Source of the DNA: Burkholderiales bacterium
Lineage (GTDB): Bacteria; Pseudomonadota; Gammaproteobacteria; Burkholderiales; Burkholderiaceae_C
Assembly (NCBI GenBank): GCA_947446855.1
Contig: CANFIH010000013.1
Span: 1-44,592 of the forward strand
Direction: 5' to 3'
Length of the DNA stretch: 44,592 nucleotides
The notes under the pieces are model-generated. The model was not told the origin of the DNA. It worked only from the letters and a program-made list of their open reading frames with translations, and made no database searches. Positions 1 to 44,592 of this stretch are shown here, piece after piece. How positions within the stretch are numbered: position 1 is the stretch's first letter; each line of letters opens with the position of its first letter. A program made the translations under genes and the position numbers.

Positions 1-6
1 CGCCGT

Positions 7-693
7 TCAGGCGTAGGTCTGCCAGCCGGTGTGGCTGGGCGCATCCAGATGCGGCAGGGTGTTGAAGGTCAGCAGCGCATGCCGTTTGGGATTGAAGGCC
101 AACTCGCTCACGGCCGTGTTGCGGATGCGCATGTTCAGCTCCACAAAGGCCTCCGGGCTGCTTCCCAGAATCTGCGCCACCGCCGTGGCAATCGGCCCGC
201 CGCTGCTCACCAGCAACACATGGCCACTGTGCTGGCTGCGCACTTGGTCCAGTGCTGCAAAAATGCCCTGCACAAAGTCGCTGTAGAGCGGCATGCCCTG
301 CGGCGCCACTGCGCCGCAGGCCCATTGCCGCAAACCCTGGCGCAGCAAACGGAAATGTTCGCGGTAGGCCTCGGGTGTCACGGGCCGGGCGTGCGGTCCG
401 GCATGCACGCTGGCAATCACCGCCTCGCTGTCGTATTCATTCAGACCCGGCCAGATTTGGGGCGTCAATACCGGCGCTGAGGCGTCGCCGCCCGCCAAGC
501 CGTTTTGGATGTGGTTCCAGGTCTGTGCGTGGCGTTTCAGGCTGCCGGTGAGCACCGCCTCAAACTGCAGGCCCTTGGCCGCAAAGTACTGCCCCAGGCG
601 CAGGCTTTGGCGTTGGCCCAGTTCGCTCAGCTTGTCGTAGTCGTCCGCGCCCAGCGAGGCTTGTCCGTGGCGGACCAGATAAAGTGTTCCCAT
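7..693 (-). CDS. Histidine phosphatase family protein (phosphoglycerate mutase-like)
   Basis: A 228-residue cytosolic protein of the histidine phosphatase superfamily. The N-terminus reads YLVRHGQAS, the RHG motif whose His is the phosphoacceptor; a second conserved block, LLVSSGGPI, lies near residue 170. The family usually has His in that second block (GHGG-like), and here it reads SSGG, so the second catalytic His may be replaced. The ATG at 693 puts the RHG motif at residue 8, as is normal for the family; the longer open frame upstream has no family similarity. Substrate cannot be told from sequence. It is transcribed away from the DUF1294 gene. The family is certain, the specific activity unknown. 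Confidence 0.85.
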   Translation of the reverse strand: MGTLYLVRHGQASLGADDYDKLSELGQRQSLRLGQYFAAKGLQFEAVLTGSLKRHAQTWNHIQNGLAGGDASAPVLTPQIWPGLNEYDSEAVIASVHAGPHARPVTPEAYREHFRLLRQGLRQWACGAVAPQGMPLYSDFVQGIFAALDQVRSQHSGHVLLVSSGGPIATAVAQILGSSPEAFVELNMRIRNTAVSELAFNPKRHALLTFNTLPHLDAPSHTGWQTYA

Positions 694-771
694 GCGCCGA
701 CTGTAAGCGCGCGCTGCAGGCGGCGTGGTCGTGCGGGGGACAATGCAGGCACTTGTCCGAAAGCCCCACGC

Positions 772-1065
772 ATGCTCCCTTTGTCCGCCATTCCCGTCTT
801 TGCCGGCGTCTATCTCACCATGAGCCTGCTGTGTTTTCTGGCCTATGCGCGGGACAAGTCCGCCGCCCGCTCCGGGGGCTGGCGCACCCGGGAAAGCACC
901 TTGCTGCTGCTGGGTCTGCTGTGCGGCTGGCCGGGTGCTGTGCTGGCGCAGCACCTGCTGCGGCACAAGACCGCGAAGGCATCGTTTCAGATCGCCTTTT
1001 GGGCGACGGTGGTGCTGAATATCGCCAGCTTTCTGGTGCTCGGTTCGTTGCAAACCCAGGGGTAG
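772..1065 (+). CDS. DUF1294 family small membrane protein
   Basis: A 97-residue protein with about three hydrophobic segments: residues 5-22, a central LLLLGLLCGWPGA stretch, and a C-terminal segment around FWATVVLNIASFLVLG. The pattern of DKSAA, WRTRE and LLCGWPGA followed by QHLLRHKT..FQ matches DUF1294, often found alone or fused to a cold-shock domain; no cold-shock domain is present here. Function is unknown. It diverges from the histidine phosphatase gene and converges on the MATE gene. Confidence 0.8.
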   Translation: MLPLSAIPVFAGVYLTMSLLCFLAYARDKSAARSGGWRTRESTLLLLGLLCGWPGAVLAQHLLRHKTAKASFQIAFWATVVLNIASFLVLGSLQTQG

Positions 1066-1118
1066 GTTTTGGGGTCTTGCGCCATGGCCATGCAGGCGTT
1101 TTTCCGGTTGGCAAAGGG

Positions 1119-2489
1119 CTAGTGGGCTGTTGCCAGTCCGGTCGGGGTGCCGCCGGCGCCCAACTGCCGTGTCAACCGCAGCGACGCCCACATGGCCAGC
1201 GTGCCGAAGATCACCAGGCCTGCGCCCTGGCCGGCCATGATGTGCACCGGGCCGTAGTGCGCACCCCACCAGGCAAAGGGAATCGTGCCCAGGGTGGCGC
1301 GCGCCCAGTTAAAGCCGGTGGACCACAGCGGGCGGCCCAGGTTGTTGAAGGCGGCATTGGCCACAAACAGGGCGCCGGCAAAAAAGAAGCTGGCGCAGAC
1401 CCAGCTGCAAAACGCATGCACCATCTCGGCGGCCATGCCTTCCAGTGAAAACGCGCGAATCAGCGGCCCTTGCAACAAGGCCAGCAGCAGCCAGGCCGCC
1501 CCCACCGCCAGCAGCATGAACCACAGGCTGGCGCGCATGCCCTCGCGCACCCGGTCAAACTGTTGGGCCCCCAGGTTTTGCGACAGGATGGGGCCGACTG
1601 CGCCGCTGAGCGAATAAATCAGCCCGAAAGCCACCGGCGTGACCCGGTCAATGGTGGCCTGGCCGGCCACGGCCGAGGCGCCGAACTGCGCCACGCTGTG
1701 CGTCACAAACGCCGCGCCCACGGGCGTGGCCAGATTGGTCAACACCGCTGGCCCGGCGATCGCAGCCAGGGCGCGTGCGTCTTCGGCCAGACGGGCGCGC
1801 TCCACGTTGCCCAGCAGGTGGTGAACGCGCCAGACGCCGTGCATGCCCAGGGTCACCATCACCGAGCGCGAGATCACCGCCACGATGGCCGCGCCATCCA
1901 GCCCCAGGCCGAAGACGAAAATAAACAAGGGGTCCAGGCAGGCGGTGATGGCCGCGGCGCACAGGGTCACCATCATGGAGCGCCGTGCGTCGCCCACCGA
2001 GCGCAGCAGCGCCGAGTTGGCCATGCCCAGGCCCAGCAGCGGCAGCGAGGGCATGGTCACCGTGAGGTAACGCTGGGCCAGCCGCGCCACCTCGTCCGTT
2101 GCCCCCAGCGCTGCCAGCAGGGGATGCAGAAACAGCACCGTGCCCACGCCCAACACCGCAGTCACGGCCACCATGATCAGCAGGCTGTGTGTGGCCATGC
2201 GCCGCGCGTCCGGCAGGCGGTTGGCACCGATCAGGCGCGCCACGCAGGCGGTGATGCCAATCATCAAGCCGATGCAAATGGAGGTGTGGAAAAAGGCCAC
2301 CACCCCGGCAAAACCCACCGCTGCGGCAATGGACTGTTCGCCCAGGCGCGAGATGTAAAACAGGTTGATCAGATCCACCGCAAACACCGCCACCAGGCCG
2401 ATGGCCCCGGTGCCCGCCATCACCAGCACATGGTGCATCAGTGATCCGGTCAGGAAGCGGGCGGTGGGCGCGGCTGCTTTCTTGCTCAT
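1119..2489 (-). CDS. MATE family efflux transporter
   Basis: A 456-residue inner-membrane protein with about 12 hydrophobic helices in two similar halves, the layout of MATE (multi-antimicrobial extrusion) Na+- or H+-coupled exporters. Recognisable segments include DLINLFYISRLGEQSIAA in the first helices and GQNLGA-like text (ILSQNLGAQQFDR) at the start of the second half. Its ATG overlaps the stop of the upstream racemase gene by 4 nt, so the two are translationally coupled. The substrate is unknown. Length and topology are normal. Confidence 0.9.
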   Translation of the reverse strand: MSKKAAAPTARFLTGSLMHHVLVMAGTGAIGLVAVFAVDLINLFYISRLGEQSIAAAVGFAGVVAFFHTSICIGLMIGITACVARLIGANRLPDARRMATHSLLIMVAVTAVLGVGTVLFLHPLLAALGATDEVARLAQRYLTVTMPSLPLLGLGMANSALLRSVGDARRSMMVTLCAAAITACLDPLFIFVFGLGLDGAAIVAVISRSVMVTLGMHGVWRVHHLLGNVERARLAEDARALAAIAGPAVLTNLATPVGAAFVTHSVAQFGASAVAGQATIDRVTPVAFGLIYSLSGAVGPILSQNLGAQQFDRVREGMRASLWFMLLAVGAAWLLLALLQGPLIRAFSLEGMAAEMVHAFCSWVCASFFFAGALFVANAAFNNLGRPLWSTGFNWARATLGTIPFAWWGAHYGPVHIMAGQGAGLVIFGTLAMWASLRLTRQLGAGGTPTGLATAH

Positions 2490-3175
2490 CGCAAGGCCTG
2501 CTCAGCCGCTGCGCTGGCGTGCAGTGCCGTGGTGTCAAACAGCGGCACGGTGGCGTCCCCCGCGCCCACCAGCAGGGTGATTTCGGTGCAGCCCAGAATG
2601 ATGGCCTGTGCGCCCTGAGCCACCAGCGTGGCCATGATGCGGCGGTAGTGCTGGCGCGCATCGTCGCGCACCTGGCCCAGACACAGCTCTTCAAAAATGA
2701 TGCGGTGCACGGTGTCGAGGTCTTCTTGCGCGGGCAGCAGAACCTGCAGGCCCTGTTGCTTGAGCCGGTCGACATAAAAGCTTTGCTCCATGGTGAAGCG
2801 CGTGCCCAGCAAGCCGATGCGGGTGAAGCCGGCTTGCGCAATCGCCTGCGCCGTGGGGTCGGCAATGTGCAGCAGCGGAATGTGTACGGCCGCCTGAATC
2901 GCCGGAGCCACGGTGTGCATGGTGTTGGTACACAGCACCAGAAAGTCGGCACCGGCGGCTTGCAGGCTGCGCGCCGCATCGGCCAGAAGGTCGCCTGCAG
3001 CGGTCCAGTCGCCGGCGCGTTGCAGGACTTCAATCTCGTGGAAGTCCACACTCAGCAGAATGAGCTTGGCCGAGTGCAAGCCGCCCAGTTGCTGCTGCAC
3101 GGCCCGATTAATCTGGCGGTAGTACAGGGCGGTGGACTCCCAGCTCATGCCACCTATCAAGCCTATGGTTTTCAT
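2486..3175 (-). CDS. Aspartate/glutamate racemase family protein
   Basis: A 229-residue protein of the Asp/Glu/hydantoin racemase family. It starts MKTIGLIGGMSWEST, the usual opening of aspartate racemases. It has both catalytic cysteines in family context: LCTNTMH near residue 82 and LGCTEI near residue 194. PLP-independent two-cysteine chemistry is expected in the cytosol. Neighbours are a MATE exporter (4-nt overlap) and a PLP-dependent dehydratase, so amino-acid metabolism and export may be linked (inference). Aspartate is the most likely substrate but this is not proven. Confidence 0.9.
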   Translation of the reverse strand: MKTIGLIGGMSWESTALYYRQINRAVQQQLGGLHSAKLILLSVDFHEIEVLQRAGDWTAAGDLLADAARSLQAAGADFLVLCTNTMHTVAPAIQAAVHIPLLHIADPTAQAIAQAGFTRIGLLGTRFTMEQSFYVDRLKQQGLQVLLPAQEDLDTVHRIIFEELCLGQVRDDARQHYRRIMATLVAQGAQAIILGCTEITLLVGAGDATVPLFDTTALHASAAAEQALR

Positions 3176-3202
3176 GGGACAGCGTTGCCTTTGAGGGACT
3201 GT

Positions 3203-4129
3203 TTAGCAGTTTGCCAAGGTGGCGTTCCACTGCCGCAGGTTGTCTGCCGTGGCAGTGGCGCCGCCACACACAATGATCAATATGTTCTGGAAGGCCGCGA
3301 GCGCTTCCGGCCTGTCATAGGCCACGGCCAAGGCGGCGCCGCAGGCCGGCTCCACCAGCAGACGGTGGTCGTCCAGAAAGCGGCTGCAGGCGGCCACGGC
3401 CTGTTGGTCCGACACCAATACGCTGTGCACCTTGCCGCTTTGGCTGAGTTCAAACGCACGGGCGCAGACCTGGCGCGCACCCAGCGAGGTGGCGATGCTG
3501 GTCACCGCGTCCAGTGCGGTCGGATGGCCCGCCTGCATCGCCGCGTGCAGCGAGGCCGCGCCATGGGTTTCCACCGCCAGCACCGGCACATCGCCCCAGC
3601 CGTTGCGCGCCAGGCCTTCCATCACGCCGGCCAGCAAGCCGCCGCCACCGACCGAGAGCAGCACGGCGTCCGGCTTGTGGCCGCCAGCCGCCACCTCGTC
3701 GATCATGGTTGCATGGCCGGTCCAGAGCAGCGGGTTGTCAAAGGGGTGCAGGAAGGCGTCGCTGTCTTGCAACATGGATCGCGCCAATGCATGGGCCTCT
3801 TGCCAACTGGCGCCGTGCACGATGACTTGGGCGCCTTCCCGTTGCAACAGGTCTTTGGCGCGCTCGGAGGTGGTCTGCGGCACGACCACCGTGACGGGGA
3901 TTCCCAAATGCCGTCCGGCATATGCCACCGCCAGACCGGCATTGCCGCCGCTCGACGACACGAAGCGTTTCGCACCTTCTTGCGCGTAACGCTCACAGGC
4001 CGCGCCGATGCCGCGGATCTTGAATGAGCCGGGTGGCTGCAGGGCTTCGAGCTTGAGCCGGACGGCGCAACCGGCGGCACGGGACAGCGGGGCGGATTCG
4101 ATCAGCGGGGTGGGAATGTGCAGGGGCAT
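3203..4129 (-). CDS. PLP-dependent serine/threonine dehydratase-like enzyme
   Basis: A 308-residue fold-type II PLP enzyme. Motifs in order: PGSFKIRG near residue 33, whose Lys forms the Schiff base; SSGGNAGLA near residue 59, the substrate and phosphate loop; SVGGGGLLAG near residue 160, the glycine-rich cofactor phosphate loop; and a C-terminal VCGG. The SSGGNAG spelling and short length without a C-terminal ACT domain resemble SDS-type L-serine/L-threonine dehydratases, which make pyruvate or 2-oxobutyrate plus ammonia. It starts directly before the stop of the PhzF-like gene region with no gap. Substrate choice between serine and threonine cannot be made. Confidence 0.85.
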   Translation of the reverse strand: MPLHIPTPLIESAPLSRAAGCAVRLKLEALQPPGSFKIRGIGAACERYAQEGAKRFVSSSGGNAGLAVAYAGRHLGIPVTVVVPQTTSERAKDLLQREGAQVIVHGASWQEAHALARSMLQDSDAFLHPFDNPLLWTGHATMIDEVAAGGHKPDAVLLSVGGGGLLAGVMEGLARNGWGDVPVLAVETHGAASLHAAMQAGHPTALDAVTSIATSLGARQVCARAFELSQSGKVHSVLVSDQQAVAACSRFLDDHRLLVEPACGAALAVAYDRPEALAAFQNILIIVCGGATATADNLRQWNATLANC

Positions 4130-5098
4130 TTAGAGCACCACGGAGCCGGCGATGCAGGCGACCGTGTCGCCCCCGACCCAGACCTGGCCCTTGGCGTCCT
4201 GTTCGATATAGACGCGGCCTTCGCGCCCCATGCAAGTTCCCTGGGCCGCCACATAGCGCCCGGGTGCAAGTCCATCGGCGATCAGCCACTGCGCCAGGCT
4301 GGCGTTGAAGCTGCCGGTGATCGGGTCTTCGCTGATGCCGTCGCCGCGCGAGAAGAAAAAGCGCACCTCCAGATCTGGTGCATCCCCGGTCGCCGGGGTG
4401 CCGGCGATGGCCGCGTTGCGTGTTCCAAAGGCACGTGCCTCGCGGTTGGAGCGCACGATCAGGGGCGCGGGCGCGTCACAGCGGGCCGCAACGCCCAGTC
4501 CGGTGAAGCCGCCCTGGGCCATCAGCGCTTCCAGTTGCGCCAGCCTGGGCTGCAGGCCCAGCAACGTTTCCACGCTGTCGAGCCAGACGGCAAAATGGCG
4601 CGGGCCATTGTTCAGATGCTGGGCCGCCAGCAGTTGCCCGGGCTCCACGCCCAAGGCGTCCGGTAGCGCCTGCCACAGCGACGCACTGGCGGCCTGCCGT
4701 TGCAGCGCCGGCGCCGCGAAGGCCAGGCGCGTGCCGTCGCGCCGCAGCGGCACCAGCCCCACCTGGCACTCTTGCACGATGCGCGCCGGGTCCCGGGGCA
4801 CGCCGCCATGGGCCAGCCAGGCGTGGCAACTGCCCAGCGTGGGGTGGCCGGCAAACGGCATCTCATAGGCCGTGGTGAAGATGCGCACCCGGTAGTCGGC
4901 GCCTTGGGCTGTCGCCTCCGGGGTGGGCGGCAGGAGGAAGGTGGTCTCGGACAGGTTGGTCCACGCAGCGAAGCGCTGCATCTGCTCCTCTGACAAGCCG
5001 TCGCCATCCAGCACCACGGCCAGGGCATTGCCGAAATACGGTTTGGCGGTGAAGACGTCGACCTGGCTGAAAGGGCGTGTGCGTGGCAGCACGTTCAA
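4130..5098 (-). CDS. PhzF family isomerase-like protein
   Basis: A 322-residue member of the PhzF (phenazine biosynthesis-like) family, with two diaminopimelate-epimerase-like halves. Visible motifs are the N-terminal VDVFTAKPYFGNALAVV, the active-site Glu in NLSETTF near residue 47, and FAGHPTLGS in the first half; EDPITGSFNASLA matches the second half. No other phenazine genes are near, so phenazine synthesis is unlikely; most such homologues have no known substrate. The start is set at TTG 5098 because it overlaps the aminotransferase stop as TTGA; a GTG at 5092 is the alternative. Confidence 0.85.
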   Translation of the reverse strand: MNVLPRTRPFSQVDVFTAKPYFGNALAVVLDGDGLSEEQMQRFAAWTNLSETTFLLPPTPEATAQGADYRVRIFTTAYEMPFAGHPTLGSCHAWLAHGGVPRDPARIVQECQVGLVPLRRDGTRLAFAAPALQRQAASASLWQALPDALGVEPGQLLAAQHLNNGPRHFAVWLDSVETLLGLQPRLAQLEALMAQGGFTGLGVAARCDAPAPLIVRSNREARAFGTRNAAIAGTPATGDAPDLEVRFFFSRGDGISEDPITGSFNASLAQWLIADGLAPGRYVAAQGTCMGREGRVYIEQDAKGQVWVGGDTVACIAGSVVL

Positions 5099-6324
5099 CG
5101 CCCCTGCTGTTCCTTGATGGCCGCAGCCAGCGCCGCCACCCCGCGGTGAATCTCTTCCACGCTGGGCGTCACAAACGACAGGCGGATGCTGCGCGCATCC
5201 GGTTCGCTGGCGTAGAACGGCGCGCCGGGCACAAAGGCCACGCCCTTGTCCACGGCGTGGGGCAGCAGGTCGACCGCGTTCATGCCCACCGGCAGACGCG
5301 CCCACAGGAACATGCCGCCCGCAGGGCTGTTCCAGGTGAGGGACTGTTCCGGCTGCGTGGCCGCATCGGGGAAATGCTGCGCCAAGGCATGCAGCATGGC
5401 GTCGCGCTGGCTCTTGTAGAGCGCGCGGATGGTGGGCACGTGGCGGGCCAGGAAGCCGTCTTGCGACACCTCGTAAATCAGGCGCTGGTTGAAGCCCGGG
5501 CTGTGCAGGTCCGCCGCCTGCTTGGCCTGCAGCAGCTTGGGGTAGACGGCAGACGGCGCCACGATAAAGCCCATGCGCAGGCCCGGTGCCAGCACCTTGG
5601 AGAACGAGCCCAGGTAAATGCCGCCGTCGGGGTTGCGCGCGGTCAGCGAGGGTGGGGGCGGCGTGTCGAACCACAGGTCGCCATAGGGGTTGTCTTCCAT
5701 CAGCGGCAGGCCCAGGTCGGCGGCGGTGGCGCTCAGGGCGGCGCGGCCGGCCTCGCTCATGGTGCGGCCGGTGGGGTTCTGGAAGTTGGGCAGCACGTAC
5801 AGAAAGCGCGCGTCATGGCCCTGCGCCTTGGCACGCAGGTCGTCCACGTCAATGCCCTCGTCGTGGCTGGCCACACTCACCACATCCGGCTCCATGGGCA
5901 CAAAGGCCATCACCGCACCCAGGTAGGTGGGCGACTCCACCAGCGCGCGGCTGCCCTTGTCCAGCAGCACCTTGGCCACCAGATCCAGGCCCTGTTGCGA
6001 GCCGGTGGTGATCAGCACATTGCCGGGGTTCACGTCCCAATGCTGGCCTTGCGCGGCCGCCTGTTCGCTCAACATGGCAGCCACCTGCTCGCGCAGCGGC
6101 GCATAGCCTTCGCTGGAGGCGTATTGCAGCGCTCCGGCCGGATCATCCCGCAGCACCTTGGCGCAAGCCGCTTCAAATTCGGCCACCGGGAAGGTCTTGC
6201 TGGAGGGCAGGCCACCGGCAAAGCTGATGATGCCGGGGCGCTCGGTGACCTTGAGGATTTCGCGGATCACGGAGGGGTTCATCTTGGCGGCGCGTGCTGC
6301 CAGGGTCCAGTGGGTGTTGCTCAT
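5095..6324 (-). CDS. PLP-dependent aminotransferase (class I/II, 2-aminoadipate transaminase-like)
   Basis: A 409-residue fold-type I aminotransferase. It opens with the family's SFAGGLPS segment, has NFQNPTG around residue 200 (Asn contacts PLP), EDNPYGDL, and the Schiff-base Lys in LGSFSKVLAPGLRMG near residue 247. This pattern fits the LysN/multi-substrate aminotransferase group that acts on 2-aminoadipate, branched-chain or aromatic amino acids; substrate is unresolved. It is the first gene of a tight minus-strand group with the PhzF-like, dehydratase, racemase and MATE genes, all plausible in amino-acid handling. Upstream, 106 nt separate it from the DMT gene. Confidence 0.9.
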   Translation of the reverse strand: MSNTHWTLAARAAKMNPSVIREILKVTERPGIISFAGGLPSSKTFPVAEFEAACAKVLRDDPAGALQYASSEGYAPLREQVAAMLSEQAAAQGQHWDVNPGNVLITTGSQQGLDLVAKVLLDKGSRALVESPTYLGAVMAFVPMEPDVVSVASHDEGIDVDDLRAKAQGHDARFLYVLPNFQNPTGRTMSEAGRAALSATAADLGLPLMEDNPYGDLWFDTPPPPSLTARNPDGGIYLGSFSKVLAPGLRMGFIVAPSAVYPKLLQAKQAADLHSPGFNQRLIYEVSQDGFLARHVPTIRALYKSQRDAMLHALAQHFPDAATQPEQSLTWNSPAGGMFLWARLPVGMNAVDLLPHAVDKGVAFVPGAPFYASEPDARSIRLSFVTPSVEEIHRGVAALAAAIKEQQGR

Positions 6325-6430
6325 GGTGCGTGTCTTCAGGTGTTGTTATCGGGGCGAAAAGGTTCGAGGGTAACGGGTTTCAGTGGCGGGTGCTTACAGC
6401 CCCGCCGGTTGAATAGTGGGCTGATGTCTG

Positions 6431-7396
6431 TCACGTCATCCCCATCGGCTGGACAGACGGGGCCACGTCAGGCACAGGGTTGCTGGGTGCGACCGCCGGC
6501 CCGGACGCAAAGCGTTTGCCCAGAAACACCACCGCCACCACCGCCAGTGCAAAGCCCAGCGTCACCGGGTCGAGTGCCTCACCCAGCAGCGGCACGGCGG
6601 CCAGGATGCTGAAGAAGGGTTGCAGCAGCTGCACCTGGCTCACCCGCAGCGCGCCGCCCAGGGCCAGGCCGCGGTACCAGGCGAAGAAGCCGGCCCACAT
6701 GGAAAACACGCCCACATAGCCCAGCGCCAGCCAGGAGGCGCGGTGGATTTCTCCGGTGGGCCAATTCAGCAGGGCACCCGGCACGCTGAAGGGCAGGGCC
6801 ATGACGCAGACCCAGCAGATCACGCGCTCGGCGCCCAGTTGCGGCGTCACCTGCGCACCAAACACATAGCCCATGGCGGCCGACAGGATGGCGCCCAGCA
6901 GCAGCAGGTCGGCCCATTCCAGCGCAAAGCCCTGCGCGTGCTGCGCCGCACGCAGCAGCGAAAACGCCATCACCAGCACCGCGCCCAAGCCGGCGCACAC
7001 CCAGAAGCCCAGGCGGGCGCGCTGGTGCAGCACCCAGGCGGCCAGGGCGGCGGTGGCCAGTGGCAGCAGGGCGGTGAACACGGCGGCGTGGCCGGAGGTC
7101 ACATGGCGCAGCGCCAGACCCAGACACAGCGGAAAGCCCACGGCATTGCCCAGCATGGCCAGAAACAGCGGCTTGCGCTGTGCCGCAGTGGGACGCGGGG
7201 AGCGCGTGAGGCCCAGAAAGGCCAGCGACAGGCAACCGGCCAGGGCGGCGCGCGCAAAGGTGATGAACCAGGCCGAGAGCTGCGGGTCCTGCGTGCTGCC
7301 GGTGGCCAGGCGCGTCATGGGCAGGGTCACGGCAAAAATGGCCACGCCCAGAACGCCCAGCCACATGCCGCGGGTTTCTTTCTTCATGCGCTGCAT
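6431..7396 (-). CDS. EamA/DMT superfamily transporter
   Basis: A 321-residue inner-membrane protein with about ten hydrophobic helices in two EamA repeats, typical of drug/metabolite exporters such as RhtA- or YdcZ-like amino-acid exporters. Segments such as GNAVGFPLCLGLALRHVTSGHAA and VSQVQLLQPFFSILAAVPLLGE are characteristic of the first and second repeat. It is divergent from a MocR-type regulator across a 147-nt region with matching repeats, so it is a likely target of that regulator. Start may be ATG 7396 or ATG 7387 (MKKETRG). Confidence 0.88.
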   Translation of the reverse strand: MQRMKKETRGMWLGVLGVAIFAVTLPMTRLATGSTQDPQLSAWFITFARAALAGCLSLAFLGLTRSPRPTAAQRKPLFLAMLGNAVGFPLCLGLALRHVTSGHAAVFTALLPLATAALAAWVLHQRARLGFWVCAGLGAVLVMAFSLLRAAQHAQGFALEWADLLLLGAILSAAMGYVFGAQVTPQLGAERVICWVCVMALPFSVPGALLNWPTGEIHRASWLALGYVGVFSMWAGFFAWYRGLALGGALRVSQVQLLQPFFSILAAVPLLGEALDPVTLGFALAVVAVVFLGKRFASGPAVAPSNPVPDVAPSVQPMGMT

Positions 7397-7438
7397 GGGC
7401 GGCCTAAGAACTGGAGGGGAAGGAGGTGCATGGTGTTC

Positions 7439-7500
7439 ACTGTACGTTCAAAAACAGCACAGTTGCAGTACAGTTGGCGTGAACATTTTTCAAACTGTAT
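7439..7500. promoter_or_regulatory. Likely MocR operator in the DMT/MocR divergent region
   Basis: The intergenic region holds an inverted pair, ACTGTAC at 7439-7445 and GTACAGT at 7468-7474. An 11-nt direct repeat with one mismatch is CAGCACAGTTG (7455-7465) followed at once by CAGTACAGTTG (7466-7476). A further AACTGTAT lies at 7493-7500. Repeated short sites of this type between a MocR gene and its divergent target are usual for the family. Which promoter each site controls is not clear. Confidence 0.55.
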
Positions 7501-7543
7501 TGGAATTGCGGCTGGCACAAGCCGCGCAGGAGTTGCCGTGTTG

Positions 7544-8989
7544 ATGAAAAGCAGCGCCCAGTCGCTCACCGAACAGTTGGCGGCCCGCTTCGCCCAGCGC
7601 ATCCGCGACCGCTTGCTGGCGCCCGGTGCGCGCCTGCCCTCGGTGCGGCAGTGCGCGCAGCAGCAGGGTGTGAGCCCCTCCACGGTGGTGGGCGCCTATG
7701 ACCAGCTGCTGGCGCAGGGCTTGGTGGAGGCGCGGCGCAACCGCGGCTTTTTCGTGCGCGAGAGCAGCACCGGCACTGGGCCAGTGCAGCCGTCTCAATC
7801 CGCGCTGGCGGATGCCGGACCAGCCCTTGCAGGCAATGCGGGCGCGGCGAGCGCGGTGCAGCACCGCGCCCCGCTGAACGCCACGGCGTTGATACGCGGC
7901 ATGTTCCACGGCATCAGCGACAAGCCGCAGCCTGGCATGGGCGTGCTGCCGCAGGAGTGGTTGCAGACCACCTTTTTGTCCAGCGCGGTACGGCGCTACT
8001 GCAATGCCAAGGACATGAACGCCTTCTCGCTGCAATACGGCGAGCCCGCCGGGGACGCCGGCCTGCGCCGCGCCGTGTCGCACAAGCTCAAAGCGGTGTC
8101 GGTGCAGGCCGCGCCCGAGCAGATCATCACCACCGTGGGCGCTACCCACGCGCTGGACATTGTCAGCCGCACCCTGTTGCGCGCGGGCGATTACGTGATG
8201 GTGGAAGAGCCCGGCTGGGCCGTGGAGTTTGCGCGCCTGGACGCCCTGGGCATGCGCATCCTGCCGGTGCCGCGCCGCGCTGACGGGCCGGACCTGGAGG
8301 TGATGGCGCGCTATGCCCAGGCGCATGCGCCCAAGCTGTTTGTGAGTGTGAGCGTGCTGCACAACCCCACCGGCTTCAGCCTGAACCCGGCCAGCGCGCA
8401 CCGCATTCTGCAACTGGCCAACGAACACAACTTCCATGTGGTGGAGGACGACACCTACAGCCACTTCGCACCCGTTCACGCCACCCGCCTGTGCGCGCTC
8501 GACGGCCTGCAGCGCACCATCTATGTGGGCGGCTTTGCCAAGATATTGGCGCCGAATTGGCGCGTCGGCTACCTGGCCGCGCCGGGCAATCTGGTGGAGC
8601 GCCTGCTCGATACCAAGCTGCTGTCCACGCTGACCACGCCCGCGCTGCTGGAGAAGGCCTTGGCCTGGTGCGTGGAGCAGGGCCAGATCCGGCGGCACGC
8701 CGAGCGCATACGCCAGCGCCTGGACGGCGCGCGCAGCCGCAGCGTGGCGCTGGCACAGGCCCACGGCTTCTCCTTTGCGGCCGAGCCCGTGGGCATCTTC
8801 GGCTGGCTGGAGACCGGGGTGGACACGGACGCGCTGTCGCAGCGCATGCTGGATGAAGGCTACCTGCTGGCGCCGGGTGCCCTGTTCCATGCGCAGCGCA
8901 TACCCAGCAGCCTGATGCGCATCAACTTCAGCACCACGCAGGAACCGGTGTTCTGGGCCACGCTGCAGCGCCTGTGTGCAGAGCAGTAA
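7544..8989 (+). CDS. MocR-type regulator (GntR winged helix fused to aminotransferase-like domain)
   Basis: A 481-residue two-domain transcription regulator. Residues about 5-75 are a GntR winged helix (LPSVRQCAQQQGVSPSTVVGAYDQLLAQGLVEAR). The rest is a fold-type I aminotransferase domain with HNPTGFSL, EDDTYSHF and the PLP Lys in GGFAKILAPNWRVG. Such proteins sense PLP or an amino-substrate adduct and usually control a divergent gene, here the DMT exporter. An AGGAG at 7528-7532 precedes GTG 7538, TTG 7541 and ATG 7544 in the same frame; ATG 7544 is taken, but TTG has the better spacing. Confidence 0.9.
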   Translation: MKSSAQSLTEQLAARFAQRIRDRLLAPGARLPSVRQCAQQQGVSPSTVVGAYDQLLAQGLVEARRNRGFFVRESSTGTGPVQPSQSALADAGPALAGNAGAASAVQHRAPLNATALIRGMFHGISDKPQPGMGVLPQEWLQTTFLSSAVRRYCNAKDMNAFSLQYGEPAGDAGLRRAVSHKLKAVSVQAAPEQIITTVGATHALDIVSRTLLRAGDYVMVEEPGWAVEFARLDALGMRILPVPRRADGPDLEVMARYAQAHAPKLFVSVSVLHNPTGFSLNPASAHRILQLANEHNFHVVEDDTYSHFAPVHATRLCALDGLQRTIYVGGFAKILAPNWRVGYLAAPGNLVERLLDTKLLSTLTTPALLEKALAWCVEQGQIRRHAERIRQRLDGARSRSVALAQAHGFSFAAEPVGIFGWLETGVDTDALSQRMLDEGYLLAPGALFHAQRIPSSLMRINFSTTQEPVFWATLQRLCAEQ

Positions 8990-9034
8990 GCGAAACGGTT
9001 GAATCGCCCTGCCGCCGCTTGCGGTGTCCAGGCG

Positions 9035-9058
9035 CCGGGATTCCGGGATCCGGGAATT
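9035..9058. repeat. Tandem CCGGGAT repeat / imperfect palindrome upstream of HiPIP
   Basis: Three near-copies of an 8-mer lie end to end: CCGGGATT, CCGGGATC, CGGGAATT. The section 9040-9057 is also an imperfect 18-bp palindrome centred on GGATCC. It sits about 165-190 nt upstream of the predicted sigma54 start at about 9226, a usual distance for an enhancer bound by an NtrC-type activator. That role is inference. Otherwise the 8990-9267 interval shows no gene. Confidence 0.35.
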
Positions 9059-9199
9059 TGGTTTATCAAACTTGGTAATCAGCCGCCGCAAACAAGCAGG
9101 GATGCCCGTGCTTTGCCGCAGGGCCCGGCTCGTCTCACGCTGCGGCGTCCCCGTGCTGCGCCCCGGTCGCGCGGCGATCCGGCGCAGCCCGCGGCCACT

Positions 9200-9215
9200 T
9201 GGCATGGACTGTGCA
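9200..9215 (+). promoter_or_regulatory. Candidate sigma54 promoter of the HiPIP-ApbE unit
   Basis: The bases read TGGCATGGACTGTGCA, which differ from the sigma54 consensus TGGCACG-N4-TTGCA at two defined positions and keep GG-N10-GC exactly (GG 9201-9202, GC 9213-9214). The predicted start is near 9226, 42 nt before the HiPIP ATG. A sigma54 activator is encoded nearby at 13237-14613. Seen by eye; not tested against a matrix. Confidence 0.55.
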
Positions 9216-9267
9216 GAAGAAGCTGCGGTCCATTCGACCTTGTCTTCACTTTTTTGGAATGTTTCAA

Positions 9268-9543
9268 ATGCAAAAGAATCAAATCTATACCCGTCGTGGC
9301 TTGGTGAAAATCGGCCTGTCCGGCCTGGCGATGATCCCCGTGCTGGCCCTGGCCACCAAAAACGATGCCATGCGCGCCGGCACCAAATACCAGACCCACC
9401 CGGAAGGCGACAAGCAATGTTCGCTGTGCGCGCAATTCATTCCCGGCAAAGATGCCAAGGACCTGGGTGGCTGCAAGATTTTCCCGGGTGACACCGAAGT
9501 GCTGCCCACCGGCTATTGCATCACCTGGTCGAAAAAGGCCTGA
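9268..9543 (+). CDS. High-potential iron-sulfur protein (HiPIP) with Tat signal
   Basis: A 91-residue exported protein. The N-terminus has a twin-arginine signal (YTRRGLVKIGLSG) followed by a hydrophobic run and ALAT. The mature part is about 60 residues with four cysteines in HiPIP order: CSLC, then GGCKIFPG, then GYCITW, which bind one cubane [4Fe-4S] cluster at high potential in the periplasm. HiPIPs carry electrons between cytochrome complexes and reductases or oxidases, and some act in Fe(II) oxidation chains. It is next to the cytochrome locus and has its own sigma54-like promoter, so it is a probable periplasmic carrier for that system. An ATG at 9259 is a possible alternative start. 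Confidence 0.92.
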   Translation: MQKNQIYTRRGLVKIGLSGLAMIPVLALATKNDAMRAGTKYQTHPEGDKQCSLCAQFIPGKDAKDLGGCKIFPGDTEVLPTGYCITWSKKA

Positions 9544-9578
9544 GCCGGCCGGCTGCTGTTCACCCTGAATCGGTCAGC

Positions 9579-9601
9579 CCGGCAGCGGTTGCCGCTGCCG
9601 G
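9579..9601 (+). terminator. Strong hairpin between HiPIP and apbE
   Basis: A perfect 10-bp stem CCGGCAGCGG / CCGCTGCCGG with a 3-nt TTG loop lies 36 nt after the HiPIP stop. No T-run follows, so it may be a weak or Rho-assisted terminator, or an mRNA-stabilising stem that keeps HiPIP transcript levels above those of apbE. Confidence 0.45.
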
Positions 9602-9620
9602 CCTGCAGCGACAATGGCCC

Positions 9621-10526
9621 ATGCCCGTTTTCAAGCTGTTTTTCACGGCCATGGCCAGCCGCTGCGAGATCTGTCTGGCCGCCGCGGACGCGGTGGCAGC
9701 GCAGAGCCTGGCGCAGTCGGCCGTCGACGAAGTGCTGCGCATAGAAGCCACCTACTCGCGCTATCGCCCGGACAGCGTGCTGTGCGGCATCAACGCCCAG
9801 GCCGGACGGGACTGGGTGACCTGCGATGACGAAACCCTGCACCTGCTGCATATCGCCGCCAGCCTTTTTGACCGGAGTGGCGGTCTGTTTGATGCCACCT
9901 CGGGGGTGCTGCGCCGCGCCTGGCATGCGCAGCAAACGCAGGCACCCTTGCCCGCCGCCCTGCAGGACCTCTGCGCCCTGGTCGGTTGGCCTGGCGTGCA
10001 ACGTCGGGGGCGGCAGGTGCGTCTGGCCCGCGCCGGCATGGAGCTGGACTTTGGCGGCTTTGGCAAAGAGTACGCCGCCGACCAGGCCGCCGGCGTTTTG
10101 CAAGCGCAGGGTGTGCGCCACGCCTATGTCAATCTCGGGGGGGACATCCGGGCCATCGGTCCGCACCCGGACGGCCAGGCCTGGTCCATCGGCATCCAGG
10201 ACCCGCAACACCCCGGGCGTCTGATCGCCAGCCTGCGCCTGGCCGAAGGGGGTTTGGCAACCAGCGGGGATTACGAGCGCTTCCTCGCGCTGGAAGGCCG
10301 CCGCTACGGCCACATCCTGGATCCGCACAGCGGCCAGCCGGTGGCGTTCTGGCGCAGCGCCAGTGTGCTCGCAGACACGGCCCTGGAAGCCGGTGCGCTG
10401 GCCACCATCGCCATGCTCCAGCAAGCGCAGGCCCCGGCCTTTCTGCAGGAGCAGGGGGTGCAATACCTGCTGGTGGACCAGGCCGGTGTGTTGCACGGCA
10501 ACCCGCAGGCCAAGCTGCCGGCTTAG
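9621..10526 (+). CDS. apbE: ApbE-like FAD:protein FMN transferase
   Basis: A 301-residue ApbE family protein, which moves FMN from FAD to a Thr/Ser of target proteins in a Mg2+-dependent reaction. Typical blocks are SRYRPDSVL.GIN near residue 47, GGLFDATSGVL near residue 90, LDFGGFGKEYAAD near residue 145 (conserved GG.GKG.a.D region), NLGGDIRAIG near residue 172 and ATSGDYERF near residue 214. Most ApbE proteins have a signal or lipoprotein leader; here the catalytic domain begins within the first ten residues, so it may be cytosolic. No clear FMN-binding partner domain is seen in the window, so its target lies elsewhere or is unrecognised. It follows the HiPIP gene on the same strand. Confidence 0.88.
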   Translation: MPVFKLFFTAMASRCEICLAAADAVAAQSLAQSAVDEVLRIEATYSRYRPDSVLCGINAQAGRDWVTCDDETLHLLHIAASLFDRSGGLFDATSGVLRRAWHAQQTQAPLPAALQDLCALVGWPGVQRRGRQVRLARAGMELDFGGFGKEYAADQAAGVLQAQGVRHAYVNLGGDIRAIGPHPDGQAWSIGIQDPQHPGRLIASLRLAEGGLATSGDYERFLALEGRRYGHILDPHSGQPVAFWRSASVLADTALEAGALATIAMLQQAQAPAFLQEQGVQYLLVDQAGVLHGNPQAKLPA

Positions 10527-10529
10527 GCG

Positions 10530-10550
10530 CTCAGGCCTTCGGAGGCTGAG
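10530..10550. terminator. Possible hairpin between convergent genes
   Basis: CTCAG(G)CC TTCGGA GG CTGAG can fold into a short stem with a bulged G in the 55-nt gap where apbE and the propeller gene converge. There is no clear T-run on either strand. Weak evidence. Confidence 0.25.
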
Positions 10551-10581
10551 GCGTTAAGGCGTTCAACCGGGCCCCGGCCGC

Positions 10582-11799
10582 TTAGGGTGCGGTCAGATGG
10601 GCCACCCCGCCAAAGCTGCCCACCCACAGATCACCGGCCGCACCGGCCACCATGGAGAACACGCTGTTGGAGAACAGGCCCTGCTCGGTGCTCAGGACCA
10701 CAAACCTGTCGCCGTCCCGGCGCGCCAGGCCGTTGTTGGTGCCTATCCACAGGCGGCCCGCCGGGTCCTGGTAAAGCATGAAGACATGGTTGCCGGGCAG
10801 GCCGTCGGCCACCGTGTAATTGCGCCAGCTCTTGCCATCAAAGCGGGCCAGGCCGCCGCCCCAGGTGCCGCACCACACGGCGCCGTCGCGGTCCACCTGC
10901 AGCGCAATGATGTAGTTGGGGTTGTAGGCCACCGACACGCCCTGCAGGCCCATCTCTTCCTTCTGCTTGGCGTGGTGGCTGGAGACCTGCGCCGGGTCGG
11001 AGTTGAACTTGATGTCGTCCTTGACCTTTTCAAACGGCGCGCCCAGGCCTTTGGCGTGGTTCCAGTTGTCCCATTGGCCGTTCGCAAAGCGCGCCAGCCC
11101 GCCTTCGGTGGCCAGCCAGATCTCGCCGTTCTTGCCTTCCGCCAGGCCATAGACCCAGTCATTGGGCAGGCCGCCGCGGGTGTTCTCCACGGTGAACAAA
11201 TCCCATTGGCTGCGCTCCTTCAGCGCGCCGCCGCGAATCCGGTTGGCGCCCGACCAGGTGGCGACCCAGACATCGCCATTGGCGGCCTTGAGCGTGCCGT
11301 AGACAAAGGCATCGCCCAGGCCTTCGGAGATGTTGAAGGTCTCCCACTTGTCGCTGCCCTGGTCGTACAGCGACATGCCGCCGCCATAGGTGCCCACCAG
11401 AATGCGGTCGCCCAGTTTGCTGACGTGGAACACGCCGTTGGACAGCAGCCCGTTGCGCGAGTCGAACAATCGGTATTCATCGCTGCGGGTGTCGTAGCGG
11501 ATCAGGCCACCGGAGGTGCCGACCCACAGGATTTTTCCATCCAGCAGCATGGACTTGACGTTGCGGTTGCCCACCCGGAAGTGGGTGAATTTGGCGTTCG
11601 GGTCCACCGTCACCTTGCCCTGCTGCTGCGGCCCGTTGCCGGCCTGCCCCAGGGCTGCGGACGGGGCTGCTGCGGCCGCTACGGCCGTTGCGGGTTGGGC
11701 TTGTTTGAGGCCCAGGTAGTAGGCGGCGCCCACCAGTCCGGCCACCACCACCAGCCCCGCGACGGCGATGGCAAGTTTGTTTTTACTGAAGTCCGGCAT
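10582..11799 (-). CDS. Membrane-anchored seven-bladed propeller protein (regulator-propeller repeats)
   Basis: A 405-residue protein: short N-terminus, one membrane helix at about residues 8-30, an Ala/Pro/Gln-rich linker to about residue 60, then a beta-propeller. Seven blade signatures of the two-component-regulator propeller type can be read: LWVGTSGGL, ILVGTYGGG, VWVATWSGA, IWLATEGGL, VWCGTWGGG, LWIGTNNGL and LWVGSFGGV. No kinase or other output domain follows, unlike the hybrid sensors where this repeat is best known, so it is probably a periplasmic scaffold or binding protein. It is the last gene of the long minus-strand array, 7 nt after its paralogue. The ATG at 11799 begins directly before the membrane helix. 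Confidence 0.85.
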   Translation of the reverse strand: MPDFSKNKLAIAVAGLVVVAGLVGAAYYLGLKQAQPATAVAAAAAPSAALGQAGNGPQQQGKVTVDPNAKFTHFRVGNRNVKSMLLDGKILWVGTSGGLIRYDTRSDEYRLFDSRNGLLSNGVFHVSKLGDRILVGTYGGGMSLYDQGSDKWETFNISEGLGDAFVYGTLKAANGDVWVATWSGANRIRGGALKERSQWDLFTVENTRGGLPNDWVYGLAEGKNGEIWLATEGGLARFANGQWDNWNHAKGLGAPFEKVKDDIKFNSDPAQVSSHHAKQKEEMGLQGVSVAYNPNYIIALQVDRDGAVWCGTWGGGLARFDGKSWRNYTVADGLPGNHVFMLYQDPAGRLWIGTNNGLARRDGDRFVVLSTEQGLFSNSVFSMVAGAAGDLWVGSFGGVAHLTAP

Positions 11800-11806
11800 G
11801 TGCACC

Positions 11807-12889
11807 CTATTTTCTTTTCGTGAGGCCAATACGCGCGACGCCGCGTTTGGTGCCCGCCCAGATGTCGCCATTCGGGGCGACGGCCAGGGCATAAACATTG
11901 TTGTCGAGCAGGCCCTGGTGCAGGCTGATGCTGTGCCAGGTCTTGCCATTGAAGTGGCTCAGCCCGTTGCTGGTGCCAAACCACAGATCGCCTTTGGCGT
12001 CCTGCGCCATGCTGTAGACGATGTCACCGGCCAGGCCGTCTTTGGCCGTGTAGTTGGTCCACTGTTTGCCGTCAAAGCGGCTGACACCGCCGCCCCAGGT
12101 GCCGGCCCAGATCGACTGGTCGGCCGCCACCAGCACGCTGAACACGTAGTTGGGGTTGTAGCTGGGTGCGCCGTCCCGCGTCAGCAGGCCCAGGTCGTGG
12201 CGTGAGCGGGTGCCCAGGCCGGTGTTGGGGCTGGCCAGCAGTTTGTTCGGGTTGTCCGCACCCAGGCCATCCTTGTGCGTCCAGGCGCGCCAGCTCTTGC
12301 CGTCAAACATGGAGACGCCGCCCTCGGTGCCAAACCAGACCTGATCGCGCGCATCCACCGCCAGGCCGTAGACCCATTCGTTGACCAGCTCCTTGACGTA
12401 GGTGCGGAACTTCAGGCTCTTCATGTCCACCACATTGGCGCCGGCCCAGGTGCCGATCCAGAGGTCGCCGTTCTTCTGGCTGGCAAAGGAATAGACCCAG
12501 TAGTCGGCCAGGCCGTGCAGGGGGAAATAGGTCTTCCATTTGCCATCGCGGTAGCGCGAGGCGCCACCGGCATTGGTGCCAAACCATTTGTAGCCCTGCT
12601 TGTCGATGGCGATGGCAAACACGTACTCATTGGCCAGCCCGTCGGCGCGGGTAAAGGTGTGGCGCGGCCTGCCCGAGGCCAGGTCGATCTCGTGCACGCC
12701 CTTGGAGGTGCCCACCCACAGCGCGCCCGCAGCGGGCTCGACGGCCAGGGCGCGCACATAGGTGTCGTCACCCACGTTAAAGGTCTCTATCACCTGGGGC
12801 AACGCGGCATCCGGCGCGGGAGGGGTCTGGGCCTGCACTGCCGCGCCACAAAGCAGCCACAGCAGGCTGCAGCAAAGGGCGCGCCTCAT
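11807..12889 (-). CDS. Secreted seven-bladed propeller protein (regulator-propeller repeats)
   Basis: A 360-residue protein with a cleavable signal peptide (residues 1-20, ending AVQA) and seven propeller signatures: LWVGTSKGV, KWFGTNAGG, LWIGTWAGA, VWFGTEGGV, IWAGTWGGG, LWFGTSNGL, IWAGTKRGV. It is a paralogue of the following gene; both share the unusual inserted SYNPNYVF/AYNPNYII blade entry. Lack of a membrane anchor suggests a soluble periplasmic or exported partner of the anchored copy. Its ATG overlaps the upstream cytochrome stop by 4 nt, so it is co-translated with the cytochrome. Function is unknown; protein-protein or cytochrome docking is inference. Confidence 0.85.
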   Translation of the reverse strand: MRRALCCSLLWLLCGAAVQAQTPPAPDAALPQVIETFNVGDDTYVRALAVEPAAGALWVGTSKGVHEIDLASGRPRHTFTRADGLANEYVFAIAIDKQGYKWFGTNAGGASRYRDGKWKTYFPLHGLADYWVYSFASQKNGDLWIGTWAGANVVDMKSLKFRTYVKELVNEWVYGLAVDARDQVWFGTEGGVSMFDGKSWRAWTHKDGLGADNPNKLLASPNTGLGTRSRHDLGLLTRDGAPSYNPNYVFSVLVAADQSIWAGTWGGGVSRFDGKQWTNYTAKDGLAGDIVYSMAQDAKGDLWFGTSNGLSHFNGKTWHSISLHQGLLDNNVYALAVAPNGDIWAGTKRGVARIGLTKRK

Positions 12890-13203
12890 TGCAGCGTCCG
12901 CATAAAGGCCACCACATCGAGGATCTCCCGGTCCGACAGAATGCCCCGGTACGCGGGGCTGGCGTTCTTGCCATTGCGTATGGAGGCCAGCAGGTCGGCG
13001 TCCGGGCGCAGCAGGCCTTCGCCCCGGTCGAAGTGGGGCGCGCCCGCCATCGTGCTGCGGCCGGTCTGGCCGTGGCAGATGGCGCAATGGCTGCCATACA
13101 GCTGGCGGCCCTTGTTCGCATCACCGGCCTGTGCCGCAGCGCAGGCCAGCAACGCAGGCAGCGCGGCCAGTGCGATTTTCCAAACCGGGGGGGGTGCTGT
13201 CAT
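12886..13203 (-). CDS. Monoheme class I-like cytochrome c lacking the usual Met ligand
   Basis: A 105-residue periplasmic protein with a signal peptide (cleavage near AAAQA-GDA) and one heme site, CAICHGQTG, near residue 41. The fold ends with LSDREILDVVAFMRTL, the class I C-terminal helix. The segment where class I cytochromes place the distal Met (usually NAMPAY) reads NASPAYRG, with Ser in place of Met, so heme coordination is probably altered or uses Met/His from STMAGAPHF. Between the response regulator (33-nt gap) and the propeller genes (4-nt overlap), it is part of the same unit. Confidence 0.87.
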   Translation of the reverse strand: MTAPPPVWKIALAALPALLACAAAQAGDANKGRQLYGSHCAICHGQTGRSTMAGAPHFDRGEGLLRPDADLLASIRNGKNASPAYRGILSDREILDVVAFMRTLQ

Positions 13204-13236
13204 GGGTGTGTCTCCGGGGTTCCTGGGTCGGCCGCG

Positions 13237-14613
13237 CTAGGCGCGCAGCGCTTCAAATTCTTCGAGTTTTCGATACAGGCTGGACAAACCCAGTCCCAAC
13301 TTTTGTGCCGCCACGCGCCGGTCGCCATCGGCTTCCGCAATGGCCCGGCTGATCACTGTTTTTTCAAACCGCCGCACCTGGTCGCGCAGGCTTTCGCCGC
13401 TATCGAGCGCCAGCGCCGCCGCACCGGCGGGCGGGGCGCCGCGCGTGATCTGCACGCTCAAATCGGCACAGGTGATGCAGCCGTTGTCGGCCAGAATCAA
13501 GGCGCGGTCAATCACGTTTTCCATCTCCCGGATATTGCCCGGCCAGTCGTAGGCCAGCAGCATGTCGGTGGCCTGCGGGTCCATGCTGACCTCGCCGGTT
13601 TCGCAGTTGCGATCAGCCCCTCGTTTAAGCAAAAAATGCACCAGTCCGGGCAGGTCGGTCTGGCGCTGGCGCAGCGGCGGCGAGTGGATGTGAAACACGC
13701 TGAGGCGGAAGTACAGGTCTTCGCGAAACTTCCCTTCGGCCACCATTTTCGGCAGGTCGCGGTTGGTTGCGGCGACGATGCGTACATCGACCCGGCGCGA
13801 CTGTTCGCTGCCCACGGCGCGAATGGTCTTGTCCTCAATCACATGCAGCAACTTGACCTGCAGGGCCAGCGGCAACTCGCCGATTTCATCGAGAAACAGG
13901 GTGCCGTTTTCCGCCTCCAGAAACAGGCCTTTGCGGGCCTTGTCGGCCCCGGTGAAAGCGCCCTTGATGTGGCCGAACAATTCGCTCTCGATCAGGTTCT
14001 CCGGCAGGGCACCACAGTTCACCGGCACAAAGGGCGCATTGGCGCGCTTGCTCTGGTGGTGGATCTGCCGTGCGATCACGCCCTTGCCGGTGCCGCTTTC
14101 GCCGGTGACCAGCACCGTGCTGTCGGTGGGGGCCACCTTGGAGATCAGCCGGTCCACCGCGCGCATCTCGGGCGAGCTGAAGGTGAAGGGCGTCTCGCCC
14201 AGGCTGCGCACCAGTTTGCGCAGCACCCGGTTCTCGGCGCGCAGGCCGCGCATGTCCTGAATTTTGGCCAGCCGGTACAGCACCTCCTCCTTGCGCACCG
14301 GCTTGACCATGTAGTCGGAGGCGCCGGCCTGGATCGCCTCGATCGCGGTGTCCATGGAACCAAACGCCGTCATCATGATGAAGTTGGTATCCACGCCGGC
14401 TGCCAGCACGCGGCGCACCAGCTCGATGCCATCGATGTCGGGCATGCGGATGTCGCAGATCGCCACCTGCACATCGCCCTTGGAGAGGCGCTCAAAAGCC
14501 TCCTGGCCGTTTGGCGCCTGCAGCACGTCGTAGCCCGCCTTCAGCAGATTGGCCGCCACGATCTGGCGAATCGCGGCCTCGTCATCAATGACCATCACTT
14601 TGAGGGGTTTCAT
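13237..14613 (-). CDS. NtrC-family sigma54-dependent response regulator
   Basis: A 458-residue three-domain activator. Receiver: acidic pair D10-D11, phosphoacceptor D54 in CDIRMPD, Thr in MMTAFGS, Lys in YMVKPV. AAA+ domain: Walker A GESGTGKG, sigma54 loop GAFTGA (intact), Walker B LFLDEIGEL, and an arginine-finger region. C-terminus: Fis-type helix-turn-helix (RRVAAQKLGLGLSSLYRKLEEF). When phosphorylated it should bind upstream sites and drive sigma54 promoters. Its partner kinase is the upstream overlapping gene (4 nt). Four sigma54-like promoters in this window lie before electron-transfer genes, which makes those its likely regulon. Confidence 0.95.
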   Translation of the reverse strand: MKPLKVMVIDDEAAIRQIVAANLLKAGYDVLQAPNGQEAFERLSKGDVQVAICDIRMPDIDGIELVRRVLAAGVDTNFIMMTAFGSMDTAIEAIQAGASDYMVKPVRKEEVLYRLAKIQDMRGLRAENRVLRKLVRSLGETPFTFSSPEMRAVDRLISKVAPTDSTVLVTGESGTGKGVIARQIHHQSKRANAPFVPVNCGALPENLIESELFGHIKGAFTGADKARKGLFLEAENGTLFLDEIGELPLALQVKLLHVIEDKTIRAVGSEQSRRVDVRIVAATNRDLPKMVAEGKFREDLYFRLSVFHIHSPPLRQRQTDLPGLVHFLLKRGADRNCETGEVSMDPQATDMLLAYDWPGNIREMENVIDRALILADNGCITCADLSVQITRGAPPAGAAALALDSGESLRDQVRRFEKTVISRAIAEADGDRRVAAQKLGLGLSSLYRKLEEFEALRA

Positions 14614-15920
14614 ACGGCTGAGCCTGCTTGGGTGAGGAGGGTATCCAGCGGCAAGCGGACCTGCACTTGCGTGCCCACTTCCGGGGTTGATTGAATATCG
14701 ATGCTGCCTTGGTGCGCCTTGACGATGGAGTAGCACAGGGACAGGCCAAGCCCGGTGCCCTGGCCCACCATCTTGGTGGTGAAGAAGGCCTCGAACACAT
14801 GGCTCAGGGTTTGCGCGGTCATGCCGCAGCCGTTGTCGCTGACGCACATCCAGGCATGCCCGGCATCTGCGCCGGTCTCTATCAGGATGCGGGGCACGCG
14901 CCCGCCCACCGGGTGCAGGGCATCCATGGCATTGATCAGCAGGTTGATGATGAGCTGGGTCAACTGGTCTGCGGTGCCCTGGATGGCCGGCAGATGGGGG
15001 TCGAGTTCCAGTTGCAAGGTGATCGGCTCCAGGCGCTTGTCGTAGCGGATCAGCTGGGTGGTGCTGCGCACAATGGCGTTCAGGTCCAGCAGCTGCGCCT
15101 CGGCGCTGCTGGGCGCGGCAAACATGGAAATCTCCCGCGTGATGGCGGCCAGCCGTTTGGTTTGCGCCAGTATCAGTTCGGGGTGGCCGTCGCCTGCCAC
15201 CTCGAGCGCACCCAGACCCGAATCGCGCCGGTCCATCATGTCCTGCGCCACGCCGGAGATGGCCGCAATCGGGTTGCCGATCTCATGCGCGATGCCGGCC
15301 GCCAGGGTGCCGATGGCGGCCATTTTGTCCTTGTGAAAGTAGCGCTGGCGCTCCAGCGTCAAGTCCCTGGCGCTCTGGTCCAGCGTGTCGCCCATGCGTT
15401 TGACGGTGGACACCATGCGGCGGAAAAACAGCGCCAGGGCCCCGGCCAGCAGCAACAGGCCCAGCGCACCCAGCAGCACCATCGTTTGCATGGCCGATTG
15501 GCTCTGCGCGCGGTAATGCGCCGACAAGGCCTGGCGCTTGTCCCGCGCCGCAGCCAGTGTGCCTGGCCCCGCACCCGCCAAGGCCTGCAGCGCGGCATCG
15601 CGATCGGCCGGCTTGCCCTGAACGCTGAGCGCCGCCATGGTTTGGTAGGCCGATAGCTGGGCCTGCGACAAAAGGGCTTCCTCTTCCATGGCCGCTTGCA
15701 TGTGCTCGAAGTCCTGCAACAGTTGCTGCTTCTGGTGCAGGGCGAACAGCGCGGTGCCCAGTACGTAGCCCAGCAGCACCAGCAACACCAGCAAGCCCTT
15801 GGTGCCCACCGGGAGTACATAGGCGCGCTGGCCCGGCGCGCCAGCTTCGCTCGGCAGCGCCGGGCTGGTCTGGCCGGGAAACACAGACGCCCTGAACGCC
15901 AAGGGGTGGCGCCTCCTCAT
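14610..15920 (-). CDS. Sensor histidine kinase paired with the sigma54 regulator
   Basis: A 436-residue membrane kinase. Two membrane helices (about residues 37-57 and 165-185) bracket a roughly 105-residue periplasmic, mostly helical sensor region without a recognised ligand domain. Cytoplasmic part: H-box AAGIAHEIGNPIAAIS, N-box IINLLINAMDAL, G1 VSDNGCGM, F-box FEAFFTTK and G2 GQGTGLGLSL; all catalytic boxes are intact. It belongs to the NtrB/ZraS/DctB-like group that partners sigma54 regulators. It overlaps TlpA and the regulator by 4 nt each. The start at 15920 is set by the ATGA overlap. Confidence 0.94.
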   Translation of the reverse strand: MRRRHPLAFRASVFPGQTSPALPSEAGAPGQRAYVLPVGTKGLLVLLVLLGYVLGTALFALHQKQQLLQDFEHMQAAMEEEALLSQAQLSAYQTMAALSVQGKPADRDAALQALAGAGPGTLAAARDKRQALSAHYRAQSQSAMQTMVLLGALGLLLLAGALALFFRRMVSTVKRMGDTLDQSARDLTLERQRYFHKDKMAAIGTLAAGIAHEIGNPIAAISGVAQDMMDRRDSGLGALEVAGDGHPELILAQTKRLAAITREISMFAAPSSAEAQLLDLNAIVRSTTQLIRYDKRLEPITLQLELDPHLPAIQGTADQLTQLIINLLINAMDALHPVGGRVPRILIETGADAGHAWMCVSDNGCGMTAQTLSHVFEAFFTTKMVGQGTGLGLSLCYSIVKAHQGSIDIQSTPEVGTQVQVRLPLDTLLTQAGSAV

Positions 15921-16504
15921 GACGGGCTGCCCTGGATCAGGTTGCGCAGGGTGGGACTGTCCCATTCGCGTTGTCCGGCAATGCGGTGCTGCAGCAAGCG
16001 GTCGGGCGCGATGACAAAGGTCTGCGGATAGACCTTCAGGCCCAGGCTGTGCGACAGGCGGCCGTCCGGGTCAAAAAAGTTGCGAAAGGCAATGCCCTGC
16101 TGCACCAGAAACTCTGCCGCCAGCTGGCGGTCGGCATCCACCGACAGACCCAGCACCGCAAAGCGCGCCGGGTCCAGAAGCTTGCTCAGACGCTCCAGGC
16201 TGGGCATCTCGTGGCGGCAGGGCGGGCACCAGGTGGCCCAGATGTTGAGCACCAGCCGCTTGCCGGCAAACGGGCCCTGCGCATCGCTGCCGCCGCCGAA
16301 ACGGTCCAGCAGGGCTGCGGGGAAGCGCTGGCCCGGCGCCAGGGCTGCGTCGGCAGGCTCAGGTGCTGCCACCCGGTCGCAGCCGGCCAGCACCAGCGCC
16401 AGACCGGCCAGCAGCAGCCTGCGCCGACCCGGCCCTGCCGGCTGCAGGGGGTGGCCGCGCGGGCGGAGCCGCGCGGCTGGCGTGGAGGCTTGCACGTGGT
16501 TCAT
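15917..16504 (-). CDS. TlpA/ResA-like thioredoxin lipoprotein
   Basis: A 195-residue periplasmic thiol-disulfide protein. It has a basic leader followed by LLLAGLALVLAGC, a lipobox that anchors it to a membrane, and the active site WATWCPPCRHEMP around residue 90. TlpA/ResA proteins reduce the CXXCH cysteines of apocytochromes before heme attachment. It overlaps the oxidase-like gene and the kinase gene by 4 nt each and lies in one run with resB and ccsA, which fits a dedicated system II cytochrome c maturation set. A role in redox sensing with the adjacent kinase is also possible. Confidence 0.9.
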   Translation of the reverse strand: MNHVQASTPAARLRPRGHPLQPAGPGRRRLLLAGLALVLAGCDRVAAPEPADAALAPGQRFPAALLDRFGGGSDAQGPFAGKRLVLNIWATWCPPCRHEMPSLERLSKLLDPARFAVLGLSVDADRQLAAEFLVQQGIAFRNFFDPDGRLSHSLGLKVYPQTFVIAPDRLLQHRIAGQREWDSPTLRNLIQGSPS

Positions 16505-18462
16505 CGCAGCTTGCCGCCCTGCGCGCTGCCCCGGGTCTGCTGCGCCAGCTTCATCTCGCCATCCCATTCCCAGAGGGCGGCATTGGCCCGCGTCAGGTAC
16601 GGGTCATCGGCCCGCGCCAGATGGATGTAGCTGCGCATGGCGCCGCGTGCGCCGGGCAAATCGTGCAGGCCTTCCAGTGCCAGAGCCAGGCCGTAGTAGG
16701 CGTTGAGCTGGCCGGTGTGGAGGTCTATGGCCGCGGTGAAGAAGTCTTTGGCCCCGGCATAACGTTGCGTGCCCAGCAGGGCAAAACCCATGTTGACATG
16801 GGCCTCCGGCATCCGGGGCGCCAATTGCAGTACGCGCTGAAACTCGCTCGCAGCCAGCTCAAAATTGCGCCCGCTGAGCAAGACCACGCCGCTGGAAAAA
16901 CGCCGGTCCACTTCGGCCAGGCGCATCTGCCGGGCATGGTCCTGCGCGGACTCCGTGGAGGTTTGCGGCGCGGCCACCTGCGTGCCCCGGCTGTCGGCAG
17001 ACAACAGGGTCAGCAGCACACCCAGGGCGCCCACCAGCGCCAGCGTCAGGCCCAGTGCGCGCAGGCGGATATCGCCGCGCGGGCGTGGCTGCCGCGCCGG
17101 TGCCCGGGTTGCTGCGCGGGCGCGCCACAGGCCGCGCGCGATGTTGAACACAAACAGGCCGGCACCGCCAATGGCCAGCAGGCCGCCCAGCCTGGCCAGG
17201 CCCATGGCCACAAAATAGCCCGGGTTGTCCAGCAGGGTCTGCAGGTGGGTGGACTTGCGCGGTGCGCCCAGCCAGCCCGACCAGGCCAGCCCCAGCGCCA
17301 GCAGCAGCAGGCCGCAGCCATACACCAGCGGCTGCACGCGCTGCAGGGCGAGTCCCTGCGCCTGCCCGGTATGGGCGTGCAGCAGGTGGTAGCCCAGCGC
17401 CATATAGGCCAGCGTCACGGCGCCCACGGTGCCGTGGTAGTGCGCCGGCACCAGGGTGGTGTCGCTGCGAATCAGCGCGCCCAGCACACAGCCCAGCAGG
17501 AACAACAGAATCGACAGCAGCAGCGGCGCGGCCAGCGGCGACTGCCAGACCCCGCGCCCCGCGCGACCGATTTGCAGCAACAGCCGCAAGGCCAGCAGGG
17601 CCGCTGCCGGCCAGATGCCCCAGGCCATCCACAGGGTGAAGGCGTGGCGGAACTCCGCACTCTCCAGGGCGTAGCGGGTGTAAATAAAGGGCACACCCAG
17701 CACCGGCATGGCCGCCAGCAGCAGCAGGCCTTGCAGCGTGCGCCGTGGTGCCATTGCCGGCCCGCCCAGTACCTGCTCGCCCAGCACCGTCCAGACGCTC
17801 ATCAGCAACAGCATGTGGACAAACTGCAGGATGTGGCCCGGGCCCCAGGCCAGCAGTTCAAAGCGGGCCGCAGCCTCCTGCACCTCCACCTGCACAAGCG
17901 TCACCAGCAAGGCCAGCAGCGCCACGCCCGCCACCCCGATGGACAGCAGCACGCCCAGACGCCACAGCGCAGCGCCGCGCACCGCGCGCAGCAGTGGCGG
18001 CAAGGCCAGTGCACCGCACAGCGCGATACCCGCCGCAAACAAAACCAGCCCGGCAAAAAACAGCGGGTGGTTGAGCACCGGCACATAGTTGGCCAGCACC
18101 GGCTGCACCTCCGGCAGAAACAGCGTCAGCACCATGGCCGCCAGGCCCGCCACGGCCAGCGCCAGCGCGGCCCAGCGCGCCGGGCTGGCGGCCGCGCCAC
18201 TGGCCAGCGTCCAGAGCGCGGCGGCGCAGGCCAGAAACCAGACCACCACCGCCTGGCTCACGTGCAGCACCAGCGCGCGGCCAAACAGCGCACCCAGGCC
18301 CACCGGCGTGCCCGACCAGGGCAGGCGCGCCAGCACCAGCAGCAGGGCGCACAGGGTGGAAATGCCCAGCGCAGCCAGCGCCAGCAGCATCCAGCCGGCG
18401 CTCAGCGGGCGCACAGCGGGCCGGTTGTGCGGGTGGGCAGGCAGCCAGAGCGTCGCGTTCAA
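16501..18462 (-). CDS. Heme-copper-oxidase subunit I-like membrane protein fused to TPR domain
   Basis: A 653-residue protein: about 12-13 membrane helices (residues 22-490), then a soluble C-terminus from about 530 with TPR-like helical repeats (RNFELAASEFQRVLQLAP, MGFALLGTQRYAGAKDFF). By eye the helices match heme-copper oxidase subunit I: H67 in helix II, NYVPVLNHPLFF near 125-136, WGPGH210 in helix VI, and VPAH341YH343GTVGAVT matching the helix X heme ligands of COX I (HFH). The helix VII copper pair HH appears as R272-H273 (RHAFT against HHMFT), and the Tyr four residues after the helix VI His is Phe214. Hemes may be bound but a normal CuB/O2 site is doubtful. It overlaps ccsA and tlpA by 4 nt each. 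Function unknown; a membrane quinol or cytochrome link is one idea. Confidence 0.75.
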   Translation of the reverse strand: MNATLWLPAHPHNRPAVRPLSAGWMLLALAALGISTLCALLLVLARLPWSGTPVGLGALFGRALVLHVSQAVVVWFLACAAALWTLASGAAASPARWAALALAVAGLAAMVLTLFLPEVQPVLANYVPVLNHPLFFAGLVLFAAGIALCGALALPPLLRAVRGAALWRLGVLLSIGVAGVALLALLVTLVQVEVQEAAARFELLAWGPGHILQFVHMLLLMSVWTVLGEQVLGGPAMAPRRTLQGLLLLAAMPVLGVPFIYTRYALESAEFRHAFTLWMAWGIWPAAALLALRLLLQIGRAGRGVWQSPLAAPLLLSILLFLLGCVLGALIRSDTTLVPAHYHGTVGAVTLAYMALGYHLLHAHTGQAQGLALQRVQPLVYGCGLLLLALGLAWSGWLGAPRKSTHLQTLLDNPGYFVAMGLARLGGLLAIGGAGLFVFNIARGLWRARAATRAPARQPRPRGDIRLRALGLTLALVGALGVLLTLLSADSRGTQVAAPQTSTESAQDHARQMRLAEVDRRFSSGVVLLSGRNFELAASEFQRVLQLAPRMPEAHVNMGFALLGTQRYAGAKDFFTAAIDLHTGQLNAYYGLALALEGLHDLPGARGAMRSYIHLARADDPYLTRANAALWEWDGEMKLAQQTRGSAQGGKLR

Positions 18463-19277
18463 AACGTACCCTGGTGCGGGCGGTTGCTCAAAAAGGGCAC
18501 GCCGAAAAAGGTCAGGAAGGCAATCACGAATACCGCAAAGGCCATGGCGGAAGACAGCCGGGGCGGCAGCCTGAAGGTCACCCGCACATGCAGGGCCACC
18601 GCCAGCAGCAGCCAGGTGATGAAGGCCCAGGTTTCCAGCGGGTCCCAGGCCCAGTAGCGGCCCCAGGCGTCCTGCGCCCAGATGGCACCGGCCACCAGCA
18701 TCAGGCCGTTGAAGATCAGGCCCATGGCCATGTAGCGGTAGGCCAGCTCATCGAGCCGCCGGTCGTCCGGCAGGCGCTGGAACCAGCCCGCACCGACCAC
18801 CGTGCGCCGCAGCTGGATCACCCCCGCCAGCCCGACGGCCACCAGCGTGGCGCCCAGAAAGACCTTGCCCAGCCCGACGTGGATGTAGAGCCAGGGCGTG
18901 CGAAACGCGCGGGGAAAATGCACTTCGCCCGGGCTGGACAGCATGAGCCAGCCCATCATCACAAACAGAATCGGCATCACCACCGCGGCCGCGGGGCGAA
19001 TGGCCGGCAGGCGCCAGTAGCTGATGGCAAACACCAGCACCAGGCTCCAGATGTTGCTCGACAAAATCTCGAACAGGGTCACAAACGGGCCCTGTCCCAG
19101 GCGCTCCCAGCGCAGCGACAGGGCGGTGGTGTGCAGCAGCCAGCCCAGCACGATCAGCGCCAGCACGGCACGCTCCGGGCGCTTCCTGAAGACCACGGCG
19201 CCGATCGCCAGCGAGCCGCCCAGCACGTAGCAAAGGATGCCGGCCCACAAGATTCTTAATTCTGTTTCCATCCCCAT
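18459..19277 (-). CDS. ccsA: CcsA/ResC-type cytochrome c heme-lyase subunit
   Basis: A 272-residue inner-membrane protein with about eight helices and the tryptophan-rich WWD heme-handling motif, WAQDAWGRYWAWDPLETW, near residues 200-217. With ResB it forms the system II synthetase that exports heme and attaches it to CXXCH in the periplasm. Conserved His in LLHTTALS and YIHVGLGK flank the motif, as expected for heme coordination. It sits between resB (54-nt gap) and the oxidase-like gene (4-nt overlap). A copy inside a multiheme operon suggests a set dedicated to these cytochromes; whether a housekeeping copy exists elsewhere is not visible. Confidence 0.92.
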   Translation of the reverse strand: MGMETELRILWAGILCYVLGGSLAIGAVVFRKRPERAVLALIVLGWLLHTTALSLRWERLGQGPFVTLFEILSSNIWSLVLVFAISYWRLPAIRPAAAVVMPILFVMMGWLMLSSPGEVHFPRAFRTPWLYIHVGLGKVFLGATLVAVGLAGVIQLRRTVVGAGWFQRLPDDRRLDELAYRYMAMGLIFNGLMLVAGAIWAQDAWGRYWAWDPLETWAFITWLLLAVALHVRVTFRLPPRLSSAMAFAVFVIAFLTFFGVPFLSNRPHQGTF

Positions 19278-19331
19278 CTTTCCAACTTTATATTCGCGCC
19301 TATTGTGTGCCAGATACGTCCTGCCAGGCCT

Positions 19332-20366
19332 TCATTCAGCCTGCGCATTCCAGGGTGTGGCAGCAAATTTTTTTCCGAAGTGCCAGGCCATGCTCAGCAC
19401 CGCCATGGCACAGGCGGCCAGCATCCAGGGAATGGTCCAATCGTAAAAAATGCGGTAGCCCATCCAGGTGCGCAACTCGCGGTACTCGAGCATGCCATCG
19501 GGCAGCACCAGCCGCTCACCCGGTTGCAATTCGTAACGCATTTCGCGGTGGCGCAGCACCAGTTTGCGGTCGTCGGGCAAGGCAAAGCGCGAGGCGCGAT
19601 CGGACGGGATCAGGTCCTGCGCCACGTTGAGCATGAGCCAGATATCGTCCGTGCTGCCCGGCGGGCGCCAGGTTTGGGCCTGTGCGTTGGCGTTGGCCGG
19701 AAAGCTGGGCAGGTGCACGGCGCTCAGCATGGGCTGCCGGTGGTTGGCCTGCCAGACAAAGACCGGCGCAAACCCCTTGTTGGAGGTGGGGTAGATGCGG
19801 TAGCCCAGCAGCAGCAGCGGCTGGTTTTGCTCGATCTCGCCGCGCTGCTCCCGGCCACTCCCGTCCTGCCAGCGCACCCGGCTGACGTTGCGGTCCAGCA
19901 CCGGCCCGGGGCTGTAGCTGATCTCGAAGCCGTCGTTGACAAAATGCAGCTGGTCCAGCCGCCCGCCGTGCAGCGGGCCGGCGTCCCGGTCGGTCAGGCC
20001 CTCAAAGGCGGCGCCCTCGGTCACCTCGGTCTGGCCCTTGAGGTAACTCAGGCGCCCGGCCGCTGCCAGCAGGACCAGCACGATCAGCGCCAGGTGAAAC
20101 ACCAGCAGCGGCATTTGCCGGCGAAACACCCGGTTGGTGGCCACCGCTGCCATCAGGTTGACGGCCAGCAGCAGCAGCGGGGCGGCCAGCCAGGTGGTGG
20201 CACTCTGCTCGCGCGCATAGACCACCACCGTGGCCGAGCCCAGCAGCAACAGGCCGACCAGGGTCAGCCTGAGCGAGGCCAGCGCCAGCCAGAGACGCAT
20301 GGGCATCCCGGGCCGTTGCCCGGACCCGCGGGCCGCAGGGGCGTGGGCCGGACTAGAGCGGGGCAT
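19332..20366 (-). CDS. resB: ResB-like cytochrome c biogenesis protein
   Basis: A 344-residue protein with early membrane helices (two around residues 25-70, one near 88-107), a large periplasmic beta-rich domain, and a C-terminal helix (IPWMLAACAMAVLSMAWHFGKKF). This is ResB topology, though it is shorter than many ResB proteins of 450 residues or more. Conserved features include the LASLRLTLVGLLLL first helix and GYRIYPTSNKG and YRIFYDWTIPW near the ends of the periplasmic domain. It works with CcsA in heme ligation. The ATG at 20366 overlaps the 11-heme gene by 14 nt; an internal ATG at 20306 is the alternative. Confidence 0.85.
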   Translation of the reverse strand: MPRSSPAHAPAARGSGQRPGMPMRLWLALASLRLTLVGLLLLGSATVVVYAREQSATTWLAAPLLLLAVNLMAAVATNRVFRRQMPLLVFHLALIVLVLLAAAGRLSYLKGQTEVTEGAAFEGLTDRDAGPLHGGRLDQLHFVNDGFEISYSPGPVLDRNVSRVRWQDGSGREQRGEIEQNQPLLLLGYRIYPTSNKGFAPVFVWQANHRQPMLSAVHLPSFPANANAQAQTWRPPGSTDDIWLMLNVAQDLIPSDRASRFALPDDRKLVLRHREMRYELQPGERLVLPDGMLEYRELRTWMGYRIFYDWTIPWMLAACAMAVLSMAWHFGKKFAATPWNAQAE

Positions 20367-23001
20367 CGCAGGTGGCTTTCATGCCGCTGGGGTCGTTGCT
20401 GAGGCCGCCATTGCAGTTCTGCGTGCCCCAGGGGGTGCCGGCCGCCGGGAAGGACACGATGCGCAAAAAGGCTTTGCGGTAGTAGGGGCCGTTGGTGTAG
20501 CCCACGTTCTGGGTGTAGGGCACGGCGGTGCCGGGGGCCAGCCCGGCCTCGGGGCCCACGTCCAGCAGATTGACCAGCAGGTTGCGGTTCTTCCAGCCGT
20601 GGGGCACGGCCACATGGCACCAGTTGCAGTGCATGGGCACGTTGCCGATTTTTTTGCTGTGTACGTTGTGGCCATCGCCCTTGTCGGTCTGCCAGCCGGT
20701 GCCGCCACCGCCGCCATAGGCGTCCTGGCTGTGGCATTTGAAGCACAGGGAATTGCCGTCGCCCTCGCCGGAATTGGTGTCCCAGGTGCCCTTGAGCAGG
20801 AAGTTGTTGCTCGAGCCATGCGGCCCCCAGGGCGCGCCGTTTTCACCGCCCAGCGGGATGGCCGAGCCCAGCCGCGGGTTGCCCACGGTGGGGCCGGTGT
20901 CGGAGCCGTGGCAGTCGGAGCAGAACATGGTCTGCGTGCCCAGGCGGCCGGCCTTGCCGCCGGTGCCGGTGTCGTTCCACGGCCGGATCCAGGCGCCGGC
21001 GCGGCCCACGCGTCCGGTGGGTGCCATCACCGGGTGCCAGGAGCGGTGGTTGTTGGCATCCGACGCCGCAGTGCCGGTGCCGCCTTCGTTGCCCTTGCTC
21101 ACCGAGCCCACCGGCACCGCATGGCTGATGGGCGCCTGGAACTCCTTGGCCTGGTTGGTGTAGCTGGTGAAGTTGCTGTGGCCGTTGCTGTTGGCGGCGG
21201 TGCCGGGCGCGCCGAGTTGCGGGCGGTTCAGGCTGTTGGGGTAGACGTTGTCGTCGGGGTAGGCGTAATTGGAGTGGCACTTCATGCAGATCTGGTACTC
21301 GCGGGTGACGTGGGTTTCCGCACCCGGGCGGCTGCCCGCCAGGGGGGCCACGCTGTTGCCCGGGTCGCCGCGTTTGACGGCAAAGCCCAGGGCATTGGGC
21401 AGCGACTGGAACGAGCTGCTCAGGTAGGCCGGCTCCACGCCCCAGCTGCCGCGCAGCACGCCGGAGATGGCGTTGCTGTGGATGTCGGCGCCGTCATCGG
21501 TGTGCCGGTGCGTGCCGCTGGCCGACAGCCCGCTGTTGGTGAAGGCCACGGCCGCCAGCGGGCCGGGCAGGCCGTCCTTGTACTTGATGACCCTGTGCGG
21601 GTTGTGGCAGTCGCTGCATTCGGCATGGCGGTTGATCAGGTCGTTGCTGCCCAGCTTGCTGCGCGACTCCAGCAAGTCCTTGCCGCAGTTGCCCGTGCCG
21701 CCGGTGTTGCTGCAGTTGGCATTGGCGGCGTCGTTGAACACGCCGCCCACGTCGTGCGCCTCCACGCCCGCGGCCTGCTCGCTGGAGCGTATCGGCATGT
21801 GCAGGGGCAGACTGAAATCGGTCTTGATGTCGGGCACCGCCGTGCTGCTCAGGGCGGTGTAGCTCACCGACGAGCCGGCCGCGTTGCTGTGGCACTGGTA
21901 GCAGGTTTCCTCCTGCGCGGCAGCGCCGCCGGTCTTGGGGCTGCCGAGGCTGTCGGTGCCTTCGCGCAGCAGCTTGCGCGCGCCCTGGGTGGTGTGGGTG
22001 TCGTGGCAGTTCAGGCAGCCCACCTGCCAGACCGGCGGGTTGGTGTTGGCCGGTGCGTCCAGGCTGGACGGAAATTCGCGCAGTTGTGCCGCCGCCGCCG
22101 TGTAGGGCTGTATCGCCACATTGCTGTTGGCGTGTGCCGAGAAGGCCCAGGCGGCACCGGCCTTGTCGTGGCAGGCCAGGCAAATGATGTCGTTGCTGGC
22201 GTTGAACGCCGCGCCCGTGGGCTGGTTGACCTGGAAGCGGTTCATGCGCAGGAACTTGGCGTTGCCGTTGCCGGCGCTGCGGTCACGCAGATGCGGGTCG
22301 TGGCAGGTGGCGCATTGCACCTGGTTGTTTTCCAGCGGCATCTTCGGCCTGGCCGCGCCGGCCACGCGGTTGCCCACGGTGGTGCCATCGGGCGTGCGCA
22401 GCTCGCCATCGGCCAGGGCCAGCGCGCTGTTGTAGGTGAAAGAGATCGGGTGGTCGTTGCTCAGGTCGCTGCCGAGGTTGCGGGTGAAGCCGGTGTTGGC
22501 GCCGGTCACGGGCATCTTGCCGCTGCCGGGCGCACCGCTCAGGCCGGTCATGGCGATGGTGGCGTTGGCCACGCCGTTCAGGACATTGACCTTGTCGATG
22601 GCCATGGTGCCGTCGTGGCAGGACAGGCAGAGCTTGGAGCTGCCGCCGGGCCCGGCCGCCAGTTCGCTGGCATCGGCCTCGATCGAGTTGGAGCTGTAGG
22701 TGGTGTAGGTGGTTTCGGCCAGGGCACGGTTCCACAGCGGTGCCACGATGCTGCTTGTTGCGCCATGCGGCGTGTGGCAGAACACGCAGACCTGGGTTTC
22801 CGACGTGGCCTTGACGTTGCGCACCGGCACGCTGCCGCCCGAGGGTGTGGGCGTGCCATCGGGCACGGCCGAGAGGTTGTGCTTGGTGCCGCGCACGTCG
22901 GAGATCTTGTCGGTCAGGCCAATCGCGGCATGCACCAGAGCCACGCCCGCCAGCAGGCCCAGGGCCAGCACAGCGGTTGAGAAGCGCTTGTGCCAGGACA
23001 T
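20353..23001 (-). CDS. Eleven-heme c-type cytochrome with OmcE-like N-terminal domain
   Basis: An 882-residue secreted cytochrome; signal peptide residues 1-26. Eleven CXXCH sites occur in order: CVFCH (C72), CLSCH, CATCH, CLACH, CLNCH, CYQCH, CSDCH, CMKCH, CSDCH, CFKCH, CNWCH. The first about 300 residues copy the pattern of the tetraheme gene at 31526-32410: TKH at 39-41, CVFCHTPH, CLSCHDGT, NDHPISF, CATCHDPH and a fourth CLACH. The remaining seven hemes lie in a Gly/Asn/Ser-rich, loop-heavy region, as in extracellular multiheme cytochromes. Its ATG overlaps the upstream NHL lipoprotein stop as TGATG, and it is followed by resB. Probable role: outer-surface electron conduit. Filament formation or cell-surface location is inference. 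Confidence 0.93.
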   Translation of the reverse strand: MSWHKRFSTAVLALGLLAGVALVHAAIGLTDKISDVRGTKHNLSAVPDGTPTPSGGSVPVRNVKATSETQVCVFCHTPHGATSSIVAPLWNRALAETTYTTYSSNSIEADASELAAGPGGSSKLCLSCHDGTMAIDKVNVLNGVANATIAMTGLSGAPGSGKMPVTGANTGFTRNLGSDLSNDHPISFTYNSALALADGELRTPDGTTVGNRVAGAARPKMPLENNQVQCATCHDPHLRDRSAGNGNAKFLRMNRFQVNQPTGAAFNASNDIICLACHDKAGAAWAFSAHANSNVAIQPYTAAAAQLREFPSSLDAPANTNPPVWQVGCLNCHDTHTTQGARKLLREGTDSLGSPKTGGAAAQEETCYQCHSNAAGSSVSYTALSSTAVPDIKTDFSLPLHMPIRSSEQAAGVEAHDVGGVFNDAANANCSNTGGTGNCGKDLLESRSKLGSNDLINRHAECSDCHNPHRVIKYKDGLPGPLAAVAFTNSGLSASGTHRHTDDGADIHSNAISGVLRGSWGVEPAYLSSSFQSLPNALGFAVKRGDPGNSVAPLAGSRPGAETHVTREYQICMKCHSNYAYPDDNVYPNSLNRPQLGAPGTAANSNGHSNFTSYTNQAKEFQAPISHAVPVGSVSKGNEGGTGTAASDANNHRSWHPVMAPTGRVGRAGAWIRPWNDTGTGGKAGRLGTQTMFCSDCHGSDTGPTVGNPRLGSAIPLGGENGAPWGPHGSSNNFLLKGTWDTNSGEGDGNSLCFKCHSQDAYGGGGGTGWQTDKGDGHNVHSKKIGNVPMHCNWCHVAVPHGWKNRNLLVNLLDVGPEAGLAPGTAVPYTQNVGYTNGPYYRKAFLRIVSFPAAGTPWGTQNCNGGLSNDPSGMKATCDAPL

Positions 23002-24116
23002 CACGAGCCTCCCAGAAATTGAAATATGACCACCCGGCCATTGAACATGTCGGCCACATAAACCCGGCCCTGGGTATCGCTCCACAGGCCGGCGGGCAAA
23101 TAAAACTGCCCCACCTCCTGGCCCGTGCCGCCCAGCGGCATCAGGAATTCGCCCCCCGGATTGAACACCAGCAGGGTGTCGAAAAACGACTCGATCACAT
23201 ACATGTTGCCGCTGCTGTCCACGGTCACGCCCTTGGGCCGCGTCAGGTTGCCCTTGTTGAGCCCGCGCTGGCCCAGCGTCTGCACCAGCTGTCCGTCGGC
23301 GTTAAAAATCTGGACGCGCGCGTTCATGCTGTCGGCCACCAGCAGGCGCCCCTGGGCGAAGGCCAGATGGGTGGGGAAGTTCAAGCCGTCTTCGCCCTCG
23401 CCGCGCCGGGCAATGGTCTGCAGCCAGACGCCGGCATCGTCAAACACCTTGATGTCGTGGCCATGGGTGTCGGCCACGTAGATGCGCCCGCGCGCGGCGT
23501 CGCGCGCCAGGCCGGTGGGCCTTGTCAGCAGGCCTTTGCCAAAGCTGCCCAGGGGCTTGCCATCGCGGTCCAGCCGGAACACCTGGCCCAGCTCGGCATC
23601 GGCCACCAGAAGCTGCCCATCCCAACCCACCGCGATGCCAATGGGGGTGACGAATTTGCGCGTCTGCTCTGCCATCTCCCAGACCTGCAGCGTGCCGCCG
23701 GCCTGGTCGAACACAAACACCGCATGGTTGCTCACATCCGTCACCAGCACCCGGCCCTGTGCATCCACCACACCGCTTTGCGGGCGCTTCAGGGTGACCT
23801 TGTCTTGCGAGCCGTCAAACAGGCCCACCAGCCAGTGCAAGACCTTGACGCCGATGTTGCGCTGGTTGGCGTCCTCCGACACCAGGTTGTCCTGTCCCAG
23901 CAATTGCCCCACATAGGCGTAGCGCGCCTGCTCGGGGGCGGCGGGCCAGTGTTTTGCCGGCGCATTGCTGCGGTAGTCCGGGTCCAGGTGCAGCGTGTAG
24001 TGGACATCGGCGCAGCCCCCCAGCAGCGCCAGGGCGAGCCAGAGCAGCGCCAGCGCACGGTGCCTGCGCGGCGGGAGCGTTGGGGTGGCGGCACCAGGTG
24101 CTGCGGTGATGGTCAT
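23001..24116 (-). CDS. NHL-repeat (six-bladed propeller) lipoprotein, copy 2
   Basis: A 371-residue lipoprotein: leader with lipobox LALLGGC (Cys35), then a propeller of NHL repeats. Readable blades are GRVLVTDVSNHAVFVFD, GQLLVADAELGQVFRLD, GRIYVADTHGHDIKVFD, GRLLVADSMNARVQIFN, GNMYVIESFFDTLLVFN and GRVYVADMFNGRVVIFQ. It is coupled to the 11-heme cytochrome by a TGATG overlap, just as copy 1 (32617-33729) stands before the OmcE-like gene. This pairing suggests an assembly, secretion or surface-docking role specific to these cytochromes (inference). The start is chosen at 24116, which gives a compact leader and a 2-nt gap from the upstream triheme gene. Confidence 0.88.
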   Translation of the reverse strand: MTITAAPGAATPTLPPRRHRALALLWLALALLGGCADVHYTLHLDPDYRSNAPAKHWPAAPEQARYAYVGQLLGQDNLVSEDANQRNIGVKVLHWLVGLFDGSQDKVTLKRPQSGVVDAQGRVLVTDVSNHAVFVFDQAGGTLQVWEMAEQTRKFVTPIGIAVGWDGQLLVADAELGQVFRLDRDGKPLGSFGKGLLTRPTGLARDAARGRIYVADTHGHDIKVFDDAGVWLQTIARRGEGEDGLNFPTHLAFAQGRLLVADSMNARVQIFNADGQLVQTLGQRGLNKGNLTRPKGVTVDSSGNMYVIESFFDTLLVFNPGGEFLMPLGGTGQEVGQFYLPAGLWSDTQGRVYVADMFNGRVVIFQFLGGS

Positions 24117-24118
24117 GC

Positions 24119-24505
24119 TCACCACCGGCCCGGCCCGGCGGTGCGGTCGCCGCCGTAAATGCCGCCAAGCAGGCCCGGTTTGCCCGAGTGGCACAGGTCG
24201 CAGTTGGCCGGTCCCCAGGCCACGCGGTCGTTGTGGCACATGCCGCAGAACTTGCCGTCGATGATGTCCACCATCAGGACCTCGTTGCTGCCCGCGCGCA
24301 TCTGAAAACCCAGCTCGGTGTGGCACACCTTGCAGCGAAAGCGGATGCGGTGAAACCAGTGCGAAAACACCACCGGGCGCATGCCCTCTTTCTCAGCCCG
24401 CTTGTTCAGCACCACATCGCCATACTCGGCCAGCGCCGGGCTGCACGGCAGCGCCAGCAGCAGGGCCAGCAGCGGCAGCGAAGTGGCGAGGCGCAAGCCG
24501 TTCAT
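24119..24505 (-). CDS. Triheme c7-type cytochrome (type A, copy 2)
   Basis: A 128-residue periplasmic cytochrome with a signal peptide (cleavage near SPALA-EYGD) and three CXXCH sites: CKVCH, CGMCH, CDLCH. It has HWFHRIRF before the first site, which supplies distal His ligands. It belongs to the c(7)-type triheme domain group found in electron-transfer clusters of metal-reducing bacteria. It is a close paralogue of 27989-28432: both share GDV, GMRP.VF.HWFHRIRF.CKVCH and IIDG..CG.CHN. Its ATG overlaps the upstream triheme gene by 4 nt. Role: small periplasmic electron carrier or conduit subunit. Confidence 0.92.
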   Translation of the reverse strand: MNGLRLATSLPLLALLLALPCSPALAEYGDVVLNKRAEKEGMRPVVFSHWFHRIRFRCKVCHTELGFQMRAGSNEVLMVDIIDGKFCGMCHNDRVAWGPANCDLCHSGKPGLLGGIYGGDRTAGPGRW

Positions 24506-25032
24506 TTGCGCTCCACGCTGTGGCAGCGCTTGCATTCGGTCAGCGGGAAGGACACCGCGCCGTGGCACAGGCCGCAGTACTCGCCCTGCAGCACCTGGAA
24601 CATGTTGATGCCCCGGTTGGCGCCGGCCTTGGAGATGAACAGCTTCTCGTGGCAGTTGCTGCAGTCCAGCCACTCGGTGTGCTGGCGGTGCGGGAAGCGC
24701 ACCATGGGCATCTCGCCGGTGCGCGGCATGATGATGTCCTGGTCCAGCACCGTGACCCTGGTGCCGGGAAAGATGTTGGCGCGCGGCGCAATCACGCCTT
24801 GTTCCAGCGCCTTGACCCAACGCACCTGGTTGCCCACGGCATCCGGCGGAAAAGTGGCCAGCGCCTGCTCGGGCTCCTGCAGCAGGCCCACGGCCGGGCT
24901 GCTCGGGTCGTGCACGCCATCTTTGGCCAGCGGCACATGCTTGACCTGGCCCCAGGCCGGCCCCAGCAGCAGCGTGGCCAGCAGCAGGCGCACGCAGCCC
25001 TGCAACAGCCGCTGGAGTCGGGGGGCGTGCAT
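24502..25032 (-). CDS. Triheme c7-type cytochrome (type B, copy 2)
   Basis: A 176-residue exported cytochrome with a signal peptide ending near GPAWG-QV and a C-terminal triheme domain: LDCSNCH, YCGLCH and ECKRCH. The 70 residues before the hemes contain GVHDPSSPA and GNQVRWVKALEQGVI, conserved with the type B domain of 26945-27979 but lacking its extra monoheme domain. PHRQHTEWLD supplies likely distal His. It overlaps the following type A gene by 4 nt, so an A/B pair is made together. ATG 25032 is used because the upstream extension runs into the helical-protein gene. Confidence 0.9.
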   Translation of the reverse strand: MHAPRLQRLLQGCVRLLLATLLLGPAWGQVKHVPLAKDGVHDPSSPAVGLLQEPEQALATFPPDAVGNQVRWVKALEQGVIAPRANIFPGTRVTVLDQDIIMPRTGEMPMVRFPHRQHTEWLDCSNCHEKLFISKAGANRGINMFQVLQGEYCGLCHGAVSFPLTECKRCHSVERK

Positions 25033-25045
25033 GGGCGCGGGCAGG

Positions 25046-25969
25046 CTAGGTGGGAATGTAGACACCGGCCCCGCGAATGGCGCGCACCAATTCCCGGGTG
25101 GAGCTTTCCAGGAACTTGATGGCGGCCTCAAACTCCTTTTTGCCGGCCAATACCTCGGCCTGGTCGCGCAGGTTGGCTGCCCGGTCCAGGTAGATCTTGA
25201 CCACGCCTTCCAGGCTGGCGTTGGCGGCGCGCTTTTCGTCCAGCAGCACCTTGACCAGCATCTTGTGGGTGTCGTTGCGGTCCACCTCGTAGAGGTACTC
25301 GTCTTCCTTGCTGGCAAATTCCAGCGAGCGCACCAGGGTGTCGCCCTCGCGCAGGCCCTCGATCACCACCTTGGTGGTGAAGTACACCTGGTCCAGCAGG
25401 GCGCGGCCCTGGTCGAGTTTGCCGGCGTCGGCCAGGACGGTGGCTTCCTGCATCTGTGCTTCGAGCTTGGTGGTGGCGGCTATGCCCTCGGCACCGAGTT
25501 TCTTCTCCGCACTGATGCGCTTTTGCGCGGCCAGCAGGGCCTTCACGCTTTCCAGGCGGCTGGCGAAGTCGCGCTTCTTTTTGTCGCCGCCCAGTTGCTC
25601 GGGCGCGGCCAGGCGCGCCGCTTCGAACATCTTTTTGGCAGCCTGGTCCAGCTGGCGCGAGGCCTCGACCAGATTGCCCGCCGTGAAGGTGGCCACGGCC
25701 TGCACGCGCAAGGCGCGCGCCTGGCTGCGCAGCTCCTGCGCCTGGGCATTGCCGCCCGCGTCCACCTGCCGCGCCGCGGAGGATTTTTCAATCAGCTTGT
25801 CCACCGATGACAGCCGGCGTTCCAGTTGCTCGGCGTCTTCGGGCGGGCGCGGCGCGCGCGGCGCAATCTGGCTGAGGTCTTGCCCGGGCTCGGCTGCCAG
25901 CGTGCTGCCCAGGGGCGAAAGAACCACGAGGCACAGCAAGAGGGTGCGGATGTCAGAGAGGTTTTTCAT
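25046..25969 (-). CDS. Periplasmic helical protein of unknown function, copy 1
   Basis: A 307-residue protein with a signal peptide (residues 1-25, ending STLAA-EP) and an almost wholly helical, charged mature part with repeated AGN/AGK helix-turn breaks (FTAGNLVEASRQLDQAAKKM, ADAGKLDQGRALLDQ, LAGKKEFEAAIKFLESS), similar in feel to TPR or coiled-coil hairpins. No heme site, no known domain recognised. It is a collinear paralogue of the gene directly upstream (25977-26948); both end in a short AGV..P tail. It sits between two sets of triheme genes, so a structural or cytochrome-binding role is likely, but no function can be assigned. Confidence 0.85.
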   Translation of the reverse strand: MKNLSDIRTLLLCLVVLSPLGSTLAAEPGQDLSQIAPRAPRPPEDAEQLERRLSSVDKLIEKSSAARQVDAGGNAQAQELRSQARALRVQAVATFTAGNLVEASRQLDQAAKKMFEAARLAAPEQLGGDKKKRDFASRLESVKALLAAQKRISAEKKLGAEGIAATTKLEAQMQEATVLADAGKLDQGRALLDQVYFTTKVVIEGLREGDTLVRSLEFASKEDEYLYEVDRNDTHKMLVKVLLDEKRAANASLEGVVKIYLDRAANLRDQAEVLAGKKEFEAAIKFLESSTRELVRAIRGAGVYIPT

Positions 25970-25976
25970 AGTGTCC

Positions 25977-26948
25977 TTAACGCGTTATTTCCGGTGACTG
26001 GGGAACGGCCACGCCTGCCATGCGCAAGGCGTGCTGCAACAGCACGCTGGCTTCCTGAATGCTTTTGAGGCCTGCGGCGTAGTCGCCGCTCTGCACCTGC
26101 TGCTGCGCCGTGCTGCGCAGGGCGCGGCCATGCTGCAGGTAGCGGTCGGACAGGTCGGCGGCGCCGCGCGTGACCTTGACCTGCTGCAGGGCCAGCGGCA
26201 ACAGCTCTTCCAGGCCGATGTTCTTGGCCAGCTCGTGCTGAAACTCATCCGCCGGCGAATCGAATTTGAGGTCGTACACAATCGTTTGCGACATCAGCAT
26301 TTTGTTGAGCGTGGAGACCACGATCAGGTGCGCGCTGCTGAGCAGCACATGGGCCTCGTGCTGCTGGCCGCTGGCTATCAGCGCATCGGCCTGGCGCGTC
26401 ATGGTGTCGAGCCGGGCCATGTCGGAGTCCACCTCCGGGGCCGGGGCGTTGATGGCGGCCAGGCGGTTGCTGAAGTTGCTATGCAGCAGGTGGAAGGTGC
26501 GTATGGCCTCGCGCAGCTCGGTGTTGTGCTGGCGCTCCTGCGCCTCCAGCAGCTGGGTGTCGGGTGCCATGCGGGAGGCGGTCACGATCAGGCGCAGCGA
26601 CTCATCGACCAGCAGCGTGCCGGCGTCGATGTTGCCCGCTGCGGCCTCAATCACCGCCTGGTCAACCAGCTGCTGCGCCTGGGTCAGCGCATCTTTGGCC
26701 AGGGCGTTGTCGCTTAGCAAAATGCGTTTGACCGAGGGCGACTGCGCCAGTTGCTGTTGCGTCAGGCGCAATTTATGGCCCAGCACCAGCGCGCGCGCAT
26801 GGGGCTTGGCATCGGGCTTGCCGGCGGCTTCGGGCCTGGCAGCATCGCCGGCCGGCTCTGCCGCGTGTACCGCGCCCGCCACGCACAGGGCGCCCGCGAG
26901 CAGGCGGGTGCCCCAGCCGCAGCGCGTGCGACGGCTTGCCGGTTTCAT
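25977..26948 (-). CDS. Periplasmic helical protein of unknown function, copy 2
   Basis: A 323-residue protein with a basic N-terminus and signal peptide (ending GAVHA-AEP), a short Pro/Ala/Lys stretch, then helices throughout. It shares order and spacing with 25046-25969: AAAGNIDAGTLLVDESLRLIVTASRMAP, QADALIASGQQHEAHVLL, YLQHGRALRSTAQQQVQSGDYAAGL and the terminal MAGVAVPQ. No CXXCH, no catalytic motif. Its ATG overlaps the upstream cytochrome stop by 4 nt. The tandem pair probably arose by duplication. Possible roles are scaffold, chaperone or spacer for the triheme cytochromes (inference only). Confidence 0.85.
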   Translation of the reverse strand: MKPASRRTRCGWGTRLLAGALCVAGAVHAAEPAGDAARPEAAGKPDAKPHARALVLGHKLRLTQQQLAQSPSVKRILLSDNALAKDALTQAQQLVDQAVIEAAAGNIDAGTLLVDESLRLIVTASRMAPDTQLLEAQERQHNTELREAIRTFHLLHSNFSNRLAAINAPAPEVDSDMARLDTMTRQADALIASGQQHEAHVLLSSAHLIVVSTLNKMLMSQTIVYDLKFDSPADEFQHELAKNIGLEELLPLALQQVKVTRGAADLSDRYLQHGRALRSTAQQQVQSGDYAAGLKSIQEASVLLQHALRMAGVAVPQSPEITR

Positions 26949-27979
26949 GGCTTGGCGTCAAGCGCGGCTGCGCCCGGTTTGCTCATGGAGTGGCAGCGAC
27001 GGCACTCGGACACCGGGAACGCCACCTTGCCATGGCACACGCCGCATTTCTGGCCCAGCAGGATGGAGGCCATGCTGATCTGGTTGGCGCCTTTTTGCGG
27101 AATGAAAATCGCCGGGTGGCAGTTGGAGCAGTCCAGCCACTGGGTGTGCTGCTTGTGCGGGTAGACCACGTTGGGCATGGAGCCCTTGACCTCGCGGATG
27201 ATGTTCATGTCCATCACCATGGGCGCCACGCTGGGGTCGTTGCGGTCCGAGCGCGGTTTGATGCTTTGCTCGTCCAGGGACTTGACCCAGTCCACGCGGT
27301 TGCCGGTGTTGCTCTTGGACAGGGTGCTGAAGGCCGTCAGCGGCGGCTGCAGCGAATGCGTGCCGTCATTGACCGGATCGTGCGCGCCATCCTCGGGCGG
27401 CGGCAGATTGCCCTTGAGCTCGGGTTTCATCAGGCGGTTGAAGGTGTTGACGCCGGAGGCGGCCGGGGCTGGCGCGGCAGCCACCGCGCTGGTCGCCACA
27501 GCGGGTGCCGTTGCGGGAGCGGGGGCGGCCGGGGCGGCAGCTGCCGCCGCGACCGGCGCGTCCGCCTTGGCGCTGGGCGCAGCGGCTGCCACCACTGCGG
27601 GTTTGTCAGTTTTCTCCGGCTTGTCGGTCTTGGGCGCGGCACCGGCCTGGGCCATCATGTAGCCCACGATGGCGCGGATCTCGTCATCGGTGAGTGCGGC
27701 GTTGCCGCCGCGCGGTGGCATCACGCCCTTGCCCTTGGTGGCACTGGTAAAGAGGGCGGCGGCGCCGGTCTTGATGCGCGGTGCCCAGGCCGCGCTGTCG
27801 CCAAGCTTGGGCGCACCGGCAGCCCCGGTGAGGTGGCAGGGGGCACAGGTCTTGTCGAACAATGCTTTGCCGTTGGGGGCGTCCCCCGCGTAGGCGTTGC
27901 TGAAGAGGGCGGTCAACCAGGCGATGCCCAGGGCGGCCGTCAAGGCCAGGGTGGTGCGCAGCACAGGGGTGGTATTCAT
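26945..27979 (-). CDS. Monoheme cytochrome c fused to triheme c7-type domain (type B, copy 1)
   Basis: A 344-residue exported four-heme protein. Domains in order: signal peptide ending NAYA-GD; class I cytochrome c with CAPCHLTG near residue 45 and distal-Met region GVMPPRGG near residue 87; an Ala/Pro-rich flexible linker of about 55 residues; then the type B triheme domain with LDCSNCH, KCGVCH and ECRRCH. The linker looks built to let the monoheme head move while the triheme part stays docked. It lies 10 nt after the type A triheme gene and overlaps the helical-protein gene by 4 nt. Copy 2 (24502-25032) lacks the monoheme head. Confidence 0.92.
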   Translation of the reverse strand: MNTTPVLRTTLALTAALGIAWLTALFSNAYAGDAPNGKALFDKTCAPCHLTGAAGAPKLGDSAAWAPRIKTGAAALFTSATKGKGVMPPRGGNAALTDDEIRAIVGYMMAQAGAAPKTDKPEKTDKPAVVAAAAPSAKADAPVAAAAAAPAAPAPATAPAVATSAVAAAPAPAASGVNTFNRLMKPELKGNLPPPEDGAHDPVNDGTHSLQPPLTAFSTLSKSNTGNRVDWVKSLDEQSIKPRSDRNDPSVAPMVMDMNIIREVKGSMPNVVYPHKQHTQWLDCSNCHPAIFIPQKGANQISMASILLGQKCGVCHGKVAFPVSECRRCHSMSKPGAAALDAKP

Positions 27980-27988
27980 GGGGGGCTC

Positions 27989-28432
27989 CTACTTCGCGGG
28001 TTGCATCGGGGCCGGCGCGCCGGCTCCTGCCGGAGCAACCAGGGAGTTGGTGGTGCTGCCGTGCACCTGCGTCGGGGTGCCGGATTTGCCGGTGTGGCAG
28101 AGGTCGCAGTTTTCTACCGACCAGGCGATGTTGCCGTTGTGGCAGGCACCGCAGTACTGGCCGTCAATGATCTTGACCATATTGATTTCGTTGCCCCCGG
28201 CCTTGAACTTGAAGCCCAGGTCGGCATGGCACACCTTGCAGGCAAAGCGGATGCGGTGGAACCAGTGCGGGAACACGGCCGGGCGCATGCCGGCGGCATC
28301 GGCGTAGTTGTTGATGATGACATCGCCATACTCCGCGTGGGCGCCACGCATGGGGGCCAGACCGACCAGCAGGAGCAGCAGGACCAGCGCCCCTGATCGC
28401 AGGAGGACACCGGTTTTCATCAACGTCAGCAT
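27989..28432 (-). CDS. Triheme c7-type cytochrome (type A, copy 1)
   Basis: A 147-residue exported cytochrome: signal peptide ending GAHA-EYGD, then CKVCH, CGACH and CDLCH, with HWFHRIRF giving distal His. A Pro/Ala/Thr tail of about 25 residues follows the last heme. It is the paralogue of 24119-24505. The start is placed at ATG 28432 because AAAGGTGG lies 7 nt upstream; the open frame extends further but without a signal-peptide pattern, and ATG 28420 is also possible. A short AT-rich gap of 50 nt separates it from the beta-barrel gene. Confidence 0.92.
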   Translation of the reverse strand: MLTLMKTGVLLRSGALVLLLLLVGLAPMRGAHAEYGDVIINNYADAAGMRPAVFPHWFHRIRFACKVCHADLGFKFKAGGNEINMVKIIDGQYCGACHNGNIAWSVENCDLCHTGKSGTPTQVHGSTTNSLVAPAGAGAPAPMQPAK

Positions 28433-28482
28433 GGAATGCCACCTTTCAAACATAAAAATAAATAGCGCCACATCGCATCGGC

Positions 28483-30492
28483 TCAGTACTGGCCGAAGCG
28501 GCGAATCACGGTGAAGTAGAGCGAGCGGTTGGTGCGCTCCTCGGTCGCCTGGTTGGACGCGGCCGCACCTGTGCCCGCATGGTCGCGCAGGGCGGTGCTG
28601 CGCGACACCAGCAGCTGCAGGCGCAGCTGGGTGCGGCCGATCGCGTAGTCCAGGTGGTTGACCCAGGCCGCGGTTTCCTGGTCGCTGCGGCTCTGCAGTT
28701 GCGAGAAGAAGGACTGCTGCAAAAAAGCGCGTTGCGACTGCTGGGACTGCAGGTTCAGGCGCAGGTCGGAGCCAAAGCGCAGGTTGCGCACGCCAAAAAT
28801 ACGTTGCGTCTGGTAGCTCAGCGCGCCGCTGGCGCTGGTGGTGTTGCTGGCGTCGGCCTGCACGTCGCCCTCGACGGCGTCACGGCCCTGGCGCACCGCC
28901 TGCAGCGTGAGGCTGCCGGTCCAGGAGCTGTAGCCGCTGGTGGGCAGGTTGCTGGAGGCCTGGAAATTGAGCAGCTGAAAGTAGGCCCGGTCGGCGTCCA
29001 GCGCGCGCGCGTCACTCACGCTCAGCCGGATCAGCGCGGCACCGGTTTGTTGCAGCAAGTCCCAGGAGGCTGAGCCGCTGTGGGTGAGCTGCCGCTCTGA
29101 GGGCTGGGGGATGCCGGCGGCATAGGCCGGGTTGCCACGGGTGCTGCTGGCGAGCAGTCCCTGGTTGCCGCTCAAGCGGATGGTGGAGCCGCCGTCCAGC
29201 GTGTAGCTGCGGTTCAGGCCATGGCTGAGTTGCAGGCTCAGGCCGGACTGCGCTTCTTCGCTGCTGCTGCGGTTGAATGCATTGGCCGACAGCGCCCAGT
29301 GGTAGTCGACCGCGCCCAGCGCGATGCTGTCGGGCAGGTAGTTGGCACCCAGGGTTTGGCTCGACTGGGTGCTGCTCAAGGGCCCGCTTTGCACCGAGCC
29401 GACATTGAGCGAGGCATTGAGGCGGGTCAGGCGGCTGTAGTCGTAGTTGAGGCCGGCGTTGGCATTGGCGGTGAGCAAGCGGGTGCCGCTGGTGCCATCG
29501 CTGCTGGCCACGAGACCGGCCTGGTCCGCCGCCAGCGTGAGGGCCCGCACGCCGCCATTCACCGAGAGCGCTTGCGTGGCCGATTGCCAGAAGGCATTGC
29601 TGCTGAACTGCGCCAGCTGGGTGCGGTTGTCGCCCTGCTGCAAGTGCAGCTCGGAGTTGCTGAGGTTGGCCATGCTCAGCACCGACAGGGCCGGGCCCGG
29701 CGTGTAGTGGTGCTGCGTTGTCAGGTTGTCCTGCGCGGCGCTTTCGCCGCTGTTGTCGTGGCGGTTGACGGTGCGGTTGGCGCTGAGCTGCAGCTGGTGG
29801 GCGTCCTGGTTGTGCGCGCTGCGCAGCTCCAGGCTTTCCTGCTGGTCGCTGCCAAAGTTGGAGCTGGTCTGGGTGTTGCGGTCCCAGGCCAGGCTGGATT
29901 CGCCCCGCGTCTGGAAATAGCGCTGGGTAAAACCGTAGCGCTGGCTGGCGACATCGCTGCTGGCGGCCAGGTTGGTGTCCACCTGGTTGTCGGTTTTCTC
30001 AAAGTGCGCCTCAAACGGAAACTTGCTTTGGGACAGCACCGAGAGCTGCCCGCGGCCGGTGACCAGCACGCCTTCGCTGGCGCTGTTGTTGGCGGGCAGG
30101 TCGCCCTCGCTGTTGCTGCTGACTTTGGTAAAGCCCAGTGCCGCATCCACGCGGGCAAACCAGGGCTGCCAGATGAAGCCGCTGGTGCTGGCATTGACGG
30201 TGGTGCTCAGGCCCGACTGCATGCTGTTCACGCCATCCGCGCTGTCGCGCCGGTGGCTGTAGGCCAGATTGCCGCCCCAGCGCAGCGGCGGCAGAGTCCA
30301 GAGCACAGGCGGCTCGCTGGCGGGTTCATCGGGCGCATGCGTGGCTCCCCCCGCAGGCCCGGCAGCCGGCTCGGCGCTGCCGGGCAAGGCCGCATGGCTG
30401 CCGGCGTGACACAGCAGGCCGGCGCAGGCGAGCAGCACAGCGGGGACACCACCCCGTGGTTCGGCTGCGCAAAGGGGGGTTGCAGACATCAT
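28483..30492 (-). CDS. Outer-membrane beta-barrel protein (putative cytochrome-conduit porin)
   Basis: A 669-residue protein with a signal peptide and Pro/Ala-rich N-terminal 60 residues, then alternating polar/hydrophobic strands rich in Ser, Gln, Asn and Thr to the end, with an aromatic C-terminus (FTVIRRFGQY). This fits a large outer-membrane barrel of perhaps 20 or more strands. No heme motif in the mature part. In porin-cytochrome conduits such as MtrAB or OmbB-type complexes a barrel holds a multiheme cytochrome across the membrane; genomic place here, between the PPIase and triheme genes, suggests that use, but no clear sequence match to MtrB was recognised. The ATG at 30492 begins the signal peptide. 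Confidence 0.75.
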   Translation of the reverse strand: MMSATPLCAAEPRGGVPAVLLACAGLLCHAGSHAALPGSAEPAAGPAGGATHAPDEPASEPPVLWTLPPLRWGGNLAYSHRRDSADGVNSMQSGLSTTVNASTSGFIWQPWFARVDAALGFTKVSSNSEGDLPANNSASEGVLVTGRGQLSVLSQSKFPFEAHFEKTDNQVDTNLAASSDVASQRYGFTQRYFQTRGESSLAWDRNTQTSSNFGSDQQESLELRSAHNQDAHQLQLSANRTVNRHDNSGESAAQDNLTTQHHYTPGPALSVLSMANLSNSELHLQQGDNRTQLAQFSSNAFWQSATQALSVNGGVRALTLAADQAGLVASSDGTSGTRLLTANANAGLNYDYSRLTRLNASLNVGSVQSGPLSSTQSSQTLGANYLPDSIALGAVDYHWALSANAFNRSSSEEAQSGLSLQLSHGLNRSYTLDGGSTIRLSGNQGLLASSTRGNPAYAAGIPQPSERQLTHSGSASWDLLQQTGAALIRLSVSDARALDADRAYFQLLNFQASSNLPTSGYSSWTGSLTLQAVRQGRDAVEGDVQADASNTTSASGALSYQTQRIFGVRNLRFGSDLRLNLQSQQSQRAFLQQSFFSQLQSRSDQETAAWVNHLDYAIGRTQLRLQLLVSRSTALRDHAGTGAAASNQATEERTNRSLYFTVIRRFGQY

Positions 30493-30542
30493 GCAAACAA
30501 GGGCCTGGCACCTGGGTAGCTCCTCACAAATCCTGTGCCGGC

Positions 30543-31550
30543 TCAGCGGGCCAGGGGCAAAAACCGGGACTGATCCATTTCGATGGGCGTGCCTGATTTC
30601 AAGTCCGTGACGAAGGCATGCCATGCCAGATCGGCCTGCTCACGCTGGGTCAGTTGCCGCGCCCGCAGTTGCACCTGGTCCAGGCTGTGCGGGATGGCGA
30701 GCTTGCGGTCGGTCAGGCGAAATACGGCATAGCCTTCGAGCAGACGCTGCGGATCGCTGATGTCTCCGGGTTTCAGCTTTTCCAGTGCGCCCTGGCTGCC
30801 CTCGGGCAACATGCCGCTATGCAGGTAGCCCATGTCGCCGCCCTGCAGGGCCGAGGCCTCGGCCGAATGCTGGCGCGCCAGGGCGGCAAAATCTTCGCCG
30901 GCGCGCAGGCGCCGGGCCAGCGCCTTGGCCTGCTCTTCACGGGCCTTCCAGGTGGCGTCGTTGGCCGAAGGGTCCACCTTCAGCAGGATCACCGAGACCC
31001 GCATCTGCTCCGGCTCGGTGAACTTGTCACGGTGCGCGGCGTAGTAGGCCTTGACCTGTGCGTCGCTAGGCTGGGACTGGTCGCGCACCGACTTTTCCAT
31101 CTTCTCCAACAGCTCTTCCTGCTCCAGGCGTGTGATGAGGGCGGGCAGCAGCTGCGCGCGGTTCTTCTTCCACTGCTCGCTGTTGGCATAACGCTGTTCG
31201 TAGACGGCCACTTGCTGTTGTACCGATGCGGCATCGGGCCGCAGGCCCCGGCGCTTGATCTCGCGCAGCAACACCAGGCGCGCCACCAGCTGGTCTGCCA
31301 CCTCGCGCTGCAGGGTGGCGATCTCCGCGTCCGGCGGCTTGCCGTGGTAGAACTTGGCGCGCGTGGCCGCAGTGAAGGCCGCGTTGTATTCGTCGTGGCT
31401 GATGCTGGTGTCGCCTACCCGCGCAAACGTAGCCGTGCCCAGGGCAGGGTTTGCCACCGGCGTTTGTGCTGCACCCGCCGGGCCAGCCAGGGCGGCAGCC
31501 AGCCAGGCCCACAACAAGAAATGAACTACTTGATGTGGCACGACAGGCAT
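30543..31550 (-). CDS. Parvulin-type peptidyl-prolyl isomerase (SurA/PpiC-like)
   Basis: A 335-residue exported protein: signal peptide ending GPAGA-AQ, an N-terminal SurA-like helical region (residues 50-180), and one parvulin domain near residues 185-285 (VSVILLKV, EDFAALARQHSAEASALQGGDMGYL, GDISDPQRLLEGYAVFRL). It should aid folding of exported proteins, here most simply the proline-bearing cytochromes or the beta-barrel. The ATG at 31550 lies inside the end of the OmcE-like gene, overlapping by 25 nt; a later start is possible. It is 50 nt upstream of the barrel gene. Confidence 0.9.
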   Translation of the reverse strand: MPVVPHQVVHFLLWAWLAAALAGPAGAAQTPVANPALGTATFARVGDTSISHDEYNAAFTAATRAKFYHGKPPDAEIATLQREVADQLVARLVLLREIKRRGLRPDAASVQQQVAVYEQRYANSEQWKKNRAQLLPALITRLEQEELLEKMEKSVRDQSQPSDAQVKAYYAAHRDKFTEPEQMRVSVILLKVDPSANDATWKAREEQAKALARRLRAGEDFAALARQHSAEASALQGGDMGYLHSGMLPEGSQGALEKLKPGDISDPQRLLEGYAVFRLTDRKLAIPHSLDQVQLRARQLTQREQADLAWHAFVTDLKSGTPIEMDQSRFLPLAR

Positions 31551-32410
31551 ACCGCGCTGCCGGTATTGGCGATGCGCAAGAAGGTGGTGTTGGTGGAGTG
31601 CGGGTCGTGGCAGCTGGCACATTCCACAAAGGCCTGTGCCCCGGCCAGCGAGCCGGGGACGACGGCGCCGCTGCGGTCCACCGCATCCGAGTCGGTGCGG
31701 GTGTAAAGCATCATGTCGGTCTTCTGCCGTCCGGCGGCTCCGGTCTCCACCCACCAGACCGACTGGCCGTTCAGGTTGGCGTAGCTCAGGCCTTTGAAGT
31801 CCGGGTCCTTGAGCGCGCCATCGGCAATGGGGCCCGCCGTGTAGGCGCCGCCGTTGGGCATGCCGCCTCCGTACTGGATGCCGATCGGGTGGTCGTTTTT
31901 CAGGTCCTTGCCGATATTGGTGATCAGTCCGGCCGCGATGCTGCCCGCCGTCTGGTTGGCACCGGTCCAGGCGCCGGCCAGGGCGGCTCCCCCGGCGTTG
32001 TAGCCGCCCGAGCCGGGCTGGTTGATCATCACGTTCATGGCCTGTGTGCCGTCGTGGCAGGACAGGCAGGCCAGCGACACCGAGCCCACCGGCGCCGTGG
32101 CGCCATCCAGGCTGGAGGTGCCCAGGCTGTTGTAGGTCTGGTAGGTGCCGGGGGCGGCCATCTTGCGGTTCCACAAGGGCACGGCAGCGGAGGAATCGGC
32201 GCCGTGCGGCGTGTGGCAGAACACGCAGAGTTCGGCGGTGCCATCAAACTTGTTGGCGCCAGAGACGGTGTTGGTGCTGCCCAGGTTGTGCTTGGTGTCG
32301 GCAATGCCTGCGGCAAAGGCCGCGTGGCTGGCCAACAGGCCCAGGGCCAGCAGGGCCAGGACGGTGCTCAGCACCTGCTGCAGTCCGAAAATCCATTTAT
32401 TGAGGTTCAT
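31526..32410 (-). CDS. OmcE-like tetraheme c-type cytochrome (candidate nanowire subunit)
   Basis: A 294-residue secreted cytochrome; signal peptide residues 1-34. Four CXXCH sites: CVFCHTPH (C62), CLSCHDGT, CASCHDPH and CLSCHIK at the C-terminus. The mature chain has exactly four other His: TKH41NL, H69 of TPH, NDHPIG, and DPH, one distal ligand per heme. Number and order match Geobacter OmcE, a four-heme protein known to polymerise into extracellular filaments. The start has a strong AGGAG 8 nt upstream. A sigma54-like promoter lies at 32484-32500. It is downstream of an NHL lipoprotein gene and upstream of a PPIase gene. Filament formation is inferred from the family, not visible. Confidence 0.92.
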   Translation of the reverse strand: MNLNKWIFGLQQVLSTVLALLALGLLASHAAFAAGIADTKHNLGSTNTVSGANKFDGTAELCVFCHTPHGADSSAAVPLWNRKMAAPGTYQTYNSLGTSSLDGATAPVGSVSLACLSCHDGTQAMNVMINQPGSGGYNAGGAALAGAWTGANQTAGSIAAGLITNIGKDLKNDHPIGIQYGGGMPNGGAYTAGPIADGALKDPDFKGLSYANLNGQSVWWVETGAAGRQKTDMMLYTRTDSDAVDRSGAVVPGSLAGAQAFVECASCHDPHSTNTTFLRIANTGSAVCLSCHIK

Positions 32411-32483
32411 GCGTTCAATCTCCTGTGGAACTTGGGGCCGGCTTGTACGGAACAAACCGGGTGACCCGCACGCACCCTGTCCA

Positions 32484-32500
32484 ATGCAAGTTTGGCGCCA
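32484..32500 (-). promoter_or_regulatory. Candidate sigma54 promoter of the OmcE-like gene
   Basis: On the minus strand the bases read TGGCGCCAAACTTGCAT, with GG-N10-GC spacing exact and a perfect TTGCA -12 box; two defined positions differ from consensus. The predicted start is near 32474, 64 nt before the ATG at 32410. This would give the cytochrome gene a promoter separate from that of the upstream NHL lipoprotein. Confidence 0.6.
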
Positions 32501-32574
32501 ACCCGTGGCGACGGGGTGCTGCCCGGCCATGGCTGGGGTGCAGCGGTTTTTTTTGCGCCATGGGGCGCTGCGGA

Positions 32575-32610
32575 TTCTCAAAAACAGGAATGGCTTCGCA
32601 TTTTTGAGAA
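32575..32610 (-). repeat. AT-rich inverted repeat after the NHL lipoprotein gene
   Basis: Perfect 10-nt arms TTCTCAAAAA (32575-32584) and TTTTTGAGAA (32601-32610) with a 16-nt loop lie 7 nt past the end of the NHL gene on its downstream side. On the minus strand the 3' arm begins with five U, so it could act as a weak terminator or processing stem between the NHL gene and the OmcE-like gene. A run of eight T and a GCGCC/GGCGC stem lie next to it at 32547-32568. Confidence 0.5.
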
Positions 32611-32616
32611 GCCTTT

Positions 32617-33729
32617 TCAGCGTCGCACGGCAAAGCCGGCGTTGGCGGCCAGGCCGGCCGGGCGGTAGACATCGACCTTGCGAAAGAACTGGTCGGCGAT
32701 GTAGACGCGCCCGTCCCCGTCCAGCGCAATGCCCGAGGGCAACATGTATTTCGCCAGGCCATCGCGTTCGGAGCGGCTGCCCACGGACAGCAGCAATTCG
32801 CCCCCGGCTGTGAAGATCTGGAAATTGCCGAAAGCCGAGTCCACGATGTAGACATTGCCCTGTGCATCGGTGGCGGCTTCCTTGGGGCGCGAGAACTGTC
32901 CGCCCTGGCGTCCGATGGTGCCAAACGTACCCACAAAGCGGCCGTCGGGCTGGAAGATTTGCACCCGGAAGTTGCCGCCATCCACCACATACAGCAGCCC
33001 GTCCTTGCCAATCGTCACATCGCGCGGCAGGTTGAATTCACCGGGGCCGACGCCGCGCGTTCCGAAGTCCAGCAGGTGTTGGCCGGTGTGCGCATCGAGC
33101 ACGCGCACGCGGTGCTTGTCGCTGTCCACGCCACCGGTGTCCACCACATAGATGCGCTCGCCCTTGGCGTCGACCGCAATGCCCGAGGGGCGCAGAAAGG
33201 ACTGGCCGTCCCCGGCGAGCGTGCGCAGGTGCTTGCCAAGGCCATCAAAGACCTGGACCAGCCGCGCCGCGTTGTCCACCACGTAGACGTTGCCGGCACC
33301 ATCCACATCCAGGCCCATGGGCATGCGCAGTTGGCCCGCGCCTTCCTCGCCCAGCCGGAAAAAACGCTGGCCCGGAATGTCAAACACGGCCACGCTGCGC
33401 GAGCCGGTATCGCTGACGTAAACCCTGCCGTGGAACACGGCCACACCATAGGGCTTGCCCAGGCCCTCGGCGGTTTTGACGCCACCCAGCAGCATCTGCT
33501 TGAGGGCGGCGTTTTTGTCTTCCTTCTCGACATCGGCGCTGCTGTAGAGCGTGCGCTCGTAGTAAAAGCGCGGCTGCTCCGGCGCCGGCGGAAACACCGG
33601 GATGGCTTGCACCGTGGTCGCGGGCGGCGGTGCGACGGCGCAGGACGCCAGCAGCAACATGCCGCTGAGCTGCCAGACGCTGCGAAGGATTTTGGGCAAG
33701 AGGCTGGCAGTTTGCGTGGGATGGTTCAT
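32617..33729 (-). CDS. NHL-repeat (six-bladed propeller) lipoprotein, copy 1
   Basis: A 370-residue lipoprotein with lipobox MLLLASC (Cys30) and a Pro-rich spacer, then NHL blades: GRVYVSDTGSRSVAVFD, GNVYVVDNAARLVQVFD, ERIYVVDTGG with RVRVLD, GLLYVVDGGNFRVQIFQ, GNVYIVDSAFGNFQIFT and GRVYIADQFFRKVDVYR. It is the first gene of the minus-strand array and precedes the OmcE-like cytochrome, mirroring copy 2 before the 11-heme gene. The ATG at 33729 is used; the longer frame reaches 33807 but would place coding over the predicted sigma54 promoter. Its 5' leader would hold an 8-bp GC-rich stem. Confidence 0.88.
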   Translation of the reverse strand: MNHPTQTASLLPKILRSVWQLSGMLLLASCAVAPPPATTVQAIPVFPPAPEQPRFYYERTLYSSADVEKEDKNAALKQMLLGGVKTAEGLGKPYGVAVFHGRVYVSDTGSRSVAVFDIPGQRFFRLGEEGAGQLRMPMGLDVDGAGNVYVVDNAARLVQVFDGLGKHLRTLAGDGQSFLRPSGIAVDAKGERIYVVDTGGVDSDKHRVRVLDAHTGQHLLDFGTRGVGPGEFNLPRDVTIGKDGLLYVVDGGNFRVQIFQPDGRFVGTFGTIGRQGGQFSRPKEAATDAQGNVYIVDSAFGNFQIFTAGGELLLSVGSRSERDGLAKYMLPSGIALDGDGRVYIADQFFRKVDVYRPAGLAANAGFAVRR

Positions 33730-33744
33730 GGTTCTGCGGTTCAC

Positions 33745-33768
33745 GGGGGCAGGGCATGTGCTGCCCCC
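33745..33768. repeat. GC-rich inverted repeat in the divergent control region
   Basis: Arms GGGGGCAG (33745-33752) and CTGCCCCC (33761-33768) surround an 8-nt spacer. It lies in the predicted 5' leader of the NHL mRNA and also about 75-100 nt upstream of the predicted plus-strand start. It may be an mRNA-leader stem, an activator-binding site, or both. Confidence 0.5.
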
Positions 33769-33784
33769 GGGTGCTGTGCGTCGA

Positions 33785-33800
33785 AGCAGAATTGGTGCCA
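33785..33800 (-). promoter_or_regulatory. Candidate sigma54 promoter of the minus-strand cytochrome array
   Basis: Minus-strand bases TGGCACCAATTCTGCT keep TGGCAC intact and GG-N10-GC exact; two defined positions differ from consensus. Predicted start near 33774, 45 nt before the NHL ATG at 33729. Confidence 0.6.
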
Positions 33801-33818
33801 GACGCAAGCCCTGCGCAT

Positions 33819-33834
33819 GGGCACCAATCTTGCA
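33819..33834 (+). promoter_or_regulatory. Candidate sigma54 promoter (or operator half) facing the plus-strand cytochromes
   Basis: Bases GGGCACCAATCTTGCA keep GGCAC, a perfect TTGCA and GG-N10-GC. The predicted start, near 33845, is only about 3 nt before the ATG at 33848, so a transcript from it would be almost leaderless. Its GGCACCAAT is the inverted copy of ATTGGTGCC at 33791-33799, part of the opposite promoter, so it may instead be half of a shared palindromic site. Confidence 0.4.
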
Positions 33835-33847
33835 GGGAACCAGCCCG

Positions 33848-34948
33848 ATGAACCGTAACCCATTGCACGGCCTGTGTGTATTCGCTCCCGCTGCCCGGCT
33901 GCTTGGCCGGGCTTGTCTGTGGCTGTTGTGCAGCCTGGGCTGGCTGCTGCCGGCACATGCCGCAGGCGCGCCGCAAGGCGACGCTGCGCGCCTGTTTGCC
34001 AGCTATTGCTCGGTTTGCCATGGTGAAAAAGGCGATGGCAAAAGCCGCGCCCAGAACAGCCTGAACCCGCCGCCGCGCGATTTCACCAGCACCCCCGCCG
34101 AGCGCTTGTCGCGCAGCCAGATGATCGCGGCCGTCACCCACGGCAAGCCCGGCACCGCCATGGCGGCCTGGCAGACGCAGCTCCAGCCGCAGCAGATTGA
34201 AGCGCTGGTGGACTATGTGCGCAGCAGCTTCATGCCCGCGCCCGTGGTGACGCAAAGCAGCCGGGGCCGCCAGGTGTTCAGTAAAAACTGCGCGGTCTGC
34301 CATGGCGAGCAGGGCGACGGCCGAAGCCGCGCCCAGACCAGCCTGAACCCGCCGCCGCGTGACTTCACGGCGGCCGCCGCCCGCACCGAATTGAGCGCGC
34401 AGCGCATGCTCACCTCGGTCACCTTCGGCCGGGCCGACACCGCCATGGCCGGCTTCAAAAACCGCTTGAGCGCCGAGGACATCCGCGCCGTGGTGGCCTT
34501 TATCCGCGCCGACTTCATGGGCCTGGGGCCGGTGGCCGATGGCGCGGCGGGCCCGACCGCCAAACCGGCGGCAGTGGCACTGTCTGCCCAGGCCAAGCCG
34601 CTGGCCGTGAACATGGCCGCGCCCATGCCCATGGGGCTCAAGGGAGATGTGGAGAAGGGCGCTGCCTTTTACCTCGGCAACTGCGCCACCTGCCACGGCA
34701 AGAGCGGTGACGGCCGCGGGCCGCGCGCCTACTTCATCAACCCCAAGCCGCGCAACTTTTTGCACTCGGCCTCGCGCCAGGAGTTCAACCGCGTCAAGCT
34801 GTTTGAGATGATTTCGAATGGCGAGCGGGGCACCGAAATGCCGGCCTGGAAGCAGGTGCTGAGCCCGCAGGAAATCGCCAACGTGGCCGAGTTTGTATTC
34901 CAACGGTTTATCCAGGCCGAGACCGATACCGCCAAAGCGGCCCCGTGA
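33848..34948 (+). CDS. Triheme cytochrome c made of three tandem class I domains
   Basis: A 366-residue exported protein: signal peptide ending PAHA-AG, then three similar cytochrome c domains of about 95-110 residues. Heme sites are CSVCHGEKGDG, CAVCHGEQGDG and CATCHGKSGDG; each is followed by an NPPPRDF or NPKPRNF block and a Met ligand (GTAMAAW, DTAMAGF, GTEMPAW). An Ala/Pro-rich spacer of about 45 residues separates domains two and three. It likely shuttles electrons in the periplasm between the quinone pool or membrane complexes and the multiheme system. It diverges from the NHL lipoprotein gene and is coupled to the next cytochrome gene by TGATG. Confidence 0.9.
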   Translation: MNRNPLHGLCVFAPAARLLGRACLWLLCSLGWLLPAHAAGAPQGDAARLFASYCSVCHGEKGDGKSRAQNSLNPPPRDFTSTPAERLSRSQMIAAVTHGKPGTAMAAWQTQLQPQQIEALVDYVRSSFMPAPVVTQSSRGRQVFSKNCAVCHGEQGDGRSRAQTSLNPPPRDFTAAAARTELSAQRMLTSVTFGRADTAMAGFKNRLSAEDIRAVVAFIRADFMGLGPVADGAAGPTAKPAAVALSAQAKPLAVNMAAPMPMGLKGDVEKGAAFYLGNCATCHGKSGDGRGPRAYFINPKPRNFLHSASRQEFNRVKLFEMISNGERGTEMPAWKQVLSPQEIANVAEFVFQRFIQAETDTAKAAP

Positions 34949-36018
34949 TGCGAAGCGGCTTCAGCGTCCTGCTGCTGCTGTCCCTGGGCGCCTGCTCAGA
35001 GCGGCAGCCACCGGCCTTGCCCGCCGCCCGCGTGCTGCAGGCGCCGGCGACCGGCAGTGCCACGCATGAGCAGGGGCGGCGCATCTACAACTTCCGCTGT
35101 TATTTTTGCCACGGCTATTCCGGCGATGGGCAGACGCTGGCCAGCACCTATCTGCAACCCAAGCCGCGCAATTTTCTGGCCACCGCCACAGACCAGCTCA
35201 GCGTGGCGCAGATGCGCGAGGCCGTCACCCATGGCCGGCCCGGCAGCGCCATGCAGGGCTTTGCCACTGTGCTCAGCACCGCGGAGGTGAACGCCGTGGT
35301 CGACTTTGTGCGCCAGGAATTCATGGTGGCCAAGGCCGTCAACACCCGCTACCACACGCCCGAGAACGGCTGGCCGCAGCACCAGCGCTACGCCGCTGCT
35401 TTTCCATTTGCCCGCGGCGAACTCCCGCTGGACAGCCCCCCCGAAACGCTGACGCCGGAGCAGCGCGCCGGGCGGCGCCTGTTCATGGCGACTTGTGTGA
35501 GCTGCCACGACCGGGCCCGGGTGCGCGATGCCGGCGCGCCCTGGGAAGCGCAGGCCCTGTCCTACCCGCGCAATGGTTTTGTGCCGGGAGACGCGCAGCA
35601 GGTGGACACGGTCTCGGGGGCCTCGCCCTACCACTTGCATGACCAGGCGCCGCAACTCGTGGCGCTGTCGGAGCAGGAGTTGCAGGGGCAGACCCTGTTC
35701 CAGGAAAACTGCGCCTTCTGCCATGCGGCCGACGGCACCGGGCGCAACTGGATCGGCAGCTTTCTGCAGCCCCACCCGCGCGACCTGACCGCACCGGCCT
35801 TCATGCGCAGCATGACTGCCGGGCGTCTGGCGGGCGTGATCCGCGAGGGCCTGCCCGGCACCTCCATGCCGGCCTGGAAATCGGTGTTGTCCCCGCCGCA
35901 GATCCAGGCCCTGGTGGCCTATATTGCACGCGCCTTCCACCCGCTGGCGGCGGCGGCACCCGCTTCCAAGGAAAAATTGATAAAAACAACCCCGCAGAGC
36001 GTGGCCGCCTCGCCTTGA
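34948..36018 (+). CDS. Triheme cytochrome c lipoprotein
   Basis: A 356-residue membrane-anchored cytochrome with lipobox LLSLGAC in the first 20 residues. Three heme sites: CYFCHGYSGDG, CVSCHDRAR and CAFCHAADGTG. Domains one and three have the same layout as the preceding protein (QPKPRNF and GSAMQGF; QPHPRDL and GTSMPAW). The middle domain is different: after CVSCH it has SYPRNGF, SGASPYHLHDQAP and no obvious Met ligand. It starts at ATG 34948 overlapping the previous stop as TGATG; a GTG at 34945 is also in frame. It probably hands electrons at a membrane surface to the preceding soluble triheme protein. Confidence 0.9.
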   Translation: MRSGFSVLLLLSLGACSERQPPALPAARVLQAPATGSATHEQGRRIYNFRCYFCHGYSGDGQTLASTYLQPKPRNFLATATDQLSVAQMREAVTHGRPGSAMQGFATVLSTAEVNAVVDFVRQEFMVAKAVNTRYHTPENGWPQHQRYAAAFPFARGELPLDSPPETLTPEQRAGRRLFMATCVSCHDRARVRDAGAPWEAQALSYPRNGFVPGDAQQVDTVSGASPYHLHDQAPQLVALSEQELQGQTLFQENCAFCHAADGTGRNWIGSFLQPHPRDLTAPAFMRSMTAGRLAGVIREGLPGTSMPAWKSVLSPPQIQALVAYIARAFHPLAAAAPASKEKLIKTTPQSVAASP

Positions 36019-36070
36019 GTTATGGTTCAGGCAACAACATTCAACGCAACCAGAGAACATAGGTAACACC

Positions 36071-37771
36071 ATGCGTGCTTTGGCGCTCCCTGATTTTTTG
36101 CGGCCCGGCGCTTCAGGGCCGCCCGCACAGCAGCCCGGAGGCGGTTTCCGGCTGATGCGTTACGTCGTGGTCACGAGCGTGATCGCCCTGGTGTTCTTTG
36201 TGCTGCTGATGTACTTCACGGAGCATCTGGAGGAGTCGTTCTTTGCGGAAATGCAGCGCGACCAACTGACCTTTTTTGAGGAAGCGCAGCATGGCTTCAT
36301 GCGCGAGCATGACCAGACCCGCCAGGCTGAGATCCTCAAGGTGCACGAGGCCGGCAACGTCAACCTGGCCCATGTGTTTGCCAACATGCTGTGGACGCAG
36401 ACCCTTTCCCCGTTTGTGCAAAAAGCGCAGGCCGTGCCGATCGAACACTGCCGCGCCCTGGCCGCAACCCAGGCTGCGGCCCCCATGCCGGCCGAACCAC
36501 AAGCCTGTTTTGCCAAGGTGCGCCAGGCGCTCATGGCCTTGCCGCGCTTTGCGCAGATCGATGCCACGGTGCGCGCCACCATGCGCGGGAGCAGCGTCTT
36601 CAAGATCAAGGTGTTCGATACCCGGGGGCTGACCGTCTACTCCTCGGAGAACGCGCAGGTGGGGGAGGACAAGGCCGCGAACCAGGGCTGGAAAACAGCT
36701 GCCGGCGGCCAAACCGCCAGCGAGCTCACGCACCGCGAGCGCTTCAGCGCTTTTGAGGGCGTGGTGGAAGACCGCGACCTGATTTCCAGCTACATCCCCA
36801 TCCGGGGCGAGGGCCGGGAGGTGGTGGGTGTGTTTGAGATTTACGCCGACGCCACCCCGTTTCTGAAGGCGTCTGACGAGGCCTCCGCGCTGATGGCACA
36901 GCGCATTGCCGATAACCGCACCACGGCCAGCCTGTCTGCCAGAAAGAACATGGACCACATCACGGTGAACAACGCGTACGCCCAAACCATTTCGGCTGCG
37001 CTCTTTGCCCTGTTCTATGCCGCCTTGCTGGTGATCGTGTTCAATGGCCAGCGCATCCTGGACCAGCATGTGCTCGCCCACGAGCAGTCCAGCGAGCGCG
37101 AACGCCTGTGGTACCGGGAAAAGATGACGGCCCTGGCCACCATGGCGGCCAACGTGTCGCACGAAGTGGGCAACCCCCTGGCCACGATATCGGCCCTGGC
37201 GCAGGACATGCAGGGTGAGCAGCGACCGCACGACGGCAGCCGTTGCCGACCCAGCATGATCCTGGAGCAGACCGATCGCATCGCCCACATGACGCGCCAG
37301 ATCGTCAATTTCGCCACGCTGCGCGACCAGGGGCCCGAGCCCGTCGATGTGAACCAGATGGTGCTGGCGGCCTGCGATTTTCTCGGTTTTGACCACCGCT
37401 TCCGCGCGGTGCAGATTGAAACCCGGCTCGCCGGCAACCTGCCGGCGCGTGTGGTCACACCGGACCACCTCAGCGAAGCGCTGATGGTGATCTTGCAGCG
37501 CTGCCTGGAGAAGAGCCTGCAAAGCCCGGCGGCGCAGCAGCGCCTGCTGGTGGCCACCCGCGAAGAGGACCAGGCGGTGCGTATCCGTGTGGACTTTGAA
37601 GCGCCACCCAAGCCGCCCGCGTCCGGCAGGAAAAGCGCGCTGCCGGACCACCTGTTCAAGCTGGCACAGCGCCGCGTGCACGAGATGGGGGGCACGCTGC
37701 TGTCCGGCCGGACGATGGTCGAGATCAGCTTGCCCGCAGCCCATGCGGCAGATGCCGGCCATCGTTCGTAG
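36071..37771 (+). CDS. Sensor histidine kinase-like protein with degenerate ATP-binding domain
   Basis: A 566-residue membrane protein. Helices at about 28-50 and 310-332 bracket a large periplasmic sensor domain with a PAS/Cache-like ending (VFKIKVFDTRGLTVYSS, SSYIPIRGEGREVVGVFEIY). The dimerisation/phosphoacceptor helix is intact: MAANVSHEVGNPLATIS, H364, closely like the kinase at 14610-15920. The C-terminal domain keeps the fold outline but not the catalytic boxes: the N-box region reads LMVILQRCLEKS, no DxGxG (G1) is found, and no GxGLGL (G2); HEMGGTLLSG is all that remains. It should not bind ATP normally. It may be a receptor that works through the other kinase. No receiver gene is adjacent. 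Confidence 0.88.
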   Translation: MRALALPDFLRPGASGPPAQQPGGGFRLMRYVVVTSVIALVFFVLLMYFTEHLEESFFAEMQRDQLTFFEEAQHGFMREHDQTRQAEILKVHEAGNVNLAHVFANMLWTQTLSPFVQKAQAVPIEHCRALAATQAAAPMPAEPQACFAKVRQALMALPRFAQIDATVRATMRGSSVFKIKVFDTRGLTVYSSENAQVGEDKAANQGWKTAAGGQTASELTHRERFSAFEGVVEDRDLISSYIPIRGEGREVVGVFEIYADATPFLKASDEASALMAQRIADNRTTASLSARKNMDHITVNNAYAQTISAALFALFYAALLVIVFNGQRILDQHVLAHEQSSERERLWYREKMTALATMAANVSHEVGNPLATISALAQDMQGEQRPHDGSRCRPSMILEQTDRIAHMTRQIVNFATLRDQGPEPVDVNQMVLAACDFLGFDHRFRAVQIETRLAGNLPARVVTPDHLSEALMVILQRCLEKSLQSPAAQQRLLVATREEDQAVRIRVDFEAPPKPPASGRKSALPDHLFKLAQRRVHEMGGTLLSGRTMVEISLPAAHAADAGHRS

Positions 37772-37804
37772 ACCCTGGCGGCGTGCGGCGCAGTCCGGCG
37801 GGGT

Positions 37805-38380
37805 TTACTTTTTGAACGGTTCCTGGCTGGCGAAGAAATGGGCCACGGCATCCAGATCGGCAGGACTCAGGCCACGAAAGGCGTCGTCCATCAGGAACAC
37901 GAATTTGCGCTTGCCGGACACAAAGGCCCGCGTCTGCTCCTTCATGTAGTCGAGGTTCTGGCCCGCCAGCAGGGGCGCGTCGCGCTTGGATTCGCGCCCG
38001 TTGTCGGGGTGGCAATCGGCGCAGCGTTTTTTGTACCAGACCGCGCCTTTGGCCACCAGCGCCGCATCGGTCGACTGGGCCGGACGCGGGCTGCGGCTTG
38101 CCGCATAAAAATCGGCCACCGCCATCACATCTTCGGCGGTCCAACTTTTGGGAATGTGCTCGGGCACGGTGCTGACCCGTCCGCCATTGCCCAGGCGGCG
38201 AAGGTCATCTTCCAGGTAATCGGAGAGCTGGCCGTTCAGGTGCGGCGTCCTGGCTTGGGTGCTGACGCCCGTGTCGCCATGGCACTGGGCGCAGGCTTGG
38301 GTCAGGGTTTCAACGGGTGCTGCTAGCAGGCCGGTGCTGAGCACCGTGCAGAGCATCAAGGCCAAAGTTTTTATCAACAT
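37805..38380 (-). CDS. Diheme cytochrome c4-like protein
   Basis: A 191-residue periplasmic protein with signal peptide ending GLLA-AP and two class I heme domains: CAQCHGDTG near residue 30 and CADCHPDNG near residue 120. Each has the c4 arrangement of P.L.GQ..DY followed by a helix (LNGQLSDYLEDDLRRL, LAGQNLDYMKEQTRAF). The second domain has FLMDDAFRGLS near its Met position; the first has no clear MP motif, so its ligand is uncertain. It faces the kinase gene tail to tail. It is a likely periplasmic carrier to a terminal oxidase or reductase. Confidence 0.88.
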   Translation of the reverse strand: MLIKTLALMLCTVLSTGLLAAPVETLTQACAQCHGDTGVSTQARTPHLNGQLSDYLEDDLRRLGNGGRVSTVPEHIPKSWTAEDVMAVADFYAASRSPRPAQSTDAALVAKGAVWYKKRCADCHPDNGRESKRDAPLLAGQNLDYMKEQTRAFVSGKRKFVFLMDDAFRGLSPADLDAVAHFFASQEPFKK

Positions 38381-38505
38381 AGGTCAGCCAACGCGCATGT
38401 GTTTTTTTAGAAATGAGAAGTGTGCTGCCCCGGAGCGCCGCACGCGGGTATCTGCTGGTAAAAATTGTTCACAGATGTTGTCGCCGCACAGGGTGTGCCG
38501 CCGAC

Positions 38506-38521
38506 AGGCAACACGCATGCA
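38506..38521 (+). promoter_or_regulatory. Weak sigma54-like match upstream of the EF-hand gene
   Basis: AGGCAACACGCATGCA has GG-N10-GC spacing but four differences from the defined consensus positions. The start would be near 38532, 64 nt before the ATG. In GC-rich DNA such matches arise by chance. The 215-nt interval 38381-38595 shows no other gene. Confidence 0.22.
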
Positions 38522-38595
38522 CATTGCATGCCCGGTGGGTGGCGCGCTGGCGCAAGCCTTGCTTGCCGCAGCGGATCACAGATCGGAGCCCGGAC

Positions 38596-38994
38596 ATGAA
38601 ACGATTGAAACCTGTCTGGGGCATGTGCCTGCTTGCCGCCCTGTCGGCCCAGGCACAAACCCAGACCCCGGCGGTGCCGCCAAACAGCACCATGCCGCAG
38701 CCGGGCGAAGCCAGCCGCAAGGGCGACATGGCACGCCTGGCGCAGCAAAAGAGCGAGGAGCGCTTTGATGCGGCCGATGAAAACAAGGACGGCCAGTTGT
38801 CGCGCGCCGAGGTGGCCAACCATCTGCCCTACTTCGACGCCAACTTCGAGCGCTACGACAAGAACCAGGACGGGCTGCTGAGCTGGGAAGAGTTCGTCGG
38901 GCATGGGCAATGGAAGCGCCAGTCCCAGCCCCGAGATCGCGATGGCACTTGCGCCAGTTGTTTAGCGCCGGTGCGACCGAACCAGGGCCGCTAA
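38596..38994 (+). CDS. Periplasmic EF-hand protein
   Basis: A 132-residue protein with a signal peptide (ending LSAQA-QT) and two EF-hand Ca2+ loops about 24 residues apart: DENKDGQLSRAE and DKNQDGLLSWEE, each with Asp/Asn at positions 1, 3 and 5 and Glu at 12. The C-terminus has a CASC pair that is not a heme site (no His). It lies next to the cytochrome locus but its tie to it is unclear. Its last 33 nt overlap the convergent MFS gene. GGAGCC upstream fits ATG 38596. Confidence 0.82.
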   Translation: MKRLKPVWGMCLLAALSAQAQTQTPAVPPNSTMPQPGEASRKGDMARLAQQKSEERFDAADENKDGQLSRAEVANHLPYFDANFERYDKNQDGLLSWEEFVGHGQWKRQSQPRDRDGTCASCLAPVRPNQGR

Positions 38995-40134
38995 CCCCAC
39001 TGCCGCCACCGCCACCAGCACCGCCGGAAACGCAACGGTGGGCGACCAGTCGATCAGCGCACCCGAAACACCGGAAGCCACCAAGCCGCCCAGCGTATAG
39101 GTCAGCACCAGCACCGCGGTGCTGTTGACCAGGGTGATGCCTGTTTCACGCGAGCCGATGTCGGTCATGGCCATGGTGTAGAGCGTGCCACCGGCGCCGC
39201 CCCAGACAAACACCACGGGCCAGGCCAGCCAGGGCGTTTGCGCTACGAAGGGCAGGGCCAGCGTCGCTGTCAGCATGACGGCGGCGGACCAGACCATCAG
39301 CGTGCGCCGGCCGCGCGCCTGGTCGGCAAAGCGGTCAGCGATGAGACCGGCGGGAATCATGAGAAGCACGCCACCCAGGCCGCTGATGGAGACCATGACG
39401 GCGGCAGCCGATGCGCTCAGCCCCAGGGCCAGCCCATACAGCGGCAGGATGGAGGTGACGCCGGTCTCAAAAAAGCCGCCGACAAAACCGGCCAGCATGA
39501 TGATGGGGTGGTCCAGCAGTGCGTGCCACAGGCCGTGCAGCCCGACACGTGCCGTGCCGGTGTCGTGGGCGGCAGGCACCTGGGGGATCAGCAGCGTCCA
39601 GGCCAGGCCGATCACGTTCAGGCCGTTGACCACCCACAGTGTGATGCTGCTCTGGGTGCCCAGCCAGACCAGCAGGGCCGGGCCGATGATGAAGGTGGCG
39701 CTCACCATGGTCTGGAAGATGCCCACGTAGCGTCCGCGCTGTTCGGGCGGGCAGAACTCGGCAATCAGCGCTTCCGACAACACCCAGCGCAGCGCCATGG
39801 CGATGCCGGAGACCAGGTTCAGCGCGAACCACAGCGGCAGCGCTTGGGTCAGCGTAAACAGCAGGGCGCACAGCATCAGCAGCCCCGAGGCCAGCCGCAT
39901 GCATTGGCGCCGGCCCAGCGCATGGGCCACGCTGGAGGCAAACGGCGTCATGACAAAAATGCCCAGCCAGCCGGTGGCCACAAACAGCCCGGCCTGGGTG
40001 CTGCTGATGTCGGCGCCCTTCAGGCGCAGCCGCAGCAACGGCGACAGAATGAAGTAGCCCACCAGTGCAAAAAAGGTGGAGCCGAAGATCGCAGCCAGGC
40101 CGAGTGTGGCGCCAGCGGGTGGGGTGCGGGTCAT
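38962..40134 (-). CDS. MFS transporter
   Basis: A 390-residue inner-membrane protein with 12 predicted helices in two bundles. The loop 2-3 signature region reads ASSVAHALGRRQC and the equivalent in the second half IADRFADQARGRR, typical of major facilitator proteins. PEQRGRYVGIFQT resembles sugar or drug efflux members. No substrate can be assigned. It overlaps the HAD phosphatase gene by 4 nt and the EF-hand gene by 33 nt tail to tail. Confidence 0.87.
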   Translation of the reverse strand: MTRTPPAGATLGLAAIFGSTFFALVGYFILSPLLRLRLKGADISSTQAGLFVATGWLGIFVMTPFASSVAHALGRRQCMRLASGLLMLCALLFTLTQALPLWFALNLVSGIAMALRWVLSEALIAEFCPPEQRGRYVGIFQTMVSATFIIGPALLVWLGTQSSITLWVVNGLNVIGLAWTLLIPQVPAAHDTGTARVGLHGLWHALLDHPIIMLAGFVGGFFETGVTSILPLYGLALGLSASAAAVMVSISGLGGVLLMIPAGLIADRFADQARGRRTLMVWSAAVMLTATLALPFVAQTPWLAWPVVFVWGGAGGTLYTMAMTDIGSRETGITLVNSTAVLVLTYTLGGLVASGVSGALIDWSPTVAFPAVLVAVAAVGLAALVRSHRR

Positions 40135-40946
40135 GCCAGACGCGCGGCCAGAATGGCGGCGGCGACTTCGGCAAAGCCGGCGTCGCGCTCGCCTTGCGTG
40201 ACATAGCGCGGCAGGTGCGTCAGGGTATCGGCTACCTTGCGGATGTTCGCCACGCCCACGCTGTGCGGCATTTGGGCAAACATCGCCTGGTCATTGCCGG
40301 AGTCGCCGACAAACACCCAGCGCTCGCTTTCTGCTGCCAGGCTGCGCCCCAGCAACTCCTGCACGATCCAGCAGGCACCCTGCCATTTGTTGAAGTCACC
40401 AAAACAGCCGTGGATATGGATGCTGCTCACCGAGGTGTGCATGCCGGCCTGCCGCAGCAAGTCCACCGTTTGCGCAACGGACTCGGGTGGCAGATGGACG
40501 AACTCGTTGTAGTCGAAGGAGATGTCGGTGTCGCGTCCACCCGTGTCGGCACTGCGCTGCAGTCCGGGCACCGCCGCCATCACCGCCTGTGACGCCGCTT
40601 CCATGCGCAGCAGGTTGGCCTGGCGCGTGGCGGCGTCCTGCTGGTGGCGTTTGACAAAGCCTGCGCCTCCGGGCACCCAGGCCACCGCGCCGTTTTCCGC
40701 CACCATGGCGTGCACGGGCCAACCGGCCTGTGTGCCGTTACCCTGCAGAAAAGGCAGGCACCAGCCGACGTGGCGGCCGGTGACCGGGATGACCTGCAGG
40801 CCGCAATCGCGCAGATCCGCCAGCGCCTGCAAGGCGTCCGGCGTGATGCTGCCGTGCGTGGTCAGGGTGTCGTCGATGTCGGTGAACACACCGACCAGGC
40901 CCCTGCGCGCTTCCAGCGGCCAGTCGCTCAGGGGCTGCATGGCCAT
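40131..40946 (-). CDS. HAD-IIB family phosphatase
   Basis: A 271-residue cytosolic HAD hydrolase. Motif I is FTDIDDTLT near residue 22 (first Asp nucleophile), motif II is VIPVTGRH (Thr), motif III is the Lys in FNKWQGA, and motif IV is FVGDSGNDQAMF near residue 226. The alpha/beta cap between motifs II and III places it in subclass IIB with sucrose-phosphate and mannosyl-3-phosphoglycerate phosphatases, so a sugar-phosphate substrate is likely. It overlaps prfC by 1 nt and the MFS gene by 4 nt. Confidence 0.88.
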   Translation of the reverse strand: MAMQPLSDWPLEARRGLVGVFTDIDDTLTTHGSITPDALQALADLRDCGLQVIPVTGRHVGWCLPFLQGNGTQAGWPVHAMVAENGAVAWVPGGAGFVKRHQQDAATRQANLLRMEAASQAVMAAVPGLQRSADTGGRDTDISFDYNEFVHLPPESVAQTVDLLRQAGMHTSVSSIHIHGCFGDFNKWQGACWIVQELLGRSLAAESERWVFVGDSGNDQAMFAQMPHSVGVANIRKVADTLTHLPRYVTQGERDAGFAEVAAAILAARLA

Positions 40947-42577
40947 CAGCCGGCCGACTGCAGCGCCAGACCGGCATGCTCGCGCAGCGGGTGGAAATGG
41001 ATCTTGGGAAAACGCTCCTGCGCCAGGCGCACGTCATAGGGGCTGGTGCACAAATAGGCCAGGGTGTTGGCCGCGTCACGCCCCATGCGCTGGGGGTAGG
41101 CGTTGATGAATTCCTGCAGCTCTTTGGGCGTGTCGGCCGTGATCCAGCGCGCACCGGTGTACTGGCAGCCTTCCAGGCGGATATCGGCGTCGTACTCGCC
41201 CTTGAGGCGGTGCTGTACCACTTCAAACTGCAGCTGGCCGACCGCGCCCAGCAGCATGTTGCCGCCCATCTCGGGTTTGAAGACCTGGATCGCGCCTTCC
41301 TCGCCCAGCTGGGCCAGGCCCTGCTGCAGCTGCTTGGTGCGCAGTGGGTTTTTCAGGATCACGGTCATGAACATTTCGGGCGCGAAGAAGGGCAGGCCGG
41401 TGTACATCAGGTTGACCGAGCCATCGGTGATGGTGTCGCCCAGCTGCACGCCGCCGTGGGTGGTGAAGCCGACGATGTCACCGGCATAGGCCTCTTCCAC
41501 CGCCTCGCGGCGCTGGCTCATAAAGGTCACGACGGACGTGGGGCGCAGTTCCTTGGCGGTGCGCATGACCTTGAGCTTCATGCCCGGCGTGTATTTGCCC
41601 GAGGCCATGCGCACAAAGGCGATGCGGTCGCGGTGGTTGGCGTCCATATTGGCCTGCACCTTGAACACCACCCCGCTGAAGGCGTCGTCTTCCGGTTGCA
41701 CTTCCTTGACCACCGGCTGGCGGTTGACCAGGGTGGTGCTGGTGCGGCTTTGCGGTGCCGGGGCCAGGTCGACCAGCGCGTCCAGCACTTCCATCACACC
41801 AAAGTTGTTGACGCCGGAGCCGAAGAACACCGGGGTCTGCTTGCCGGCCAGAAAGGCTGCGTGGTCCCAGGCCGGGGAGGCGCCTACGGCCAGCTCCATG
41901 CTGTCGATGGCTGAAGTCCACTCGGCGCCGAAACGCTTTTCCAGGGACGCGGCGTCGTTCAGCGGCACGCAGTCAAAGTCTTGCGGGCGGCGTTCGCTGC
42001 CCGATTCAAACACCGTCATGGCCTTGGTGCGCAGGTTGATGATGCCGCCAAAGCCCTTGCCCTGGCCGACCGGCCAGGTCATGGGCACGCAGGGCATGCC
42101 GAGCTCGCGCTCGATCTCGTCCAGGATGTCCAGCGGCTCGCGCACCTCGCGGTCCATCTTGTTGACGAAGGTGATGATGGGTGTGTCGCGCTGGCGGCAG
42201 ACCTCGATCAGGCGGCGCGTCTGCGCTTCCACGCCGTTGGCGGCGTCAATCACCATCAATGCCGAGTCCACGGCGGTCAGCACGCGGTAGGTGTCTTCCG
42301 AGAAGTCCTTGTGGCCGGGGGTGTCCAGCAGGTTGATGACGTGGTCGCGGTACACCATCTGCATCACAGAGGAGGCCACCGAGATGCCCCGCTGCTTTTC
42401 AATTTCCATCCAGTCGGAGGTGGCATGGCGTGTGGCCTTGCGCGCCTTGACCGAGCCCGCGATCTGGATCGCGCCGGAGAACAGCAGCAGCTTTTCGGTC
42501 AGCGTGGTCTTACCCGCATCGGGGTGGGAAATGATGGCAAAGGTGCGGCGGCGCCGGGTTTCGTTGGCAAAAGACAA
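40946..42577 (-). CDS. prfC: Peptide chain release factor 3
   Basis: A 543-residue translational GTPase that recycles RF1/RF2 from the ribosome after termination. G1 is SHPDAGKTT near residue 18, the switch I region holds EKQRGISVASS, G3 is DTPGHKDF, G4 is NKMD, and the C-terminal domains follow (GGNMLLGAVGQLQFEVVQHRLK). RGIS in switch I is typical for RF3. The frame has no ATG at the expected place; TTG at 42575-42577 gives the normal N-terminus just before RRTFAIISHP. First gene of a three-gene overlapping unit with the HAD and MFS genes. Confidence 0.97.
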   Translation of the reverse strand: MSFANETRRRRTFAIISHPDAGKTTLTEKLLLFSGAIQIAGSVKARKATRHATSDWMEIEKQRGISVASSVMQMVYRDHVINLLDTPGHKDFSEDTYRVLTAVDSALMVIDAANGVEAQTRRLIEVCRQRDTPIITFVNKMDREVREPLDILDEIERELGMPCVPMTWPVGQGKGFGGIINLRTKAMTVFESGSERRPQDFDCVPLNDAASLEKRFGAEWTSAIDSMELAVGASPAWDHAAFLAGKQTPVFFGSGVNNFGVMEVLDALVDLAPAPQSRTSTTLVNRQPVVKEVQPEDDAFSGVVFKVQANMDANHRDRIAFVRMASGKYTPGMKLKVMRTAKELRPTSVVTFMSQRREAVEEAYAGDIVGFTTHGGVQLGDTITDGSVNLMYTGLPFFAPEMFMTVILKNPLRTKQLQQGLAQLGEEGAIQVFKPEMGGNMLLGAVGQLQFEVVQHRLKGEYDADIRLEGCQYTGARWITADTPKELQEFINAYPQRMGRDAANTLAYLCTSPYDVRLAQERFPKIHFHPLREHAGLALQSAG

Positions 42578-42670
42578 GGGGGATCCAGATCAAAGGAGGG
42601 AATGGGCTGAATTTTACCGGTTGGCCCGGAGCAGACGCACAAACCGGCGCCGGGCCGCCCCGAGCCGGTT

Positions 42671-42722
42671 TAGCCCCTTGAGGGGGCAGAGAGCTACGCG
42701 CAGCGAGCGAACGTGGGGGCTA
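42671..42722. repeat. Intergenic hairpin-forming repeat between prfC and malQ
   Basis: Outer arms TAGCCCC (42671-42677) and GGGGCTA (42716-42722) enclose a second stem, CCCCTTGAGGGG, and a short CGC..GCG element. Elements of this look (CCCCTTGAGGGGGCA followed by GCGCAGCGAGCGAACGTGGGGGC) recur between genes in Comamonadaceae as I recall; only one copy is in this window, so dispersion cannot be shown here. Flanking it, ACCGGTT at 42617 and AACCGG/CCGGTTT add further dyads. Confidence 0.5.
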
Positions 42723-42774
42723 CAAGATTAATACCGCTATTCTTGGCACAGACCGCATACAGAAGGATCTTGCT

Positions 42775-44295
42775 TTGCAACCCGATTTGATGACCCAACG
42801 CAGCGCCGGTGTGGTGCTGCACCCCACCAGTTTGCCCGGCCCCCACGGCAGTGGCGACTTCGGACCCGACGCCACTTACTTTGTGGACTGGCTGCACGCC
42901 GCCGGGCAAACCCTGTGGCAAACCCTGCCGCTCGGCCCCATTGGCCTGGCCAACTCGCCCTATATGGGCCGCTCGGCGATGGCGGGCAATCCCTTTCTGG
43001 TGGCCTTCGAGCCGCTGGTGAAGCGGGGTTGGCTGGCTGCGGAGTCCCTGCACAACGGCTTTATCGCGGAACACGTCCGCTTCGACGAGGTGCTGCCCTG
43101 GCGCATGGCGCGGCTGCGCGAAGCCTTTGCCGGATTTCAGGACCAGGCTGAGGCGCCCGAGCGGGAGGCGTTTGCAGAGTGGGAGGAAGACAACGCCTCC
43201 TGGCTCGGCGACTATGCCCTGTTCATGGCGCTGGACACGGCCTATGCCACCGATTCGTGGACCGACTGGCCGGCGCCCCTCGCCCGGCGCGTGACCGCAG
43301 CCATCCAGGAGGCGCGCAGCACCCATGCGCAGGAGATTGCCTTCTGGGTCTTTGTGCAATGGCAATTTGATGTGCAACTGCAGGCTCTCAAGGCCTATGC
43401 CAACGCCAAGGGCGTCTACCTGGTGGGCGACCTGCCCATCTTTATTGCACACCACTCCTGCGACTGCTGGGCCCGTCCGGACCTGTACCTGTTGGACGCA
43501 GAGGGCCAGCCCACGGTGGTGGCCGGTGTGCCTCCGGATTACTTTGCCGTGGAGGGGCAGCGCTGGGGCAATCCGCTGTATGACTGGCAGGCCATGGCTG
43601 CCGATGGCTACCAATGGTGGGTGGAGCGCATCCGCCGCCAGCTTTATCTGGCCAATGTGATCCGCATAGACCACTTCCGCGGCTTCGAGGCCTGCTGGGA
43701 AATTCCGGTAACCGAGCCCACCGCCATCCACGGTCGCTGGGCCAAAGGCCCGGGCTTCGCCCTGTTTGAGGCAGTGGAGCGCGCCCTGGGCCAGCTGCCC
43801 ATCATTGCCGAAGACCTGGGACTGATCACACCCGCGGTCGATGCCTTGCGCCTGCACACCGGTTTCCCCGGCATGCGGGTACTGCAGTTTGCTTTTTCGG
43901 AGGACGCCGGCAGCAGCCATCTGCCGCACAACTACGAGCGCAATACGGTGGTGTATTGCGGCACGCATGACAACGACATGGCCGTCGGCTGGTGGGTGTG
44001 CTGCAGTGCGCGCGAGCGGGCTTTTGCCGGGGAGTATCTGGGCACGGACGGGCGTGAGGTGAACTGGGCGATGATCCGCGCCTGCTCGCTGTCGGTGGCG
44101 AACCATGCGCTGTGCCAGTTTCAGGATGTGCTGGGGCTGGATGGGTACCACCGGATGAATACGCCGGGGTCTATGGAATGTTGGACCTGGCGGTTCCGGT
44201 GGGATTGGGTGGGGGCTGCGCATGCGGAGCGGCTGGCTCGCATCACTGCAGCGAGCGGTCGAACCGGGTTTGAGCGTCTGGCCATTGCGGGCTAG
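42775..44295 (+). CDS. malQ: 4-alpha-glucanotransferase (amylomaltase)
   Basis: A 506-residue GH77 enzyme that moves maltosyl or longer glucans between acceptors in glycogen and maltodextrin metabolism. Family blocks: RSAGVVLHPTSLPG at the start, WQTLPLGP, YLVGDLPIFIAHHSCD, RIDHFRGFE (nucleophile Asp), PIIAEDLG (acid/base Glu) and YCGTHDNDM (transition-state Asp). Full length. An AGAAGGA at 42761-42767 is well placed for TTG 42775 and too far from ATG 42790, so the TTG start is preferred. No glycogen genes are adjacent. Confidence 0.95.
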   Translation: MQPDLMTQRSAGVVLHPTSLPGPHGSGDFGPDATYFVDWLHAAGQTLWQTLPLGPIGLANSPYMGRSAMAGNPFLVAFEPLVKRGWLAAESLHNGFIAEHVRFDEVLPWRMARLREAFAGFQDQAEAPEREAFAEWEEDNASWLGDYALFMALDTAYATDSWTDWPAPLARRVTAAIQEARSTHAQEIAFWVFVQWQFDVQLQALKAYANAKGVYLVGDLPIFIAHHSCDCWARPDLYLLDAEGQPTVVAGVPPDYFAVEGQRWGNPLYDWQAMAADGYQWWVERIRRQLYLANVIRIDHFRGFEACWEIPVTEPTAIHGRWAKGPGFALFEAVERALGQLPIIAEDLGLITPAVDALRLHTGFPGMRVLQFAFSEDAGSSHLPHNYERNTVVYCGTHDNDMAVGWWVCCSARERAFAGEYLGTDGREVNWAMIRACSLSVANHALCQFQDVLGLDGYHRMNTPGSMECWTWRFRWDWVGAAHAERLARITAASGRTGFERLAIAG

Positions 44296-44336
44296 GGTCT
44301 TGCTGCGGCTTTGTAGGGCCCACGCCGGCTTGCCCG

Positions 44337-44342
44337 TATAAT
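44337..44342 (+). promoter_or_regulatory. Promoter -10 element for the SAH riboswitch/ahcY transcript
   Basis: A perfect TATAAT lies 8 nt before the first paired base of the riboswitch, so transcription would begin right at its 5' end. The -35 is poor: TTGTAG at 44311 has a 20-nt spacer. Confidence 0.6.
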
Positions 44343-44350
44343 TCGCGCTT

Positions 44351-44453
44351 CCGAGGAGCGTTGCAGTTCACGCAAAGTGAATGAGGCTCGGACCCGGTGG
44401 CACACACAGCCACTGTTTCAACGGCGCTCACCCACTGCATGTGTCGGGTGAGC
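44351..44453 (+). ncRNA. SAH (S-adenosylhomocysteine) riboswitch with expression platform
   Basis: The leader of ahcY matches the SAH riboswitch layout. P1: CCGAG (44351-44355) with CTCGG (44387-44391). P2: GAGCG (44356-44360) with CGCTC (44425-44429). An internal TTCAC/GTGAA hairpin and a P4 hairpin, GTGGC (44397-44401) with GCCAC (44409-44413), complete it. SAH binding is known to raise expression of SAH-recycling genes. Downstream, GCTCACCC (44426-44433) can pair with GGGTGAGC (44446-44453), an 8-bp stem that uses the same bases as the 3' side of P2, so the two folds exclude each other. No U-run follows, so the mode of control is not settled. Confidence 0.9.
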
Positions 44454-44514
44454 CCTGTTCCAGAGTTCCATGTGCTTGCGGTGGTATTCAAATTTATTTT
44501 TGGAGTGAAACCAC

Positions 44515-44592
44515 ATGAGCGCTATCAAACCTGTTGCCAAGACCGAAGACTACAAGATCGCCGACCTGAGCCTGGCCCCCTGGGGACGCAAG
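44515..44592 (+). CDS. ahcY: Adenosylhomocysteinase, 5' end only (runs off the window)
   Basis: The first 26 codons of an adenosylhomocysteinase-like gene are present, including YKIADLSLAPWGRK, a typical N-terminus of the enzyme that splits S-adenosylhomocysteine into adenosine and homocysteine. GGAG lies about 9 nt before the ATG. The SAH riboswitch upstream strongly supports the call. The remainder is beyond the window edge. Confidence 0.93.
   Translation, partial: MSAIKPVAKTEDYKIADLSLAPWGRK

Follow-up and report, generated by a model that had tools for sequence, protein, structure and literature searches.

An OmcE-related Uet gene set in a Burkholderiales genome and signs of its control by sigma54

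By its gene content and gene order, the locus described here is a copy of the Uet (undecaheme electron transfer) gene set, a putative route of electron exchange between the cell and its surroundings. The locus lies in a window (the whole stretch of DNA analysed, 44,592 nt) from a Burkholderiales bacterium and is co-inherited in most of the relatives examined. Two additions to the published picture are suggested: kinship of the outer cytochrome with OmcE, and a conserved kind of promoter, with predicted sigma54 and dyad elements upstream of uetA, that may switch the set on. The locus is read as a complete, inducible Uet system that would build an OmcE-type wire, with electron uptake somewhat favoured, a reading to which a probability of roughly 0.5 is assigned. 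In its broader form the reading is of an inducible OmcE-type wire or conduit, with polymerisation and the direction of electron flow presumed.

The founding Uet paper is said to be that of Eddie et al. (2022). The cluster was named in Tenderiales, with further reports from Gallionella and from the Leptothrix group (PMC10734462, PMC13386937, PMC12575090); its proposed role, in iron oxidation or at a cathode, is put forward without a demonstrated mechanism. The match to the Tenderia uet set was made by published gene descriptions, not by sequence comparison; the 2017 Tenderia paper carries no uet names, and letters were assigned to its Tel genes in this analysis. Neither a Uet-OmcE link nor sigma54 control of Uet was met in the literature search, and prior publication is possible.

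Gene content and inheritance of the locus

The initial annotation proposed a self-contained, sigma54-regulated extracellular electron-transfer locus with 37 CXXCH sites in ten proteins. A count over the locus genes gave the same figures, with sites distributed as 2 (38380-37805), 3 (33848-34948), 3 (34948-36018), 4 (32410-31526), 3 (28432-27989), 4 (27979-26945), 3 (25032-24502), 3 (24505-24119), 11 (23004-20353) and 1 (13203-12886). The number is beyond chance, since 37 of the 40 six-frame sites in the whole window fall inside these ten cytochrome genes. The listed companions were likewise all recovered: HiPIP, ApbE, two propellers, a PPIase, ResB, CcsA and a TlpA-like thioredoxin through Pfam, two NHL lipoproteins (NHL by Pfam, lipobox-like N-termini judged by eye), an outer-membrane barrel, two kinase-like sensors and a sigma54 activator. 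No quinone-level enzyme was recognised among the annotated genes.

Tight packing was borne out: from prop2 through NHL1 there are 20 junctions of genes on the same strand, of which 14 overlap or span at most 15 nt (computed with start codons chosen in this analysis). The genes do not form one operon. In the minus-strand run NHL1 and uetA are 206 nt apart, cyc3x-cyc3y-HK2 run divergently on the plus strand, HiPIP-ApbE are also on the plus strand, and the diheme gene is on the minus strand. "Self-contained" is a loose description, given several promoter regions, the lack of a recognised quinone-level enzyme and two more porin-cytochrome loci in other parts of this genome.

The extracellular electron-transfer assignment is supported. 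The match to the published Uet cluster removes the claim of a new combination; a new conduit type was accordingly dropped. The Uet core is represented by tetraheme UetA, a peptidyl-prolyl isomerase, a large barrel, c7 trihemes, a helical scaffold, an NHL protein and undecaheme UetJ. UetA, UetB and UetC are neighbours, as in Uet. The trihemes D, E and G have counterparts in c3a, c4a (with an extra heme), c3b and c3c, so that the c7 proteins exceed the described number by one. At the position of the Uet TPR protein among them lie hel1 and hel2, which are helical with no TPR match in Pfam.

At least 549 stretches encode relatives of the triheme c3c in one scan of species genomes, paralogues included. 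The best 80 of these c3c-chosen loci were compared, and most are syntenic; gene co-occurrence around the c3c bait was scored in those 50 of the 80 that span 20,300 bases or more. A near-complete second copy is the sister locus of a Rhodoferax MAG, in which 26 of 28 compared genes were recovered. Furthermore, identity matrices covary among the 37 of 80 loci with all ten genes, with r ranging across gene pairs from 0.08 (c3a-CcsA) to 0.85 (PPIase-NHL2) and reaching 0.67 for UetA-UetJ, against a permutation maximum of 0.13. Joint inheritance is thus supported. Linkage of UetA and UetJ is not strict: five loci have no UetJ (L087, L102, L133, L136, L140), five full-flank loci have UetJ with no UetA-PPIase-barrel nearby (L081, L100, L134, L135, L151), and in G252 UetA-PPIase-barrel is absent within 40 kb. 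ResB, CcsA and the TPR protein are part of the conserved locus. The UetA-to-CcsA core is present in the named strains Sphaerotilus mobilis (L145), Dechloromonas hankyongensis (L111) and Ramlibacter alkalitolerans (L121), which make Uet approachable.

OmcE-family cytochromes and their companions

UetA (31526..32410, minus strand) is a tetraheme cytochrome matching OmcE (7TFS) at 1.5e-24 by phmmer and 1.3e-37 by profile. The alignment covers all four heme sites, and four further histidines are common to both proteins. In UetA, H41, H69, H174 and H271 are invariant in 14 of 14 sequences and, scored by motif, occur in 53, 58, 58 and 54 of 58 orthologues (the N-terminal His motif in 53, CHTPH and [ND]DHP in 58 each, CHDPH in 54). 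UetJ (20353..23004, minus) has 11 CXXCH sites, as do 56 of 56 orthologues, and its residues 34-239 match OmcE at 8.6e-20. By these alignments both UetA and the first third of UetJ are homologous to OmcE, a nanowire cytochrome, and retain its heme-ligand pattern. Against TIGR03508, the model of MtrA/DmsE decahemes, both fell below the cut-off (UetJ 51.1 vs 192.2 bits; UetA 25 bits). The link of UetA and of the UetJ head to OmcE provides a testable structural model outside Geobacter.

Beside uetA are UetB (30543..31550, minus), a PpiC/SurA-like peptidyl-prolyl isomerase (Rotamase 3.6e-17, SurA_N_3 6.4e-8), and the UetC barrel (28483..30492, minus), which has no Pfam match and was modelled with 28 strands (own count) at pLDDT 85. 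UetC had no NCBIfam family at 0.01, its 40 homologues gave just two stray Pfam matches, one member each, and Foldseek and VIA-align returned generic barrels only, with MtrB tied with many, so that export and conduit roles are indistinguishable by these matches.

The c7 cytochromes, all on the minus strand, comprise c3a in the place of UetD (27989..28432; Cytochrome_C7 1.4e-14, TIGR04257 6.2e-18), c4a in the place of UetE with monoheme and triheme domains (26945..27979; Cytochrome_CBB3 4.5e-16, Cytochrome_C7 1.1e-11), c3b (24502..25032; Cytochrome_C7 6.7e-11) and c3c, the bait of the relative scans (24119..24505; Cytochrome_C7 8.6e-15). Between c4a and c3b are two minus-strand helical scaffolds, hel1 (25977..26948), a divergent paralogue with 22% aligned identity to hel2, and hel2 (25046..25969) in the place of UetF, which has no Pfam match, an all-helical model (pLDDT 86.7) and no significant Foldseek match (best E 0.048). 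NHL lipoprotein 2 (23001..24116, minus; NHL 5.5e-32) precedes UetJ, and NHL lipoprotein 1 (32617..33729, minus; NHL 3.6e-29) precedes uetA.

The heme-attachment module, also on the minus strand, consists of ResB (19332..20306; ResB 8.2e-15), CcsA (18459..19277; Cytochrom_C_asm 8.6e-26), a TlpA/ResA-like thioredoxin with a CPPC motif (15917..16504; Redoxin 1.4e-19) and oxTPR (16501..18462), in which a COX1-like membrane domain is fused to TPR (COX1 5.9e-9; ba3 oxidase 5.1e-13 by profile). In alignment with ba3 oxidase the GH is kept and the HH pair is absent in five of five sequences; near the missing pair a single His occurs in three relatives and none in the window protein. In ba3 oxidase the GH and HH residues supply the three CuB histidines; with two of these lost, oxidase function is unlikely, and the reading as a terminal oxidase was rejected.

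The remaining genes encode a HiPIP (9268..9543, plus; PF01355 8e-7), 60% identical to a HiPIP in the sister locus; an ApbE flavin transferase (9621..10526, plus; PF02424 1.4e-71), whose counterpart, 60% identical, sits at the opposite end of that locus; propeller proteins 2 (10582..11799, minus; Reg_prop 1e-26) and 1 (11807..12889, minus; Reg_prop 2.1e-28); and the monoheme cytochrome cyc1 (12886..13203, minus; Cytochrome_CBB3 2.1e-13). The class-I proteins cyc3x (33848..34948, plus; Cytochrome_CBB3 1.4e-40) and cyc3y (34948..36018, plus; 1.7e-29; lipobox-like N-terminus) each have three heme stretches. The window cyc3y carries an SGAS motif; flavinylation by ApbE was rejected, as no such motif stands there in nine orthologues examined (three partial; one with TGAT at another position). 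A diheme cytochrome c4-like gene (37805..38380, minus; Cytochrome_CBB3 5.4e-12, two stretches) had no tblastn match in the sister locus, and whether it belongs with Uet is uncertain.

Predicted sigma54 elements and the signal proteins

The signal proteins are an NtrC-type response regulator (RR; 13237..14613, minus) with receiver, Sigma54_activat (2.5e-71) and Fis HTH domains, the histidine kinase HK1 (14610..15920, minus; HATPase_c 8.8e-24, HisKA 4e-6) and the sensor HK2 (36071..37771, plus), in which HisKA alone (1.5e-6) and no HATPase domain was detected. Upstream of uetA by 90 nt is a predicted -24/-12 element, TGGCGCCAAACTTGCA (32485..32500, minus; two mismatches), preceded by two tandem dyads (32575-32590 and 32595-32610, one mismatch each). 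A -24/-12 element was found upstream of uetA in 51 of 58 orthologues, the five control genes scoring 0/59, 1/79, 1/56, 3/58 and 0/71; the associated shuffles kept base composition only. The dyad TTCYCR-N4-YGRGAA (TTCYCRNNNNYGRGAA) was present upstream of uetA in 47 of 58 orthologues, a count that is partly circular because the dyad was derived from 52 of those upstream regions, and in one or two members of each of six other gene sets, which are independent. For both counts incomplete or minus-strand orthologues were dropped (58 of 80 UetA kept) and starts were set by script. In a second, partly overlapping set of 13 uetA, six had a -24/-12 element at two mismatches, three more at three, and four none.

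Weaker copies of both elements are candidates at the HiPIP gene: a -24/-12 element, TGGCATGGACTGTGCA (9200..9215, plus; two mismatches, 68 nt upstream), and a regulator-binding dyad, TTCCGGGATCCGGGAA (9041..9056; one mismatch to the consensus). The HiPIP match of the sister locus also has a two-mismatch -24/-12 site, 67 nt upstream. A further candidate precedes NHL1 (TGGCACCAATTCTGCT, 33785..33800, minus; two mismatches), 9 of whose 41 orthologues have one too. Another precedes cyc3x (GGGCACCAATCTTGCA, 33819..33834, plus; two mismatches) at a distance of only 29 nt from the gene start; near-consensus elements stand before cyc3x in part of the relatives and are missing from the rest. The window holds 14 dyads at up to two mismatches (shuffle mean 9.8, maximum 16; dinucleotides kept where possible, plain shuffle as fallback). 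Across the genome one-mismatch dyads are at chance level (76 sites vs 70 for the reversed control), the exact dyad occurs once, on C15 (vs two), and no sigma54 site was found near any of the 15 own-genome dyads outside the window readable as loci. The proposed sigma54 regulation is supported, by comparative evidence: with its activator, predicted -24/-12 elements and upstream dyads the locus fits an NtrC-type regulon, the fit being weaker in the set of 13 uetA. The conserved enhancer and promoter offer a handle on inducing conditions and on further regulon members.

Proposed electron path and comparison with known systems

In the mechanism we propose, a signal read by HK1, and perhaps also HK2, would lead to phosphorylation of RR, which would bind the dyads and activate sigma54-dependent expression of the uetA operon; NHL1, cyc3x-cyc3y-HK2 and HiPIP may be driven in the same way. 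Exported apo-cytochromes would be held by the TPR protein while TlpA reduces their cysteines, after which ResB/CcsA would load heme. UetB may aid folding of UetA, which would exit through the UetC barrel and polymerise outside as an OmcE-type heme wire, joined to the outer membrane by UetJ with its OmcE-like head on a seven-heme part. The c7 trihemes, arranged by the helical proteins, would carry electrons across the periplasm, and the class-I cytochromes and HiPIP would link them to the inner membrane. The loose UetA-UetJ linkage, the generic-barrel matches of UetC, the fewer -24/-12 elements in the set of 13 uetA and the control-level dyad count genome-wide speak against this mechanism.

MtrCAB is usual in reducers. 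Uptake is somewhat favoured because triheme genes were among the most highly expressed in Tenderia at the cathode (2017 Tenderia paper) and because RuBisCO is present in this genome; against it stand a full MtrCAB set, found here along with a decaheme-porin pair, and the lack of significant change with potential in the Tenderia undecaheme and triheme genes (2017 Tenderia paper). That the locus instead serves discharge, in Fe(III), Mn or electrode respiration, is a serious possibility at somewhat below even odds. It would suit the resident MtrCAB, the origin of OmcE and OmcS in a metal reducer (available text of PMC9473688) and the undecaheme cytochromes also credited to Mn-reducing Dechloromonas (as cited in the accessible part of PMC13264449), but RuBisCO is present and the Tenderia, Gallionella and Leptothrix-group carriers are described in the portions available as electron-oxidising lineages (PMC10734462, PMC13386937).

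A second alternative, plausible but a minority choice, is a porin-cytochrome conduit with no polymer. In that arrangement, the one depicted in the literature, UetC would enclose a multiheme cytochrome and UetA would be a separate cytochrome on the cell surface. However, the best solved relatives of UetA are OmcE, a known filament, and 9YUQ; UetC lies outside the MtrB/PioB model (TIGR03509, which in the own-genome search matched C16 and C37 and nothing on C13); a DmsE-family decaheme is absent from the locus; and UetA, PPIase and barrel stay together in three loci lacking UetJ (L087, L136, L140). Returning to the OmcE-type wire, a bolder form is advanced only tentatively: Uet as a nanowire factory, not a porin conduit, widespread in Beta- and Gammaproteobacteria, with PPIase and barrel folding and exporting UetA, UetJ capping and anchoring the wire through its OmcE-like domain, a CuB-less, oxidase-derived heme carrier in the heme-loading module and the conserved sigma54 enhancer as switch. 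A contig chimeric at one or both locus ends, making placement of a real locus in this genome an artefact, is improbable. In its favour, collinearity with genus-mates ends at about 8986 and at 38962-38996, some 156 kb separate the two flanks in G001, and the MAG has a completeness of 86.93% and a contamination of 6.49%. Against it, locus and flanks have a similar GC content (0.63-0.68), the matches of both flanks are to one and the same genus, and an independent MAG repeats the gene order. No simple empty site was found in the relatives fetched, where the flanks are on different contigs or far apart.

Among known systems, uetABCDEFGHIJ of Candidatus Tenderia electrophaga (also in Gallionella) has the same kinds of A, B, C, trihemes, F-place helical protein, NHL protein and J, in an order implied by the published names that is also the order here. 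The present locus differs in the extra monoheme domain of its E-like gene, a doubled helical gene followed by two trihemes, and, in relation to H and I, one NHL gene preceding J and another preceding A. The Uet genes here have as neighbours genes for heme attachment, a regulator, propellers, HiPIP and ApbE, the Tenderia set being compared by its uetA-J descriptions. The OmcE filament of Geobacter sulfurreducens (7TFS) shares four heme sites and four further histidines with UetA, which is longer (294 vs 232 residues) and a putative filament former, whereas OmcE is a known filament with a helical rise of 34 A (PMC12954529). In work attributed to Shen et al. (2025), the folding member of the Osc (OmcS companion) proteins is reportedly a prolyl isomerase. 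Compared by kind, those Geobacter proteins likewise place folding, secretion and morphology functions beside a wire cytochrome, and OmcS wires are proposed to depend for folding, morphology and secretion on proteins of the PPIase, propeller and channel kinds (PMC13194489); UetA is, in contrast, OmcE-type, and OmcE and OmcS have no sequence similarity according to the accessible part of PMC9473688. MtrCAB, MtoAB and PioAB also combine a barrel with multiheme cytochromes, but the locus has neither an MtrA-type decaheme nor an MtrB-family barrel. PCC3 likewise pairs a barrel with large cytochromes, its periplasmic cytochrome carrying 21-27 hemes, whereas the cytochromes of the window have at most 11.

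Composition and inheritance of the locus

The MAG behind the window spans 4.48 Mb at 86.93% completeness and 6.49% contamination, and the window is its contig 13. The gene set of the initial annotation is present, its named companions being confirmed by Pfam scans, and the proposed 10 proteins with 37 CXXCH sites were borne out: a six-frame count found 40 sites across the window, of which 37 fall inside ten locus proteins, the tenth being a 105-residue monoheme cytochrome (13203-12886). Tight spacing was likewise found, as 14 of 20 same-strand junctions from the propeller gene prop2 to NHL1 (the NHL gene upstream of uetA) overlap or lie no more than 15 nt apart, computed with start codons chosen in this analysis. 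The sensor HK2 (36071-37771) contains HisKA; since no ATPase domain was detected using Pfam, it may be a sensor partner instead of a kinase. Near the contig end, an SAH riboswitch was present at 44347-44436 (+) (53.4 bits vs a gathering score of 37).

The left-hand limit of collinearity with four genus-mates lies at approximately 8986 (8957 in one of them), and the right-hand limit at 38962-38996. In one genus-mate (G001, largest contig read 3.76 Mb), about 156 kb separates the two flanks. The locus marks a point of rearrangement, unless the contig is chimeric at these ends.

With the triheme c7 cytochrome c3c as query, matches at E ≤1e-3 came from 21 of the order's 399 genomes, and from 14 (own included) at ≤1e-42. 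The same gene order was observed in stretches from 15 other genomes, where long enough, several being fragments; oxTPR (a COX1-like domain plus TPR) was not found in the stretches of G184 and G290, nor were UetA, the PPIase, the barrel, and c3a in 40 kb of G252. Distribution within the genus is patchy: of 37 members, 3 (counting this genome) have a match to the UetA family, whether UetA or UetJ. At least 549 stretches in the named genome collection encode c3c relatives, paralogues included; among the best 80, which were retained, the closest loci by mean identity were from Polaromonas, Rhodoferax, and Oxalobacteraceae. Co-occurrence was counted in the 50 full-flank loci of these 80, where the 10 kb flank undercounts outlying genes. 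Of the genes that the initial annotation had named for a co-occurrence search, this count recovered the OmcE-like UetA (45/50), NHL2 (47/50), oxTPR (43/50), and the helical scaffold hel2 (45/50), and its partner hel1 in only 23/50. Also frequent were c3b (50/50), UetJ (47/50), and c3a and c4a (each 46/50), followed by the PPIase, barrel, ResB, and CcsA (each 45/50) and NHL1 (42/50). Outlying genes were less frequent (cyc3x 16/50, TlpA 13/50, HK1 12/50, the sigma54 response regulator 7/50), and the rarest were cyc3y and HK2 (each 5/50) and cyc1 and the propellers (each 3/50).

Across the 37 loci that hold every one of the ten core genes analysed, the identity matrices of these genes correlate (UetA-UetJ r 0.67 vs a permutation maximum of 0.13). 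On a Rhodoferax MAG contig (G440, L157-L159), the sister locus has 26 of the 28 window genes that were compared, a set running from HiPIP to the EF-hand gene; neither the diheme and EF-hand genes nor the ten outer flanking genes tested were found on that contig. Five loci (L081, L100, L134, L135, and L151) are notable exceptions, encoding UetJ and trihemes without UetA-PPIase-barrel in the flanks examined. Three of these, from Kiloniellaceae MAGs (L100, L134, and L151), carry UetJ, ResB, CcsA, oxTPR, TlpA, cyc1, and both propellers upstream of c3b-c3c. Five others (L087, L102, L133, L136, and L140, three of them named Aromatoleum) lack a UetJ match and contain trihemes, NHL2, ResB/CcsA, and TPR; NHL2 and ResB lie approximately 145 nt from each other in L087 and L136, the two inspected. 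One triheme gene of a genus-mate MAG (L017:9114-9485) has an in-frame stop, reflecting either assembly error or decay.

Predicted promoter and dyad upstream of uetA

The 200 nt upstream of each orthologue were scanned for -24/-12 elements, requiring GG and GC and allowing at most two mismatches. The element was present at uetA in 51 of 58 orthologues and at NHL1 in 9 of 41, compared with the barrel (0/59), c3c (1/79), UetJ (1/56), the PPIase (3/58), and hel2 (0/71). A second uetA set, its loci partly shared with the first, gave 6 of 13 at two mismatches and 3 more at three, with none in 4. Near-consensus sites also lie divergently upstream of cyc3x at several loci and are missing from others.

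A dyad, TTCYCR-N4-YGRGAA, precedes the uetA element in 47 of 58 orthologues at no more than one mismatch (28 exact); shuffled sequences averaged 0.7 (maximum 3), and six other gene sets had 1-2 each. It lies upstream of -24 in 44 of the 51 promoter-bearing loci and is paired in a number. Three dyads of this stringency lie in the window: uetA has two, and the third is found 159 nt before the HiPIP -24/-12. In the sister locus, HiPIP is likewise preceded by a dyad with one mismatch and a -24/-12 with two. Weighing against the dyad, its one-mismatch sites occur at chance level genome-wide (76 vs 70 reversed-control sites), so that control of HiPIP through these sites is tentative. A sigma54-like site, TGGCGCAAGCCTTGCT, precedes the gene for a small EF-hand protein (38548-38994).

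OmcE-like cytochromes, barrel, and heme-loading module

In phmmer searches, UetA matched the Geobacter nanowire cytochrome OmcE (7TFS; 1.5e-24) and a further cytochrome entry, 9YUQ (2.7e-27); with a 14-orthologue alignment as query, the values were 1.3e-37 and 7.2e-37, respectively. Four CXXCH motifs occur in 57 of 58 UetA orthologues (three in the other), together with CHTPH (58/58), [ND]DHP (58/58), CHDPH (54/58), and an N-terminal His motif (53/58); four non-CXXCH His are invariant in 14/14. The first third of UetJ also matches OmcE (8.6e-20), with CHTPH and CHDPH in 56/56 orthologues, [ND]DHP in 51/56, and the N-terminal motif in 40/56. One OmcE heme is described as ligated by a neighbouring subunit's His (PMC9473688). 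UetJ may cap a putative UetA wire, a role made less likely by the loci that hold only one of the two proteins. In many relatives, NHL1 or uetA is preceded by a second, divergent OmcE-like tetraheme gene (L157:4408-6368 and other loci; ~27-37% identity to UetA), which frequently has an NHL gene as its neighbour.

The barrel UetC is a predicted 28-strand structure (pLDDT 85.4, 40 sequences) that falls outside TIGR03509; among its 40 members, Pfam gave just two stray matches, each in a single member, and fold comparison returned generic barrels, MtrB tying with many. The helical model of hel2 gave no significant match in a fold search.

The gene following CcsA encodes a TPR protein, fused to the COX1-like domain in the window and four of six relatives aligned and alone in two. 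Five fused sequences retain the TM2 His, first CuB His (GH), and TM10 H-x-H, and lack the HH pair that ba3 oxidase has at the aligned position. oxTPR may be a heme-binding helper in cytochrome maturation. Elsewhere in the genome a single further CcsA-like match was found, and it is distant (25% identity).

Genome setting and relationship to Uet

Elsewhere in the genome, C16 (L177) encodes MtrC, MtrB, and MtrA homologues over curated cut-offs with a further 9-heme protein, a second DmsE-type decaheme on C37 (L178) adjoins a sub-cut-off MtrB-like barrel, and C73 carries a RuBisCO large subunit. Given this mixture, electrons may flow in either direction, with a slight lean towards uptake over discharge.

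The Uet pathway, as described in a Gallionellaceae pangenome paper (PMC10734462) with Candidatus Tenderia as its source, comprises undecaheme UetJ, tetraheme UetA, trihemes UetDEG, peptidylprolyl isomerase UetB, NHL proteins UetHI, and barrel UetC. In the 2017 Tenderia paper (PMC5371394), a gene with a TPR domain lies among three triheme genes, and UetJ with its porin is reported from Leptothrix-group genomes (PMC13386937). The window order is UetA, PPIase, barrel, c3a, c4a, hel1, hel2, c3b, c3c, NHL2, and undecaheme. In its core, order and contents fit the published gene descriptions, and the locus is therefore a member of this named kind. It adds one more example to a widespread system and is as such ordinary; what gives it moderate interest is the link to OmcE, the heme-loading module, and the conservation of the enhancer and promoter.
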